The translations under genes and the position numbers were made by a program. From NCBI RefSeq assembly GCF_023150235.1, contig NZ_JAKLLH010000008.1, forward strand, positions 56,210-120,209: 64,000 bases of DNA, given 5' to 3'. This document shows, in pieces, positions 1-64,000 of this stretch. The DNA is from Azonexus sp. (GTDB lineage Bacteria > Pseudomonadota > Gammaproteobacteria > Burkholderiales > Rhodocyclaceae). The notes below the pieces were generated by a model. The model was not told the origin of the DNA. It saw only the letters and a list, made by a program, of their open reading frames with translations, and did not search any database. Numbering within the stretch: the first letter of the stretch is position 1; every line of letters starts with the position of its first letter.

Positions 1-462
1 CTGCGCGCCTTTGCCGACCTGCCCGAGCGCGAGGCGCAGCTGGTGATCGTCGGCGCCGACCGCAAGCTGAAGGCGATGCAGGCCGCCGCGCAAAAACTGG
101 GGCTGGGCGAGCGGGTGCTGTTCACCGGGCCGCTCAAGGATGTCCGCCCGTGGTACGGCGCCGCCGACGGCTTCGTCCTGCCGACGCTGTACGACCCCTG
201 TCCGAATGCGGCGCTGGAGGCCCTGGCCTGCGGCCTGCCGACGCTGACCAGCACCGGCTGCGGCGCGCAGGAGTGGATCCGCGACGGTGAAAACGGCCGC
301 GTCGTCGATGCCCTGGCGGTCGATGCGTTGAGTGCCGGACTCGCCGAACTGTGCGTCCTCGGCCAGCAGCCGGCGGCGCGGGCTGCGGCCCGCGCGGCGG
401 TTGCCGAACTGAGCCTGGGGGCGATGGCCGGGCGGCTGCTGGAGCTCTATCGCAGCCTGTGA
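1..462 (+). CDS. Glycosyltransferase family 4, C-terminal part (cut by window edge)
   Basis: The reading frame is open from base 1, so the start lies outside the window; 153 residues remain. What is visible is the C-terminal half of a GT-B glycosyltransferase. An IVGADRK strand is followed by VLFTGPLKDVRPWYGAAD and the acidic donor-binding segment DPCPNAALEALACGLP, the counterpart of the GT4 E-x7-E region. The acceptor cannot be read from this half. It sits 61 bp upstream of msbA and heads a long sugar-transferase run, so an LPS-core or O-antigen transferase role is inferred. WaaG-like enzymes are the nearest comparison I can make, but I do not assign that name. Confidence 0.85.
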   Translation: MRAFADLPEREAQLVIVGADRKLKAMQAAAQKLGLGERVLFTGPLKDVRPWYGAADGFVLPTLYDPCPNAALEALACGLPTLTSTGCGAQEWIRDGENGRVVDALAVDALSAGLAELCVLGQQPAARAAARAAVAELSLGAMAGRLLELYRSL

Positions 463-523
463 ATCCTCGCGGGTGGCAGGGCCATGCACGTATAATCGCG
501 CCTTTGCCCAGCGATCCGCGCCG

Positions 524-2289
<1,766 letters not shown>

Positions 2290-2293
<4 letters not shown>

Positions 2294-3285
2294 CGCCGCC
2301 GCTCGACTTCTCCGTACCGCCGCGCCGGATTCTGGCCATCGTCGTCACCCGCATCGGCGACACCCTGCTGTGCACGCCGGCGCTGCGCGCGCTCAAGGCG
2401 CGCTGGCCGGAGGCCGAGCTGAGCGTCTGGGCGCACCCGAAACGGCTGGAAGTGCTGGCCGGGCTGCCTTTCATCGACCGCCTGCAAGGCTACGACTGGC
2501 GGCGCAAGCTGGGTTCGCGGCTGTGCGGCCGGCAATACGATCTGGCGCTGGTCTTTTCCGACGAAGGCGAACAGATCGCTTGCGCCCGCCGCGTCGCGTC
2601 GCAGGTGCTGGCTTTCGCCGGCAAGGCGGATGCCGCGCCGGGGCTGACCCTGGTCGAACAGCCGGCAGCGCACGCGGTGGAAGCGCGTCTGGCCCTGCTC
2701 GCACCGCTCGGCATCGACCGTGCCGAGCAGCGCCTGGCGTACCAGGTCAGTGCCGCCGAGGCGGCCTGGGCCGAGCAGCGGCTGGCCGGCGGCGGGCGGC
2801 CGCTGATTGCGCTGCAATTGCACAGCTTTCCGACCAAGGCGCACCGCGACTGGCCGTTCGAGCATTTCGCGCAACTGGTCGAGGGCCTGCGGGCGGTCTA
2901 TCCGCAAGCCGCTTTCGTGGTCACCGGCGACGCGCTGGCGCGCGAATCGGCGGCCCGTCTGCGCCAGCGCTGCGGCGACTGCGTCAGCAGCCTGGCCGGC
3001 GAGTTGAGTCTGCGCCAGACGGCGGCGGTGTTGGCGGCGGTCGATCTTTACGTCGGCGTCGATACCGGGCCGACGCACCTGGCCGGCGCGGTTGGCGCGC
3101 CGATGGTGGCGCTCTACCATGCCGCCTATCCCGGCCGTAACCTGTCCCCGCGCCAGCATCCGCTGGGCCGTTTCATCGAACATCCGCTGACCGGCAGCCC
3201 CCAGGCGCGCCACGCCGACATGGCCGAGATCCCGGTTGCGCCGGTGCTGCAGGCCGCCTGCGAACTCCTGGAGCGCCGCGCGTGA
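2290..3285 (+). CDS. GT9 heptosyltransferase-family LPS core enzyme
   Basis: This 331-residue glycosyltransferase family 9 protein resembles WaaF/WaaC/WaaQ. These enzymes transfer ADP-activated heptose to the inner LPS core on the cytoplasmic face. Seen in the sequence: the N-terminal ILAIVVTRIGDTLLCTPALR segment, a second Rossmann half with LIALQLHSFPTKAHRDWP, and the C-terminal donor-site motif VGVDTGPTHLAGAVGAPMVA. The start overlaps the msbA stop by 4 bp, and the stop overlaps the next gene by 4 bp, so translational coupling is likely. Which heptose it adds cannot be decided without phylogeny; a second GT9 gene lies at 10951. Confidence 0.88.
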
Positions 3286-4406
3286 GCGAACGTAAATTGC
3301 ACATCGTCCATACCGAATCGTCCTGCGGCTGGGGCGGCCAGGAAATCCGCGTCCTCAGCGAGATGCGCGGGATCCAGGAACGCGGCCACCGCGTCACCCT
3401 CGTCACGCCACCGGAGGCGCGGATCGCGACGGTCGCCCGCGACATGGGACTGACGGTGGTCACCCTGCCGATCACGCGCAAGCGGCTGCCGGCGCTGTGG
3501 GCGCTATGGCAGTGGCTGCGCCGCGAGAGCGCCGGCATCGACCTGCTCAATACCCACAGCTCGACCGACTCCTGGCTGACTGCGGTCGCCTGCCGACTGC
3601 TGCCCGGCGCACCGCCGATCGTGCGCACCCGCCACGTTTCGTCACCGGTCAGCCGCAATCGTCAGACACGCTGGCTCTACCAGCGCGCGGCGGCGCACCT
3701 GGTGGTCACCGGCGAAGCCTTGCGCACGCAGTTGCAGCGCGACAATGGTTTTGCCGCCGCGTCGATGACCTCGGTGCCGACCGGCATCGACCTGGCCCGC
3801 TTCGTCCGCCTTGATCCGGCGGCGCGGCCGGCACACGTCGCCGGGCTCGGCCTGCCACCCGGCCCTTACCTGGGCATCCTGGCAACGCTGCGCAACTGGA
3901 AGGGGCATGCCTACCTCTTCGACGCCTACGCCGAACTCGCCAGCGAGTTCCCCGACTGGCGCCTGCTGGTCGTCGGCGACGGGCCGCAGCGCCACAACCT
4001 GGAGCGCCGCGCCGGCGAACTGGGGCTGGCCGGGCGCATCCATTTCGTCGGCAACCGCGACGATGCCGAGCGCTGGTTCCAGGCGATGGACCTGTTCGTG
4101 CTGCCGTCCTACGGCGACGAGGGCGTGCCGCAGTCGATCATGCAGGCGATGGCCTGCGGCCTGCCGGTGGTCAGCACCCCGGTTGGCGCAATTGCCGAGG
4201 CGGTCGATGCCGACCGCAGCGGCCTGCTGGTCGCACCGCGCGATGCCGCCGCGCTGGCTGCCGCGCTGCGCCGGCTGATCGCCGACCCGGCGTTGCGTGC
4301 GGAGTTTTCTGCCGCCGGCTGGGAGAAGGCGCAGCGCCAGTTCGGTCTGGCCCGGATGGTGGACCGGATGGAAACCATTTTCCGCGCCCACGCGCGCCCG
4401 AGGTAA
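3282..4406 (+). CDS. Glycosyltransferase family 4
   Basis: This 374-residue GT-B enzyme has an N-terminal acceptor domain beginning LHIVHTESSCGWGGQEIRVL, a glycine-rich loop typical of GT4. The C-terminal donor domain carries LLVVGDGPQRHNLERRAGELGL and the EX7E-like segment in YGDEGVPQSIMQAMACGLPV. The start overlaps the upstream heptosyltransferase by 4 bp (GTGA). The stop is 7 bp before the asparagine-synthase gene. It probably adds a sugar to the LPS core or O-unit in the cytoplasm. Donor and linkage cannot be read from sequence. Related GT4 enzymes occur at 6335 and 7467, so this is one of a set of successive transferases. Confidence 0.9.
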   Translation: MSERKLHIVHTESSCGWGGQEIRVLSEMRGIQERGHRVTLVTPPEARIATVARDMGLTVVTLPITRKRLPALWALWQWLRRESAGIDLLNTHSSTDSWLTAVACRLLPGAPPIVRTRHVSSPVSRNRQTRWLYQRAAAHLVVTGEALRTQLQRDNGFAAASMTSVPTGIDLARFVRLDPAARPAHVAGLGLPPGPYLGILATLRNWKGHAYLFDAYAELASEFPDWRLLVVGDGPQRHNLERRAGELGLAGRIHFVGNRDDAERWFQAMDLFVLPSYGDEGVPQSIMQAMACGLPVVSTPVGAIAEAVDADRSGLLVAPRDAAALAAALRRLIADPALRAEFSAAGWEKAQRQFGLARMVDRMETIFRAHARPR

Positions 4407-4413
4407 GACGGCG

Positions 4414-6300
4414 ATGTGCGGGATCGGCGGTTTTTTCGGACAGGACCCCGGCGCAGCCGGCGGGATCGCCGCCGCGATGCTGGCGGCGCTGGCTGCGCGC
4501 GGCCCGGATGCGCGGCATGCGCGCTTTTTCACGGTCAACGGCAAAAATAGCGAAAATTCCGGCGCCCACGCGCTGCTGCACGCCCGGCTGTCGATCATCG
4601 ACCCGCGCCCGCTGGCTGATCAGCCGATGGCCAGCAGCGATGGCCGCTACTGGCTGTGCTACAACGGCGAGGTCTATGGCTGGGAAGGCGGGGCCGCCGC
4701 ATTGGCGCGCGCCGAACCCTTCCGCAGCCGTTCCGACAGCGAATACCTGCTGCGCGGCGTCGCCGCCTGGGGCGTCGAGGCCTTGTTGCCGAAGCTGACC
4801 GGGATGTTCGCCTTTGCCTTCGTCGATTGGCAGCGGCGCGAACTGGTGCTGGCGCGCGACCGCTACGGCAAGAAGCCGCTGCTGTGGTGGTGCGACGGCC
4901 GTTCCTTTGCCTTCTCGTCGCTGTTGCGCGGCTTGTTGCCGGCGCTGCCGGCGGCGGCCCGGCGCTTGTCGGCGGCCGGGCTCGACGCTTACCTGGCGCA
5001 CCGCTACATCCCGGCACCGCTGAGCTGCGTTGAAGGCGTGCACCGCCTGCCCGCCGGGCATCTGCTGCGCTGGCCGCTGGACGGCGGCGAGCCCCGTGTC
5101 GAGCGCTGGTATCGCCCGGAGGCTGCCGGCGAGTCAGCGCCCGGCGACTGGAAGGCGGCACTCGATCAAGCCATCGAGCGGCGCTGCGTCGCCGACCGGC
5201 CGGTCGGCCTGTTTCTCTCCGGCGGCATCGATTCGAGCGTGATCGCGACCCGGCTGGCGGCCCTCGGCCATCGCTTTGCCGCCTTCACCGCCGCTTTTCC
5301 GGAAACTCCGTTCGACGAGACCGCGCAGGCCGCCAGCCTGTGCCGGCGGCTCGGCCTGCAGCATCACGTGGTGCCGGTGCCGAGCAGCATTCGCGACGAC
5401 TTTCCGGCAATTGTCGCGGCCCTCGACGATCCCTTTGCCGACCCCTCGGCGATCCCGCTGTGGTATCTGGCGCAGGCGACCAGCCGCGAGGTCAAGGTGG
5501 TGCTCGGTGGTGACGGCGGCGACGAACTGCTGGCCGGCTACAAGCGTTACCGCAAGCATCTGCGCAACGCCTGGCGCGGCCGCCTGCACTGGCCCGGGCA
5601 GCCGGCGGCAACGCCGCAGCAGGGCAAGGCCCAGCGCTGGCGCGAGGAACTCGCCAGCCCCTGGGCCGATGCCTATCAACTGCGTTTTTCCGGAATGTCG
5701 CGCGGGCAGCGGCGCTTCCTGCAGCCGGGGCCGGACCTGCCGGCGCACTACTGGGCGCCGCCGCCGGTCTGGCCGACCGATCCGCTGCAGCAGCTGCTGG
5801 CCATCGACCGCGCCAACTACCTGCCCGAATACATCCTGCGCAAGGGCGACCTGACGACCATGGGTCATGGTCTGGAACTGCGTGCGCCGCTGCTCGACCA
5901 TCACTTCGTGCAGGCGGTCGAGGCGCTGGCGCCGGCGCAGCGTTTCACCCGGCCGCCCAAGCTGCTGCTCGCCGAGGTGCTGCCGCCGGACCTGGCGCAG
6001 ACCCTGTTTCACGGCAAGAAGCGCGGCTTCAACCCGCCGCTGCGCCACTGGCTGCAGCACGACCTGGCCGAGCGCTACCCCGGTCTGGGCGAGCGGCTGG
6101 CCGGGCTGAGCGACGGCCGTCTCGACCCGATGGCGGTGACGCGGATGCTCGAACTGTATCGCGGCGGGGCCGAGGATCTGGCCGAAAACGTGCTGCAGCT
6201 GCTGATCCTCGACGAGTCCTTGCAACAATTGCAGGCCGGCGGTTTGCGATGTTTCAATCGACACCCGGAGCCGGGTGAAACAGGCGGAGTATCTCCCTGA
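4414..6300 (+). CDS. asnB: Asparagine synthase-type glutamine amidotransferase in LPS cluster
   Basis: The 628-residue product starts MCGIGGFF, giving Cys2 as the N-terminal nucleophile of a class II glutamine amidotransferase. The N-terminal domain hydrolyses glutamine; the C-terminal synthetase domain has the PP-loop LFLSGGIDSSVIATRLAAL and GGDGGDELLAGYKRY. Longer frames upstream are ignored because processing exposes Cys2. The family makes asparagine or, in surface-polysaccharide loci, amidates sugar acids. Its position between glycosyltransferases favours the second role, by inference. Residues about 38-50 (FFTVNGKNSENSG) look like an extra segment before the conserved RLSIID strand and coincide with a copy of the dispersed CGGTCGACCG-type repeat. 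The C-terminal 30 residues are not obviously conserved. Confidence 0.9.
   Translation: MCGIGGFFGQDPGAAGGIAAAMLAALAARGPDARHARFFTVNGKNSENSGAHALLHARLSIIDPRPLADQPMASSDGRYWLCYNGEVYGWEGGAAALARAEPFRSRSDSEYLLRGVAAWGVEALLPKLTGMFAFAFVDWQRRELVLARDRYGKKPLLWWCDGRSFAFSSLLRGLLPALPAAARRLSAAGLDAYLAHRYIPAPLSCVEGVHRLPAGHLLRWPLDGGEPRVERWYRPEAAGESAPGDWKAALDQAIERRCVADRPVGLFLSGGIDSSVIATRLAALGHRFAAFTAAFPETPFDETAQAASLCRRLGLQHHVVPVPSSIRDDFPAIVAALDDPFADPSAIPLWYLAQATSREVKVVLGGDGGDELLAGYKRYRKHLRNAWRGRLHWPGQPAATPQQGKAQRWREELASPWADAYQLRFSGMSRGQRRFLQPGPDLPAHYWAPPPVWPTDPLQQLLAIDRANYLPEYILRKGDLTTMGHGLELRAPLLDHHFVQAVEALAPAQRFTRPPKLLLAEVLPPDLAQTLFHGKKRGFNPPLRHWLQHDLAERYPGLGERLAGLSDGRLDPMAVTRMLELYRGGAEDLAENVLQLLILDESLQQLQAGGLRCFNRHPEPGETGGVSP
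4525..4560 (+). repeat. Dispersed palindromic element, in-frame copy inside asnB
   Basis: The stretch TTTTTCACGGTCAACGGC followed by an A-rich tail with a GCG step (to 4560) matches the intergenic copies of this family at 36013 and 57464. It is read in frame as FTVNGKNSENS. The near-core CGGTCAACGG lies at 4532-4541. Confidence 0.7.
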
Positions 6301-6334
6301 AGCCAGGGGGTTTCCAGACGGGAACGGATTTCTG

Positions 6335-7453
6335 ATGAAAATTGCCCTTTTCGATGTGACCGTGACGGTCAGTTTCGGCGGCATCCAGACGGCGGTCTGG
6401 GAACTGGCGCGGGCGCTGCACGATGCCGGCCACCAGGTCAGCGTTTTTGGCGGCGACGGCAAGATCCGGCCCGACCTCGGCGGCCGCGAGATCGCGGTGC
6501 ATACCTTCGGCTTTACCCCGCGCGACCAGGTGCTCGACCTCGGTTCGCGTTTCCGCCGCATCTGGGAGCGCTGGAGTTTCGCCAGCCAGGCCTTGCCGAC
6601 GCTGGTTGCCGGCGATTTCGACTGGGTCATCCTGACCAAGCCTTTCGACTTTTTCCTGCCCTGGCGGCTGCCGGCCGGCAGCCGGACCCGCTTCTGCTTC
6701 ATGAGCGGCGGCACCGATTTCTTCCGTGGTGACCGCCGCCTCGGCCGCAAGGTCGACGCCTGGGTCGCCTGCAGTCATTTCAACGCCTGGCAGATTGCCC
6801 ACCATTACAAGCGCTTTCCGCAGGTGATGTTCAACGGCGTCGATGTCGCGGCCTTCTCGCCGGCGGCGCGCGCGCCCGACCTGCGCCAGCAGTTGGGCTT
6901 TGCCGCCGACGACGTGGTCTTCGCCTTCGCCGGCCGGCTGGTTGGCTGGAAAGGTCTGGCGGTCGCGATCAAGGCGCTGGCCGAGCCGGCGCTTGCGGGC
7001 TTGCCGGTCAAGCTGCTGCTGATCGGCGACGGCGATGCCCGCGCCGGGCTGGGCGAGCTGGCCGCCCGCCTCGGGGTCGCCGACCGGGTGGTCTTCCAGG
7101 CACCGGTGCCGCATCGCGAATTGCCGAAATACTACGCCGCCGCCGATGGCGGGGTCTTCCCCAGCATCGGCGACGAGGCTTTCGGGATCACCATCGCCGA
7201 GGCGATGGCCTGCGGCTTGCCGGTGGTCGCCAGCCACATCGGCGGGATTCCCGAAGTCGTTGGCAACGAAGGCGCCTGCGGCTTGTTGGCGCCGGCCGGA
7301 GATCCGGCGGGTTTTGCGGCGGCGATGGCCGGCCTGGCTGCCGAGACCAGCTACCGGCAGCGCCTCGGCGCCGCTGCTGCCGCACGCATCCGTGAACAAT
7401 TCACCTGGACGCTGGCGGCGCAGCGTTTGCTGCGCGCGCTGGCGAGCGCCTGA
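6335..7453 (+). CDS. Glycosyltransferase family 4
   Basis: The product has 372 residues, beginning MKIALFDVTVTVSFGGIQTA with the GT4 glycine loop. The donor domain starts near DDVVFAFAGRLVGWKGL and holds LLIGDGDARAGLGELAARLG and the catalytic-region segment DEAFGITIAEAMACGLPVVA. The frame is open 20 codons further up, but that would overlap the asnB end and is unlike the family N-terminus, so ATG 6335 is used; the gap to asnB is then 34 bp. It probably adds a hexose or similar residue during LPS core or O-antigen assembly in the cytoplasm. The specific donor is unknown. Confidence 0.9.
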   Translation: MKIALFDVTVTVSFGGIQTAVWELARALHDAGHQVSVFGGDGKIRPDLGGREIAVHTFGFTPRDQVLDLGSRFRRIWERWSFASQALPTLVAGDFDWVILTKPFDFFLPWRLPAGSRTRFCFMSGGTDFFRGDRRLGRKVDAWVACSHFNAWQIAHHYKRFPQVMFNGVDVAAFSPAARAPDLRQQLGFAADDVVFAFAGRLVGWKGLAVAIKALAEPALAGLPVKLLLIGDGDARAGLGELAARLGVADRVVFQAPVPHRELPKYYAAADGGVFPSIGDEAFGITIAEAMACGLPVVASHIGGIPEVVGNEGACGLLAPAGDPAGFAAAMAGLAAETSYRQRLGAAAAARIREQFTWTLAAQRLLRALASA

Positions 7454-7466
7454 TCGAAAGGCCTGC

Positions 7467-8645
7467 ATGCACCTGCTCTATATCGATCCGCATCCGGTGC
7501 CCGATGTCTGCCCCGAGGCGATGCAGATTCTGCAAACCGTCGATGCGCTGGCCGAGGTCGGCTGCCGGGTGACCTTGGCGACGCCGGCCCCGGCTGCCGG
7601 GCGGCGCTGTGAAGAGGTGCTCGGGCGGCCGCTGCATGCGAACGTCGAATGCGTGCACTTGAAGGACTTGCGCGCCCACCGCTGGTTGCCGATCCGCTCC
7701 GGCAAGTTTTTCTACCGCGCCGCCGCGCGTTTCGTCGCGGCCACGCCGGCCGACGGTGTGCTGGTGCGCAACCTGAAGCTGGCAGAAGCCCTGTTCGCCC
7801 TGCCACAGCGGCCGCCGCTGGTGTTCGAGACGCACGAGGTGTTTGCCCGTACTTACGCCGAGGACCATCCGGTGCCGGGCTGGCGCGAACGGCGCAAGCT
7901 GGCCGCCTTGCGCCGTCGTGAGGGCGGGGTTTACGCGCACAGCGACGGGATCGCCGCGCTGACGCCGTGGCTGCTCGACGATCTGCGCGCCGAATACGGT
8001 GTTGCAACGCCGGGGGTGGTGGTGCCGGACGGTGTCGATCTGTCGCTGGCAGCGACCGTGACCCATAAGCCGGCGTGGAGCGAACCGCCGGTGCTGCTCT
8101 ACCTCGGCAGCCTGCATCCGTGGAAAGGACTGGACCGCCTGCTGGCCGCGTTGCCGCAGGTCGCCGGGGCCGAACTTCACATCGCCGGCGGGCCGGAAGC
8201 GCGGATCGCCGAACTGCGCGCGCAGGCCGCCGCGTTGGGTATCGCCGACCGTCTGCGCTTCCTCGGCAGCGTGCCGCCGGGGCAACGCTTCCAGACCATC
8301 GCCGACGCCGATATCTGCCTGCTGCCTCTGTCGGATACCTCAATCGGTAGCCGCTACACCTCGCCGCTGAAGCTGTTCGAATACATGGCGGTTGGCAAGC
8401 CGATTGTCGCCGCCGACGTGCCGGCGCTGCAGCTGGTCCTGCGCGACGGCGAAGATGGCCTGCTCGCAGCCGTCGACGACCCGGCGGCGCTGGCTCGCCA
8501 GATCAACCGCCTGCTCGCCGACCGAGGCCTGGCGGCCCGCCTGGGGGCGGCGGCGCAAGCGCGTGCCGGTACCTATAGCTGGCCGGCGCGGGCGATGTTG
8601 CTGCGCGACCTCTTCGCCCGCTTGGCGACGGAGCGGGGGCAATGA
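7467..8645 (+). CDS. Glycosyltransferase family 4
   Basis: The product has 392 residues starting MHLLYIDPHPVPDVCPEAMQ. An AAAGG Shine-Dalgarno lies about 8 nt before ATG 7467. The N-terminal domain has the 'FETHEVFA' segment common to GT4 enzymes. The C-terminal domain shows LLYLGSLHPWKGLDRLL and SPLKLFEYMAVGKPIVAADV, where FEYMA replaces the usual EAMA acidic motif. It is 13 bp downstream of the previous GT4 gene and overlaps the O-antigen ligase start by 4 bp (ATGA). It is inferred to act late in core or O-unit assembly. Substrate unassigned. Confidence 0.9.
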   Translation: MHLLYIDPHPVPDVCPEAMQILQTVDALAEVGCRVTLATPAPAAGRRCEEVLGRPLHANVECVHLKDLRAHRWLPIRSGKFFYRAAARFVAATPADGVLVRNLKLAEALFALPQRPPLVFETHEVFARTYAEDHPVPGWRERRKLAALRRREGGVYAHSDGIAALTPWLLDDLRAEYGVATPGVVVPDGVDLSLAATVTHKPAWSEPPVLLYLGSLHPWKGLDRLLAALPQVAGAELHIAGGPEARIAELRAQAAALGIADRLRFLGSVPPGQRFQTIADADICLLPLSDTSIGSRYTSPLKLFEYMAVGKPIVAADVPALQLVLRDGEDGLLAAVDDPAALARQINRLLADRGLAARLGAAAQARAGTYSWPARAMLLRDLFARLATERGQ

Positions 8646-9856
8646 ACCTCGCCGCCTGCTTCTGGCCCTTGGCCGCCGGCAGCCTGCTGCTGCTGGCGTT
8701 GCCGCTGGAAGGCATGGCGGCGCTGCGCAACCTGGCTTTGCTGCTGTGCTGCAGCGCGCTCGGCTTGAGCCTCTGGCGGCGCTGGGCGGCGAGCGGCCTG
8801 CGGCCGCCGCTGTACCTGCCGCTGTGGCCGTACTGGCTGGCCTACGCGGCGCTGGCCGGGGTCGGCCTGTGGTGGGCGGTCGATCCGGCCTACAGCTGGA
8901 AGGAAATGCGCCTCGAAATCCTGTTCGCCGCGCTGTATTTCTGGCTCGGGGCCAACCTCGTCCGCGCCGGCGACGACCGCTGGCTGCTGAGCACGCTGTG
9001 TGGCGGCAATCTGCTGCTGGTGGCCTACACCTTGAGCGTGTGGATCGCCGGCGGGGCAACCAAGGACGGGCTGATCGGCACCTATCACACCGGGGTCGGC
9101 AATTTCAGCACCTACCTGGTCACTGTTCTTCCCTTCCTCGCCTGGACGGCGCTGCGCGCCTGGCAGCAGCGCGAACCCGCGCGCTGGCTGCTGCCCGGGC
9201 TGCTGCTCGCCAACCTGCTGGCGATCTACGTCACCGCCAACCGTCAGGCGATTGTCGCGGTGGCCGTCGAGTTGCTGGTCGTGCTGGCCTTCTTCGCGCC
9301 CCGCCTGCGTCAGCCACGGCACTGGCTGCCGGTGCTGGTCGTGCTGGCGGCCCTGGCCGGCGTGTTTCAGCAGCAGATGAGCAAGCGCCTGGGCGACGAC
9401 GCCGGTGGCGGGATTGTCGCCGCGCTGGAGCGCGACGGGCGCCTGCCGATCTGGAAATTCGCCGTCGGCGAAGCGCTCAAGCACCCTGGCTACGGCGGCG
9501 GCATGGGTCGCGAAAGCCTGATCCGCCAGTACCCGGAGCATCCGCTGACCCAGGGCGTTTTCGTCCATGCGCACAACATGCTGGTCAATCGCCTGCTGCA
9601 ACTCGGGGTGCCGGGCCTGTTCGCCTTCGTCGCGTTGTTTGCCGCGCTGGCCTGGGCTTTATGGCGGCAGCGCCGGGCCGGGCCGCTGGCCCGCCAGGCG
9701 GCGCTGGTCGGCCTGGCGATCTGCGCCGGGGTCTGGGCCAAGAACATGACCGACGATTTCTTCGTGCGCGAGCAGGCCTACCTGTTCTGGTTCCTGGCCG
9801 GCACCCTGCTCGCGTTGCAGCGAGAGGCCGGGGCGTCGGCACCGCCTCAGTCCTGA
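8642..9856 (+). CDS. waaL: O-antigen ligase (WaaL-like) / Wzy_C-domain membrane protein
   Basis: This 404-residue polytopic inner-membrane protein has about ten to twelve hydrophobic segments. It carries the Wzy_C features: a periplasmic loop with GTYHTGVGNFSTYL, then TANRQAIVAVAVELL, and the late FVHAHNMLVNRLLQLGVPGL segment whose histidine is typical of ligases. WaaL moves undecaprenyl-linked O-antigen onto lipid A-core at the periplasmic face. Wzy polymerases share the fold, so ligase versus polymerase is not settled by sequence alone. No separate wzx/wzy is in the window. The start overlaps the upstream GT4 gene by 4 bp. The stop overlaps the 3' end of the convergent epimerase gene by 10 bp. 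Confidence 0.8.
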   Translation: MNLAACFWPLAAGSLLLLALPLEGMAALRNLALLLCCSALGLSLWRRWAASGLRPPLYLPLWPYWLAYAALAGVGLWWAVDPAYSWKEMRLEILFAALYFWLGANLVRAGDDRWLLSTLCGGNLLLVAYTLSVWIAGGATKDGLIGTYHTGVGNFSTYLVTVLPFLAWTALRAWQQREPARWLLPGLLLANLLAIYVTANRQAIVAVAVELLVVLAFFAPRLRQPRHWLPVLVVLAALAGVFQQQMSKRLGDDAGGGIVAALERDGRLPIWKFAVGEALKHPGYGGGMGRESLIRQYPEHPLTQGVFVHAHNMLVNRLLQLGVPGLFAFVALFAALAWALWRQRRAGPLARQAALVGLAICAGVWAKNMTDDFFVREQAYLFWFLAGTLLALQREAGASAPPQS

Positions 9857-10860
9857 ACGCGGTCGGTGCGATAGGCAGCCGCCGTGCGGCGCAGGCCTTC
9901 GTCGACCCCAACCGGCGGCGTCCAGCCGAGTAGTTCTCGGTTTTTCCCGATGTCGACGGCGAGCGAGCCGAGCAGGCGATCTGTCATCCCCGAGCGTCCG
10001 AGCAGTCTTGCCGCAAAGCTGAGCCACGCCGGCGGGCAGGGCAGCAGGCGAGCCGGGCGGCCGAGCCCGGCGGCGAGCCCGCGCAGGAGTTGCGGCGTAC
10101 TCAGGTCGGCGCCGTCGCTGACCAGGAAAGTCTGGTTCGCGGCGGCTGGATGACGGCAGCAGAGGGCGATGAAATCGACCAGGTTGTCGATGAAAACCAG
10201 GCTGCGGCGGTTGTCGACCGTGGCTAAAGGCAAGGGTAGCCCGTGCTCCAGCGCGCGCAGCAGGGCGCGGAAGTTGGCCTTGACGCCGGGGCCGTAGACC
10301 AGCGGCGGGCGCACGATCACCACTTCCAGCCCGGTTGCCGCCGCCAGTTCGCGCAAACCCTGTTCGGCTTCGTGCTTGGAGATCCCGTAAGGGTCGAGTG
10401 CTTGCGCCGGGTCGTCGGCGCGGAAGCGCTGTTCGCCACGGGTGGCTTCGCCATTGACCTTGAGCGTGCTGACGAAGACGAAGCGGCGGACGCCGGCGGC
10501 CACCGCCTGTTGCGCCAGGCGCAGGGTCGCATCGCGGTTGGCGGCACGGAACGCCTGCTGCGGGTCGGCGGCGGTCTCCTGCATCACATGCACCCGCGCC
10601 GCGCAGTGGATGACGCAAGCGACGCCGTCCAGGGCCGCCGCCCAGCCGGCCTCGTGCTGCAGGTCGAGGCCGCTGCAGATGGCTCCCGGCAGGCTTGCCG
10701 GGGCGTGGGTCCGAACGGCACAGCGCAGTTGCCAGTGCGGGTCGGCCGCCAGATGTCGGGCCAGGGCCTGGCCGACGAAGCCGGTGGCGCCGGTGAGCAG
10801 CACGGTGGTAGGTGCGGCAGTGGCAGGGGAAAGAGGTGGGGCGGATGAGGGCGCGGGCAT
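9847..10860 (-). CDS. NAD-dependent nucleotide-sugar epimerase/dehydratase (WbpV/GalE-like)
   Basis: This 337-residue extended short-chain dehydrogenase begins with a proline-rich leader, then the NAD-binding loop TVLLTGATGFVGQALARHL. The catalytic pair is YGISK, preceded by FVFVSTLKVNGEATRGEQRF; a VNGE segment after the serine/threonine strand recalls WbpV-type UDP-sugar epimerases. It probably supplies an epimerised UDP-sugar to the neighbouring transferases. ATG 10860 is chosen; an in-frame ATG at 10890 would add ten residues. It is convergent with the O-antigen ligase (10-bp overlap) and divergent from the heptosyltransferase at 10951, leaving 90 bp for both promoters. Substrate specificity is inferred only. 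Confidence 0.85.
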   Translation of the reverse strand: MPAPSSAPPLSPATAAPTTVLLTGATGFVGQALARHLAADPHWQLRCAVRTHAPASLPGAICSGLDLQHEAGWAAALDGVACVIHCAARVHVMQETAADPQQAFRAANRDATLRLAQQAVAAGVRRFVFVSTLKVNGEATRGEQRFRADDPAQALDPYGISKHEAEQGLRELAAATGLEVVIVRPPLVYGPGVKANFRALLRALEHGLPLPLATVDNRRSLVFIDNLVDFIALCCRHPAAANQTFLVSDGADLSTPQLLRGLAAGLGRPARLLPCPPAWLSFAARLLGRSGMTDRLLGSLAVDIGKNRELLGWTPPVGVDEGLRRTAAAYRTDRVQD

Positions 10861-10889
10861 CGGCAAGGACGAAAAAAAGTGCGGCCGCA

Positions 10890-10919
10890 TTGTATCGCGC
10901 CCCGCATCCCGCCTAGAAT
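10890..10919 (+). promoter_or_regulatory. Candidate sigma-70 promoter for heptosyltransferase gene
   Basis: TTGTAT at 10890-10895 and TAGAAT at 10914-10919 are separated by 18 bp. They lie in the 90-bp divergent gap, with the -10 element 31 bp upstream of ATG 10951. Confidence 0.45.
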
Positions 10920-10950
10920 TGCCTTTTTTTGCCGGCGGCATTGCAAAGCG

Positions 10951-11949
10951 ATGAACATCCTGTTTGTTCGTACCGACAATATCGGCGACCTGGTGTGCAC
11001 CACGCCGCTGATCGAGGCCACCCGTGCCGCCTGCCCGGAGGCCTGGATCGGCCTGCTGGCCAATGCCTATAGCGCGCCGGCGGTGGTCGGCCATCCGGCG
11101 CTCGACGAAGTCCTGGTCTATCGCAAGGCCAAGCATCTCGAACCCGGCGAGTCGCGCTGGGGCGCCTACTGGGACCGTTTGCGCACGATCATGGCCTTGC
11201 GCCGGCGCGGCATCGACTGGCTGCTGGTGCCGTCGGTCGGCGGGCAGGCCTCGGCGCGGCGCTTTGCCGGCTGGATCGGGGCGCGTCAGGTGCTGATCAA
11301 CGAGGAATGCGACGCGGCGCACGAGGTCGAGAAGGTGTTCGCGCTGGCCCGCCGCTTTCCGCCGCTGGCAGCCGTTGCGCCGGCGATCCCGCCGTGCCGG
11401 ATCGTCGCCGAGCCGGCCTTGCAGGCGCTGTGGCAACAGCGTTTGGCGACGGCTTTCGGTAGTGGCAAGCGCTTGCGGGTCGGCCTTCACATTTCGGCGC
11501 GCAAACCTTCGCAACGCTGGCCGGCAGCGGCTTTCGTCGATTTCGCCCGACGCCTGGCGGCACAGCGCGAAGTCGAGTTCATGCTTTTCTGGTCACCGGG
11601 CGACGAGCACGACCCCTGTCATCCCGGCGACGACCGCAAGGCCGCCGAGATCGTCGCCGCCGCCGCCGGCCTGCGCCTGCTGCCGGCGCCGACCGCCGCC
11701 CTGCCCGAACTGATCGCCGGCCTCTCCTTGTGCGACCTGGTGGTGCAGTCGGATGGCGGTGCGATGCACCTGGCGGCGGCGCTGGGCAAACCGATCGTCT
11801 GCTTCTTCGGCCAGTCCGACGCCGCGCGCTGGCAGCCCTGGGGCGTGCCGCACATCGTCTTGCAGCCGGCGAGCCGGGAGGTTGCCGAAGTCAGCGTCGA
11901 GGCGGCGCTGGCGGCGTGCGAACAACTGCTGGCGGGCGGCGCCCGCTAG
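10951..11949 (+). CDS. GT9 heptosyltransferase-family LPS core enzyme
   Basis: The product has 332 residues beginning MNILFVRTDNIGDLVCTTPL, the classic heptosyltransferase N-terminus. The C-terminal half contains RVGLHISARKPSQRWP and the donor-site segment VVQSDGGAMHLAAALGKPIV. It would transfer heptose or a related residue to the LPS core in the cytoplasm. It is monocistronic, with its own candidate promoter at 10890, and ends 137 bp before a 42-bp perfect palindrome that can stop transcription from both sides. It is clearly distinct from the GT9 protein at 2290. The assignment to WaaF, WaaC or WaaQ is left open. Confidence 0.88.
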   Translation: MNILFVRTDNIGDLVCTTPLIEATRAACPEAWIGLLANAYSAPAVVGHPALDEVLVYRKAKHLEPGESRWGAYWDRLRTIMALRRRGIDWLLVPSVGGQASARRFAGWIGARQVLINEECDAAHEVEKVFALARRFPPLAAVAPAIPPCRIVAEPALQALWQQRLATAFGSGKRLRVGLHISARKPSQRWPAAAFVDFARRLAAQREVEFMLFWSPGDEHDPCHPGDDRKAAEIVAAAAGLRLLPAPTAALPELIAGLSLCDLVVQSDGGAMHLAAALGKPIVCFFGQSDAARWQPWGVPHIVLQPASREVAEVSVEAALAACEQLLAGGAR

Positions 11950-12086
11950 GCCCGCGCCCGGCGCAGTCGGCACGGCCGGTCGAGAAGGTTGCGGGTGTTC
12001 CCGGTACTGCGGCAAAAGACAGGCAGGTAGCCCAAAACCTGCGCCACGCGGCGTCATCGGCGCCCGAGATCGGGGCTGCGGGATGA

Positions 12087-12128
12087 AAAAAGGCGATTTT
12101 CACGGTCGACCGTGAAAATCGCCTTTTT
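12087..12128. terminator. 42-bp perfect palindrome acting as bidirectional terminator (repeat family member)
   Basis: The two 21-base arms are exactly complementary, with no loop: five A, GGCGATTTT, CACGGTC, then the mirror image ending in five T. It sits between the convergent genes ending at 11949 and 12141. On either strand the transcript would form a long stem followed by U, so it can serve as an intrinsic terminator both ways. The centre is the CGGTCGACCG core (12103-12112) shared with copies elsewhere. Confidence 0.85.
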
Positions 12129-12140
12129 ACCTTGGCCGCT

Positions 12141-13739
12141 TCAACGGGCCTCGACCCGGAACCACTCGATCCGCGTTTGCAGCGGTGCCAGGCTGCGGCT
12201 GGCGAAGGCTGCCTGCCATTCGGCGGCGCCGGCGCCGTTGCGGGCGAAGCGCAGTCCCGAGCCGTGGCTGGCCAGGGTCTGGTAATTGCCCAGGGGGACG
12301 GCACGGTAGCCGGCAGCGGTGAGTTTTTCCTGGAGCAGCGCGACATCGTCGCTCTCGGCAAAGACCGGGGTGCCGGCCTGCGCCAGTTCCGCCGCATGGG
12401 CTGCCAGGTCGCGGTACTGGCGGTGCGGTTGGCCGCTGAGAATGGCCAGCATCGCCGGTTGCGGCCCTTCAAAAAAGACCACCGCTTGTTGCCGGCCGAG
12501 CGCCACCACCTCGGCGGGTAGCGCATTGATCCCCAGTGCCGGGAAGAGCAGCGCCAGCAGCGTCGTCCAGTAGATGATCGGGGTGGCCAGCAGATGACCG
12601 AGCCCCCGGTCGTTCCACCAGGCCCAGGCCAGGTAAAGCGCCGGGACCAGCAGCCAGGGCCAGCCGCCGAGCCCGAACCAGGCGGCGAAGCCACCCAGCG
12701 CCAGGCCGGGCAGCAGGGCGACCAGCATCCCGAGGCGGAAGGCGAGGCGGCTGCGCAACTGCGGCAGCAGGCAGGCGAGGAAGATCGCCAGCGGTACCAG
12801 CGAGCCGATCAGGTAGCGGTCGAAGGCGCGGATCAGCAGGAAGGGCAGGGTCGCAGCCAGGAACCAGGTGAGCAGCAGGCGGCGTAAATCGTCGTCGCTG
12901 CGCCAGCGCTGGCCGAGATGGGCGGCGAAGACGAAGACCCAGGGCAGGCCGATGCTGAACAGGCCGAAGAGGGCGTTGAGGTTGGGCTGGAAGAACTGCC
13001 GCGACTCGATTTCTCCGGCAAAGGCGGCTTCGGCGGCGGCCGGGTGCAATTGCTTGACCAGGTAGAACCAGGGCAGCGCCAAAGCAGCGAAGAGCAGGGC
13101 ATGCGCGAACAGGCCGGGCCAGTGGGCGAACAGTTGGCGGCGGATGTCGGCACGGCCGATCAGCAGCGCGAGCAGGCCGCTGCCGCAGACGATCACGGCA
13201 ATCGGTCCCTTGGTCAGGAAAGCTGCCGCCAGCAGCAGGCTAGCGCCGGTCAGCCAGGGCCAGCGCGGGCGTTCGTTCCAGATCAGCAGCAGCCAGAAGG
13301 CGCTGGCCGACAGCGCGGCGACCGGGATGTCGAGCATGAAGCGGCGCGATTCGGTGGCCAGCCCGAGCATCCCGAGCAGGATCAGGGCGGCGACCGTGCC
13401 GGTCGTCCGCTCGCCGCTCAGGCGGCGGCCGATGGCGGCGGTGGCGACCACCAGCAGGCCGCCGAACAGCACCACGAGCATCCGCGCGCTGACCAGCGAG
13501 GCGCCGAACAGTTCGTAACTGGCGCGGCCCAGCCAGTAGAGCAGCGGCGGTTTCTTGATCCGGGGTACGCCGTCGAGGAAGGGCACCAGCCAGTGATCGT
13601 CGTGGAGCATTTCCAGCGGCGTGCGCAGGCCGAGGTAAAACTCGTCCTTGCCGGTCAGTCCGGTTGCTTCCCAGATGCCGAGGCAGAGCACCAGGACGGC
13701 GAGGACGAAGAGCAGGGGGAGTGAGGTAAGTAAACGCAT
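12141..13739 (-). CDS. ArnT-like/PMT-family membrane glycosyltransferase
   Basis: This 532-residue GT-C protein has roughly ten to twelve membrane segments. The first periplasmic loop carries GLTGKDEFYLGLRTPLEM and PRIKKPPLLYWLGRA, matching the acidic catalytic site and KPPL motif of the ArnT/PMT family. Such enzymes use undecaprenyl-phosphate sugars to modify lipid A, proteins or glycolipids on the periplasmic side. The substrate is not deducible; lipid A modification fits the LPS context. ATG 13739 is chosen over an in-frame TTG at 13760 because the latter has no visible ribosome site. It lies downstream of polA on the same strand, with a repeat copy (13776) between them. Confidence 0.85.
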   Translation of the reverse strand: MRLLTSLPLLFVLAVLVLCLGIWEATGLTGKDEFYLGLRTPLEMLHDDHWLVPFLDGVPRIKKPPLLYWLGRASYELFGASLVSARMLVVLFGGLLVVATAAIGRRLSGERTTGTVAALILLGMLGLATESRRFMLDIPVAALSASAFWLLLIWNERPRWPWLTGASLLLAAAFLTKGPIAVIVCGSGLLALLIGRADIRRQLFAHWPGLFAHALLFAALALPWFYLVKQLHPAAAEAAFAGEIESRQFFQPNLNALFGLFSIGLPWVFVFAAHLGQRWRSDDDLRRLLLTWFLAATLPFLLIRAFDRYLIGSLVPLAIFLACLLPQLRSRLAFRLGMLVALLPGLALGGFAAWFGLGGWPWLLVPALYLAWAWWNDRGLGHLLATPIIYWTTLLALLFPALGINALPAEVVALGRQQAVVFFEGPQPAMLAILSGQPHRQYRDLAAHAAELAQAGTPVFAESDDVALLQEKLTAAGYRAVPLGNYQTLASHGSGLRFARNGAGAAEWQAAFASRSLAPLQTRIEWFRVEAR

Positions 13740-13768
13740 TCTCGGTCGGCGCCAGGTCAAAATGCCAA

Positions 13769-13795
13769 TTTGGCGCGGTTGACCGTGAATAGGTG
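13769..13795 (-). repeat. Dispersed palindromic element, polA/ArnT-like gap
   Basis: Read on the minus strand, TATTCACGGTCAACCGCGCC is followed by AAATTGG. This is a variant copy with near-core CGGTTGACCG at 13776-13785 (plus strand). It occupies the short gap between two minus-strand genes. Confidence 0.65.
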
Positions 13796-13815
13796 GTTGG
13801 CCACCGGATGCCGGC

Positions 13816-16572
13816 TCAATGCGCCGCCTCCCAGTTCGGGCCGACGCCGATGTCGGCGACCAGCGGCACCCGCAGGGTCGCCACCCGGCTCATCAGCTGC
13901 GGAATCCGGTGGCGCACCGCCTGCAGCTCGCTGTCCGGCACTTCCAGCACCAGTTCGTCGTGCACCTGCAGGATCAGCCGGGTCTGCAACTGTTCGCGCT
14001 GCAGCCAGTCCTGGACCGCGACCATCGCCAGCTTGATCAGGTCGGCGGCGGTGCCCTGCATCGGCGCGTTGATCGCGGCACGCTCGGCGCCCTGGCGGCG
14101 CATCGCCTGGCTGGACTTGATCTCGGGAAAGTGCAGGCGGCGACCGAAGACGGTCTCGACATAGCCCTGTTCGCGCGCCATCTGCCGCGCTTCTTCCATG
14201 TAGCGGGCGACGCCGGGGTAGCGGGCGAAATAGCGGTCGATGTAGGTCTGCGCCGCGCTGCGTTCGAGTCCGAGCTGGCGGGCCAGACCGAAGGCGCTCA
14301 TGCCGTAGATCAGGCCGAAGTTGATGCTCTTGGCGACGCGGCGCTGGTCCGGGCCGACTTCGAGCGGGGTGACGCCGAAAATCTCGGCGGCGGTGGCGCG
14401 GTGCACGTCCTCGCCGTGGGCGAAGGCCTCGCACAGACGCGGGTCGCCGGAGAGATGGGCCATGATCCGCAGCTCGATCTGCGAATAGTCGGCGGAAACG
14501 ATGCTGCTGCCGGCCGGGGCGACGAAGGCGGTGCGGATGCGGCGGCCTTCCTCGGTACGCACCGGGATGTTCTGCAGGTTGGGTTCGCTCGACGACAGGC
14601 GGCCGGTGACCACCGAGGCCTGCGCGTAGTGGGTATGCACCCGCCCGGTCCGCGGGTTGATCATCTTCGGCAGCTTGTCGGTGTAGGTGCCCTTGAGCTT
14701 GGCCAGGCTGCGCTGTTCGAGCAGCAGCTTGGGCAGCGGGTAGTCGAGCGCAAGCTCGGAGAGCACCTCCTCGTCGGTCGAGGGCGCGCCCGAAGCGGTC
14801 TTTTTCTTGACCGGCAGGCCGAGCTTGGTAAACAGGATTTCGCCCAATTGCTTGGGTGAGGCCAGGTTGAACGGCTGGCCGGCGAGTTCGTAGGCCTGGG
14901 TTTCCAGCGCCAGCAGCTTCTGGCCGATTTCGTGGCTCTGGCGGGCGAGCAGTTCGCCGTCGACCAGCACCCCGGTGCGTTCCATCTGCCAGATCACCTG
15001 GCGTGCCGGCAACTCGATCTCGCGGTAGATGCGTTCCAGTCCTGCCGCCTCGGCGATCACCGGCCGCAGCCGCTGGTGGATGCGCAGGGTCATGTCGGCG
15101 TCTTCGGCGGCGTAGGTCGCGGCGCGTTCGAGTTCGACCTGGTCGAAACTGATCTGCTTGGCGCCCTTGCCGCACAGGTCCTCGAAGGCGATGGTGTCGA
15201 GCCCGAGGTGGCGCTTGCACAGCTGGCCGAGGTCGTGGCCGCCGCCGGGCCATTTGCCGGAGTCGAGGACGTAGCTTTGCAGCAGCGTGTCGTCGGCGAT
15301 CCCGGCCAGCGCGATGCCGTGATTGGCGAAGACATGTTGGTCGAACTTGGCGTTCTGCAGCAGCTTTTTACGGTCGACCGCCTCCAGCCACGGTTTCAGC
15401 CGTGCCAGCACCGCCTCGCGCGGCAGTTGCTCGGGGGTGCCGGGGGCGCTGTGGGCGAGTGGGATGTAGCAGGCATGACCGGGCTCGACCGCGAGCGAGA
15501 GGCCGACGATGCGGGCGGCAAAGGGGTCGAGGCCGTCGGTCTCGCTGTCGAGCGCGGTCAGCTCGGCGGCTGCAATGCGTGCCAGCCAGGCGTCGAAGGC
15601 CGGCCAGTCGAGCACGGTTTCGTAATTGACCGGCGGTGCGGCGACAGCTGGCGCAGCCTCGTCGTCCGCCAGCGCGGCCTCGCCGCTTGCGTTCGCGACC
15701 GGCAGGTTGCCATCGCCATCTTCGAGCGCGGTGCTGACTTCGCGCAGCCAGGTGCGGAAGTTGTAGCGGCTGTACAGCTCGCGCAGCGTCGGCAGGTCCG
15801 GCTCGCTCACGGTCAACGCGGTGGGGGCCGGCAAATCCGGCAGGTCGCAGACGACGGTGACCAGCTTCTTGCCGAGCGGCAGGAAGTCGAGATGGTCGCG
15901 CAGGTTCTGGCCGACGACGCCGGTGATTTTCTCGGCATTGGCGACGATGCCGTCGAGCGAGCCGTACTGGGCCAGCCACTTGAGCGCGGTCTTCGGGCCG
16001 CACTTGCTGACGCCGGGAACGCCGTCGACGGTGTCGCCGACCAGCGCCAGGTAATCGACGATCATTGAAGGCGGGACGCCGAACTTGGCTTCGACGCCGG
16101 CGGCGTCGAGCACTTCGTCGGTCATGGTATTGACCCAGCGGACGTGCGGCCCGACCAGCTGGGTCAGGTCCTTGTCGCCGGTCGAGATCACGCTGTCGAT
16201 ACCGGCGGCGGCGGCTTGCGTCGCCAGGGTGCCGATCACGTCGTCGGCCTCGACCCCGTCAACATTGAGCAGCGGCCAGCCGCAGGCGCGAATCGCGGCG
16301 TGGATCGGCTCGATCTGGGCGCGCAGCTCATCCGGCATCGGTGGCCGGTGCGCCTTGTATTGCGGGTACCAGTCGTCGCGGAAAGTCTTGCCCTTGGCGT
16401 CGAAGACCACGGCTTTGTAGTCCGCCTTGTAGTCCCCATCCAGCCGGCGTAGCATGCTCAGCACGCCATACAAGGCCCCGGTGGGCTCCCCGGCAGGGTT
16501 GCGCAGGTCGGGCATGCCGTGGAAGGCCCGATAGAGATAGGACGAACCGTCCACCAACAACAAAAGAGGCAT
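13816..16572 (-). CDS. polA: DNA polymerase I
   Basis: The product has 918 residues, the normal full length. An N-terminal 5' nuclease domain (about 1-290; LLLVDGSSYLYRAFHG, ADDVIGTLA) is followed by a 3'-5' exonuclease domain with LDSETDGLDPF (about 320-500). The family A polymerase domain carries SADYSQIELRIMAHLSGD and the C-terminal VHDELVLEVPD. It fills gaps after primer removal and during repair. A copy of the dispersed palindrome (core at 15371-15380) lies inside the exonuclease domain and is read as EAVDRKKL with no evident change of length. ATG 16572 lies 5 bp from the start codon of the divergent LOG gene. I see no Shine-Dalgarno for polA itself. Confidence 0.97.
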   Translation of the reverse strand: MPLLLLVDGSSYLYRAFHGMPDLRNPAGEPTGALYGVLSMLRRLDGDYKADYKAVVFDAKGKTFRDDWYPQYKAHRPPMPDELRAQIEPIHAAIRACGWPLLNVDGVEADDVIGTLATQAAAAGIDSVISTGDKDLTQLVGPHVRWVNTMTDEVLDAAGVEAKFGVPPSMIVDYLALVGDTVDGVPGVSKCGPKTALKWLAQYGSLDGIVANAEKITGVVGQNLRDHLDFLPLGKKLVTVVCDLPDLPAPTALTVSEPDLPTLRELYSRYNFRTWLREVSTALEDGDGNLPVANASGEAALADDEAAPAVAAPPVNYETVLDWPAFDAWLARIAAAELTALDSETDGLDPFAARIVGLSLAVEPGHACYIPLAHSAPGTPEQLPREAVLARLKPWLEAVDRKKLLQNAKFDQHVFANHGIALAGIADDTLLQSYVLDSGKWPGGGHDLGQLCKRHLGLDTIAFEDLCGKGAKQISFDQVELERAATYAAEDADMTLRIHQRLRPVIAEAAGLERIYREIELPARQVIWQMERTGVLVDGELLARQSHEIGQKLLALETQAYELAGQPFNLASPKQLGEILFTKLGLPVKKKTASGAPSTDEEVLSELALDYPLPKLLLEQRSLAKLKGTYTDKLPKMINPRTGRVHTHYAQASVVTGRLSSSEPNLQNIPVRTEEGRRIRTAFVAPAGSSIVSADYSQIELRIMAHLSGDPRLCEAFAHGEDVHRATAAEIFGVTPLEVGPDQRRVAKSINFGLIYGMSAFGLARQLGLERSAAQTYIDRYFARYPGVARYMEEARQMAREQGYVETVFGRRLHFPEIKSSQAMRRQGAERAAINAPMQGTAADLIKLAMVAVQDWLQREQLQTRLILQVHDELVLEVPDSELQAVRHRIPQLMSRVATLRVPLVADIGVGPNWEAAH
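15365..15382 (-). repeat. Dispersed palindrome core inside polA
   Basis: TTTTTACGGTCGACCGCC on the plus strand contains an exact CGGTCGACCG (15371-15380). On the coding strand it reads GTC GAC CGT AAA AAG, giving V-D-R-K-K. Confidence 0.6.
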
Positions 16573-16577
16573 GGGAA

Positions 16578-17306
16578 ATGACCGAAAACGACAAGCTGAT
16601 CATGCACGTGGAGACCGAGGCGCTGCTGAAGAACACGACAGCCCGTGAATCCTGGCGGATTTTCGGCATTATGTCAGAGTTCGTCGAAGCCACCGAACGC
16701 CTGTCGGCGATCAAACCGGCCGTTACCATCTTCGGCAGCGCCCGTATCAAGCCCGGTACGCCCTACTACGACCTCGCCGAGAAGACTGCCCGCTTGTTGT
16801 CGGATTCGGGTTTCTCGGTCATCTCCGGCGGCGGGCCGGGGATCATGGAAGCGGCCAACAAGGGCGCTTTCGAGGGCAAGTCGCCGTCGGTCGGACTCAA
16901 TATCCAGTTGCCGCACGAACAAAGCACCAATCCTTACCAGAACATCTCGCAGACCTTCCGTCATTTCTTCGCCCGCAAGTACATGTTCGTCCGCTTCGCC
17001 AGCGCCTACGTCGTGATGCCGGGCGGTTTCGGCACCCTCGACGAACTGATGGAGGCGCTGACCCTGATCCAGACCGGCAAGGCGCGCAAGATTCCGCTGA
17101 TTCTGGTTTGTTCCGACTTCTGGAAAGGCATGCTCGACTGGTTTCGCGAGCGCCTGGTCGAAGAAAAGATGATCGATCCCGACGACATGAATCTGATCCA
17201 GCTGATCGACCAACCCGAGCAGGTGGTCGAAGCCATCTTCAAGCATTACGAAGCCCGTCCTTTCGGCCCGCTGCCGAACGAGCGGGAGATGATGCTGAAC
17301 CTGTAA
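16578..17306 (+). CDS. LOG-family (TIGR00730) Rossmann-fold nucleotide phosphoribohydrolase
   Basis: This 242-residue protein carries the two LOG signatures, SGGGPGIMEAANKGAF and MPGGFGTLDELMEAL (PGGxGTxxE). Family members cleave nucleoside 5'-monophosphates (cytokinin precursors, or purine nucleotides in PpnN-like proteins) into base and ribose phosphate. The N-terminal 50 residues precede the core fold; the longer bacterial branch has such an extension. The AGAGG ribosome site at about 16564-16568 overlaps the first codons of the divergent polA gene, and the two start codons are only 5 bp apart. The actual substrate in this organism is not known. Confidence 0.88.
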   Translation: MTENDKLIMHVETEALLKNTTARESWRIFGIMSEFVEATERLSAIKPAVTIFGSARIKPGTPYYDLAEKTARLLSDSGFSVISGGGPGIMEAANKGAFEGKSPSVGLNIQLPHEQSTNPYQNISQTFRHFFARKYMFVRFASAYVVMPGGFGTLDELMEALTLIQTGKARKIPLILVCSDFWKGMLDWFRERLVEEKMIDPDDMNLIQLIDQPEQVVEAIFKHYEARPFGPLPNEREMMLNL

Positions 17307-17428
17307 TAAAATCCCGGCAAAGGCCGGAAGCGGCGGGGCTTGGGGTATCCTGCCCCCCTGGCCGGGCCGTTTCGCCTTGCCGGCTTTCCCACCCGTCAAT
17401 GTCATTCATCGATACACATCCATTTACC

Positions 17429-17758
17429 ATGCGCCGACTGCTCCCCCTGTTGCTTCTCGCTTCCGCCCCGGTCTGGGCCCAGCCGGCCGGTTCGCAACCC
17501 CTGCCGGCGGTTCCGCCGCCGCCACCCGAGATGGAGGCCTTCGACGCCGCGCTCGAGCCGCAGGTGACCATCGTCAAGAGCGAGCGCGAGACGCGCGAGG
17601 AATTCCGCATCAAGGGCAAGCTCTACATGATCAAGGTCACCCCGGCCGCCGGCCCGGCGTATTACCTGATCGACCAGCACGGCGACGGCAAATTCATCGA
17701 GTCCCATATTCCGGGGACGGCGGTCAAGCCGCCGATGTGGATCATCCATAGCTGGTAA
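17429..17758 (+). CDS. DUF2782 exported small protein
   Basis: The product has 109 residues. MRRLLPLLLLASAPVWA is a signal peptide with a likely cut after AWA-type residues. A proline-rich linker (LPAVPPPPPEM) and a compact domain follow: VTIVKSERETREEFRIKGKL, then YMIKVTPAAGPAYYLIDQHG and the C-terminal MWIIHSW. This matches my recollection of the DUF2782 family, of unknown function, often found beside polA and thrB in betaproteobacteria. It is likely periplasmic. It ends 3 bp before the thrB start, so co-transcription is likely. ATG 17429 is chosen because it places the signal peptide at the very N-terminus. Confidence 0.8.
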   Translation: MRRLLPLLLLASAPVWAQPAGSQPLPAVPPPPPEMEAFDAALEPQVTIVKSERETREEFRIKGKLYMIKVTPAAGPAYYLIDQHGDGKFIESHIPGTAVKPPMWIIHSW

Positions 17759-17761
17759 ACC

Positions 17762-18718
17762 TTGTCGGTCTATACCTCCGTTGATCGCGATACCCTCGCC
17801 GACTGGCTGCAGCCATTGGCTGTCGGCGCTTACGTGGACCACGCCGGCATTTCCGCCGGGATGCAGAATTCCAATTATTTCGTCGAGACCAGTGCCGGAC
17901 GCTGGGTGCTGACGCTGTTCGAGCACCTGCCGGCGGGCGAGGTCGCCACGTATCTGCAATTGATGCAGTGCCTGGCTGAGCGCGGCATTCCTTGTCCGCG
18001 CCCATGCCCGGATAGCGCCGGAGAACTGCTGCGGCCGCTGGCCGGCAAGCCGGCGGCACTGTTTACGCGTCTCCCCGGTCACGATCTCGATACGCCCGAC
18101 ACGGCGGCGTGCCGCCGGATCGGGCAGACCCTGGCCCGCCTGCACCTGGCGGCAGCCGACCTCGTCGATTTTCCCGCCAACCCCTGCGGCGCGGCCTGGC
18201 GGCAGCGGGTCGGCCAGGATCTGCTGCCCCTGTTGCCGGTCGCCGAGCGCGAATTGCTTGCCGACGAACTGCTTTTTCAGCAAAAGCAGGCGTGGACCGT
18301 GGAAGTCGGTCGCGGCCTGCCCGCCGGGGTGATCCACGGCGACCTGTTCCGCGACAACGTGTTGTGGGACGGCCCGGAGCAGATCGGCGGTCTGCTCGAT
18401 TTCTATTTTGCCGGGGTCGACGCCTGGCTCTACGACCTGGCGATCGTGGTCAACGACTGGTGTCCCGACGCCGGGCGCGAACGGGCGCTGCTCACGGCCT
18501 ATGCCGCCGAGCGCCCCTTCACCGATTGCGAACGCCGGCACTGGCTGGCGGTACGGCGGGCTGCCGCGCTCCGTTTCTGGCTGCTGCGGCTCGACGCCTG
18601 GCACCGGCCTCGGCCCGGCAAGGACGTATTGCGCAAGGATCCGCTGCATTTCGGCCGCATGCTGCAGGCGCTGCGCCGGCAGCCACCGTGGCCCGAATCC
18701 CTCTCTTTCCCCTCATGA
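17762..18718 (+). CDS. thrB: Homoserine kinase (APH-fold ThrB)
   Basis: The product has 318 residues and converts homoserine to O-phosphohomoserine for threonine synthesis. It belongs to the aminoglycoside-phosphotransferase-fold type common in alpha- and betaproteobacteria, not the GHMP type of E. coli. The sequence shows MQNSNYFVETSAGRWVLTLF in the N-lobe, then the catalytic loop GVIHGDLFRDNVLWDG and the metal-binding GGLLDFYFAGVDAW. It starts with TTG at 17762, just behind the DUF2782 stop. Its own stop overlaps the next gene by 4 bp (ATGA). The start codon is the only uncertain point. Confidence 0.93.
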   Translation: MSVYTSVDRDTLADWLQPLAVGAYVDHAGISAGMQNSNYFVETSAGRWVLTLFEHLPAGEVATYLQLMQCLAERGIPCPRPCPDSAGELLRPLAGKPAALFTRLPGHDLDTPDTAACRRIGQTLARLHLAAADLVDFPANPCGAAWRQRVGQDLLPLLPVAERELLADELLFQQKQAWTVEVGRGLPAGVIHGDLFRDNVLWDGPEQIGGLLDFYFAGVDAWLYDLAIVVNDWCPDAGRERALLTAYAAERPFTDCERRHWLAVRRAAALRFWLLRLDAWHRPRPGKDVLRKDPLHFGRMLQALRRQPPWPESLSFPS

Positions 18719-19464
18719 ACGAACCCCAATCCTTTCCCCTGGTCCCGGCACCTTTCTCCGGCCATTCGCGCGAGGTCGAGGCCGGCGCCTGTTTCGACTG
18801 GTTGCGCCAGGGCTGGATGCTGTTTCTCGGCAATCCCGGCGTCTGGATCGGTAGCACGGTCCTGCTGCTGGTGATGCTGATGGCGATATCCATCGTCCCG
18901 CTCTTCGGCCAGGTCGCGGCCCACCTGCTGGCGCCGCTGTTCAGCGTCGGCATGCTGAAGCTGGCCAAGTGCCTGGCCGAAGGTGAAGAACCGCATGTCT
19001 CCGATCTTTTTGCCGGCTTCCGCAGCCAGCGCAGCGGCCCCCTGGTCATGGTCGGCGTCCTCTTCGCCGCGGCCAGCTTCGGCATTGCCTTTATCGCCTT
19101 CCTGCTCGTCAGCGGTGGGGTCATCGGCGGCGTGGTGACCGGCAAGGTGGGCGGCATCGGTGTCGCGCTCGGCGGGGCGATGCTCGCCGGCCTGCTGGTG
19201 ATGGTCTTGTCGGTTCCGGTGATCATGGCCACCTGGTTCGCACCGGCGCTGGTCTTCTTTCACGGCATGACGCCGGTCGAGGCAATGAAGGCGAGTTTCG
19301 CCGCCGGCGCCAGGAACTGGCTGGCGATGTGCGTCTTCGCCACCTTCCTCGTCATCGCGCTTTTCTTCGCCATGCTGCCGATGCTGCTCGGCTTGCTGCT
19401 TTTCCTGCCGGTCTTCTCCGGTGCGGTCTACGCGTCCTATCGCGACATTTTTGCCGGAGCCTGA
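18715..19464 (+). CDS. BPSS1780-family membrane protein (first of tandem pair)
   Basis: The product has 249 residues with about five to six membrane segments. A cytoplasmic lead-in (FDWLRQGWMLFLGNPGVW) precedes the first segment, and the protein ends FSGAVYASYRDIFAG. Family members have no established function that I know. The start overlaps the thrB stop by 4 bp. The gene 3 bp downstream is a paralogue with the same architecture and C-terminal end (YASYRDIF here, YACYRDIF there). Residues about 110-160 are very rich in glycine and valine. Membrane location is clear; the role is unknown. Confidence 0.8.
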   Translation: MNEPQSFPLVPAPFSGHSREVEAGACFDWLRQGWMLFLGNPGVWIGSTVLLLVMLMAISIVPLFGQVAAHLLAPLFSVGMLKLAKCLAEGEEPHVSDLFAGFRSQRSGPLVMVGVLFAAASFGIAFIAFLLVSGGVIGGVVTGKVGGIGVALGGAMLAGLLVMVLSVPVIMATWFAPALVFFHGMTPVEAMKASFAAGARNWLAMCVFATFLVIALFFAMLPMLLGLLLFLPVFSGAVYASYRDIFAGA

Positions 19465-19467
19465 ACC

Positions 19468-20241
19468 ATGCGTGCGCAAAACCTCCCCGTTGCCGCCGGC
19501 TGGAACTGGATACTGGCCGGGATTGCTCTCTACCGGCGCAGCCCGACCGCCCTGGCCATGCTGGTCGTTCTCTACTGGTTCATCGTTCTTTTCCTCAATG
19601 TTCTGCCGCTGCTCGGTCCGCTGCTGGCGTCGATGGCGATTCCGGCGCTCTCGGTCGGACTGATGCAGGCGGCCCGGCATGCCGAGCGAGGCTTGGCAAT
19701 TGCTCCGGCCGTACTCTTCTCGGCACTGCGCGAAAGCGGCCGCAGCCTGTTCGCGCTGGGGGCGCTTTACCTGTGCGCCACCCTGGGGGCGCTCGCCGTC
19801 TCGGCCCTGGTCGACGGCGGCAGCCTGTTCCAGTTCATGCTGGCCGATACCAAGGCTGAGCGGGCTGCCTTCGAGGATGCCGATTTCACTCTCTCGGCCG
19901 CGCTGGTCATGCTCCTGCTGGTACCGGTGGTGATGGCCTGGTGGTTCGCGCCGGTACTGGTCGCCTGGCACCGCCTGTCGCTGGGCAAGGCCCTTTTCTT
20001 CAGCCTGATTGCCTGCGCCATGAACTGGCGCCCTTTTCTTGCCTACGGCCTGGGGCTGATCGTCGTCGCCGGCATCGCGCCGGCACTGGTGCTCGGTCTT
20101 TTGCTGGCGGTGATTCCGGCAGCTGGCACTTTCCTGGTCGGGCTGGCGGTGCTGCCCCTGGCCCTGGTCGTCGCCCCGGCGGTTTTCGCCAGCTTCTATG
20201 CCTGTTATCGCGACATCTTCGGTATTTCCGAAATTGTCTGA
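19468..20241 (+). CDS. BPSS1780-family membrane protein (second of tandem pair)
   Basis: The product has 257 residues with about six hydrophobic segments, opening AAGWNWILAGIALYRRSPTA and closing FASFYACYRDIFGISEIV. The shared layout and shared SYRDIF/CYRDIF terminus mark it as a diverged duplicate of the preceding gene. The longer loop around residues 115-135 (DGGSLFQFMLADTKAERA) is specific to this copy. Its 3' end overlaps the likely nadD start by a few bases, so thrB, both membrane proteins and nadD may be one transcript. Function unknown. Confidence 0.78.
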   Translation: MRAQNLPVAAGWNWILAGIALYRRSPTALAMLVVLYWFIVLFLNVLPLLGPLLASMAIPALSVGLMQAARHAERGLAIAPAVLFSALRESGRSLFALGALYLCATLGALAVSALVDGGSLFQFMLADTKAERAAFEDADFTLSAALVMLLLVPVVMAWWFAPVLVAWHRLSLGKALFFSLIACAMNWRPFLAYGLGLIVVAGIAPALVLGLLLAVIPAAGTFLVGLAVLPLALVVAPAVFASFYACYRDIFGISEIV

Positions 20242-20908
20242 CCCGCTCCTTCATCCCCCGGCGCCGCTCGGCCTGTTCGGCGGCACCTTCGACCCCGTGC
20301 ACCTCGGCCACCTGCGGCTTGCCGAAGAGGCCGCAATGCACCTGGGTTTGGCCGGGGTGCGCTGGATACCAGCCGGCCAGCCGCCGCATCGCGGACGCCC
20401 GCAGGTCACCGCCGCCCAGCGGTTGGCGATGGTGTTACGGTCGACCGCTGAAAATCCGCTTTTTTCCGTTGATCCCGTCGAAGTCGAGGCCAGCGCGCCC
20501 AGCTTCACCGTGCATACGCTGGAACGTTTGCGCGCCGAACTGGGCGAGCAGCGCTCGCTGGTCCTGCTCGTCGGCGCCGATGCCTTTGCCGGTCTTGCCG
20601 CCTGGCATCGCTGGCGGGATCTGTTCGCGCTGGCGCATCTTGCCGTCGCCCATCGTCCCGGCTTTCCGATTGCCGGCAGCAGCCTGCCTGCGGAACTGGC
20701 GGAAGAATTCCAGCATCGCCGCAGCGACGACCCCGCCGTGTTGCGCCAGGCGCCAGCCGGCCGGATTACCAGTTTCGCCATGACCCAGCTGGCGATTTCG
20801 GCGACCCAGGTACGCAAACTGCTTGCCAACGGTCTTTCGGTGCGCTATCTGCTGTCGGACAGCGTGATCGAGTATATTCATTGTCATCAACTTTACAGAA
20901 ATCAGTAA
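20234..20908 (+). CDS. nadD: Nicotinate-mononucleotide adenylyltransferase
   Basis: The product has about 224 residues and makes deamido-NAD from nicotinate mononucleotide and ATP. LGLFGGTFDPVHLGHLRLAE contains the nucleotidyltransferase GxFDPxHxGH motif. The C-terminal AISATQVRKLLANG holds the ISxTxxR motif. The start is ambiguous: TTG 20234 is given, while ATG 20198 would add 12 residues overlapping the upstream gene. The stop is joined to rsfS as TAATG. Inside the gene at 20435-20466 is a copy of the dispersed palindrome, read as LRSTAENPLFSVDP; I see no length change relative to what I expect for the family. Confidence 0.93.
   Translation: MSDPLLHPPAPLGLFGGTFDPVHLGHLRLAEEAAMHLGLAGVRWIPAGQPPHRGRPQVTAAQRLAMVLRSTAENPLFSVDPVEVEASAPSFTVHTLERLRAELGEQRSLVLLVGADAFAGLAAWHRWRDLFALAHLAVAHRPGFPIAGSSLPAELAEEFQHRRSDDPAVLRQAPAGRITSFAMTQLAISATQVRKLLANGLSVRYLLSDSVIEYIHCHQLYRNQ
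20435..20466 (+). repeat. Dispersed palindromic element inside nadD
   Basis: TTACGGTCGACCGCTGAAAA with a following CCGC and T run resembles the asymmetric form of the family (ACGGTCRACCG, A-rich, GC step, T run). The exact core is at 20438-20447. It is read in a different frame from the polA copy (RST rather than VDR). Confidence 0.6.
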
Positions 20909-21273
20909 TGGATCTTCGCTCCCTGCAAAAAATCGTCGTTTCCGCTCTTGAAGACATCAAGGGCAAGGATATCGAAGTCATCAACACCGCGCCGCTGACC
21001 TCGATGTTCGACCGCCTGGTGATCGCCACCGGTGACTCCAATCGCCAGGTCCGCGCCTTGGCACGCAACGTTCAGGACAAAGTGCGCGAAGCCGGCGGCG
21101 AACTGCTGTCGATCGAAGGCGAGGACGGCGGCGAATGGGTGCTGGTCGACCTCGGCGACGTGGTTGTGCACGTGATGCAGCCGAGTGTTCGCCAGTACTA
21201 CAACCTCGAAGAGCTGTGGCAGGTGACCCCGGGTCAGCAGCGCAGCGCTCTCGCGGCGAAGCGCGGCGAATGA
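20908..21273 (+). CDS. rsfS: Ribosomal silencing factor RsfS
   Basis: The product has 121 residues. This is the Iojap-type factor that binds ribosomal protein uL14 on the 50S subunit and blocks subunit joining in starvation. The family core is visible as [20 protein letters not shown], then [19 protein letters not shown] and [22 protein letters not shown] 20908 overlaps the nadD stop by one base (TAATG), and the stop overlaps rlmH by 4 bp. An earlier in-frame start would lie within nadD and lacks family support. The order nadD-rsfS-rlmH is the common proteobacterial one. Confidence 0.95.
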
Positions 21274-21740
21274 AGCTGCAGATCGTCGCCGTCGGGCATC
21301 GCCAGCCCGACTGGGTGGCGGCCGGATGTGCCGAATACCTCAAGCGGATGCCGCGCGAATTGCCGGCCAGCGTGGTCGAGATCAAGCCCGAACCGCGTGG
21401 CTCGAAAACCCGTGAGCAATTGCTGGCCGCCGAGAAGGCGCGGATCCGCGATGTCCTGCCGGCGAGTTGCCGGCTGATCGTGCTCGACGAGAAAGGCGAC
21501 GACCTGACCACGCTGCAACTGGCGCGCCGGCTTGAAACCTGGATGCAGGACGGACGCGATTGCGTGCTGCTGATCGGCGGTGCCGACGGCATCGACGAGG
21601 AGTTGAAGCGTCAGGCCAGCGACAAGCTGCGCCTGTCCAGCCTGACCCTGCCGCACGGCATGGCCCGGCTGCTGTTGTGCGAGCAGTTGTACCGGGCGGT
21701 CAGCGTGCTCAAGAATCACCCCTATCATCGCGAAGGCTGA
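21270..21740 (+). CDS. rlmH: 23S rRNA pseudouridine-1915 N3-methyltransferase
   Basis: The 156-residue SPOUT-fold methyltransferase modifies pseudouridine 1915 in helix 69 of 23S rRNA, using SAM, on assembled ribosomes. [15 protein letters not shown] opens the protein. The C-terminal knot region shows [20 protein letters not shown] and [19 protein letters not shown], ending HPYHREG, all typical. ATG 21270 overlaps the rsfS stop (ATGA). It lies 3 bp before maf. Length matches the usual 155-160 residues. Confidence 0.96.
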
Positions 21741-21743
21741 GCC

Positions 21744-22376
21744 ATGCGCATTTATCTCGCCTCCCGCAGCCCACGCCGTCGGGAATTGTTGACCCAGATC
21801 GGGATCGAATTCGATACCCTGCTCTTCCGTGCCGGCCAGCGGACCGACGACGAGGTCGACGAAACGCCGCAACCCGGCGAAAGCGCCATTTCTTACGTCG
21901 AACGTATTGCCCGGGCCAAGGCCGAGCACGGCGCCCGCTTGATGGGTACCCGCCGCCTGTTGCCGCGTCCCATCCTCTCCGCCGATACCACGCTCGAGGT
22001 CGATGGCCGCATCGTCGGCAAACCACGCGATACCGGGGATGCCATCGCGATTCTGACGTCCCTGTCGGGGCGGACACACCGGGTGCTGACCGGGGTCGCG
22101 GTGTATGACCGAGGGCAGACCGAGTATGTGCTATCGACCAGCGAAGTGCGTTTCCGCCCCCTAGACGCCGAAGAAATCCGTGCCTATGTCGCCACCGGCG
22201 AACCGATGGACAAGGCCGGCGCCTATGGTATCCAGGGGCGGGCCGGCTTATTCGTCGAGTACATCGCCGGAAGTTATACCGGAATCATGGGCTTGCCGGT
22301 GTGCGAAACCGGGGAACTGCTCAAGCGTCTTGGCTGGCAGGTACTACCCTCGCCATCGCGCCCGGGAGGGCAATAG
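21744..22376 (+). CDS. maf: Maf-family nucleoside triphosphate pyrophosphatase
   Basis: The product has 210 residues. Maf proteins hydrolyse dTTP/UTP or modified nucleotides to monophosphates as house cleaning. Seen: the N-terminal ASRSPRRRELLTQIGI loop, LSADTTLEVDGRIVGKPRD with the catalytic aspartate, and DKAGAYGIQGRAGLFVEYI. The SRSPRR and KPRD forms fit the YhdE (dTTP/UTP) branch better than the YceF branch, a tentative inference. It is the last gene of the nadD run. In related genomes rng usually follows maf on the same strand; here it does not, and a diguanylate cyclase faces maf 54 bp away. Confidence 0.94.
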   Translation: MRIYLASRSPRRRELLTQIGIEFDTLLFRAGQRTDDEVDETPQPGESAISYVERIARAKAEHGARLMGTRRLLPRPILSADTTLEVDGRIVGKPRDTGDAIAILTSLSGRTHRVLTGVAVYDRGQTEYVLSTSEVRFRPLDAEEIRAYVATGEPMDKAGAYGIQGRAGLFVEYIAGSYTGIMGLPVCETGELLKRLGWQVLPSPSRPGGQ

Positions 22377-22430
22377 CGGCCGGCAGACAGCCCGCTCTCG
22401 CCGCAGCCGACCGGAATGCCGGTGTCGGTC

Positions 22431-23531
22431 TCAGAAAAGCTCGATATCCGACGCCTTGGCCTGAGCGCTGCCTATCAGTCCGGCAGCGCGTAGATCCTCG
22501 TAGCGCGAGACTTGGTTACGGCCATTCTGCTTGGCATGGTAGAGCGCCGAATCGGCGCGGGCGACCAGTTCGGTCGGCGTGTCGAGCGGGTCGACCAGGG
22601 TGTAACCGATGCTGATCGTCACTTGGCCGACCAGAGGAAAGGCGTGTTCGGCAACCCGCTCGCGGAAGCGCTCCAGAACGCGGGCGGCGTCTTCGTCGGA
22701 CCCGGTGCGGATCACCGCGACGAACTCCTCGCCGCCGAAGCGGAACAACTGGTCGTGCAGGCGGAAGGAGTCCCGCATCAACTGCGCCAGCAGGATCAAC
22801 ACTTCGTCACCGATGATGTGACCAAAGCCGTCGTTGATCCGCTTGAAATGATCGATATCCATCACCGCCAGCCAGATCATTCCCGGTTCCGGCGGCAGGT
22901 GGCGCTGCTCGGCGCCCTGATGGTTCGGCTGTTCGGGCTCGGCTTCGGCCTCATGGACGCTGGCCAGTACCCGGTCGAGGTTTTCGTCGAAGGTCTTGCG
23001 GTTGAGCATCCCGGTCAGGGTGTCGGTTTCGGCGTAACGCACCAGGTTCAGGTGGTCTTGCAGAATACCCATGAACTGGTCGAGTTCCTCCAGTTCATCC
23101 GCCGCAAAGGGAGTGGCCCGCTGCAACTCGATCAGTGCGTAGGGGGTTTCCTTGTGTAGCAGCGGGTAGACCAGCAGTTGCCAGTGCGGGGTTTCTTCCA
23201 GATGCCGATGTCCCTCCTGCAGCGGTATTTGCAGGTGAGGCAACCCCTCCAGTTCCTGGCGCGCATGCACGTTCAGCTGGTAGGGATCGATGATGCTGAT
23301 TTCCTGCTCGCCGTCGCGCCGCGCCAGCGTGGCGTTGAGCGCCAGCCAGTGCTGGTTGCCGTGCAGGAAGTAGAGATAAATGGCCCCGTCCTCGATACCG
23401 TACAACCCGTCCAGGGTGTCGAGGATGTAGCGATTGATCCGGTCGCGATCCTTTTCCCCGGCGACCTGTCGCAGCTTTTGCAGCAGCGGCATCAGGCGTG
23501 AGGAAATCGTGCCAGTGAGGGGAGGAATCAT
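22431..23531 (-). CDS. Diguanylate cyclase (GGDEF) with N-terminal sensory region
   Basis: The product has 366 residues. The C-terminal GGDEF domain (about 190-350) contains YAETDTLTGMLNRKTFDENL, MDIDHFKRINDGFGH and the active-site variant RFGGEEF, so c-di-GMP synthesis is likely. I do not see an RxxD inhibitory site five residues before GGEEF (the sequence there is FRLHDQLFRFGG). The N-terminal 180 residues look like a GAF-type soluble sensor without membrane segments. ATG 23531 is chosen; an in-frame TTG at 23546 would add five residues. An inserted charged stretch around residue 205 (EAEAEPEQPNHQGAEQR) interrupts the GGDEF domain. Confidence 0.88.
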   Translation of the reverse strand: MIPPLTGTISSRLMPLLQKLRQVAGEKDRDRINRYILDTLDGLYGIEDGAIYLYFLHGNQHWLALNATLARRDGEQEISIIDPYQLNVHARQELEGLPHLQIPLQEGHRHLEETPHWQLLVYPLLHKETPYALIELQRATPFAADELEELDQFMGILQDHLNLVRYAETDTLTGMLNRKTFDENLDRVLASVHEAEAEPEQPNHQGAEQRHLPPEPGMIWLAVMDIDHFKRINDGFGHIIGDEVLILLAQLMRDSFRLHDQLFRFGGEEFVAVIRTGSDEDAARVLERFRERVAEHAFPLVGQVTISIGYTLVDPLDTPTELVARADSALYHAKQNGRNQVSRYEDLRAAGLIGSAQAKASDIELF

Positions 23532-23627
23532 CGCGGGAGGGAGCAAAATGGAAAACGGAGGCGGGATGATAGCCGGGCAAGGCAGTCCATGCCAGTTCCC
23601 CAGGCTGGCAAAATTCCCCGCAAGCGT

Positions 23628-24056
23628 TCAGTGCTTGTCCTTGCGCCCGAATTTGTCGGCCAGTTCCTGCAATTTCTGCTGCTTGCGCTCTTCGGCACGG
23701 GCCGCGGCCTCCTGTGCCTTACGTGCTTCGGCGTGTTTCTTGAAGCGTTCGCGCAGCAATTCGCTGGCATGGCGGCGGTTTTCGTCGGTTACCGCGTCGG
23801 CTTCGCTGGCATCGAGGTTGAGGCGAACGCTGGCCTTTTCCATCGCCTTCAGGTAGCGGGTCGATTGCGTATGCTGGCGCATGGCCAGGCGCAGGGCCTT
23901 TTTGCTCAGATCGGGCATCTGCGCCAGAACCTGGCGATCGATACCGATGGCCAGGGGGCTGAAGTCGGCAAAAACCGGGAAGCGTGCCTGCAGGTCCTTG
24001 AGGACGGCACGGGCATCGACGGTCTGGGCGGGAGCGGTATTTTGTTCGGTAGTCAT
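23628..24056 (-). CDS. proQ: ProQ/FinO-domain RNA-binding protein
   Basis: The product has 142 residues. The ProQ/FinO core spans about 15-95: VLKDLQARFPVFADFSPLAI and LRLAMRQHTQSTRYLKAM are characteristic of this RNA chaperone fold, which binds structured RNAs and 3' ends. A highly charged lysine/glutamate tail (RKAQEAAARAEERKQQKLQE) follows, probably helical. It lacks the C-terminal Tudor-like domain of E. coli ProQ, as in the short betaproteobacterial forms. It stands alone, 96 bp downstream of the start of the diguanylate cyclase on the same strand. Confidence 0.85.
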   Translation of the reverse strand: MTTEQNTAPAQTVDARAVLKDLQARFPVFADFSPLAIGIDRQVLAQMPDLSKKALRLAMRQHTQSTRYLKAMEKASVRLNLDASEADAVTDENRRHASELLRERFKKHAEARKAQEAAARAEERKQQKLQELADKFGRKDKH

Positions 24057-24430
24057 GGTGCGTTTGGCTGTTCCGCGGAACGGAAAGGCGAACTATACGG
24101 GAATTTCGGCTACCGCCGCCAGTCGCAGGGAAGAGTTCTTGCGAGCGATTCGGGCCTGGCTTGAACTCTCCGCCACTTTCGGCGCGGGAATTTCACAACC
24201 GGTGCTCATTTTTCCGAACAGCGTGTCGCCGCTTGTAAATCAGCGTGCAAAACTGACCGTCCAATCACTTGCATTCTGGCGAAGAAGGCGATCCCAAAAG
24301 CGGTGCCGACGATTCCCCAATGGCGTTCAGCTGGAATGGTCGGCCTTGCTCATCAGTTTCTCCAGATTCATCTTGAAAGCGCGCCTCATTCGGCGCTATA
24401 TTTGTAGCTGATACGTCAAAGGAAATAATC
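24057..24430. other. 374-bp intergenic region between proQ and the Phd/YefM-RelE pair
   Basis: No convincing gene is seen. Base composition is lower in GC than the flanking core genes, and this is where the accessory island appears to begin. It holds the toxin-antitoxin promoter (24373-24402) and presumably the proQ promoter on the other strand, though I cannot identify the latter. Confidence 0.6.
24373..24402 (+). promoter_or_regulatory. Sigma-70 promoter for the Phd/YefM-RelE operon
   Basis: TTGAAA (24373-24378) and TATATT (24397-24402) are separated by 18 bp. The -10 box ends 28 bp before the antitoxin ATG. Confidence 0.6.
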
Positions 24431-24682
24431 ATGGAAGCGATCTATGCCGACTACACCATCAGCATGTCCGAGTTCAAAAAGAACCCGGCCCAGGTGCTGC
24501 GTACTGCCGGTGAAAAGCCTGTGGCAGTACTGAATCACAATCGTCCGGCCTTCTACATGGTCACCCCAAAACTCTTCGAGGCTTTGCTGGAAGAGGCCGC
24601 TGACCGCGACTTGGTGGAACTGGTGCGTAGCCGCATGGCTTATGAAGATCAAGCCATCGAGGTCGACGTTGACAAAATCTGA
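24431..24682 (+). CDS. Type II antitoxin, Phd/YefM-like (StbD-like)
   Basis: The product has 83 residues. The N-terminal half (ADYTISMSEFKKNPAQVLR, then EKPVAVLNHNRPAFYMVTPK) is the Phd/YefM DNA-binding fold. The C-terminal part is acidic (VELVRSRMAYEDQAIEVDV) and would wrap the toxin. It neutralises the adjacent RelE-type toxin and represses its own promoter, as known for the family. It has an AAAGGA ribosome site before ATG 24431 and overlaps the toxin start by 14 bp, giving the usual antitoxin-first coupling. Base composition is nearer 52% GC, lower than the core genes. Confidence 0.88.
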   Translation: MEAIYADYTISMSEFKKNPAQVLRTAGEKPVAVLNHNRPAFYMVTPKLFEALLEEAADRDLVELVRSRMAYEDQAIEVDVDKI

Positions 24683-25001
24683 CGCCAAGAAGACCATCGC
24701 CCGCTATCACTTGAAATTTGTGCCGCAGGCACTGGTCGAATGGGAAACCTTGGACGGCAGCGTCAAGGAACCCTTGAGAAAAGCCCTCAAAAAGCGCCTT
24801 GAGCAACCGCATGTACCGGGCTCACTATTGCATGGCGACTTGCAGCACTGCTACAAGATCAAGCTGCGCAAACAAGGCTGGCGCCTGATCTACCGGGTCA
24901 AGGATGAAGTATTGATCGTCATGGTGATGGCAGTTGCCAAACGAGAGGACGGTGTCGCCTATCGGCTTGCTGTCGAACGACAGGCATCGGATCAACACTA
25001 A
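24669..25001 (+). CDS. Type II toxin, RelE/ParE superfamily (StbE-like mRNA interferase)
   Basis: The product has 110 residues from TTG 24669, which has GAGG six bases upstream; an in-frame ATG at 24642 would lie deeper in the antitoxin gene without a better ribosome site. The RelE fold is recognisable from LKFVPQALVEWETLDGSV and the C-terminal strand run CYKIKLRKQGWRLIYRV, then VLIVMVMAVAKREDGVAY. RelE proteins cut mRNA in the ribosomal A site; ParE relatives poison gyrase. The basic pattern and the Phd/YefM partner favour ribosome-dependent RNase activity. It ends 4 bp before the convergent phage tail gene. Confidence 0.87.
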   Translation: MTKSDAKKTIARYHLKFVPQALVEWETLDGSVKEPLRKALKKRLEQPHVPGSLLHGDLQHCYKIKLRKQGWRLIYRVKDEVLIVMVMAVAKREDGVAYRLAVERQASDQH

Positions 25002-25005
25002 ACGC

Positions 25006-25437
25006 TCACGCCCCAATCGCCGCCCGAATCGCATCCATCTGATCGGTCCCGCCGACCTTGCGAACCAGATTCACGGCATCGATCTCGACGAGTTCCTGCC
25101 CGTCGATGCTCAACTTGTAATAGCGCGTGGCCACCATCACGGTGAGCGTGCTCTTGTCGCCAGGTTTCCAGTTACTGGACTCCAGTTCCTTCCAGCCGCC
25201 CCGCAGCAGGCCAAACAGCTTGAAGACCTCCGGGTCGTAATCGGAAATGGTCAGCTGCGCTTCCAACTTCTCCATCCCCAGTTCAATCTCGACCGGGATA
25301 TCCATGCCGCCGGCCCGATGCTCTTCCGTCTTCAGGGTGAGTTTCGGCAATTGAATCTCATCGACCCGGCCGGCGTAGCCCCGGCCATTGACGAAGAAAT
25401 TCATGTTCTTCAAAACACGCGGTAATTCAATGGCCAT
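25006..25437 (-). CDS. P2-like phage major tail tube protein (relic)
   Basis: The product has 143 residues. MAIELPRVLKNMNFFVNGRG and LPKLTLKTEEHRAGGMDIPV match the P2 gpFII tail tube family, as does the end MDAIRAAIGA. It is somewhat short compared with P2 FII (about 170). The frame is intact and its start is coupled (TAATG) to the stop of the truncated tail sheath gene just upstream, as in P2 where FI precedes FII. The rest of the phage is absent, so this is prophage or tailocin debris with no evident function on its own. Confidence 0.85.
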   Translation of the reverse strand: MAIELPRVLKNMNFFVNGRGYAGRVDEIQLPKLTLKTEEHRAGGMDIPVEIELGMEKLEAQLTISDYDPEVFKLFGLLRGGWKELESSNWKPGDKSTLTVMVATRYYKLSIDGQELVEIDAVNLVRKVGGTDQMDAIRAAIGA

Positions 25438-25661
25438 TACAGAATCTCCTCAAGGTAGTCGTCGACCAGGTGCGAGCGGAAGACGATGTGCTCAGCTGGA
25501 TACGGTGGCGTGAAGTCAAAGTTGAAATACACCCGGCCATCGGCAATCGCCTGCGGGGTGTTGAGCTCGGGATCGGCCCAGCAGCGGCCACCGAGAATCG
25601 CCGCCCGGGCTTTAAGCTGAGTAAGCGTAGGGCGACTACCGTCTTGCTGACGGTGCCGCAA
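25437..25661 (-). pseudogene. P2-like phage tail sheath protein, C-terminal fragment only
   Basis: About 70 C-terminal residues survive: LTQLKARAAILGGRCWADPE, LNTPQAIADGRVYFNFDFTP and the terminal HLVDDYLEEIL. This is the conserved end of contractile-tail sheath proteins (P2 gpFI), normally near 390 residues. The rest is missing, replaced by sequence leading to the hipA stub at 25731. Its stop is still fused to the tail tube start. It marks a deletion breakpoint near 25650-25730. Confidence 0.75.
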
Positions 25662-25730
25662 TCAGGCGGCGACGGCGAATGGCGTGTCGGCCGTGTTGAT
25701 CTGATCCGCCACCGCCCAAGGTGACCGTGC

Positions 25731-25811
25731 TCATCCAGGCACCGGTTCGTATTGAAAAAGTATGCCGATGTGGGTGCTGCCCAGTTGGATATTGAGGGCT
25801 TTAACGAGCAC
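25731..25811 (-). pseudogene. Truncated hipA-like toxin start (26 codons)
   Basis: A frame opening with GTG 25811 overlaps the stop of the HTH gene by 11 bp and reads LVKALNIQLGSTHIGILFQY before ending at TGA after EPVPG. The order, overlap and the 'VKAL-x-L-x-G-x-x-x-G-x-L' start resemble the N-terminal domain of HipA kinases. Full HipA has over 400 residues, so only a stub remains, joined to phage tail sequence. The identification rests on a short match and should be treated as tentative. Confidence 0.45.
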
Positions 25812-26106
25812 CAGCGTCTCCCTTCAGTTTATCCAGTGCCGCCTGCACGCTGGTCTTTACTTGCGAAACAGAGGCTGTTGGTGACTGCACGGCACCTGCC
25901 ACTTCTCGTGGCACGATGACCAGCTCCATGCCGAGGCGGTCGACCAGGGACAGTAGTGTGGATACTTTGTAGTCTTCACTTCCAGACAGCACATTACGCA
26001 GCGTGCGCGCGGTGAAACCCGCTTCGTCGCAAAGTGCCATCTTGCCTTTACGAAGGTTTTTTACACGCGCAGCAAGGAGAGCTGAGACTTCTGGAATCGA
26101 TTTCAT
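25801..26106 (-). CDS. HTH XRE-type regulator, HipB-like antitoxin (orphan)
   Basis: The product has 101 residues. Residues about 10-70 form a helix-turn-helix: EVSALLAARVKNLRKGKMAL, CDEAGFTARTLRNVLSGSED and TLLSLVDRLGMELVIVPREV, the last being the 'tL..vl.aLGLeL' ending of HipB-type antitoxins. A flexible tail follows. HipB represses its own operon and neutralises the HipA kinase, but here only a 26-codon hipA-like stub follows. A near-perfect inverted repeat directly upstream (26117-26145) is a likely operator. GC content is lower than in the neighbouring core genes. Confidence 0.75.
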   Translation of the reverse strand: MKSIPEVSALLAARVKNLRKGKMALCDEAGFTARTLRNVLSGSEDYKVSTLLSLVDRLGMELVIVPREVAGAVQSPTASVSQVKTSVQAALDKLKGDAGAR

Positions 26107-26116
26107 ATGGATATTG

Positions 26117-26145
26117 TAGTATCAATTTAGTTGTTATTGATACTA
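26117..26145. promoter_or_regulatory. Inverted repeat operator upstream of hipB-like gene
   Basis: TAGTATCAAT (26117-26126) and ATTGATACTA (26136-26145) are exact 10-base arms separated by 9 bp. They lie 11 bp upstream of the hipB-like start. This is a plausible autoregulatory operator, comparable in form to TATCC-N8-GGATA boxes of HipB. Confidence 0.6.
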
Positions 26146-26323
26146 TAGTGCTATTTCGCTTATGCGTGGTCGGGCAGGTGCTACTGGTCAATAGCGTAAC
26201 GAGCACTGGACTTTTGCTGTTTGGAAACTCACGACCCCGTGATACCACGACGCCGCTTCCTCATGCTACCCACGGATCAGCAGTCATGACAGATCTCCGG
26301 CAGTAGTGAGGGTGACGGCATTA

Positions 26324-26665
26324 TCAGGCGAGTTTGAGGAGTGCCTTGATTTTGGCTCTAATCTCGGCCATCTCGACCGGTGTGGCTTGTCCTTTACGCT
26401 CCGCCTGCCGGGTTTTCCAATCCAGGCTTTTGACCTGATCGGCCAGCGCAGCACCGCTGGCACCACTGCCAGAGAGCAGGACTTCAAAGGGATAACCCTT
26501 GACCTGATGGGTGATGGGCACGCAGACCAATAGCCCCGACCGCTGGTTATAGGCTTGCGGACTCAAGACCACTGCCGGTCGCCGGCCAGCTTGCTCATGA
26601 CCGCTTTGCGGCGTGAAATTCAACCAGGCGATATCCCCTTCAGCGGGCACATAGGCGCCAACCAT
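26324..26665 (-). CDS. mazF: MazF/PemK-family endoribonuclease toxin
   Basis: The product has 113 residues. The PemK/MazF barrel is clear from VPAEGDIAWLNFTPQSGHEQ, AGRRPAVVLSPQAYNQRSGL and LLVCVPITHQVKGYPFEVLL, with the conserved arginine in the AGRRP loop and the threonine in CVPITHQ. SLDWKTRQAERKG is also typical. MazF cleaves single-stranded RNA at short motifs independent of ribosomes. ATG 26665 overlaps the antitoxin stop (ATGA). It lies downstream of mazE as usual. Cleavage sequence not predictable. Confidence 0.92.
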   Translation of the reverse strand: MVGAYVPAEGDIAWLNFTPQSGHEQAGRRPAVVLSPQAYNQRSGLLVCVPITHQVKGYPFEVLLSGSGASGAALADQVKSLDWKTRQAERKGQATPVEMAEIRAKIKALLKLA

Positions 26666-26919
26666 CAGAGCAACTCCTGACCTTGCGGCGCCCCAAAATC
26701 CTGTTCGGCGTGCCGATTCTCTGCCGTGATGCCCGCCAGCAAATTCTCCAGGACATAAGCCGGCGCCACCGGTTCAATGATGACGCGCCCATTCTCTGCA
26801 CGCACCTCGACCGCCTGATCAATCGCGAGATGCGCCGCTTCCATGATCGCTGCCGGCAAACGCACGGCCGGGCTGTTGCCCCATTTTTTTACAAGTTGAA
26901 GTGCCACGAGCGTCTCCAT
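26665..26919 (-). CDS. mazE: MazE-family antitoxin
   Basis: The product has 84 residues from ATG 26919. The N-terminal AbrB/SpoVT-type swapped-hairpin domain reads LQLVKKWGNSPAVRLPAAIM and QAVEVRAENGRVIIEPVAP. The C-terminal part is acidic and glutamine-rich (ENRHAEQDFGAPQGQELL), expected to block MazF. An upstream in-frame start at 26958 would add 13 residues unlike the family. It is translationally coupled to mazF through overlapping stop and start codons, and would autoregulate the pair. Confidence 0.9.
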   Translation of the reverse strand: METLVALQLVKKWGNSPAVRLPAAIMEAAHLAIDQAVEVRAENGRVIIEPVAPAYVLENLLAGITAENRHAEQDFGAPQGQELL

Positions 26920-27029
26920 TGAAGCAAAAGTTGAACAGGCCCAGTGTAGGCGGCTCACAGCAAAGTATCAACGAACGTATCTATTTACTGAATGAACTAC
27001 GGTGGAACAACAATTCCTTGAGCCTGCGG

Positions 27030-27078
27030 TTTTTTGCCAAAAACCGCGGTCGACCGTGAACTTTGAGCAAAAACCGGG
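27030..27078 (-). repeat. Dispersed palindromic element in island
   Basis: The minus strand reads TTCACGGTCGACCGCGG followed by T- and A-rich runs (TTTTTGGCAAAAAACC). The exact core is at 27047-27056. It is free-standing, about 110 bp beyond the mazE start and not next to a gene end. Confidence 0.7.
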
Positions 27079-27289
27079 AAACCCCAAGATAGAAAAGGCG
27101 AGCCTCGGGCGTTTTCAGGGGTAGCGCCATGATGTGCGACCAACTCAATTCGAACGGCCGCAAACAGATTGAGCACAGGGTCATCAAAAATATCAATTAA
27201 CCGAAAAACAAGCGACGATAAGTGTCGCGAGAATTCGTAAAATTTCAATCATCACTCAAACGACCAACCATCACAACAAGGAGAAATCC

Positions 27290-27328
27290 ATGGCTCACGC
27301 CCAGGGCCTCTGCACTCGGAATGCATAG
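27290..27328 (+). other. Twelve-codon mini-ORF behind a strong ribosome site
   Basis: AAGGAG (27278-27283) is spaced six bases from ATG 27290. The frame reads MAHAQGLCTRNA and stops with TAG. It may be the intact start of a gene lost by frameshift, or a leader peptide with nothing behind it. I do not recognise it. Confidence 0.25.
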
Positions 27329-27565
27329 CCTGATTTCTAATTTATTCAACGAAATCAATGGACCAGTCACCGTGCGGCACCAGTCAGGGTTACCAGAATT
27401 TGTGGGTGGCCGGCATGTGAATGGCTCACGGCGCGACCGATGCTGCGAAGGTTGCCAATATCTTTCAATGGGTTAAGGTGGGGTTGTTACGATGACATCC
27501 GAGTGCAAAAGCCCTGATTAAAATCCATCAACCCTCATACGCGGGGTCACCGAAGAAAATACTAC

Positions 27566-27862
27566 TTATAACTTCCATCCCCATCCCACAACTTTTCCCG
27601 CAAACCCCATCAACAACCCCCACCTCACCATCAACCCCACCGCAAGCGCCCCAGCCCAGACGAAGCCAGCGTTGTCTGCCCCCAGAAATTGGTAGAGCAG
27701 GGCAAAAGCGATGGCGCCCACCCCGGCGCTGATGATGCCGATGACGATGAGTTGCAGCCAGACAAGAAAAAGAACAAAGATGCCAGCATACAACAGAACC
27801 CGAATGGCAAGCACCGACATGACGACGATCAGCACACTTGCAATGCCCAGCACGATAGCCAT
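27566..27862 (-). CDS. Small hydrophobic membrane protein of unknown function
   Basis: The product has 98 residues with three, possibly four, membrane segments: about 3-26 (VLGIASVLIVVMSVLAI), 28-57 (LLYAGIFVLFLVWLQLIVIG, then IISAGVGAIAF) and 66-90 (GFVWAGALAVGLMVRWGLLM). It ends with a short basic, tryptophan-containing tail. There are no polar motifs that suggest transport or enzymatic activity. It is divergent from the WYL regulator at 27966, with 103 bp between the starts, so the regulator may control it. I do not recognise the family. Confidence 0.6.
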   Translation of the reverse strand: MAIVLGIASVLIVVMSVLAIRVLLYAGIFVLFLVWLQLIVIGIISAGVGAIAFALLYQFLGADNAGFVWAGALAVGLMVRWGLLMGFAGKVVGWGWKL

Positions 27863-27965
27863 CTCGCTCTCCCTCTTTTGTGGCAGCCAGAAATCGGGCC
27901 GCTTGAGGCAATCATAGCCACATCAAGCGACAACTACGGTCGCTTAACGGAGTAAAATTCTCCGC

Positions 27966-28970
27966 ATGAAAAAATCCGATACCTTGCTGCGCCATTGGCG
28001 CATGTTGCGTGAGATTCCGCGTTACCCACGGCGCATCGGCACGCCGGAGATTCTTGAGCGTTTGCTGGCGGCGGGTTTCGATGCCACCTTGCGGACGGTG
28101 CAGCGCGATTTGATCAAGCTTTCTGCTTCCTTGCCCTTGCTGGGCGATGATTCCAAGCCGCAGGGCTGGTCGTGGCAGGCGGATGCGCCGCAGCTTGATC
28201 TGCCGGCGCTTGAGCCGCACACGGCTTTGGTTTTTCATCTGGCGGAGCAGTATTTGCAGGCGCTGCTGCCGGCCAGCACCTTGAGCTATCTTGCGCCGTG
28301 GTTTCGCACGGCATCAGGCGTGCTGGATTGCCAGGGAAAGGCGCTGGCCAACTGGCGCAACAAGGTTCGCGTTCTGGCGCCGGGGCAGCCGCAGTTGCCG
28401 CCGGAGATCAAGCCGGCGGTGCAGCAGGTCATCACGCAGGGATTGTTGCTGGAAAAGCGGGTGGATTTACGCTATCGCCCGCGTGATGCGATGGAGGTTC
28501 GCCAGTACGAAGCCAGTTTGCAGGGCTTGGTGGTGCGTGATCACGTCAGCTATCTGGTGTGCACCTTGCGCGATTACAGCGATGTGAAGCAGCTGGTGGT
28601 CAGCCGCATTCAGTCGGCGGAATTGCTGGAAAAACCAGCCAGGGCTTTGCCGGGGTTTGATCTTGATGATTACATCGCCCGGGGTGAATTCGGCATGCCG
28701 CTGCACGGGCAGGGGGTGATTGAACTGGTGCTGGATGTTCAGCGCCAGGCCGCCAATGCCTTTATCGAGCGCCCGCTGGCGGTGGATCAGCGGGTTGAGG
28801 ATGTCGATGAAAAAACCGTCCGGCTAACTGTTCGTGTGCCAGACACGCTCGAACTCAGGCGCTGGCTGCTGGGGTTTGGGCCGCTTGCCGTGGTGCGTAG
28901 TCCGGCGGGTTTGCGGGATGGATTGAAGGCGATGATTGGTCAGATGCTGGGGAATTATGGGCTGGGCTGA
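27966..28970 (+). CDS. WYL-domain transcriptional regulator
   Basis: The product has 334 residues. An N-terminal winged helix (about 5-60: IPRYPRRIGTPEILERLLAA, then TLRTVQRDLIKLS) is followed by a WYL ligand-sensing domain (about 155-225: LRYRPRDAMEVRQYEASLQG, LVVRDHVSYLVCTLRDY) and a C-terminal WCX-like region. WYL proteins sense nucleic-acid-type ligands and often regulate DNA repair, CBASS or BREX defence loci. The only nearby candidate target is the divergent small membrane protein. Spacing of 16 bp to the repeat at 28987 suggests that repeat terminates this gene. Confidence 0.88.
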   Translation: MKKSDTLLRHWRMLREIPRYPRRIGTPEILERLLAAGFDATLRTVQRDLIKLSASLPLLGDDSKPQGWSWQADAPQLDLPALEPHTALVFHLAEQYLQALLPASTLSYLAPWFRTASGVLDCQGKALANWRNKVRVLAPGQPQLPPEIKPAVQQVITQGLLLEKRVDLRYRPRDAMEVRQYEASLQGLVVRDHVSYLVCTLRDYSDVKQLVVSRIQSAELLEKPARALPGFDLDDYIARGEFGMPLHGQGVIELVLDVQRQAANAFIERPLAVDQRVEDVDEKTVRLTVRVPDTLELRRWLLGFGPLAVVRSPAGLRDGLKAMIGQMLGNYGLG

Positions 28971-28978
28971 AATTTGGG

Positions 28979-29017
28979 TTTTTTTGCGGTCGACCGCGAT
29001 AAAGGCCAAAATTTTGT
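28979..29017 (+). repeat. Dispersed palindromic element behind WYL gene
   Basis: A T run is followed by GCGGTCGACCGC and an A-rich tail with GGCC and AAAATTTTG. The exact core is at 28987-28996, 16 bp after the WYL stop. Possibly part of a terminator, but the T run precedes rather than follows the stem on this strand. Confidence 0.6.
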
Positions 29018-29105
29018 TCAGCCCCGACAACAAGCAGAATGCAGCTGAAATTTATTCTGAGCTCCACTTCGCAGTTACGTACCTTTCAGACCTTATTCGA
29101 CACCC

Positions 29106-29133
29106 TTGACATGCATTTTTTCTTAAATACACT
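29106..29133 (+). promoter_or_regulatory. Promoter of brnT-brnA
   Basis: TTGACA (29106-29111) and TACACT (29128-29133) are separated by 16 bp. The region to the start codon (TGTACATATG) contains the short palindrome TGTACA, a possible binding site for the BrnA repressor. The leader would be very short, since ATG is at 29140. Confidence 0.6.
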
Positions 29134-29139
29134 GTACAT

Positions 29140-29427
29140 ATGATCAAGCTCGAGTGGGACTCAAGCAAGGCTGCGACCAACGCCAGAAAACACGGTGTTT
29201 CCTTCGAAGAAGCACAATCTGTTTTCTACGATGAATGCGCCGTCCAGTTTTTCGATGAAGATCACTCGGGTGACGAGGAGCGCTTCTTGTTGCTAGGCAT
29301 GAGCACGGAAGCAAGGCTGCTTCTTGTCTGTCACTGCGAACGGGGTGCAGGAAACACCATCCGCATCATTTCTGCCCGTAAGGCGACCAAGCGCGAAAGT
29401 GTTTTTTACGGAAGTGAAACGCCATGA
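29140..29427 (+). CDS. brnT: BrnT-family ribonuclease toxin
   Basis: The product has 95 residues. LEWDSSKAATNARKHGVSFE is the conserved BrnT N-terminus with its 'W-D-x-x-K-x-x-x-N-x-x-K-H-G' pattern. ERFLLLGMSTEARLLLVCHC and IRIISARKATKRESVFY complete the small RNase fold, a RelE relative that cleaves RNA and arrests growth. In this system the toxin gene precedes the antitoxin. The stop overlaps the brnA start by 4 bp. It sits behind a good sigma-70 promoter at 29106. Confidence 0.92.
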   Translation: MIKLEWDSSKAATNARKHGVSFEEAQSVFYDECAVQFFDEDHSGDEERFLLLGMSTEARLLLVCHCERGAGNTIRIISARKATKRESVFYGSETP

Positions 29428-29648
29428 AAGCCGAATACGATCTTTCCAAGATGAAGTCACGCAGGAACCCTTACGCATCCATGCTCAAGAAGCCTGTGAC
29501 GATGCGCTTGTCCGAGGACGTTGTGGCCTATTTCAAAAGCATGGCAGAAGACGCAGGTGTCCCCTATCAGACCCTGATAAATCTTTACCTCCGCGACTGT
29601 GTCATGCACCATCGACAGGTACAAATTTCCTGGCCAGGCAAGTCCTGA
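29424..29648 (+). CDS. brnA: BrnA-family antitoxin (ribbon-helix-helix)
   Basis: The product has 74 residues. The ribbon-helix-helix segment KKPVTMRLSEDVVAYFKSMA with GVPYQTLINLYLRDCV is the BrnA DNA-binding domain, which represses the brnTA promoter and neutralises BrnT. The N-terminal MKAEYDLSKMKSRRNPYA is also typical of BrnA. The start overlaps brnT (ATGA). It is convergent with rng, 107 bp away; a GTTGATC/GATCAAC hairpin (29725-29745) in that gap lacks a clear T run. Confidence 0.9.
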   Translation: MKAEYDLSKMKSRRNPYASMLKKPVTMRLSEDVVAYFKSMAEDAGVPYQTLINLYLRDCVMHHRQVQISWPGKS

Positions 29649-29755
29649 GCGTCGAAGCAGCAGGAAAAGGCTATGTGCATTCTGAGGCTGGAAGTCTGAT
29701 CCTGTGCCACGCAGGAAACTCTCCGTTGATCAAGCGTGGATCAACGCCATTTACA

Positions 29756-31207
29756 TCACATCAGAACAATGTCGTATTGCTCCGGCGAGTAGCTGCTTTC
29801 CGACTGCAGTGAGATCGGCTTGCCGATGAAGTCGGAAAGCATCGCCAGCGCCTGCGATTCTTCGTCGAGGAACAGGTCGACCACTGCCGGTCCGGCCAGT
29901 ACGCGGTATTCGCGGGCGTTGAACTGGCGTGCCTCGCGCAGCAGTTCGCGGAGAATTTCGTAGGCAACGGTGCGCGCGGTCTTGACCTCGCCGCGGCCGC
30001 TGCAGGTCGGGCAGGGCTCGCAGAGGACGTGGGCGAGCGATTCGCGGGTCCGCTTGCGGGTCATCTCGACCAGGCCGAGGTGGGTGAAGCCGTTCACCGT
30101 CAGCCGGGTGTGGTCGTGCGCCAGCGCCTTGTTGAATTCTTCAAGCACCGCGCGCCGGTGTTCGTCGCTTTCCATGTCGATGAAGTCGACGATGATGATG
30201 CCGCCGAGGTTGCGCAGGCGTAGCTGGCGGGCGATGGTGACGGCGGCTTCGAGGTTGGTCTTGAAAATGGTGTCGTCGAAGTTGCGCACGCCGACGAAGC
30301 CGCCGGTATTGACGTCGATGGTGGTCATCGCCTCGGTCTGGTCGATGATCAGGTAACCGCCAGACTTGAGGTCGACGCGCCGCGCCAGCGCCTTTTGGAT
30401 TTCCTCCTCGACCCCGTGCAGATCGAACAGCGGCCGCTGGCCGGTGTAATGGTCGAGCAGCGGCAGCACCGCCGGCGTGTATTCCTCGGCGAAACCGGTC
30501 AGTTTCTGGAAGTTCTCCCGCGAGTCGATGACGATGCGCGTGGTTTCCGGGTTGACCAGGTCGCGCAGCACGCGCTGGCCGAGCGACAGCTCCTGGTAGA
30601 GCACGGTCGGCGGGCCGGAAACGCGGGCCTTGGCCTTGATGTCGGCCCAGGTCTTCTTGAGATAGGCGATGTCGTTGGCGAATTCCTCGTCGCTGGCGTT
30701 CTCGGCCATGGTGCGGACGATGAAACCGCCCGCCTCGTCGGCGGGGACCAGACGGGTCAGGCGTTCGCGCAGCGATTCGCGTTCGGCTTCCGACTCGATC
30801 CGCTGCGAGATCCCGATGTGCTTCTCCTGCGGCAGGTAGACCAGCATCCGGCCGGCAATCGAAATCTGCGTCGACAGGCGCGCGCCCTTGGTCCCGATCG
30901 GGTCCTTGACCACCTGCACGACGATGCTCTGGCCTTCGCTGAGCATTTTCTCGATCGGCTTTTCGCTCTGCGTTTCGCGCGGCTGCCAGATGTCGGCGAC
31001 GTGCAGGAAGGCGGTGCGTTCGAGCCCGATTTCGACGAAGGCCGACTGCATTCCGGGCAGGATGCGGCAGATGCGACCGAGGTAGATGTTGCCGACCAGC
31101 CCGCGGCTGGCGGTGCGTTCGATATGCAGTTCCTGGACGACGCCTTGCTGCGTGACGGCAACCCGGGTTTCCTGCGGCGTGAAATTGATCAGAATTTCTT
31201 CGGACAT
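29756..31207 (-). CDS. rng: Ribonuclease G
   Basis: The product has 483 residues. RNase G/E family endoribonuclease that matures the 5' end of 16S rRNA and decays some mRNAs. The S1-like N-terminal region has SRGLVGNIYLGRICRILPGM and FVEIGLERTAFLHV. The catalytic core shows TTIDVNTGGFVGVRNFDDTI and IIIVDFIDMESDEHR. The zinc-link CEPCPTCSGRGEV has the CPxC motif. It lacks the long C-terminal scaffold of RNase E, so RNase G is the call. In many betaproteobacteria rng directly follows maf; here it is on the opposite strand about 7.4 kb from maf, with the toxin-antitoxin island between. Confidence 0.96.
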   Translation of the reverse strand: MSEEILINFTPQETRVAVTQQGVVQELHIERTASRGLVGNIYLGRICRILPGMQSAFVEIGLERTAFLHVADIWQPRETQSEKPIEKMLSEGQSIVVQVVKDPIGTKGARLSTQISIAGRMLVYLPQEKHIGISQRIESEAERESLRERLTRLVPADEAGGFIVRTMAENASDEEFANDIAYLKKTWADIKAKARVSGPPTVLYQELSLGQRVLRDLVNPETTRIVIDSRENFQKLTGFAEEYTPAVLPLLDHYTGQRPLFDLHGVEEEIQKALARRVDLKSGGYLIIDQTEAMTTIDVNTGGFVGVRNFDDTIFKTNLEAAVTIARQLRLRNLGGIIIVDFIDMESDEHRRAVLEEFNKALAHDHTRLTVNGFTHLGLVEMTRKRTRESLAHVLCEPCPTCSGRGEVKTARTVAYEILRELLREARQFNAREYRVLAGPAVVDLFLDEESQALAMLSDFIGKPISLQSESSYSPEQYDIVLM

Positions 31208-31301
31208 AAAGGAGGGAAATCAGGACAACAAGCAGGATAACAAGCGGCAGGCAGGCTAAAATGCGCGGCTTCGATTTTTCGCGTTCTTTCAGGATTTTAC
31301 T

Positions 31302-32606
31302 ATGCGCAAGGCTCCCGAACTCCTCGCACCGGCTGGTTCTTTGCAAATGATGCGGACCGCCTTCGCCTTTGGCGCCGATGCGATCTACGCCGGCCAGCCG
31401 CGCTACAGCCTGCGCGTGCGCAACAACGAATTCGGCAGCCTGGAAACGCTGGGCGAGGCGATTGCCGAGGCGCACGCGCTGCGCAAGCAGTTCTTCGTGG
31501 TCAGCAACATCTACCCGCACAACGCCAAGCTGGCGACCTATCTGGCCGACATGCGGCCGGTGATCGCGCTCAAGCCGGACGCGCTGATCATGTCCGACCC
31601 CGGTCTGATCGACATCGTCCGCGAGCACTTCCCGGAGCAGGTGATCCACCTCTCGGTGCAGGCCAACACGGTCAACTGGGCCAGCGTGCGGTTTTGGAAA
31701 AAAATGGGGGTCGACCGTGTGATCCTGTCGCGCGAGCTGTCGCTCGACGAAGTCGCCGAAATCCGCCAGCAATGCCCCGATGTCGAACTCGAAGTCTTCG
31801 TGCATGGCGCCTTGTGCATCGCCTATTCCGGGCGCTGTCTACTCTCCGGCTACTTCAACCACCGCGACCCGAACCAGGGGACGTGCACCAATTCCTGTCG
31901 CTGGGATTACAAGGTCAGCGGCGCCACCGAGGATGCGGCTGGCGTGGTGCGACCCAATGCCACGGTCGACACCGATCCGGCACAAAAAATCTGGCTGATC
32001 GAGGAAAAGGAGCGCCCGGGCGAGCTGATGCCGGTCGAAGAGGACGAGCACGGCACCTATATTCTGAACTCGCGCGACCTGCGCGCGATCGAGCACGTCC
32101 AGCGGCTGATCGAGATTGGCGTCGACTCGCTGAAGATCGAAGGCCGTACCAAGTCGCCGTATTACGTCGCCCGCACCTGCCAGTCCTACCGCCAGGCGAT
32201 CGACGACGCGGTGGCCGGCAAGCCGCTTGATCCGGCGTTGTTGCGCGAACTCGAAGGGCTGGCCAACCGCGGCTATACCGACGGTTTCTACCAGCGCCAC
32301 CACGATGCCGACTATCAGAACTATCTGCGCGGCCATTCCGAGTCGGACCGCAGCCTCTACGTCGGCGATGCGACACGCTTCGACGCCGTGCGCGGCCTGA
32401 TGGAGATCGAGGTCAAGAACCGGTTTGCGCTGGGTGACCGCCTCGAATGCGTGCACCCCTCCGGCAATCTGAGCTGGACTTTGGGGCGCCTGGAAAATCG
32501 CGCCGGCGAGGCGTTGACCGTGGCACCCGGCAACGGCCATACGGTCTGGGTCGATCTGCCCGAAAGCAAGGCCGGCGCCTTTGTTGCCCGCTTCGTCGAG
32601 GCTTGA
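31302..32606 (+). CDS. trhP: tRNA 5-hydroxyuridine synthesis protein TrhP (YegQ), U32 family
   Basis: The product has 434 residues. Peptidase U32-family proteins of this type (YegQ/TrhP) take part in prephenate-dependent hydroxylation of U34 in tRNAs. The sequence shows MRKAPELLAPAGSLQMMRTA, the U32 signature EVFVHGALCIAYSGRCLLSG, and the cysteine cluster GTCTNSCRWDYK that, with CIAYSGRC, would bind an iron-sulfur cluster. The C-terminal region (VKNRFALGDRLECVHPSGN) is usual. It is divergent from rng, 94 bp apart. A CGTCGACCGT-like string at 31710 encodes the conserved G-V-D-R-V and I regard it as ordinary coding sequence. Confidence 0.92.
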   Translation: MRKAPELLAPAGSLQMMRTAFAFGADAIYAGQPRYSLRVRNNEFGSLETLGEAIAEAHALRKQFFVVSNIYPHNAKLATYLADMRPVIALKPDALIMSDPGLIDIVREHFPEQVIHLSVQANTVNWASVRFWKKMGVDRVILSRELSLDEVAEIRQQCPDVELEVFVHGALCIAYSGRCLLSGYFNHRDPNQGTCTNSCRWDYKVSGATEDAAGVVRPNATVDTDPAQKIWLIEEKERPGELMPVEEDEHGTYILNSRDLRAIEHVQRLIEIGVDSLKIEGRTKSPYYVARTCQSYRQAIDDAVAGKPLDPALLRELEGLANRGYTDGFYQRHHDADYQNYLRGHSESDRSLYVGDATRFDAVRGLMEIEVKNRFALGDRLECVHPSGNLSWTLGRLENRAGEALTVAPGNGHTVWVDLPESKAGAFVARFVEA

Positions 32607-32671
32607 GGCGAGGGGCATGAACATGAAATCGGCTTTTGCTGCATTGCAGCACGGGGCGTAGAATAGCGGTG

Positions 32672-33781
32672 ATGAAAGCATCTCAGCGCATGCCGCTGCT
32701 CGATGGCCTCAAGGGCCTCGCGGCACAGGTCATCCTGCTCCACCATCTGGCCAGTTACGGGCCGTTGGCACAAGCCCTGCGCGAACTGGCACCGCAGCTC
32801 TCGCGCCACCTCTTCGATTACGGGCGCATGGCGGTGCAGGTCTTTCTCGTCATTGCCGGTTTTCTCGCCGCTCGCGGCTTGTCTCCCGAGGGACAGCCCC
32901 TGGTGCGCGCTCCCTGGTCCTTGCTGGGCAAGCGCTACCTGCGCCTGGTCGTGCCCTTCATGTGCGCGGTCTCGCTGGCGGTGATTTGCGCCGCTGTCGC
33001 CGACCGCTGGCTGGACGACGAGATGATCCCGGCGCGAGCCGGCGTCGGCCAGTGGCTGGCACATGCCGCGCTCTTGCATGGGGTGCTTGGTGTCGAGTCC
33101 CTCTCGGCCGGTGTCTGGTATGTCGCCATCGATTTCCAGCTATTTGCGCTCATGGCCTGGCTGCTCTGGCTGGGTCGCGCCCGCTGGTTGGGGCCGCTGC
33201 TGGTCCTGGCGCTGGGCTTGGCCTCGCTTTTCCATTTCAACCGTTACCCGTTTTTCGACAACTGGGCGATCTATTTTCTCGGTGCCTATGCGCTCGGCGC
33301 CGCTGCCTGGTGGGCGGGCGAGCCCCGGCGTCTGCGCCTCTGGCTGGGGGCGATCTGCTGTGTCGGCACTGCGGCGCTATTGCTCGATTTTCGCGGCCGT
33401 ATCCTCGTTTCCCTGTTGTTGGCCCTCCTGCTCGCCGTGGCGCGCAGGCGCGGCGGTCTGAATCGTTGGCTGGACCAGCCGTTCCTGGGCTGGCTGGGGC
33501 AGGTCTCGTACGGGGTTTTCCTCGTCCATTTCCCCCTGCTGCTGCTGGCCAATGCCTTGTTTGCCTCATTCGAGCACCTCGGTGGCCCGGCCAGCTTTTT
33601 TGCCCTTCTGGCCGCGTGGACCGTGTGCATCCTCGCCGGCACACTTTTTCACCGCCATGTCGAATCGCCGGAAGCCAGTCGCCGCATTGTCGGCGCCTTG
33701 CTCTGGCTGGCGCATTTGCCGCTTCTCGTCCTGCGTTCCGGGCTGACCTGGCTGCGCCGCCAACTGCCAGGCGAGGGCTGA
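32672..33781 (+). CDS. Acyltransferase family 3 (OafA/YrhL-like) membrane protein
   Basis: The product has 369 residues with about ten membrane segments. The N-terminal RMPLLDGLKGLAAQVILLHH contains the family 3 start 'LDGLKGLA' and the catalytic-type histidine pair at the end of the first helix. RYLRLVVPFMCAVSLAVI and WLGQVSYGVFLVHFPLLLL are also typical. Such proteins transfer acetyl or other acyl groups to surface sugars or lipids. The substrate is unknown; O-antigen acetylation is one option given the LPS block at the left. ATG 32672 is chosen from the MKASQRMPLLDG start. It is 65 bp behind trhP. Confidence 0.85.
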   Translation: MKASQRMPLLDGLKGLAAQVILLHHLASYGPLAQALRELAPQLSRHLFDYGRMAVQVFLVIAGFLAARGLSPEGQPLVRAPWSLLGKRYLRLVVPFMCAVSLAVICAAVADRWLDDEMIPARAGVGQWLAHAALLHGVLGVESLSAGVWYVAIDFQLFALMAWLLWLGRARWLGPLLVLALGLASLFHFNRYPFFDNWAIYFLGAYALGAAAWWAGEPRRLRLWLGAICCVGTAALLLDFRGRILVSLLLALLLAVARRRGGLNRWLDQPFLGWLGQVSYGVFLVHFPLLLLANALFASFEHLGGPASFFALLAAWTVCILAGTLFHRHVESPEASRRIVGALLWLAHLPLLVLRSGLTWLRRQLPGEG

Positions 33782-33836
33782 AGAAAGGCTCCCGGCAGCG
33801 AGGGCGATGACCGTTCCGCCTGGCGGGGCATGGTCC

Positions 33837-35825
<1,989 letters not shown>

Positions 35826-35911
35826 GTCTTCTCCTCGTCTCTTCCTTGTTATTCGATGCCGTGCCTGACAGGTCGCTGGCCACGGCGCAGCTTATCAGCA
35901 AGTGCGGAAGG

Positions 35912-35937
35912 GCGAATGTCGGGTGGCGGACATTCGC
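35912..35937. promoter_or_regulatory. Inverted repeat between the ligase gene and gabD
   Basis: GCGAATGTC (35912-35920) and GACATTCGC (35929-35937) are exact 9-base arms around an 8-bp spacer. The element lies 87 bp upstream of the ligase start and 165 bp upstream of gabD. It could be an operator or a small hairpin; no binding protein is evident nearby. Confidence 0.4.
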
Positions 35938-36012
35938 GCCGCAGACGCACCGGCAAGGACGGTCTGGGATAATCTCCCGCCCTGCGGTGTTTTTTCCTGC
36001 CCAGGCCCGGCC

Positions 36013-36046
36013 ATTCACGGTCAACCGCGGAAATTTCGGAAAAACA
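36013..36046 (+). repeat. Dispersed palindromic element upstream of gabD
   Basis: ATTCACGGTCAACCGCGG is followed by AAATTTCGGAAAAACA. The near-core CGGTCAACCG is at 36018-36027. It is closest in form to the copy inside asnB and the one at 13769. Confidence 0.65.
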
Positions 36047-36101
36047 CCCTCTCCGCGCCGTTCGGCCCTTGCCTTCCGTCAAACTTTCAAGGAGGTCTGC
36101 C

Positions 36102-37556
36102 ATGCTGTTCCTGAACGATCAAACCCTGCTCCGCCAGGCTTGCTATATCGATGGCGCCTGGGTCGGCGCCGATAGCGGCGCCAGCGCGGCAATCGGCAAT
36201 CCGGCAACCGGCGAGCTTGTCGCCACCGTGCCGCAGTGCGCGGCCGCCGAGACCGCACGGGCAATTGCCGCGGCCGACAGGGCCTTGTCGTCCTGGCGCG
36301 AGACGACGGCCAGCGAACGCAGCCGCATCCTGCGTCGCTGGTTCGATCTGCTGCTGGCCAACCAGGAAGATCTGGCCCGCCTGATGACGGCCGAGCAGGG
36401 CAAGCCCCTGGCCGAAGCCCGGGGCGAAATCGCCTACGCGGCGGCCTATGTCGAGTGGTTCGCCGAGGAGGCCAAGCGGGCTTACGGCGAGGTGATCCCG
36501 TCCCCCTTCAAGGATCGCCAGATTCTTGTCACCAAGGAGCCGGTCGGGGTCTGCGCGGCGATTACACCGTGGAATTTCCCGGCCGCGATGATTACGCGCA
36601 AGGTCGCACCCGCACTGGCTGCCGGCTGTACCATCATTCTCAAGCCGGCGGAACAGACGCCGCTTTCCGCTCTGGCCCTGGTCGAGCTTGCCGAGCGAGC
36701 GGGCGTCCCGGCCGGGGTGTTCAACGTCATCACCGGCGAGGCAGCGGCGATTGGCGGCGTACTCACCGCCAGCCCCGTCGTGCGTAAACTGAGTTTTACC
36801 GGGTCGACCCCGGTTGGGCAGCTACTGATGCAGCAGAGCGCCGCCACGCTCAAGAAGCTGTCCCTGGAGTTGGGGGGGAACGCCCCCTTCATCATCTTCG
36901 ACGATGCCGATCTCGATGCCGCCGTGGCTGGTGCGCTGGCCTCCAAGTACCGCAATGCCGGCCAGACCTGTGTTTGCTCCAACCGCTTTCTCGTTCAGGA
37001 TGGTGTGTACGATCTTTTTGCCGAGAAACTGGCGGCGGCGGTGGCCGCTCTCAAGGTCGGCAACGGAATGGATGAAGGGGTGACGCAAGGCCCCCTGATC
37101 GACGAAGCCGCCCTGGAGAAGGTCGAGAGCCTGGTGCGGGATGCCGTGCATGCCGGTGCCCGTGTTGTCGTCGGTGGTCGACGGCATGCCCTCGGCCGTA
37201 CCTGGTTCGAGCCGACCGTCCTTGCCGACGTGGATGCCGGCATGAGCCTTGCCAGAGAGGAAATTTTCGGGCCGGTGGCGCCGCTTTTCCGCTTCGGGAG
37301 CGAGGATGAGGCAATCCGGCTGGCCAACGACACCGACTTCGGTCTTGCCGCCTATTTCTACTCGCGCGACCACGCCCGGGTCTGGCGCGTATCGCGGCGG
37401 CTCGAATACGGCATGGTCGGGGTCAATACCGGGATCATTTCCACCGAGGTGGCGCCGTTTGGCGGTGTCAAGTTCTCCGGTATCGGCCGCGAAGGCTCCC
37501 GTCATGGTCTCGATGAATACCTGGAACTCAAGTACCTCGCCTTGGGAGGTCTGTAA
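36102..37556 (+). CDS. gabD: NAD(P)-dependent succinate-semialdehyde dehydrogenase
   Basis: The product has 484 residues, an aldehyde dehydrogenase of the GabD type that oxidises succinate semialdehyde to succinate. ITPWNFPAAMITRKVAPALA, FTGSTPVGQLLMQQ and the catalytic pair LSLELGGNAPFIIFDDAD (Glu) and NAGQTCVCSNRFLVQDGVYD (Cys) are all present, with EEIFGPVAPLFRF and the C-terminal GVKFSGIGREGSRHG. An exact GGAGG ribosome site (36091-36095) precedes ATG 36102. No other GABA genes are adjacent, so the physiological aldehyde could differ; related glutarate semialdehyde enzymes look alike. Its 3' end faces a small gene on the other strand, 9 bp away. Confidence 0.9.
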   Translation: MLFLNDQTLLRQACYIDGAWVGADSGASAAIGNPATGELVATVPQCAAAETARAIAAADRALSSWRETTASERSRILRRWFDLLLANQEDLARLMTAEQGKPLAEARGEIAYAAAYVEWFAEEAKRAYGEVIPSPFKDRQILVTKEPVGVCAAITPWNFPAAMITRKVAPALAAGCTIILKPAEQTPLSALALVELAERAGVPAGVFNVITGEAAAIGGVLTASPVVRKLSFTGSTPVGQLLMQQSAATLKKLSLELGGNAPFIIFDDADLDAAVAGALASKYRNAGQTCVCSNRFLVQDGVYDLFAEKLAAAVAALKVGNGMDEGVTQGPLIDEAALEKVESLVRDAVHAGARVVVGGRRHALGRTWFEPTVLADVDAGMSLAREEIFGPVAPLFRFGSEDEAIRLANDTDFGLAAYFYSRDHARVWRVSRRLEYGMVGVNTGIISTEVAPFGGVKFSGIGREGSRHGLDEYLELKYLALGGL

Positions 37557-37565
37557 CAGGCGGGA

Positions 37566-37904
37566 TCAGGGCTGCTTGCGCTGCTCTTCACCCAACTGCC
37601 GGGTCAGGGTATCGAGCTCGGCAAAAAGCCGGTTGAGGAGGCTCAGTCGATCCTGCAAGGCGAGCAGCAGCGACTGCACCGCCTGTTGCGGCGAGGGATT
37701 GGCGGCACCGCTGTGGTCAATCTGTTCCTGCAGGCGATGCAGGCGCTCCTCATGCTCACCCGCCTGGGTCATCAAGGCTTCGAGCAGGGCGTGGCGGCGG
37801 CGGATGAACTCGGCCGGGTCGCTCGTGGAAAGCTGCTGGTCAATGGCCAAGGCTTCCCGCACGAGCTCGCGGACGTCGCTGCCGGACGGTGTTTCGGAAT
37901 TCAT
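37566..37904 (-). CDS. Small coiled-coil protein of unknown function
   Basis: The product has 112 residues, almost entirely predicted helix with heptad-like spacing: REALAIDQQLSTSDPAEFIR, EHEERLHRLQEQIDHSG and LLLALQDRLSLLNRLFAELD. There are no cysteines, signal peptide or membrane segments. Charged residues dominate. It is convergent with gabD (9 bp) and is preceded by a 277-bp gap shared with argD. I do not recognise the family. That it is a real gene rests on its plausible composition and on the lack of a better frame here. Confidence 0.6.
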   Translation of the reverse strand: MNSETPSGSDVRELVREALAIDQQLSTSDPAEFIRRRHALLEALMTQAGEHEERLHRLQEQIDHSGAANPSPQQAVQSLLLALQDRLSLLNRLFAELDTLTRQLGEEQRKQP

Positions 37905-38181
37905 GGAAGCTCCCTCGCTTGCGGCCGGCGCAAGCCCGCTCGCGTATCGGCCGTTGGTTGCGGATGGCCGGGAAAACCGGCTCCCGCAATCATTTTGATC
38001 CCGTATCGCGATACGGAGAGGAGGTTTATACGCCGCAATGCCGTGTTATTTACGCTCCTCGTCGATGTTGTCGGCGCCGTACTCCGCAGTCGCCGGCAGC
38101 TTGCCGCCTCCGTCATACTCCGGTAAGGTCTTCGCCCCGACAATATGCCCCCGCCCCGTTTTCTCCTTTCCAGGATTCCGC

Positions 38182-39366
38182 ATGATTTACAAAGATTCTT
38201 CCACCGATGCACTGATGTTCATCACCCAGCGTCCCGACATTGTCTTCGAGCGCGGCCAGGGCTCCTGGCTGAGCGACCATACCGGTCGCCGCTACCTCGA
38301 TTTCATCCAGGGCTGGGCGGTGAATTGCCTCGGCCATTGCCCGCCGGAAATCAGCGAGACGCTGGCGGCGCAGGGCAAGCAGTTGATCAACCCGAGCCCG
38401 GCCTTCTACAACGGGCCGATGATCGAACTGGCCGGCCTGCTCACCGCCCATTCCTGCTTCGACCGGGTTTTCTTCGCCAACACCGGCGCCGAAGCCAACG
38501 AAGGCGCGATCAAGCTGGCGCGCAAGTGGGGCCGTCTGCATCGCGGCGGCGCGCATGAAATCATCACTTTCGGTCATTCCTTCCACGGCCGCACGCTGGC
38601 GACCATGTCGGCATCGGGCAAGGCCGGCTGGGATACGCTGTATGCGCCGCAGGTGGCGGGTTTCCCCAAGGCCGAGTACAACAACCTCGACTCGGTGGCG
38701 GCGCTGATCGGCGAGCAAACCGTCGCGGTGATGCTCGAACCGGTGCAGGGCGAGGGTGGGGTGATCCCGGCCGGTATCGAGTTCCTGCAGGCGCTGCGCC
38801 AGCTGACCCAGGAGCGCGGCATTCTGCTCATCGTGGACGAAGTGCAGACCGGCATGGGCCGCACCGGCAAGCTTTTCGCCTACCAGCACGCCGGCATCGA
38901 GCCGGACATCATGACCCTGGGCAAAGGTATCGGCGGCGGCGTGCCGCTGGCGGCCTTGCTGGCACAGGAGGCGATCTGCTGCTTCGAGCCCGGCGACCAG
39001 GGCGGTACCTACAACGGCAATCCGCTGATGACGGCGGTCGGTGCCGCCGTCACCCGGCGTCTGCTGGCCGACGGCTTCCTCGATGAGGTCACCGCGCTGG
39101 GCGAATACCTGGCCCAGGGCCTGCGCGATCTGGCCGGTAAATACGGGCATGTCGGCGAACGTGGCAGCGGTTTGCTGCGCGCCTTGATCCTGTCGGACGA
39201 GCGCGGGCCGCAGATCGTGCAGCAGGCGCTGGCGATGGAGCCGCACGGCCTGCTGCTCAATTCGCCGCGTCCCAATCTGCTGCGCTTCATGCCGGCGCTC
39301 AACGTCAGCCGCGACGAAATCGACGAAATGCTGGCGGCACTCGATCACTTGTTACAGGGCGAGTGA
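38182..39366 (+). CDS. argD: Acetylornithine transaminase (class III aminotransferase)
   Basis: The product has 394 residues. PLP enzyme converting N-acetylglutamate semialdehyde to acetylornithine in arginine synthesis, often also acting on succinyl-diaminopimelate. Evidence: [40 protein letters not shown], the substrate loop [36 protein letters not shown] and the PLP lysine in [17 protein letters not shown]. Short length and these motifs fit ArgD better than GABA or ornithine transaminases. ATG 38182 is chosen. The gene ends 8 bp before a 26-bp perfect palindrome that should terminate it. Confidence 0.9.
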
Positions 39367-39374
39367 AAAATGCG

Positions 39375-39400
39375 CCTTGCCACGGTCGACCGTGGCAAGG
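39375..39400. terminator. 26-bp perfect palindrome behind argD (repeat family member)
   Basis: The arms CCTTGCCACGGTC (39375-39387) and GACCGTGGCAAGG are exactly complementary, with core CGGTCGACCG at 39383-39392. It begins 8 bp after the argD stop. An A run rather than a T run follows on the plus strand, so termination of argD would be imperfect; a hairpin at the mRNA 3' end is the safer reading. Confidence 0.6.
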
Positions 39401-39555
39401 ACGAAAAAGCCTCCGGGCGCGAGGAAGGCAGCTGCCCCGCGCTTGCCGCTGTATTTTTTCTTCCCCGCCGTCGTTCGGATGACGCTACAATCCGCGTTCG
39501 TCATTGGAATAACGTGGATGAATAAACCGGCCGGAGCCGTGGCCGCTAGCTGCCG

Positions 39556-42096
<2,541 letters not shown>

Positions 42097-42209
42097 GCGC
42101 CCGGCGGGCTGCCGAGCGTGGGGGTGCTAACATGCCGGGTATGCCGTTGGTTGTCGATGTTGCCCGTACGGGCCGAGGGAGAGTCTGTCTGCTTGGTCAA
42201 GAGGTCGTC

Positions 42210-43232
42210 ATGTTGTTTCGTCAATGCTTTAATTTTCTTTTCCTGAGTATCGTTGTTCTGCTCGTCACGCCGGCTTCGGCGCAGACTTATCGCCCGGAAT
42301 ATCGGCTTTCTTGCGTGCTTGGGAGCGGGTTTCCCTGGGGGCAGGCGGCTGAGCGCTGGGCGGAACTGGTACGTGAGCAGACCCAGGGCCGCATCCAGAT
42401 TCGTCTCTACACCGGTGCCTCGCTGGTTGGTGGCGATCAGACGCGGGAGTTCCCCTCGATCCAACAGGGGGTGATCGACCTTGCCGTCGGGTCTACGATC
42501 AATTGGTCGCCGCAGGTCAGGGAGCTGAACCTGTTTTCCCTGCCTTTTCTCCTGCCCGATCATCGGGCTATTGATGTCCTGACCCAAGGGCCCGTGGGGC
42601 AGGCGTTGTTTTCCATCATCGAGCGACAAGGCGTGGTGCCGCTGGCCTGGGGAGAAAACGGCTTTCGGGAACTCTCCAATTCGCGTCGGCCGATTACCGC
42701 TCCGGCGGACATGAAGGGGATGCGTTTCCGGGTGGTTGCTTCCCCTGTTTTTGTCGATATCTTCAATGCACTCAAGGCGCGGCCGATGCTGATGAGCTGG
42801 GCGGATGCGCAGCCGGCGCTGGCTGAGGGCCTGGTGGATGGGCAGGAGAATCCGCTGGTGGTGTACTCGGCGGCCAACATGCAGCGCAACGCTCAGAAAT
42901 ACCTCACCCTATGGCGTTATGTCGCCGACCCGTTGATCTTTGCCGTCAATTCCCAGGTCTGGTCATCGTGGTCGGAACAGGACCGGCAAATCGTTCGTCA
43001 GGCCGCCCGGCAAGCCGCACGCGAGAATATCGAGCGGGTACGCGGGGAGCAGCCCGGCGGCGAAGCTGCCCAGTGGCAACAACTGGAAGCGTCCGGGGTG
43101 AGCGTGACACCGCTGGGGCCAGCGCAGCGTGCTGCCTTTGTCCGGGCAACACGCGGTGTTTACGAGAAATGGCGCGGAACCATCGGCGCAGACCTGGTTG
43201 ACCGGGCCGAGCGCGCAATCGCGGCGCGTTGA
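42210..43232 (+). CDS. TRAP-type solute-binding protein, DctP family (orphan)
   Basis: The product has 340 residues. The signal peptide MLFRQCFNFLFLSIVVLLVT ends in TPASA before QTYRPEY. The DctP fold is clear: GQAAERWAELVREQTQGRIQ, LYTGASLVGGDQTREFPSIQ, WGENGFRELSNSRRPI, DMKGMRFRVVASPVFVDIF and VDGQENPLVVYSAANM. The conserved arginine in KGMRFRV usually binds a carboxylate. No DctQ or DctM membrane genes are adjacent, so transport is doubtful here. Its place behind a sensor kinase suggests a periplasmic ligand receptor. AAGAGG precedes ATG 42210; the longer upstream frame would bury the signal peptide. Confidence 0.88.
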   Translation: MLFRQCFNFLFLSIVVLLVTPASAQTYRPEYRLSCVLGSGFPWGQAAERWAELVREQTQGRIQIRLYTGASLVGGDQTREFPSIQQGVIDLAVGSTINWSPQVRELNLFSLPFLLPDHRAIDVLTQGPVGQALFSIIERQGVVPLAWGENGFRELSNSRRPITAPADMKGMRFRVVASPVFVDIFNALKARPMLMSWADAQPALAEGLVDGQENPLVVYSAANMQRNAQKYLTLWRYVADPLIFAVNSQVWSSWSEQDRQIVRQAARQAARENIERVRGEQPGGEAAQWQQLEASGVSVTPLGPAQRAAFVRATRGVYEKWRGTIGADLVDRAERAIAAR

Positions 43233-43251
43233 TGCCCCGCAGACCATCCGC

Positions 43252-44199
43252 TCAGCTTGCTTCGGCGACGTCTTCGGGAAACCGTCTGTCGTAGCTCGGG
43301 TCGCGCCAGGGAACGCTGCCGTCGGCCAGGCGCAAAACCTGGTCGAGATGGCGCTCCGAGGCCTCCGCCACTCGCCGGTACAGTTCGCGGCAAAGTTGCC
43401 GTGCCTTCTGGCCGGGCCAATCTTGCGGTAGCAGGACATCGGGCAATTCGGGGTCGCGTAGCAAGAGGCGGCGATAGTCGTGGATCAGGAGCAGGCGGAG
43501 CAGGAAGGCGTCCTCGTCTTCGATGGGCACTCTCGGGCCGCCTCCGAGCGCATCCCGAATCGGCCCGTAGGTGGCGACAAAGCCGGTATAGGCCTTGCCC
43601 AATTCTTCGAGATCCCAGGCACGCGTAACCAGTTCGGCATGGCTTGCCCAGGCGCCGGCGTGCGATTCTCCAGCCAGGAGCGGCATCAGTGAGCCGAGGT
43701 AATCGCCGAGACCGTCGGTGGCCAGCGCTTCGGAGACGGCCTCGAGGTCGGTGCCGGGGTGTACGAAGCACTCGTTTCCCAGCGCACCGAAACCCTGCCA
43801 GAAAAGGGCGCGCTTCAACTTGTCCCTTTCCCGGGGTGGGAGCTCGCCAATCAGGAGGATGAGGCGCCAGCAGCGATCCCAGGAAGGGGCATGGGTGGCG
43901 TAGATGTGGCGGGAGGCTTCCTCGAAGCGCCGCTTCCCCGAATGGGTGAGAACGTAATTGGCGCGGCGGCCAACACTTTCCGTGCGCAACCACTCCTCTT
44001 TGGCCAGGCGGAATACCGAGGTGCGAATCAGTCGCTCGTTGAGTTGCAGCGGCTCCAGCAAGCGAATCAGGCTACCCAGCCAGATTCGGCCACCGCGCGG
44101 CATCACCGCATCGCCAAAGGCGGAAATGATCAGGGAGCCGGCCTGGACGCGCTTCTGCCGGCGGAACTCATCCAGGCGCTGTTTGACGGACAGGGTCAC
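43252..44199 (-). CDS. paaX: PaaX-family transcriptional repressor
   Basis: The product has 315 residues from GTG 44199. PaaX proteins repress phenylacetate degradation genes and are relieved by phenylacetyl-CoA. The sequence has the N-terminal helix-turn-helix (AGSLIISAFGDAVMPRGGRI, LNERLIRTSVFRLAKEEWLR) and the central SWDRCWRLILLIGELPPRER, then LLIHDYRRLLLRDPELPDVL typical of the family. It is divergent from an enoyl-CoA hydratase across 256 bp, a likely regulatory target. The main paaABCDE genes are not in the window. It converges with the TRAP-binding gene, with 19 bp between. Confidence 0.9.
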   Translation of the reverse strand: MTLSVKQRLDEFRRQKRVQAGSLIISAFGDAVMPRGGRIWLGSLIRLLEPLQLNERLIRTSVFRLAKEEWLRTESVGRRANYVLTHSGKRRFEEASRHIYATHAPSWDRCWRLILLIGELPPRERDKLKRALFWQGFGALGNECFVHPGTDLEAVSEALATDGLGDYLGSLMPLLAGESHAGAWASHAELVTRAWDLEELGKAYTGFVATYGPIRDALGGGPRVPIEDEDAFLLRLLLIHDYRRLLLRDPELPDVLLPQDWPGQKARQLCRELYRRVAEASERHLDQVLRLADGSVPWRDPSYDRRFPEDVAEAS

Positions 44200-44455
44200 G
44201 AATCGTTGGGGAGCGAGTAAATCGGCATGGTAACGATTTCGCCTGCGCCTGAACAGTCATCCACGGCCCGAGGAGACTGGTCGGGCATCGGAGACTACAT
44301 CGCTATCCGCGGAGTCGTTAATATGTCGGTCGCCAGCGCTCCGCCTTCCGGCTGAAATCCGGAGTCGTAGCGAAAAGGCGGACCAAAAACAGAAATCTAT
44401 CGACCTGGCCGGAGGTGATGAACCTCATGCGGCCAATCATTTGGAGAACACATAG

Positions 44456-45229
44456 ATGACGCAAGTCGTTTTGACCGAAGTCCACGGCAAAGTGGGCCTG
44501 ATTCGCATCAACCGCCCGGAAGCCTTGAATGCGCTGAACAACGATGTGGTGGATGGTATTGCCGCCGCCGTCGATGCCTTCGAGGCTGACGAAAACATCG
44601 GTTGCATCGTGCTGACCGGGAGCGAGAAAGCCTTCGCCGCCGGCGCCGATATCGGCTTCATGAAGGATTTCGACTACATGCACGCCTACAAGACCGACTT
44701 CATCACCCGCAACTGGGAGAGGATCAAGACCGCCCGCAAGCCGGTGATCGCCGCGGTGTCCGGCTTCGCGCTCGGCGGTGGCTGCGAAATGGCGATGATG
44801 TGCGACATGATCTTTGCCGCCGATACCGCCAAGTTCGGCCAGCCCGAAATCAAGCTCGGCACTATGCCCGGTGCCGGTGGCACGCAGCGCCTGCCGCGCG
44901 CGGTCGGCAAGGCCAAGGCGATGGACCTGTGCCTGACCGCCCGCATGATGGATGCGGCTGAAGCCGAGAAGAGCGGCCTGGTCGCGCGCGTGATCCCGGC
45001 CGAGCAACTGCTCGAAGACACCCTGAAGGCAGCGCAAACCATCGCCGGCTTCTCGCTGCCGGTGATCATGATGATCAAGGAATCGGTCAGCCGCGCTTAC
45101 GAATCCTCGCTCAACGAGGGGCTGCTCTTCGAGCGTCGTGCTTTCCACTCCTCCTTCGCGCTGGAGGACCAGAAGGAAGGTATGGCCGCTTTCATCGAGA
45201 AGCGCAAGCCGGCGTTCAAGAACCGCTAA
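44456..45229 (+). CDS. Enoyl-CoA hydratase (PaaF-like crotonase)
   Basis: The product has 257 residues, a standard crotonase. GSEKAFAAGADIGFMKDFDY and ALGGGCEMAMMCDMIFAADT form the oxyanion hole, and the catalytic glutamates lie in FGQPEIKLGTMPGAGGTQRL. It hydrates trans-2-enoyl-CoA in beta-oxidation or phenylacetate catabolism. The divergent paaX gene suggests the latter. A GGAG ribosome site lies about ten bases before ATG 44456. Within 10 bp of its stop begins a double copy of the dispersed palindrome (45237-45280). Confidence 0.92.
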   Translation: MTQVVLTEVHGKVGLIRINRPEALNALNNDVVDGIAAAVDAFEADENIGCIVLTGSEKAFAAGADIGFMKDFDYMHAYKTDFITRNWERIKTARKPVIAAVSGFALGGGCEMAMMCDMIFAADTAKFGQPEIKLGTMPGAGGTQRLPRAVGKAKAMDLCLTARMMDAAEAEKSGLVARVIPAEQLLEDTLKAAQTIAGFSLPVIMMIKESVSRAYESSLNEGLLFERRAFHSSFALEDQKEGMAAFIEKRKPAFKNR

Positions 45230-45236
45230 GCACCTG

Positions 45237-45280
45237 TCACGGTCGACGGCAAAAAACAGCGAATTTGCCGGTCGACCGTA
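45237..45280. repeat. Paired dispersed palindromic elements behind enoyl-CoA hydratase
   Basis: TCACGGTCGACGGC, an A-rich spacer with CAGCGAATTTG, then CCGGTCGACCGTA. Near-core CGGTCGACGG is at 45240-45249 and an exact core at 45269-45278. Two cores 29 bp apart can pair (GGTCGACGGCAAA with TTTGCCGGTCGACC) to form a stem around an ACAGCGAA-type loop. A rho-independent T run is absent. Confidence 0.6.
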
Positions 45281-45397
45281 GTCTGCGGCATGCGCCACCC
45301 GGCGGTGGGCATGCCGTTTTTCATGCTTCTCCTGCTCCAGCCGGAGGACTGGAAAAACCGGTCGAACGGAAGGATCCAAGATTTTTTGGAAAAGGTG

Positions 45398-45426
45398 TTG
45401 ACTCGGTATGAGGTCGTGCCTATAAT
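45398..45426 (+). promoter_or_regulatory. Strong sigma-70 promoter of the tRNA cluster
   Basis: TTGACT (45398-45403) and a perfect TATAAT (45421-45426) are spaced 17 bp apart. The -10 box ends 19 bp before tRNA-Lys. A GC-containing stretch after the -10 box may be a stringent-control discriminator. Confidence 0.85.
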
Positions 45427-45445
45427 GCTGTCTTTCCGGCGGTTT

Positions 45446-45521
45446 GGGTCGGTAGCTCAGTCGGTAGAGCAGCGGACTTTTAATCCGTTGGTCGCGAGTT
45501 CGAATCTCGCCCGACCCACCA
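45446..45521 (+). tRNA. tRNA-Lys (anticodon TTT)
   Basis: A 76-nt cloverleaf: acceptor GGGTCGG pairs with CCGACCC, followed by discriminator A and encoded CCA. D-loop GTAGCTCAGTCGGTAGAGC. Anticodon loop CTTTTAA gives UUU. T-loop GTTCGAA is intact. First gene behind the promoter at 45398. Confidence 0.96.
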
Positions 45522-45528
45522 GGAATAT

Positions 45529-45604
45529 GGGGCGTTAGCTCAGTTGGTAGAGCAGCGGACTCTTAATCCGTAGGTCGAGTGTTCGAGTCACTCACGCCCC
45601 ACCA
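45529..45604 (+). tRNA. tRNA-Lys (anticodon CTT)
   Basis: 76 nt with acceptor GGGGCGT/ACGCCCC, discriminator A and encoded CCA. Anticodon loop CTCTTAA gives CUU, decoding AAG. Only 7 bp follow the first tRNA, so both are probably processed from one transcript. Its first half is nearly the same as that of the TTT isoacceptor, which suggests duplication. Confidence 0.95.
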
Positions 45605-45648
45605 AGGGTTCCGGTAACTGGCGCAAGCGGGTTACCATGTAGTGCGAA

Positions 45649-45724
45649 GCGGCAGTAGCTCAGTTGGTAGAGCGATACCTTGCCAAGGTATAGGTCGAGA
45701 GTTCGAGACTCTTCTGCCGCTCCA
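45649..45724 (+). tRNA. tRNA-Gly (anticodon GCC)
   Basis: 76 nt with acceptor GCGGCAG/CTGCCGC, discriminator T (U73, as in glycine tRNAs) and encoded CCA. Anticodon loop TTGCCAA gives GCC. T-arm GAGAGTTCGAGACTC is intact. Confidence 0.95.
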
Positions 45725-45768
45725 GTTTATCTGGATGCGTTGTTGTAAAGCACGGCGCGCCAATCGGG

Positions 45769-45844
45769 CGCGGGGTGGAGCAGTTGGCAGCTCGTCGGGC
45801 TCATAACCCGAAGGTCGCAGGTTCAAGTCCTGCCCCCGCAACCA
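45769..45844 (+). tRNA. Initiator tRNA-fMet (anticodon CAT)
   Basis: 76 nt. The acceptor CGCGGGG faces CCCCGCA, leaving the C1-A72 mismatch specific to bacterial initiators. The anticodon stem has three consecutive G-C pairs (GGG/CCC) around CTCATAA. CCA is encoded. Confidence 0.96.
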
Positions 45845-45860
45845 CAAATCAAGGCAGTTA

Positions 45861-45882
45861 GCCCCGGTAACCCGGGGCTTTT
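45861..45882 (+). terminator. Rho-independent terminator after tRNA-fMet
   Basis: GCCCCGG and CCGGGGC form a 7-bp GC-only stem around TAAC, followed by TTTT. It separates the first four tRNA genes from tRNA-Val, which would then need read-through or its own promoter. Confidence 0.75.
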
Positions 45883-45925
45883 GCTTCGGTGTCGATTTTC
45901 CTGTCAGGGGTTTGTCGATCCGGAT

Positions 45926-46002
45926 GCGTCCCTAGCTCAGTTGGTTAGAGCGCCACGTTGACATCGTGGAGGTCAGCGGTTCGATTCCGTTGGGACGCAC
46001 CA
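45926..46002 (+). tRNA. tRNA-Val (anticodon GAC)
   Basis: 77 nt with acceptor GCGTCCC/GGGACGC, discriminator A and encoded CCA. Anticodon loop TTGACAT gives GAC. D-arm AGCTCAGTTGGTTAGAGC and T-loop GTTCGATTC are normal. No clear promoter of its own is seen after the terminator at 45861. Confidence 0.96.
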
Positions 46003-46130
46003 AGCACTTCGCCTTCTTTCCACGATACGATCTTCCTCTCTGCCGTTTCCTTTCGTCGGGCTTCGCTTTCTTGCGGCGCCTCTCTTGGCTTCGTCGCAAT
46101 TTCGTCTTGCAAGGTGGTACAGGCATGGCC

Positions 46131-46163
46131 GCAAAAAAGCCGACCGGGGGTCGGCTTTTTTGC
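46131..46163. terminator. Bidirectional terminator between tRNA-Val and mrcA
   Basis: A 15-bp perfect stem (GCAAAAAAGCCGACC with its mirror) encloses a GGG loop and has A and T runs on both sides, so transcripts from either strand end in a U run. It serves the tRNA side and the convergent mrcA gene. Confidence 0.9.
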
Positions 46164-46175
46164 TCCGGGTCGGTA

Positions 46176-48494
46176 TCAGTCGCTGGGCGGCTTGCTCAGG
46201 TCGGGCTGCTCCGGCAGTGGCGGCGGGGTTTCCTCCACGGCTACTTCCTTCTGGACGTTCTCCGCATAAATGAAATTGCGTTCGCGACCCTCGCCGCTGC
46301 TGATCAGGCCGTCAGGTTGCGGCATGGTCTCGATGGCGACCTCCTTCAGTGCTCTCTGCATGTAGCCAATCCAGATCGGTAGTGCTGCCGCGCCGCCCGT
46401 TTCGCTGTTGCCCAGTTTTTTCGGCTGGTCAAAGCCCATCCAGGCGCAGGCGGCAACACTGATCTGGTAGCCGCAGAACCAGGCGTCGACATATTCGTTG
46501 GTGGTGCCGGTTTTGCCGGCGAGGTCGTGGCGTTTGAGGATGGCCGATGCCTTGGCGGCGGTTCCATAAATGGTGACGTCGCGCAGCATGGCGTCCATCA
46601 TGAAGGCATTGCGGGCGTCGATGGCCCGGATCGACTCGTCGCCTGCCTGGGCCTCGCTGGCTCGGGCAATGACCTGGTTTTTCTCGTCGCGGATTTCGCG
46701 TACGACGTAGGGAACTACCCGGTAACCGCCGTTGGCGAAGACGGAGTAGGCGGTGACCATTTGCCAGGGGGTGACCGAGCCGGCACCGAGGGCCATGGTT
46801 AGATAGGGAGGGTGTTTGTCGGCGTCGAAGCCGAAGCGGCTGGCGTAGTCCTGCGCGTATTGCGGTGAAATGGCTTGCAGCAGGCGGATCGACACCATGT
46901 TTTTCGACTTGGCCAGCGCCGTGCGGATGCGCATCGGGCCTTCGTACTTGCCGTCATAGTTGTGCGGCGTCCAGGCTTGCGAGCCGGTCTCGCTGGCCGA
47001 GATGGTGATCGGCTCGTCGGCGACGACGCTGCCCGGCGTGTAGCCTTTTTCCAGCGCGGCCGAGTAGATGAAGGGCTTGAAGCTCGATCCGGGCTGACGC
47101 CAGGCTTGTGTCACGTGGTTGAACTTGTTGCGGTTGAAGTCGAAGCCGCCGACCAAGGCATGGATGGCGCCATCCTTCGGCGAAATGGCAACGAAGGCGG
47201 ACTCGACTTCAGGCAACTGGACGATCTGCCACTGGCTCTTGTCGTCCTTGTTGATTCGGATGATGGCTCCTCGCTTGAGGCGCTTGTTGGGAGGGGCCTT
47301 GTCGTCGAGCATCCGGCTGGCAAATTTGATCGCCTCGCCGCCGAGGCTCAATATTTCGCCTCCTTTGCGATAAACCTTTACTTGCTTGGCGTCGGCGGCG
47401 AGAACCAGTGCCGGCAGCAGATCGCCCGCGTCGGGAATTTCCTGCAAGGCTTCGTCGATTGCCTCATCCTGGTCCGAGGTGATGTCCTTCATGTCGAGGT
47501 AGGATTCCGCGCCCCGATAGCCGTGGCGCTTGTCGTAATCGAGAACCCCCTTGCGTAACGCCAGGTAGGCTGCTTCCTGCTCACTCTTGAGCAAGGTGGT
47601 GTAGACCTTGAGGCCTCGGGTGTAAACCTCCTCCGGGAAACGGTCGGCAGCGATCTGGCGGGCCATTTCCGCGGCAAATTCGGCGTGGACCGTGTAATCC
47701 GAAAGTTCGCGCTTGAGTACCAAGGGCTCCTTCAGTGCCGCTTCGTACTGGCCATCGTTGATATGGCCGAGCTCGTGCATGCGACGCAGGACATACTGTT
47801 GGCGCAGGCGGGCTCGCTTCGGATTGACAATGGGGTTGTAGGCGGAGGGAGCCTTGGGCAGGCCGGCAAGCATCGCGGCTTCAGCAATCGAAATATCCTT
47901 GAGCGGCTTGCCGAAATAAATCTGGGCGGCGGCGGCAAAGCCGTAGGCGCGCTGGCCGAGGAAAATCTGGTTGATGTAGAGCTCCAGGATCTGATCCTTG
48001 CTCAGGTTGTGCTCGATCTTGAACGAGAGCAGGATTTCGTACAGCTTGCGGCTGTAGGTCTTTTCACTGGACAGGAAGAAATTACGGGCAACCTGCTGGG
48101 TGATGGTGGAGGCCCCCTGGCGTTTGCCGCCTCCGACGAGGTTGGTGACCGCGGCGCGTGCCACACCCAGGTAGTCGATCCCGCCATGCTGGTAGAAACG
48201 ATCATCCTCGGCAGAGAGAATGGCGTTTTTCATGACGTGAGGAACCTGGCCGATGGTAACGACGGCACGCCGTTCCTCGCCAAATTCTCCGATCAGGTGA
48301 CCATCTGCCGTGTAGATGCGCAGGGGAACCTTGGGTCGATAGTCGGTCAATACTTCCAGCGAGGGTAGATTGGGATAGGTCAGGACCAGTACGATCAGCG
48401 CAATGGCCACACCCATCGCCAGGAAGCCGGAAACCAGAAGCAGCGGATAGAAAATCAGCCGGAGAGGGAGAGGTAATGAGGACAAGATGATCAA
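46176..48494 (-). CDS. mrcA: Penicillin-binding protein 1A (bifunctional peptidoglycan synthase)
   Basis: The product has 772 residues. Membrane anchor (about 8-38), then the GT51 transglycosylase domain with EDDRFYQHGGIDYLGVARAA, QGASTITQQVARNFFLSSEK and AEAAMLAGLPKAPSAYNPI. The transpeptidase domain has GSSFKPFIYSAALEKG (catalytic Ser-x-x-Lys), SKNMVSIRLL and AGKTGTTNEYVDAWF (KTG). It polymerises and cross-links peptidoglycan in the periplasm. The start is uncertain: no ATG lies before the membrane anchor, and TTG 48494 is used (TTG 48485 is also possible). It is divergent from pilM, the common proteobacterial arrangement. Confidence 0.95.
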   Translation of the reverse strand: MIILSSLPLPLRLIFYPLLLVSGFLAMGVAIALIVLVLTYPNLPSLEVLTDYRPKVPLRIYTADGHLIGEFGEERRAVVTIGQVPHVMKNAILSAEDDRFYQHGGIDYLGVARAAVTNLVGGGKRQGASTITQQVARNFFLSSEKTYSRKLYEILLSFKIEHNLSKDQILELYINQIFLGQRAYGFAAAAQIYFGKPLKDISIAEAAMLAGLPKAPSAYNPIVNPKRARLRQQYVLRRMHELGHINDGQYEAALKEPLVLKRELSDYTVHAEFAAEMARQIAADRFPEEVYTRGLKVYTTLLKSEQEAAYLALRKGVLDYDKRHGYRGAESYLDMKDITSDQDEAIDEALQEIPDAGDLLPALVLAADAKQVKVYRKGGEILSLGGEAIKFASRMLDDKAPPNKRLKRGAIIRINKDDKSQWQIVQLPEVESAFVAISPKDGAIHALVGGFDFNRNKFNHVTQAWRQPGSSFKPFIYSAALEKGYTPGSVVADEPITISASETGSQAWTPHNYDGKYEGPMRIRTALAKSKNMVSIRLLQAISPQYAQDYASRFGFDADKHPPYLTMALGAGSVTPWQMVTAYSVFANGGYRVVPYVVREIRDEKNQVIARASEAQAGDESIRAIDARNAFMMDAMLRDVTIYGTAAKASAILKRHDLAGKTGTTNEYVDAWFCGYQISVAACAWMGFDQPKKLGNSETGGAAALPIWIGYMQRALKEVAIETMPQPDGLISSGEGRERNFIYAENVQKEVAVEETPPPLPEQPDLSKPPSD

Positions 48495-48580
48495 GGGGGC
48501 AATGGCGTTGCGGCGATTATACGCTGCCGCCGGACGGCCCCCTGAAAGTCCTTTACAGGGCAGGGGCTTGTTGTTAGGAT

Positions 48581-48610
48581 TTAAAGTGAATTATTGGATT
48601 TTGTTATAAC
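48581..48610 (+). promoter_or_regulatory. Candidate extended -10 promoter for pilMNOPQ
   Basis: TGTTATAAC at 48602-48610 is an extended -10 element. A weak TTAAAG (48581-48586) lies 18 bp upstream. It is 34 bp before the pilM start codon, in the AT-richer mrcA-pilM gap. Confidence 0.4.
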
Positions 48611-48643
48611 TTCGCATTCCATAAGGGAATTTTGGGAGGTCTG

Positions 48644-49729
48644 GTGGGTTTCGATATCTCCTCGCTGTTGAATCCCAAGGCCCGTTCCCTGTTCGGGCTG
48701 GATATCAGCTCGTCTGCCGTCAAGGTGCTCGAATTGAGTGCCGCTGGCAAGGGTGGGTATCGCGTCGAGCGCTACGCCACGGAAATCCTGCCCAAGGATG
48801 CGGTTCTTGACGGCAATATCGTCAATTTTGATGCGGTCGTCGACACTGTTCGTCGTGTTTGCAAGCGTTTTGGCGCCTCAACGCAGAATGTGGCCATGGC
48901 CCTGCCAGCTTCGGCGGTAATCACCAAGAAAATCCTGGTGCCCGCGGGCTTGCGCGAAGAGGAACTGGAGGCGCAGGTCGAGGCCGAGGCCAACCAGTAC
49001 ATTCCTTTCTCAATCGAAGAAGTGAATCTCGATTATCACGTCATTGGGCCATCGGCCAGTGCGCCGGAGGAACTGGAGGTATTGATTGCGGCTTCCAAGA
49101 AGGAGCGAGTCGAGGACAGGGTGGCAGTGGCCGACGCTTCAGGTCTGAAGGCCGTGGTCGTAGACGTGGATTCGCTGGCTTCTCTCGCTGCTCTCGAATT
49201 GATCGAGAAGCAGTTGCCTCAAGCCGGGCGCGATCAGGTGCTGGCGCTGGTCGATGTCGGCGCGCATTCGACCAATCTCACCGTCTTGCGCAACGGGCAG
49301 CAGGTCTACGCACGCGAACAGGCTTTTGGCGGCGTGCAGCTGACCCAGGATGTCGCTCGCCAATACGGGATGAGTTTCGAGGAGGCCGAGGCTGCCAAGC
49401 GCGGTGGCACCCTCCCCGATAGTTATCGCGACGAACTGCTCTTGCCGTTCATGGAAAGTCTGGCGCTGGAGGTTTCCCGTGCCTTGCAGTTCTTTTTTAC
49501 TTCGACGCAATTCAACCAGGTCGACCATCTGGTCCTGGCTGGGGGCTGTGCCGTCATTCCCGGGCTCGATGAAATCGTTGCCACGCGTACCCAGGTCAAT
49601 ACCCTGATTGCCAATCCCTTTGCCGGCATGGCCGTTTCCGACAAGGTTCGTGCCAAGAGCCTGCTGGCCGATGCTTCCTCGCTGATGGTGGTCTGCGGCC
49701 TGGCCCTGCGGAGGTTTGACCCGATATGA
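48644..49729 (+). CDS. pilM: Type IV pilus assembly ATPase-like protein PilM
   Basis: The product has 361 residues with an actin-like (FtsA/MreB) fold on the cytoplasmic side, which binds the N-terminus of PilN and organises the pilus alignment complex. FGLDISSSAVKVLELSAAGK, VAMALPASAVITKKILVPAG and VLALVDVGAHSTNLTVLRNG are the nucleotide-site strands. DHLVLAGGCAVIPGLDEIV lies near the end. GTG 48644 is chosen because GGGAGGT lies just upstream. The stop overlaps pilN by 4 bp. First gene of pilMNOPQ. Confidence 0.96.
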   Translation: MGFDISSLLNPKARSLFGLDISSSAVKVLELSAAGKGGYRVERYATEILPKDAVLDGNIVNFDAVVDTVRRVCKRFGASTQNVAMALPASAVITKKILVPAGLREEELEAQVEAEANQYIPFSIEEVNLDYHVIGPSASAPEELEVLIAASKKERVEDRVAVADASGLKAVVVDVDSLASLAALELIEKQLPQAGRDQVLALVDVGAHSTNLTVLRNGQQVYAREQAFGGVQLTQDVARQYGMSFEEAEAAKRGGTLPDSYRDELLLPFMESLALEVSRALQFFFTSTQFNQVDHLVLAGGCAVIPGLDEIVATRTQVNTLIANPFAGMAVSDKVRAKSLLADASSLMVVCGLALRRFDPI

Positions 49730-50295
49730 TCCGCATCAACCTGTTGCCGCATCGCGAGGCGGCGCGCAAGGCCAAGCGTGAGCAATTCTATCTTCAGGCC
49801 GGCCTGGTTTCCGTGCTGGGCTGTGTCGTCATTTTTGCCGGCTACACCCTGATCGGTGGCGCCGTTTCGGCTCAGGATGACGCTAATGCCTACCTCAAGA
49901 CCGAGATCGCCGTTCTCGACAAGCAGCTTGAGGAAATCAAGGGGCTCAAGGAACAGACGCGAGCCCTGCTCTCGCGCAAGCAGGTGATCGAGAACCTGCA
50001 GAAAGATCGCGGAGAAACGGTACATCTTCTCGCCGAACTGGTGCGCCAGGTACCCGAGGGGGTCTATCTGAAATCGCTGAAACAGGACGGCCTGAAGATC
50101 GATATCGCCGGCTATGCCCAATCGAATGCCCGCGTGTCAGCCCTGATGCGCAATATCGAGGCTTCGCCCTGGCTGGAGAATCCACTGCTGATCGAGGTCA
50201 AGGGGCTTACCCTGAACGGACGGCGCCTGAATGAGTTCAGCCTGAATTTCACGATTACACGTACAGAGCCGGAAGAAACGAAGGGGAAGAAGTGA
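49726..50295 (+). CDS. pilN: Type IV pilus inner-membrane protein PilN
   Basis: The product has 189 residues. The conserved cytoplasmic start MIRINLLPHREAARKAKREQ binds PilM. One membrane segment (about 22-42, VSVLGCVVIFAGYTLIG) is followed by a coiled coil and a periplasmic ferredoxin-like domain (LLAELVRQVPEGVYLKSLKQ). It pairs with PilO. The start overlaps pilM (ATGA) and the stop shares bases with pilO (TGATG). Confidence 0.95.
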   Translation: MIRINLLPHREAARKAKREQFYLQAGLVSVLGCVVIFAGYTLIGGAVSAQDDANAYLKTEIAVLDKQLEEIKGLKEQTRALLSRKQVIENLQKDRGETVHLLAELVRQVPEGVYLKSLKQDGLKIDIAGYAQSNARVSALMRNIEASPWLENPLLIEVKGLTLNGRRLNEFSLNFTITRTEPEETKGKK

Positions 50296-50978
50296 TGGCT
50301 CTCAAATTCTCCGTGCCGAAGATCGATGCGCAGGCCCTGCTCGACGAATTTCGTTACATGAACCCCAACGATCCGGGGAGTTGGCCGCTGCTGCCCCGGA
50401 TCGCGGTTCTGCTGGGATTGTTCGTGGCCCTGCTTTTTCTCGGCTGGTTGCTGGTCTGGGACGAGCAGCTGAGCACGCTGGATACGCGGCGCAATGAAGA
50501 GCAGTCGCTCAAGGAGCAGTTTCTGGAAAAAAAGCGGCAGGCGGTCAACCTTGGTTTGTACAAACAGCAACTGGCGGAAATCGACCGCTCCTTTGGGGCA
50601 TTGCTCAAGCAACTTCCCGGCAAGGCCGAGATCGAGGCCTTGTTGATCGAGGTTAATCAGGCGGGCCTGGGGCGCGGCCTGCAATTCGACTTGTTCAAGC
50701 CGGGGCAGGTGCAGGTGCGGGATTTCTATGCCGAAATGCCGATTGTGGTGCGCGTAAACGGCAGCTACCACGATCTCGGTGCCTTTGCCGCCGATATCGC
50801 CCGCCTGCCTCGTATCGTCACCCTCAACAATATTGCGATTGCTCCGCAGAAAGAGTCCTCTGGACTGGTTCTGGATGCAACGATCAAGACCTTCCGTTAT
50901 CTGGACGAGGAAGAGCTCGTCGAGCAGCGCCGCGTCGAGGCCGCGCGCAAGAAGGAAAAAGCGGGAGGCAAGAAATGA
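50295..50978 (+). CDS. pilO: Type IV pilus inner-membrane protein PilO
   Basis: The product has 227 residues. A short cytoplasmic lead, one membrane segment (about 37-56, IAVLLGLFVALLFLGWLLVW), a coiled coil (NEEQSLKEQFLEKKRQAVNL) and a periplasmic domain with VNQAGLGRGLQFDLFKPGQV and EMPIVVRVNGSYHDLGAFAA. It forms the PilN-PilO heterodimer that links PilM to PilP. ATG 50295 is used (a GTG lies directly before it). The C-terminus is lysine-rich. It overlaps pilP by 4 bp. Confidence 0.95.
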   Translation: MALKFSVPKIDAQALLDEFRYMNPNDPGSWPLLPRIAVLLGLFVALLFLGWLLVWDEQLSTLDTRRNEEQSLKEQFLEKKRQAVNLGLYKQQLAEIDRSFGALLKQLPGKAEIEALLIEVNQAGLGRGLQFDLFKPGQVQVRDFYAEMPIVVRVNGSYHDLGAFAADIARLPRIVTLNNIAIAPQKESSGLVLDATIKTFRYLDEEELVEQRRVEAARKKEKAGGKK

Positions 50979-51520
50979 GCGGGCGGGCTTCCTGGTTGTT
51001 TGCTTCCTTGCTGCTTTGCCTCCTGTCCGCCTGCGAAAGCGGCGACCATGAGGATTTGAGGCGTTGGACGCAGGAAAATGGACAGCAATTGCAGGCTAAT
51101 ATCCAGAAACTTCCCGAAATGAAGCCTTATCAGGCGGTTTCCTACGATGTCGAATCCCTGGTCGACCCGTTCCGCCCCGGGCGGATCGAGCCGGAAGGCA
51201 AGCTGCGCAATTCCGGGAAAGGGGGGCCGGATTTCGATGCTCGCGAATTGCGGAACAGCCTGCTTGAAAAATACCCGCTTGAGTCGATGAAAATGATCGG
51301 CTATTTGCATGTCGACCGTAAGCCGATGGCCGTGGTCCAGGTCGAAGACAAGGTCAAGCAGGTGCGGGTGGGGGACTACATGGGCCAGGATTTCGGTCTG
51401 GTCAAGCGGGTAACGGAGAGCGAAATCGAATTGCACGAACTGGTGCAGGACTCTACGGGTGAATGGACGGAGCGAACGAGCTTGCTCTATCTGCAGAGTA
51501 CGGATGGGGGTAAGAAATGA
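50975..51520 (+). CDS. pilP: Type IV pilus lipoprotein PilP
   Basis: The product has 181 residues. A lipoprotein signal (LFASLLLCLLSACESGDHED) has lipobox LSAC with Cys at about residue 19. The periplasmic part carries the linker SYDVESLVDPFRPGRIEPEG and a beta domain with MKMIGYLHVDRKPMAVVQVE that binds the secretin PilQ. It connects the PilNO inner-membrane complex to the outer membrane. A VDRK string here coincides with CGACCGTAA but fits the family fold, so I do not count it as a repeat. It overlaps pilQ by 4 bp. Confidence 0.94.
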   Translation: MSGRASWLFASLLLCLLSACESGDHEDLRRWTQENGQQLQANIQKLPEMKPYQAVSYDVESLVDPFRPGRIEPEGKLRNSGKGGPDFDARELRNSLLEKYPLESMKMIGYLHVDRKPMAVVQVEDKVKQVRVGDYMGQDFGLVKRVTESEIELHELVQDSTGEWTERTSLLYLQSTDGGKK

Positions 51521-53757
51521 AGTGGATCAGGATATGGGCTCTTGCGGGAGCATTGCTCGCCCCGCCTTTGCAGGCGGAGTCCCTGGCCGGGGAGAATGCG
51601 ATCGAGGCCATTCAGGCGACGCGCCAGGGTAATGAAATCATTTTCCGGGTCGACTTGCGCGAGCCTCTGGCCGAGCCGCCGGCCGGATTCGTGATTGCCA
51701 ATCCGGCCAAAATAGCCTTCGATTTCCCGTCGACCGTGAATGGCCTGGGCAAGAACGCACAAGCCATCAACGAAGGCGATTTGCGTAGCGTAAACGTGGT
51801 GCAGGCTGGTGAGCGAACCCGTCTGGTGATGAATCTGGTTCAGAAAATGAACTACAGGACCCGACTCGAGGGCCGCTCACTTTACGTCAACCTGCTGCCG
51901 ATTGCCTCGCAGATGGATTCGGTGGCCTCGCGCACTACGAAATTTGCCGAGGAGCGTCTTTTCTCGGAACGCCACGCCATACACGACATCCTCTTTCGGC
52001 GAGGGAAGGATGGCGAGGGGCGGGTCCTGATTGAGCTTAGCGATGCCGGTACCGGCATCGATATCCGGCAACAGGGGAGTACCTTGGTTGTCGATTTTTC
52101 GCGGACCCTCCTGCCGGAGCATCTTCAGCGCAAGCTGGATGTGGCCGATTTCGCCACGCCGGTCATGTCCGTTGAATCGAAAATCAATGGCGAGCATGCA
52201 CGCCTGACCATCACGCCGAAGGGTCTGTGGGAACACACTGCCTATCAGACCGACAATCAACTGGTGGTGGAAGTCAGGCGCCTGCAGGAGGACCCTAGCA
52301 AGCTGGTGCAGGGGAATACCATCGGTTACCAGGGACCGCGGGTGAGCATCAATTACCAGAATGGCGATGTGCGCGCGCTTCTGCGTCTGATGGCGGAAGA
52401 ACTGGGCCTGAACGCCGTGATCAGCGAAACGGTGACGGGAACGACAACCCTGGTGCTCAAGGATGTGCCCGCCGATCAGGTGATCGAGATCATCTTCCAG
52501 CAGAAGGGCCTCGACATGCGCAAGAAGGGCAATATCGTGATGATTGCCCCGCGTGATGAAATCGGTACCCGCGAAAAACTGGAGCTCGAGACCAAACAGC
52601 AGATCAGCGAACTGGAGGCTCCCAAGATGGAACAGTTCGTTCTCAATTACCAGAAGGCCACCGACGTGGCGCGTCTGCTGCTGGGGCTCCCGGTGGCGGC
52701 GACCACTGGTGGGGCCACGGTTGCTCCGCAGCCGGCGGCGACCGGCTCCGCTTCCGGGATGGCACAGCGGATATTGAGCAAGCGCGGGCATGCGGTGGGC
52801 GATCCCCATTCCAATCTGCTGTTTGTCAGCGATATTCCATCCAAGCTGGAGGAAATTCGTTCCTTCATCCGTGCTATCGATGTCGGTGCCCGGCAGGTCT
52901 TGATCGAGGCTCGCGTGGTCGAGGCCAACGATACCTTCAACAAGGAACTGGGGGTTCGCCTGGGTTTCCTCAATCGCCAGGCGCAGCAGATCGGTAACAG
53001 TGGTATCGGAATCGGCGGCGGCAGCTATGCACCGCCGTCGTTCTCGTCGAAGACGACGGCAATATCCTCGTCCAAGGTGGGGGATAGTTCGGTCAAGACG
53101 GAGTCCTTGTACTCGCCGGGCGACCAGGCTTCACCGACCGCGCTCGGCGTCAATTTGCCGGTCAGCAATCCAGCGGGAACCATCGCATTTTCCATTTTCA
53201 ATTCCTCGCTGACACGCATACTCAACCTCGAACTCTCGGCTCTCGAGTCCGATGGGGTGGGCAAGATCGTCTCCGCCCCGCGCGTGGTGACGGCAAACAA
53301 CGTCAAGGCCAAGATCGAAGACGGCACCGAAATTCCCTATACCGCGACGACCAGTAGCGGAGGTGCGATTACCCAGACGGTCACTTTCAAATCCGCCAAG
53401 TTGTCGCTCGAAGTGACTCCCCAGATCACCCCCGAGGGCAACGTCAGGATGGGCCTGGTAGTCAAGAAAGAAGAGCCGGACTACTCGCGCCTGATCACGA
53501 CGGTGACCGGAGATCGCTATCCCCCGATCAAGAGTTCGGTGGTGGAAACCAACGCTGTCGTGGACAACGGTGGAACAGTGGTTATCGGCGGTGTTTTCAT
53601 CACCAAGAACGAAAATGGTGTGGATAAAGTGCCGGTGCTCGGCGACGTTCCCTTCCTCGGCTGGTTGTTCAAGTCCAAGGTCGAGCGGGCCGATCGCCGG
53701 GAACTGCTGGTATTCATCACCCCGAGAATCATTTCCGATAAAGTCCGGGTCGATTGA
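51517..53757 (+). CDS. pilQ: Type IV pilus secretin PilQ
   Basis: The product has 746 residues: a signal peptide (MKWIRIWALAGALLAPPLQA), two AMIN-type domains that bind peptidoglycan (about 30-280), an STN/N0 domain (RVSINYQNGDVRALLRLMAE), N1 domains and the secretin beta-barrel, with LEARVVEAND-like strand VLIEARVVEANDTFNKELGV and VPVLGDVPFLGWLFKSKVER near the end. It forms the outer-membrane pore for the pilus. The stretch GGATVAPQPAATGSASGM is a low-complexity linker between N domains. It ends 60 bp before the repeat protein at 53818. Confidence 0.96.
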   Translation: MKWIRIWALAGALLAPPLQAESLAGENAIEAIQATRQGNEIIFRVDLREPLAEPPAGFVIANPAKIAFDFPSTVNGLGKNAQAINEGDLRSVNVVQAGERTRLVMNLVQKMNYRTRLEGRSLYVNLLPIASQMDSVASRTTKFAEERLFSERHAIHDILFRRGKDGEGRVLIELSDAGTGIDIRQQGSTLVVDFSRTLLPEHLQRKLDVADFATPVMSVESKINGEHARLTITPKGLWEHTAYQTDNQLVVEVRRLQEDPSKLVQGNTIGYQGPRVSINYQNGDVRALLRLMAEELGLNAVISETVTGTTTLVLKDVPADQVIEIIFQQKGLDMRKKGNIVMIAPRDEIGTREKLELETKQQISELEAPKMEQFVLNYQKATDVARLLLGLPVAATTGGATVAPQPAATGSASGMAQRILSKRGHAVGDPHSNLLFVSDIPSKLEEIRSFIRAIDVGARQVLIEARVVEANDTFNKELGVRLGFLNRQAQQIGNSGIGIGGGSYAPPSFSSKTTAISSSKVGDSSVKTESLYSPGDQASPTALGVNLPVSNPAGTIAFSIFNSSLTRILNLELSALESDGVGKIVSAPRVVTANNVKAKIEDGTEIPYTATTSSGGAITQTVTFKSAKLSLEVTPQITPEGNVRMGLVVKKEEPDYSRLITTVTGDRYPPIKSSVVETNAVVDNGGTVVIGGVFITKNENGVDKVPVLGDVPFLGWLFKSKVERADRRELLVFITPRIISDKVRVD

Positions 53758-53817
53758 TTCGACGATTCAATGGCCAGGGCGGGGATGCTCCCGCCGGCCG
53801 CAATGGAGAAAATTGAA

Positions 53818-55764
53818 ATGGCCAAAGTTGCCTATGACCCCTTCGGTTCCTATCCGACCCAACCGAGCGTGATCACGGTTGCTCCGCCCACGGTGACCCT
53901 GGCTGCGGCCAGCGACTCGGGGACCCTGGGCGACCAGGTGACGGCTTACAAGAACGTCCGCCTCGAAGTGAGCGGCCTGCGCTCGAGCAGCTTTGCCTGG
54001 TTGTCGAAAGATGGAAATTCGACACTGGATGCGGTCGATATTCCGGTGATCAATGGAGCCGTCAACGTTTCCCTGAGCGCCGGTTACAACACCTTCACCT
54101 TCTATCAGCAGGATATTCCCACCGGCCAGCTTTCGCTGCCTTCCTACTATGCAGTTTATCTCGATCCGGCTGCAGCGGCGCAACAAACCCAGGCTTTCGA
54201 GGCCAGTTTGAACAAGATGGCCCTCGCCTATCTTGGTCGGCCGCTGACAACCCAGGAGTACCAGACCTACAGCGCCATTCTGGAAGGTGGCGGCGGCGAC
54301 ACCACTACCCTGGCGACTACCTTGGCGAGTCATCCGGAGTTTTACGCGGTCTACACCGTTCCCGACCTGAAAACAGGCATCGAACGCTGTTACAGCATGC
54401 TTTTCGGCCGAACAGCCACGTCAAGCGAGGTGTCGCAATGGTCTGCCAGGATCGCCGATGGCTCGCTTTCCGTTCTCTCCCTGCCTCGAGCCATTGCGGA
54501 GTCGGCAACGGGGAGCGACACGGGGGTTCTGGCAGCCCGGGTCTTGTTCATGCAGCAGGCAAATGCCGATTTTGCCGATAATCTTGCGGCCTCGGGCGTT
54601 GCCGAGCGAACCCTGCTCGAGGTCGAGCGCACGGCCCTGCAAGGCATCGCCTCGCACGGGGATATCGCGAGTAGCTACGAGAGCATCGTAGCCAATGCGA
54701 GCAGCCTGAAAACGACCCCGGGATCCTTGCCCGCCCCCAGCGTATCGCTCGACACTGCTTCCGACGACGGTACCAAGGGCGATTCCGTCACCTCGCTGCA
54801 AACCGTGAAGATCAATGTTTCGGGTACCACTCCCGGCTCCCTGGCCTGGCTGGATAATAATTTCAACGGTCAATTCGATCCTTCGACCGATAGTCCGGTC
54901 ATCAACGGCTCGGTTTATGCCAACCTGAACTTCGGGGCGAACGCACTCAGTTTCTACCAGCAGATCAATAACGTCGTCTCGGCACCTTCCTACCTTACTG
55001 TCCGCCGGGCCGATGCCAATACGCCCATCAACCCACCGGCTGCCCCGGTTCTGGATCTGCGGACCGAGGACGACGATGGCGTCAATAACAGCGACAACGT
55101 TACGACCAAGTCGATTGTCCGGATCGACGTTTCCAACTTGGACCCGACCTCCAGTTTTGCCTGGGTCGAGAAAGATGGCAATGGCGTTTACAACTCGGGC
55201 ACGGACATCGCCCTGCAGGTCGGCGGCACCACAGCGACGGCAACCGTGCAATTGCTCGAAGCCGGCCTGGGCTCCAACATCACCGGCCTGTCGGTCCATC
55301 AAGTCAGAGCCGGGCTGGCCTCGGCAGCCGGGCATTTGAGCGTGACTTTTTTGAAGAGTGTGGATGTGGTGAAAATCACTTCCGGTTCGGGGGCGTTTGG
55401 AAATGACAGTGTAATATCGCTGCAGTTTGACCGCCCGGTGGACTGGGCCAGGTTGGATACCAATTCGGATGGCTACCTGTCACTTGGCAAACCCGGAGCT
55501 TCAGGTGTTGAACTGGGGGTAACCTTGGCGGGGAGCAAGCTGAATATCGGTATCCCGGCAGACTGGAAGATCAAGGTTCCCAGCTATTGGAGTACTTTCT
55601 TGACTCTGACCGATGTCGATATTTCTTTCCGTCAGGATCCAAATTCGACTACCGATCCGAAAAAATACTTCGATTCAGGAGATCTGCTAGTCCTGCTTAC
55701 CGGAGTTCCCGATTTGAGCGCAGGGGTCTTCTCCGATGCGTCAATCTCTCTCCCCATAAAATAA
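53818..55764 (+). CDS. Repeat protein with DUF4214-like domain, inserted between pilQ and aroK
   Basis: The product has 648 residues and is of unknown function. Three related beta-rich repeats of about 95 residues are visible (about 20-115, 305-410, 418-525). Each begins with an aspartate-rich turn (AASDSGTLGDQVTAYKNVRL, TASDDGTKGDSVTSLQTVKI, TEDDDGVNNSDNVTTKSIVR) and carries 'FAWL..DGN' or 'LAWLDNNFNG'. Between repeats 1 and 2 is a helical stretch like DUF4214 (ALAYLGRPLTTQEYQTYSAI, LFGRTATSSEVSQWSARIAD), often found in secreted or surface proteins. No signal peptide is seen, so export, if any, would be by another route. ATG 53818 has GGAG 8 bases upstream; earlier in-frame ATGs exist at 53770, 53785 and 53803. 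Not a standard member of this locus. Confidence 0.75.
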   Translation: MAKVAYDPFGSYPTQPSVITVAPPTVTLAAASDSGTLGDQVTAYKNVRLEVSGLRSSSFAWLSKDGNSTLDAVDIPVINGAVNVSLSAGYNTFTFYQQDIPTGQLSLPSYYAVYLDPAAAAQQTQAFEASLNKMALAYLGRPLTTQEYQTYSAILEGGGGDTTTLATTLASHPEFYAVYTVPDLKTGIERCYSMLFGRTATSSEVSQWSARIADGSLSVLSLPRAIAESATGSDTGVLAARVLFMQQANADFADNLAASGVAERTLLEVERTALQGIASHGDIASSYESIVANASSLKTTPGSLPAPSVSLDTASDDGTKGDSVTSLQTVKINVSGTTPGSLAWLDNNFNGQFDPSTDSPVINGSVYANLNFGANALSFYQQINNVVSAPSYLTVRRADANTPINPPAAPVLDLRTEDDDGVNNSDNVTTKSIVRIDVSNLDPTSSFAWVEKDGNGVYNSGTDIALQVGGTTATATVQLLEAGLGSNITGLSVHQVRAGLASAAGHLSVTFLKSVDVVKITSGSGAFGNDSVISLQFDRPVDWARLDTNSDGYLSLGKPGASGVELGVTLAGSKLNIGIPADWKIKVPSYWSTFLTLTDVDISFRQDPNSTTDPKKYFDSGDLLVLLTGVPDLSAGVFSDASISLPIK

Positions 55765-55767
55765 ATT

Positions 55768-55785
55768 ACCGCTTGGGAGCGGTTT
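55768..55785 (+). terminator. Weak hairpin behind the repeat protein gene
   Basis: ACCGCT and AGCGGT form a 6-bp stem around TGGG, then TTTG. It would be a modest terminator separating the inserted gene from aroK. Confidence 0.4.
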
Positions 55786-55836
55786 GACTTGCTGTCTTCG
55801 TTTTTGCGCCGGCGGCAAGTCAGCTAGAATTCGCCC

Positions 55837-56358
55837 GTGGAAAATCGTCGCAATATCTATCTGGTCGGCCTGATGGGGGCTGGCAAAACGACAGTCGGGC
55901 GTCTGCTGGCCAAGCGGCTGGGGCGTGTCTTTTACGATACCGATCACGAGATCGTCGAGCGTACTGGCGTCCCGATTCCGACCATCTTCGAGATCGAGGG
56001 AGAGGAAGGATTTCGTCGCCGGGAGGCGCAGACCCTGTGCGAACTCTCCGAGAGCGACAATGTCGTTCTGGCAACAGGGGGGGGGGCCGTTCTGCGCGAG
56101 GAAAATCGCCGCTGCCTGCATGACACCGGTTGGGTGGTTTATCTGAACGTCTCGCCTCTGTTGCTCTACCAACGTACCCGCCACGACAAGAATCGCCCCT
56201 TGCTGCAAGTGGCCGACCCTCTGGCCCGGCTGGAAGAGTTGTACGCCCTGCGCGATCCCCTTTATCGCGAGACTGCCCATTTCATCGTCGAAGGTACCGG
56301 CCAGGTGGCTTCCGGCGTCGTCAATCTTCTACTGCGTGAGTTCAAGCGCCTTTCCTGA
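55837..56358 (+). CDS. aroK: Shikimate kinase
   Basis: The product has 173 residues. Phosphorylates shikimate at the 3-hydroxyl. Walker A is [19 protein letters not shown]. The shikimate-binding aspartate lies in [13 protein letters not shown], and [13 protein letters not shown] and [14 protein letters not shown] complete the site. The lid has [11 protein letters not shown]. It starts with GTG 55837. It lies 2 bp before aroB, the usual pair. A TAGAAT hexamer only 7 bp before the start is present but has no well-spaced -35 box. Confidence 0.96.
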
Positions 56359-56360
56359 AC

Positions 56361-57443
56361 ATGATCCAGACCCTGAACCTTGCCTTGGCCGAGCGCTCCT
56401 ATCCCATTCATATCGGTTCCGGTCTGCTTGATCGTGCCGACCTGCTGGCACCGCATTTTCGTCAGAAAAAGGCGCTGGTGGTCAGCAACGAGACTGTTGC
56501 GCCGCTCTATCTCGCCCGTTTGCAGGCCAGCCTGAAGGTGGCGGGGGTCGAGTCTTTTGCCGTGATCCTGCCGGATGGCGAACGCTACAAGACCTGGGAA
56601 ACACTAAACCTGATTTTCGATGCCCTGCTCGGTGCTCACTGCGAGCGTGCTACCACGCTGGTGGCCTTGGGGGGCGGCGTGATCGGCGACATGGGCGGAT
56701 TCGCCGCAGCCTGCTATCAGCGAGGCATGCCTTTCATTCAGGTGCCGACCACCCTCCTGTCGCAGGTTGACTCGTCGGTCGGCGGCAAGACTGCGATCAA
56801 TCACCCACTGGGCAAGAACATGATCGGCGCTTTCTACCAGCCACGTCTGGTACTGGCCGACATCGATACCCTGTCGACCCTGCCGGATCGGGAATTGCGG
56901 GCGGGCCTGGCGGAGGTCATCAAGTATGGCCTGATCCGCGACCCCGCGTTTCTGGAATGGCTGGAGTCGAACATCGAGCAACTGCTTGCCCGAGACCCGG
57001 CCTCGCTGGCAAAAGCCGTGCAGGTTTCCTGTGCCAACAAGGCCGAGGTGGTCGTGGCCGATGAACGGGAAAGCGGCGAGCGGGCCTTGCTCAATCTGGG
57101 GCATACCTTCGGCCACGCTATCGAGGCGGGTCTGGGTTATGGCAAATGGCTACATGGTGAAGCCGTGGCTGCCGGCACGATGATGGCTGCGGAATTGTCG
57201 TGCTTGCTGGGCTGGCTTGACTCCGGGGAAGTGGCTCGCTGCGAGCGTTTGTTCCAGCGGGCAGGTTTGCCAGTACGCGGCCCTGCCCTGGGCGAGGCGC
57301 GCTATATCGAGTTGATGCGCCACGACAAAAAAGTGGCCGAGGGGCGTTTGCGTCTGGTGTTGCTGCAAAGCCTGGGTCGGGCGGTGTTGACCGCCGATGC
57401 CGAAGAATCCGCAATCGCCGAGGCCATTCGCCTGCGTTCCTGA
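56361..57443 (+). CDS. aroB: 3-dehydroquinate synthase
   Basis: The product has 360 residues. NAD- and zinc-dependent cyclisation of DAHP to 3-dehydroquinate, second step of the shikimate pathway. [20 protein letters not shown] is the NAD loop, [20 protein letters not shown] the substrate site, and [20 protein letters not shown], then [10 protein letters not shown], the zinc ligands. It is translationally close to aroK (2 bp). A palindromic repeat behind the stop (57464-57485) probably ends the transcript, separating it from gltB. Confidence 0.97.
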
Positions 57444-57461
57444 ATGTTGCCGGTTTTTGGC

Positions 57462-57503
57462 GATTTTCACGGTCGACCGTGAAAAAGCCGCATTTTCCCG
57501 CAT
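57462..57503 (+). repeat. Dispersed palindromic element behind aroB (possible terminator)
   Basis: A 22-bp perfect palindrome (57464-57485; arms TTTTCACGGTC and GACCGTGAAAA, core 57470-57479) is followed by AGCCGCATTTTCCCGCATTCC. The asymmetric tail resembles the tail of the asnB copy. It lies 20 bp after the aroB stop. Confidence 0.75.
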
Positions 57504-57561
57504 TCCGCACAGTCGCTGCCGGGTGGAGGTTCTTTTCGGGCAGTTTCTGCAGTGCAGCATC

Positions 57562-57590
57562 TTGAATCGACGGGGTTTTCCCGTTATATT
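57562..57590 (+). promoter_or_regulatory. Sigma-70 promoter upstream of gltB
   Basis: TTGAAT (57562-57567) and TATATT (57585-57590) are spaced 17 bp apart. A leader of about 100 nt to the gltB start would result. No riboswitch-like structure is evident in it. Confidence 0.65.
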
Positions 57591-57698
57591 TAATGGTTGC
57601 CTCTAATTTTCGTACAGGCTGGCGCGCTTTGTGGCGCCCAGCTTTTTCATCATTGGCCAACGCTTCGGCGGCCGAAGTACTTTGAAGGAATGCGTGTG

Positions 57699-62336
<4,638 letters not shown>

Positions 62337-63806
62337 ATGGGCAAGCCGACTGGTTTCATGGAATTCGCGCGCATCGAAGAGGCTTACGAGCCGGTAGAAG
62401 CGCGTCTGAAGCACTACAAGGAATTCGTCCAGACCCTGTCTGACGACGACGCCAAGACTCAGGGTGCGCGCTGCATGGATTGCGGCATTCCGTTCTGCAA
62501 CAACGGTTGCCCGGTGAACAACATCATTCCCGACTGGAATGATCTGGTTTTCCGCGGTAACTGGAAGCAGGCGCTGGATGTGCTGCATTCGACCAACAAC
62601 TTCCCTGATTTCACCGGCCGGATCTGTCCGGCGCCTTGCGAAGCGGCCTGTACTCTCGGCATCAACGCAGCGCCGGTCGGGATCAAGTCGATCGAGCACG
62701 CGATCATCGACAAGGGCTGGGAGATGGGCTGGGTGGTGCCGCAGCCGGCTGCCGTCAAGACCGGCAAGAAGGTTGCCATCGTCGGTTCCGGCCCGGCCGG
62801 GATGGCGGCGGCGCAGCAGCTGGCGCGCGCCGGTCACGATGTGACCGTGTTCGAAAAGTCCAGCCGCATCGGCGGTCTGCTCGGTTTCGGGATTCCCGAC
62901 TTCAAGCTCAACAAGTCGGTGATCGACCGCCGGGTGGCGCAGATGGAAGCCGAAGGCGTGGTCTTCAAGACCAAGGTCATCGTCGGCGACAAGAACCTCC
63001 CAGCCGGCATCAACAACGATGCCGCCGAGGTGGTTTCCGCCGCGCAGCTGAAGCAGGATTTCGATGCCGTGATCCTTGCTGCCGGTTCCGAGATTCCCCG
63101 CGATCTGCCGGTTCCCGGGCGTGAATTCAAGGGCGTCTACGCGGCGCTCGAATTCCTCATCCCGCAGAACAAGGAAGTGCAGCAGGGCGTCAAGAATCCG
63201 ATCAACGTCAAGGGCAAGCACGTCATCGTGATCGGCGGCGGGGATACCGGTTCCGATTGCGTCGGTACCAGCTACCGTCACGGCGCCGCTTCGGTGACCC
63301 AGTTCGAACTGATGCCGGCGCCGCCGGAGCAGGAAGACAAGCCGCTGGTCTGGCCGTACTGGCCGCTCAAGATGCGCACCTCGTCGTCGCACAAGGAAGG
63401 CGCCACCGTGCGCGAATTCGCTGTCGCGACCAAGGAGTTCATCGGCGACGGCAACGGTAACGTCAAGGCCCTGAAGGCCGTGCGCGTCGAATGGCAGAAC
63501 GGCAAGATGGTCGAAGTTGCCGGTTCTGAGTTCGAGCTGCCGTGCGATGCCGCCTTCCTGGCGATGGGCTTTACCAACCCGGTCGGCTCGCTGCTCGAAG
63601 CTTTCGGCGTCGAGAAGGATGCGCGCAACAACGCCAAGGCCACGACCGACGGCGCAGGCTGCTACCGCACCAACGTCGCCGGCGTCTATGCCGCAGGCGA
63701 CGTCCGTCGCGGTCAGTCGCTGGTGGTCTGGGCGATCCGCGAAGGCCGTCAGGCTGCGCGCGAAGTCGATACCTTCCTGACGGGTTCGAGCATCCTGCCG
63801 CGCTAA
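62337..63806 (+). CDS. gltD: Glutamate synthase small (beta) subunit
   Basis: The product has 489 residues. NADPH-oxidising flavoprotein that feeds electrons to GltB. The N-terminal cysteine clusters [17 protein letters not shown] and CPAPCEAAC bind two [4Fe-4S] centres. The FAD site is [20 protein letters not shown], the NADPH site [20 protein letters not shown], and the closing FAD segment [23 protein letters not shown] 62337 follows the gltB stop by zero bases. It ends 19 bp before a strong terminator, behind which a group II intron begins. Confidence 0.97.
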
Positions 63807-63825
63807 GCGACTGCCAGTCCCGCCC

Positions 63826-63860
63826 AAACCCGCCGGAGAGCAATCCCGGCGGGTTTTTTT
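63826..63860 (+). terminator. Rho-independent terminator of gltBD
   Basis: AAACCCGCCGG pairs with CCGGCGGGTTT across a 9-nt loop, and seven T follow the CCGGCGGG arm (63854-63860). It is a classic intrinsic terminator, 19 bp after the gltD stop. Confidence 0.92.
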
Positions 63861-64000
63861 GTGTGCGCCCAGCATGGGCGCACTCCTGCGGGTGCAAGTC
63901 CCGCCGCAAGTTGATCACAGCGAACGAAGTGAAGCGCAACTGCGTGAGGGTGACCGAGCGTGGGGAGGAAGCGTGGATCGTAATCTGCGAGCCGATGAAC
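63861..64000 (+). mobile_element. Group II intron, 5' end (continues beyond window)
   Basis: The sequence after the terminator starts GTGTGCGCCCAGCATGGGCG. GTGYG is the conserved 5' boundary of group II introns, and GCGCCCAGCATGGGCGC forms the first domain I hairpin. The following GCGGGTGCAAGTCCCGCCG is another early domain I stem typical of bacterial introns. The reverse transcriptase/maturase gene would lie to the right, outside the window. Insertion directly after a terminator hairpin is the known target preference of class C introns. The subclass is not settled by 140 bases. Confidence 0.8.

What the first reader, a model, noticed from the sequence alone, without database searches (positions are those of the whole stretch)
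4525..57503. Dispersed palindromic element with core CGGTCGACCG across the window
Eight exact copies of the ten-base core occur (12103, 15371, 20438, 27047, 28987, 39383, 45269, 57470), with near matches at 4532, 13776, 35590, 36018 and 45240. By my rough estimate from about 64% GC, well under one exact copy is expected in 64 kb. Similarity extends beyond the core: most read TTCACGGTCRACCG, then an A-rich run, a short GC step and a T or A run. That is more than a bare 10-mer. Copies lie mainly in gaps just behind genes, but also inside asnB, polA, nadD and the acetoacetate-CoA ligase gene. It could be a REP- or HIP1-like family, a protein-binding site, or a mobile miniature palindrome. I know of no described family with this core, but I could not search.
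Basis: partly seen in the sequence, partly recalled or inferred. Interest (0 to 1): 0.75.

Follow-up and report, generated by a model that had tools for sequence, protein, structure and literature searches.

The report
Likely DNA uptake sequence in Azonexus
The repeated word in this genome is most likely a self-recognition tag for taking up DNA, a trait so far known in only two bacterial families, and this would be a third one.

Summary
The enrichment is real: 8 exact CGGTCGACCG in the window against 0.23 expected, 361 in the genome against 42 for the reversed word. But the palindrome is not the unit. The most enriched word is asymmetric, CACGGTCRAC (167 copies in 464 kb), followed 24-28 bases from its start by an A/T tract in 152 of 167 copies (background 0.075).

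Core plus tract occurs 908 times in this genome (467 and 441 by strand, reversed control 0), at least 100 times in 20 of 76 genomes of the genus (Azonexus/Dechloromonas), and 0-5 times in 146 genomes of other genera of the family. It shows no replication polarity, lies in genes in 116 of 167 copies, is kept between two relatives while flanks drift, is densest between convergent genes, and has largely clade-bound dialects. These are marks of Pasteurellaceae USS and Neisseriaceae DUS; the core CACGGTCAAC shares CGGTCAA with both USS types. The window encodes PilMNOPQ; comEC is intact. Uptake, competence and receptor are untested. I read it as an uptake-sequence system in a third family.

The parts
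1231..1259 (+). variant core TGCGGTCAAC + tract inside an ABC transporter gene
4530..4558 (+). core CACGGTCAAC + A/T tract, inside asnB (4414-6300)
   Evidence: core kept in G147 with the allowed A/G change
10194..10222 (-). core CACGGTCGAC, weak tract (3 of 5), inside an epimerase-like gene
12101..12129 (+). core + tract, one half of palindrome CACGGTCGACCGTG between convergent genes; terminator-like hairpin with three paired arm changes in G147
12086..12114 (-). core + tract, the opposed half of the same palindrome
13759..13787 (-). core CACGGTCAAC + tract between polA and the next gene
15808..15836 (+). core CACGGTCAAC + tract inside polA; identical in G147, substituted in G156, G150 and G112
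18273..18301 (-). variant core CACGGTCCAC + tract inside a phosphotransferase (APH-family fold) gene
19422..19450 (+). variant core TGCGGTCTAC + tract inside gene 18715-19464
20436..20464 (+). variant core TACGGTCGAC + tract inside nadD
27030..27058 (-). core CACGGTCGAC + tract; opposed variant core CGCGGTCGAC at 27045 (+)
28985..29013 (+). variant core TGCGGTCGAC + tract, with opposed CGCGGTCGAC at 28989 (-), between convergent genes
31667..31695 (+). core CACGGTCAAC + tract inside a U32 peptidase gene (31302-32606), one of four in it
31691..31719 (-). core CACGGTCGAC + tract, same gene; core identical in G147 and G156
31961..31989 (+). core CACGGTCGAC + tract, same gene; one substitution in G147
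32494..32522 (-). core CACGGTCAAC + tract, same gene
33597..33625 (-). variant core CACGGTCCAC + tract inside an acyltransferase gene
35588..35616 (+). core CACGGTCGAC + tract inside the acetoacetate-CoA ligase-like gene (33837-35825)
36016..36044 (+). core CACGGTCAAC + tract between divergent genes
39381..39409 (+). core + tract in palindrome CACGGTCGACCGTG behind an aminotransferase gene
39366..39394 (-). opposed half of the 39381 palindrome
45238..45266 (+). core CACGGTCGAC + tract, with opposed variant TACGGTCGAC at 45271 (-): spaced inverted pair between convergent genes
51710..51738 (-). core CACGGTCGAC + tract inside pilQ
54345..54373 (+). variant core CGCGGTCTAC + tract inside gene 53785-55764
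57468..57496 (+). core + tract in palindrome CACGGTCGACCGTG behind a dehydroquinate synthase gene
57453..57481 (-). opposed half of the 57468 palindrome
48644..51520 (+). pilM, pilN, pilO, pilP (type IV pilus assembly); variant core TACGGTCGAC at 51311 (-) in pilP
   Evidence: Pfam PF11104, PF05137, PF04350, PF04351; site
51568..53757 (+). pilQ, outer-membrane secretin: the channel for DNA in known type IV pilus competence systems (role recalled)
   Evidence: Pfam PF00263 and AMIN PF11741

Best explanation
The element is a DNA uptake sequence of the USS/DUS kind. A receptor on the cell surface, probably a minor type IV pilin, binds the core YRCGGTCNAC (mostly CACGGTCRAC) plus an A/T tract one to two helical turns downstream. 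DNA that carries the site is pulled through PilQ into the periplasm and through ComEC into the cell, and recombines. Because tagged DNA enters more often, point mutations that create or improve a site spread by biased recombination until the genome holds about a thousand. Overlapping opposed cores form palindromes, and some of these serve as terminators behind genes. Shown here: the bipartite site, its abundance, spread, dialects, conservation, and the presence of PilMNOPQ, minor pilins and ComEC. Inferred: competence, recognition at uptake, the receptor, the spread by biased recombination, and termination.
For: (1) Bipartite asymmetric unit: CACGGTCGAC 126 copies against 3.2 expected and CACGGTCAAC 41 against 0.9, in 464 kb; A/T tract at +24..28 in 152 of 167; of 300 other 10-mers drawn from 2,553 of 15-60 copies, the median tract fraction is 0.053 and only one, from a tandem array, is as high. 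(2) 908 core+tract sites, 467/441 by strand, control 0; at least 100 in 20 of 76 genus genomes; 0-5 in 146 genomes of other genera. (3) No replication polarity: 49:42 in G147, 34:28 in G161. (4) 116 of 167 inside genes; intergenic copies over-represented and densest between convergent genes. (5) Cores identical in 21 of 27 and 21 of 25 aligned sites between G000 and G147, against 0.268 and 0.280 of nearby 10-mers (p 5e-8 and 9e-9). (6) Perfect copies nearly as many as singly mismatched ones, 167 and 171; for 20 shuffled words 0-8 and 7-113. (7) Two main dialects: GGTCRACCGGAAA occurs 50-423 times in 13 of 76 genomes and at most 19 times in the other 63; on the polA tree these 13 need 3 label changes against 11.8 shuffled, 11 of them in one clade. 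(8) Machinery: PilMNOPQ in the window, intact ComEC, a minor-pilin operon with a ComP_DUS-family pilin and a GspH/FimT-like pilin.
Against: No uptake or transformation data; of the 5 papers that hold both 'natural transformation' and Dechloromonas (listing only) none appears to report a competent strain. The ComP_DUS-family pilin is in 70 of 76 genomes whatever their motif count, its predicted fold resembles minor pilins in general, not ComP in particular, and the neighbouring FimT-like pilin does not track the motif. 29 of 76 genus genomes have fewer than 10 sites, many of them with an intact comEC, and the lower counts in genomes with split comEC are not significant (p 0.074). ComEA and DprA were not sought. 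Only 27 and 25 sites could be aligned between relatives; 9 of the 19 window sites were not in DNA alignable to G147, so insertion at those is untested. Conservation of the A/T tract is only modest.
Confidence: 0.84

Rival explanations
1. A genome-wide binding site for an intracellular protein (nucleoid organisation, segregation, replication control or a large regulon), not for uptake.
For: A conserved bipartite site with phased A/T tracts could suit a bending protein; receptor and uptake are not shown.
Against: No polarity against GC skew, 116 of 167 copies inside genes, near absence in other genera, dialect switch within the genus, and a consensus sharper than usual for regulators (argument as in PMC1626085, passages).
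Confidence: 0.1
2. A family of intrinsic terminators or hairpins spread by selection for termination.
For: 19 distinct CACGGTCGACCGTG loci in 464 kb, 13 of them intergenic and 1 at a gene end; cores are 19.3 per 10 kb between convergent genes against 2.9 in coding DNA; paired arm changes at 12101.
Against: 116 of 167 cores are inside genes; the core is asymmetric, and 129 of 167 cores are not in a full palindrome (38 strand hits of it); the tract lies at a fixed distance. Termination looks like secondary use.
Confidence: 0.03
3. REP/BIME-like or other mobile miniature element.
Against: Asymmetric core, variable flanks; in alignable DNA no inserted block was seen: 4 of 6 and 3 of 4 non-identical sites have no gap in the core. 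Sites in unalignable DNA were not tested.
Confidence: 0.01
4. Restriction-modification target, Chi-like recombination site or FtsK/KOPS-like polar signal.
For: GTCGAC is the SalI word (recalled); Chi and KOPS are short and frequent (recalled).
Against: An A/T tract at a fixed offset is part of the site; strands are balanced and show no polarity; the core is kept between relatives.
Confidence: 0.02

Closest known systems
Uptake signal sequence (USS) of Pasteurellaceae, Hin and Apl types
   Same: Short strict core plus A/T-rich segments on its 3' side, genic and intergenic, arising by mutation, types by subclade (PMC1626085, passages). The extended USS AAAGTGCGGTCAATTTT and AACAAGCGGTCAAATTT share CGGTCAA with Azonexus CACGGTCAAC, and TGCGGTCAA (Hin) or GCGGTCAA (Apl) with the top word TGCGGTCAAC of G218.
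   Different: Core is CACGGTCRAC, not AAGTGCGGT or ACAAGCGGT; tracts lie at about +14..18 (weak) and +24..28 (strong), with weak ones upstream starting at about -15 and -5; host is a betaproteobacterium; uptake is untested.
DNA uptake sequence (DUS) of Neisseriaceae
   Same: Dispersed 10-mer in a betaproteobacterial family, with dialects and use in terminators (passages; dialects from the title of PMC3630211, listing); a ComP_DUS-family minor pilin is present here.
   Different: Unrelated core (GCCGTCTGAA); DUS has no flanking motifs (PMC1626085 passage).
HIP1 of cyanobacteria
   Same: Very frequent short word in genes and between them (recalled).
   Different: HIP1 is a palindromic octamer GCGATCGC (recalled); here the unit is asymmetric with an offset tract.
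REP/BIME elements
   Same: Intergenic palindromes behind genes (recalled).
   Different: No inserted block seen in alignable DNA; most copies are genic and not palindromic.

Membership tests
USS/DUS class of uptake sequences | Hundreds or more dispersed copies far above chance | tested here: met
   908 core+tract sites, reversed control 0; 167 cores in 464 kb
USS/DUS class of uptake sequences | Both orientations equally, no replication polarity | tested here: met
   467/441 (p 0.41); 49:42 and 34:28 against GC skew of 20-kb stretches
USS/DUS class of uptake sequences | Present in genes and enriched between genes | tested here: met
   116 intragenic, 50 intergenic, 1 partial of 167 with 86% coding; own gene prediction
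USS/DUS class of uptake sequences | Very strong consensus | tested here: met
   167 perfect, 171 singly mismatched; 20 shuffled words 0-8 and 7-113
USS/DUS class of uptake sequences | Arises by mutation and not by insertion | tested here: met
   27 and 25 alignable sites only: 6 and 4 non-identical, 2 and 1 with a gap in the core, no block insertion
USS/DUS class of uptake sequences | Related species share the motif, with clade-bound dialects | tested here: met
   dialect A and low-count genomes are scattered
USS/DUS class of uptake sequences | Inverted pairs placed as terminators | tested here: met
   19 palindromic loci, 13 intergenic; convergent enrichment p 1.6e-5; termination itself not measured
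USS/DUS class of uptake sequences | Competence and type IV pilus genes present | tested here: met
   pilMNOPQ, pilins, ComEC; ComEA and DprA not sought
USS/DUS class of uptake sequences | Competent cells prefer DNA with the motif | not testable with these tools
   needs an uptake assay
USS/DUS class of uptake sequences | A dedicated receptor (ComP for DUS; PpdA/ComN proposed for USS) | tested here: inconclusive
   ComP_DUS pilin at 39.8 bits, cut-off 27.3, but in 70 of 76 genomes regardless of motif; FimT-like pilin does not track
Pasteurellaceae USS proper | Core AAGTGCGGT or ACAAGCGGT | tested here: not met
   top words of eight genomes are other words; only CGGTCAA to TGCGGTCAA shared
Pasteurellaceae USS proper | A/T-rich segments 3' of the core | tested here: met
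   spacing differs from that described in PMC1626085
Neisseriaceae DUS proper | Core GCCGTCTGAA or a dialect of it | tested here: not met
   not among the top words; not counted separately
REP/mobile palindrome | Palindromic unit inserted as a block | tested here: not met
   within alignable DNA
REP/mobile palindrome | REP-associated tyrosine transposase | not tested
   no search made

The most novel reading that the evidence does not exclude
Sequence-specific DNA uptake is older than thought: the Azonexus sites and the Pasteurellaceae USS descend from one recognition system (or one receptor lineage of minor pilins) that reads CGGTCAA with A/T tracts on its 3' side, and the Azonexus genus shows dialects of it splitting and decaying.
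Probability: 0.15. Interest if true: 0.95.

Novelty: new variant of a known kind. Interest (0 to 1): 0.87.

Why it matters
[quoted passage not shown] A third family, of environmental bacteria, would show that the trait is not bound to host-associated bacteria, would give an independent system for the receptor problem, and makes the question of convergent or shared origin of DUS and USS testable. The genus offers two main dialects, intermediate and nearly empty genomes, and named strains, which suits experiments on how uptake specificity arises, switches and is lost. Dechloromonas members are often abundant in phosphorus-removing wastewater systems (PMC8630035, abstract start), where gene exchange is of practical interest.

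Tried and rejected
Palindrome as the unit: rejected when k-mer ranking put CACGGTCGAC (39-fold) far above CGGTCGACCG (7-fold). Mobile element: disfavoured by alignments. Polar signal: rejected. A ComP_DUS pilin as proof of the receptor: dropped, because the family is nearly universal in the genus. FimT-like pilin as receptor by co-occurrence: no pattern; 71% identity in G147, 64-67% in two genomes with 2 and 6 sites, at most 44% over long matches elsewhere and up to 54% over short ones. Split comEC as explanation of low counts: not significant (10 split, 55 intact, p 0.074; 11 genomes with fragmentary, frameshifted or missing comEC were left out of that test; relatedness ignored). Another dialect in motif-poor genomes: no strong word in 100 kb of G112, 120 kb of G150 or 40 kb of G062. 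Class-wide scan of RCGGTCAA in 370 genomes: the highest ratio to the reversed word that I noticed is about 2.7 (G443), none like a full uptake system; the 8-mer is a blunt probe (G000 itself only 454/437 against 336/340), so this does not exclude others. Fold search of the ComP_DUS pilin: best matches PilV, a Shewanella type IV pilin, the PAO1 pilus and PilE; ComP is not among the 50 rows shown of 185. The first polA tree (2 label changes for dialect B) held a wrong open frame for G186 (it shares no 5-mer with the G000 protein); the tree without it (3 changes) is the one used. Paper searches: the motif as a word (20 of 34 papers listed, 20 of 23), uptake sequences with Rhodocycl- (none), Burkholderiales plus natural competence (none), Azonexus (one), several genus names (10 of 55 listed), and general uptake-sequence papers (30 of 50 listed): no title or abstract start seen concerns this motif. 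Only open-access PMC papers are covered. The paper (PMC7593972, listing only) concerns TfpC of Neisseria gonorrhoeae.
Full report
Check of the observation. Eight exact CGGTCGACCG are present where stated; 0.23 are expected from dinucleotide shuffles. The genome (G000, 3.42 Mb in 50 contigs) holds 361 against 42 of the reversed word. In 150 genomes of the family, the palindrome counts are 26, 160 and 385 in the other three sampled members of the genus and 0-38 in the remaining 146.

What the unit is. I pooled the window and 20 further 20-kb stretches of G000 (464 kb). Ranked against a third-order Markov model, the top 10-mer is CACGGTCGAC (126 copies, 3.2 expected); CACGGTCAAC has 41 (0.9 expected); the palindrome is only 7-fold enriched. 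A profile of 166 copies (one lies too near an end) shows the core at 0-9, a weak A/T tract at +14..18, a strong one at +24..28, and weak ones at about -14..-11 and -4..-1, so the tracts are about ten or twenty bases apart. Four or five of the five bases at +24..28 are A/T in 152 of 167 copies, where the background is 0.075; single-base variants show which core letters count: position 0 Y, 1 R, 3-6 and 9 nearly fixed, 7 free. A control on 300 of 2,553 other 10-mers of 15-60 copies gave a median tract fraction of 0.053; the one outlier as high is an 18-base tandem array. The window has 19 exact cores, 18 of them with at least four A/T in the tract, and 11 variant cores with tract.

Spread and phylogeny. 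Core plus tract (CACGGTCRAC-N15-WWWW) over all 76 held genomes of the genus: 908 in G000, 872 in G147, at least 100 in 20 of 76, at least 20 in 41, fewer than 10 in 29, none in two; the reversed control is 0-3 per genome. In 146 genomes of other genera of the family it is 0-5.

Dialects. De novo ranking and profiles in other genomes found related but different words: G161, G182 and G196 favour YACGGTCAAC followed by CGGAAAA, a GGCC-like spacer, and A/T tracts at +24..28 and further on; G218 has TGCGGTCAAC as top word, G155 TGCGGTCGAC; G156 follows the GAC form with a free first base (60 kb only). GGTCRACCGGAAA occurs 50-423 times in 13 of 76 genomes and 0-19 times in the other 63. On a polA tree of 50 genus genomes and three outgroups, these 13 need three label changes against a shuffled mean of 11.8, 11 of them forming one clade; the GAC-form genomes (8) are scattered (6 changes, 7.6 shuffled), and low-count genomes lie in between (quick method, 18 of 50 inner branches open). 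G000 and G147 branch off first, so the motif is probably ancestral in the genus and has decayed repeatedly (inference).

How copies arise and persist. Between G000 and G147 (aligned DNA 85-86% identical), 21 of 27 and, in the other direction, 21 of 25 aligned cores are identical, against 0.268 and 0.280 of nearby 10-mers. Six and four sites differ: 4 and 3 by substitution only, 2 and 1 with a gap in the core; one substitution is the allowed A/G change at 4530. Core positions are 96% identical, neighbouring blocks 75-81%, the tract 86%; A/T stays A/T in 91% of tract positions against 86% overall and 76% just downstream, a modest signal. With more distant relatives few window sites align: of 6 aligned in G156, 1 same, 4 substituted, 1 gapped; of 2 in G150 and 1 in G112, all substituted. 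Nine of 19 window sites were not alignable to G147. Where it can be seen, the sites behave as point-mutation sites under maintenance, not as inserts.

Place in the genome. By my own gene prediction, 116 of 167 cores are inside genes, 50 between, 1 partial, where 86% of the DNA is coding. Density is 19.3 per 10 kb between convergent genes, 6.2 between tandem and 3.7 between divergent genes, 2.9 in coding DNA. Of 19 full palindromes 13 are intergenic, 5 in genes and 1 at a gene end; some have long arms, and at 12101 three arm pairs changed on both sides in G147. There is no polarity against GC skew.

Machinery. The window itself encodes PilM, N, O, P and the secretin PilQ, with sites in pilP and pilQ. 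Elsewhere in G000: ComEC with its three domains; 17 pilin-like N-termini, 15 over the cut-off; and an operon with a ComP_DUS-family pilin (39.8 bits, cut-off 27.3), a GspH/FimT-like pilin, a weak PilV match and a PilW. The first two of these do not track the motif across the genus, and a model of the first resembles minor pilins generally (mean pLDDT 76.6). The receptor is therefore open.

Comparison. USS in Pasteurellaceae: strict core, two A/T segments on the 3' side, mutational origin, types by subclade (PMC1626085, passages). The published extended forms AAAGTGCGGTCAATTTT and AACAAGCGGTCAAATTT (PMC12616744, passage) share CGGTCAA with CACGGTCAAC and nine or eight bases with TGCGGTCAAC, with tracts on the same side. 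Shuffled USS words share a 7-mer with TGCGGTCAAC in 0.0016-0.0021 of trials, an 8-mer in about 0.0002; I compared several dialects and chose after seeing them, so this is suggestive only. Densities are alike: 360 cores per Mb here (167 in 464 kb) and 742 ACAAGCGGT in 2.2 Mb of A. pleuropneumoniae (table passage). A 2026 terminator survey reports uptake sequences in terminators of Neisseriaceae and Pasteurellaceae and, in the passages I saw, of no other family (PMC13020248).

Verdict. By nearly every sequence criterion tested this is an uptake-sequence system; the receptor test was inconclusive and the defining experiment is lacking. I put 0.84 on it, 0.10 on an unknown intracellular binding site, and the rest on the other rivals. 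If right, it is the first such system outside Neisseriaceae and Pasteurellaceae that I could find in the open-access papers searched.

Noticed in passing
G150:C1:3064248-3130284 (L174, L175); also G157, G158, G182, G194, G196, G198, G202, G219, G220: comEC matches lie in two or three pieces on one contig, in order and on one strand, 2-64 kb apart, in 10 of 76 genomes, mostly broken at two places of the profile (about 145-166 and 590). In G150 the genes near the two ends of the insert include a CBASS-like set (DncV-type nucleotidyltransferase, E2/ThiF protein) and a response regulator with a CusS-type kinase: islands seem to target the competence gene.
   Followed up: partly
G031:C38:40227-51366 and G038:C15:6059-11518: Clusters of four and three core+tract sites in genomes of other genera that otherwise have at most one: likely DNA acquired from Azonexus.
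   Followed up: no
G062: 160 CGGTCGACCG (control 30) but only 21 core+tract sites; not explained.
   Followed up: no
L031:2171-2650 (G000 C5:62171-62650): Array of 18-base units containing CAGATTCAACCC, 24 copies.
   Followed up: no
G147 stretches L222-L235: Word CTACCCGCTACC found 21 times in 280 kb, probably another tandem array.
   Followed up: no
window 23493-27965: Stretch with few predicted genes (my own gene prediction); not examined.
   Followed up: no
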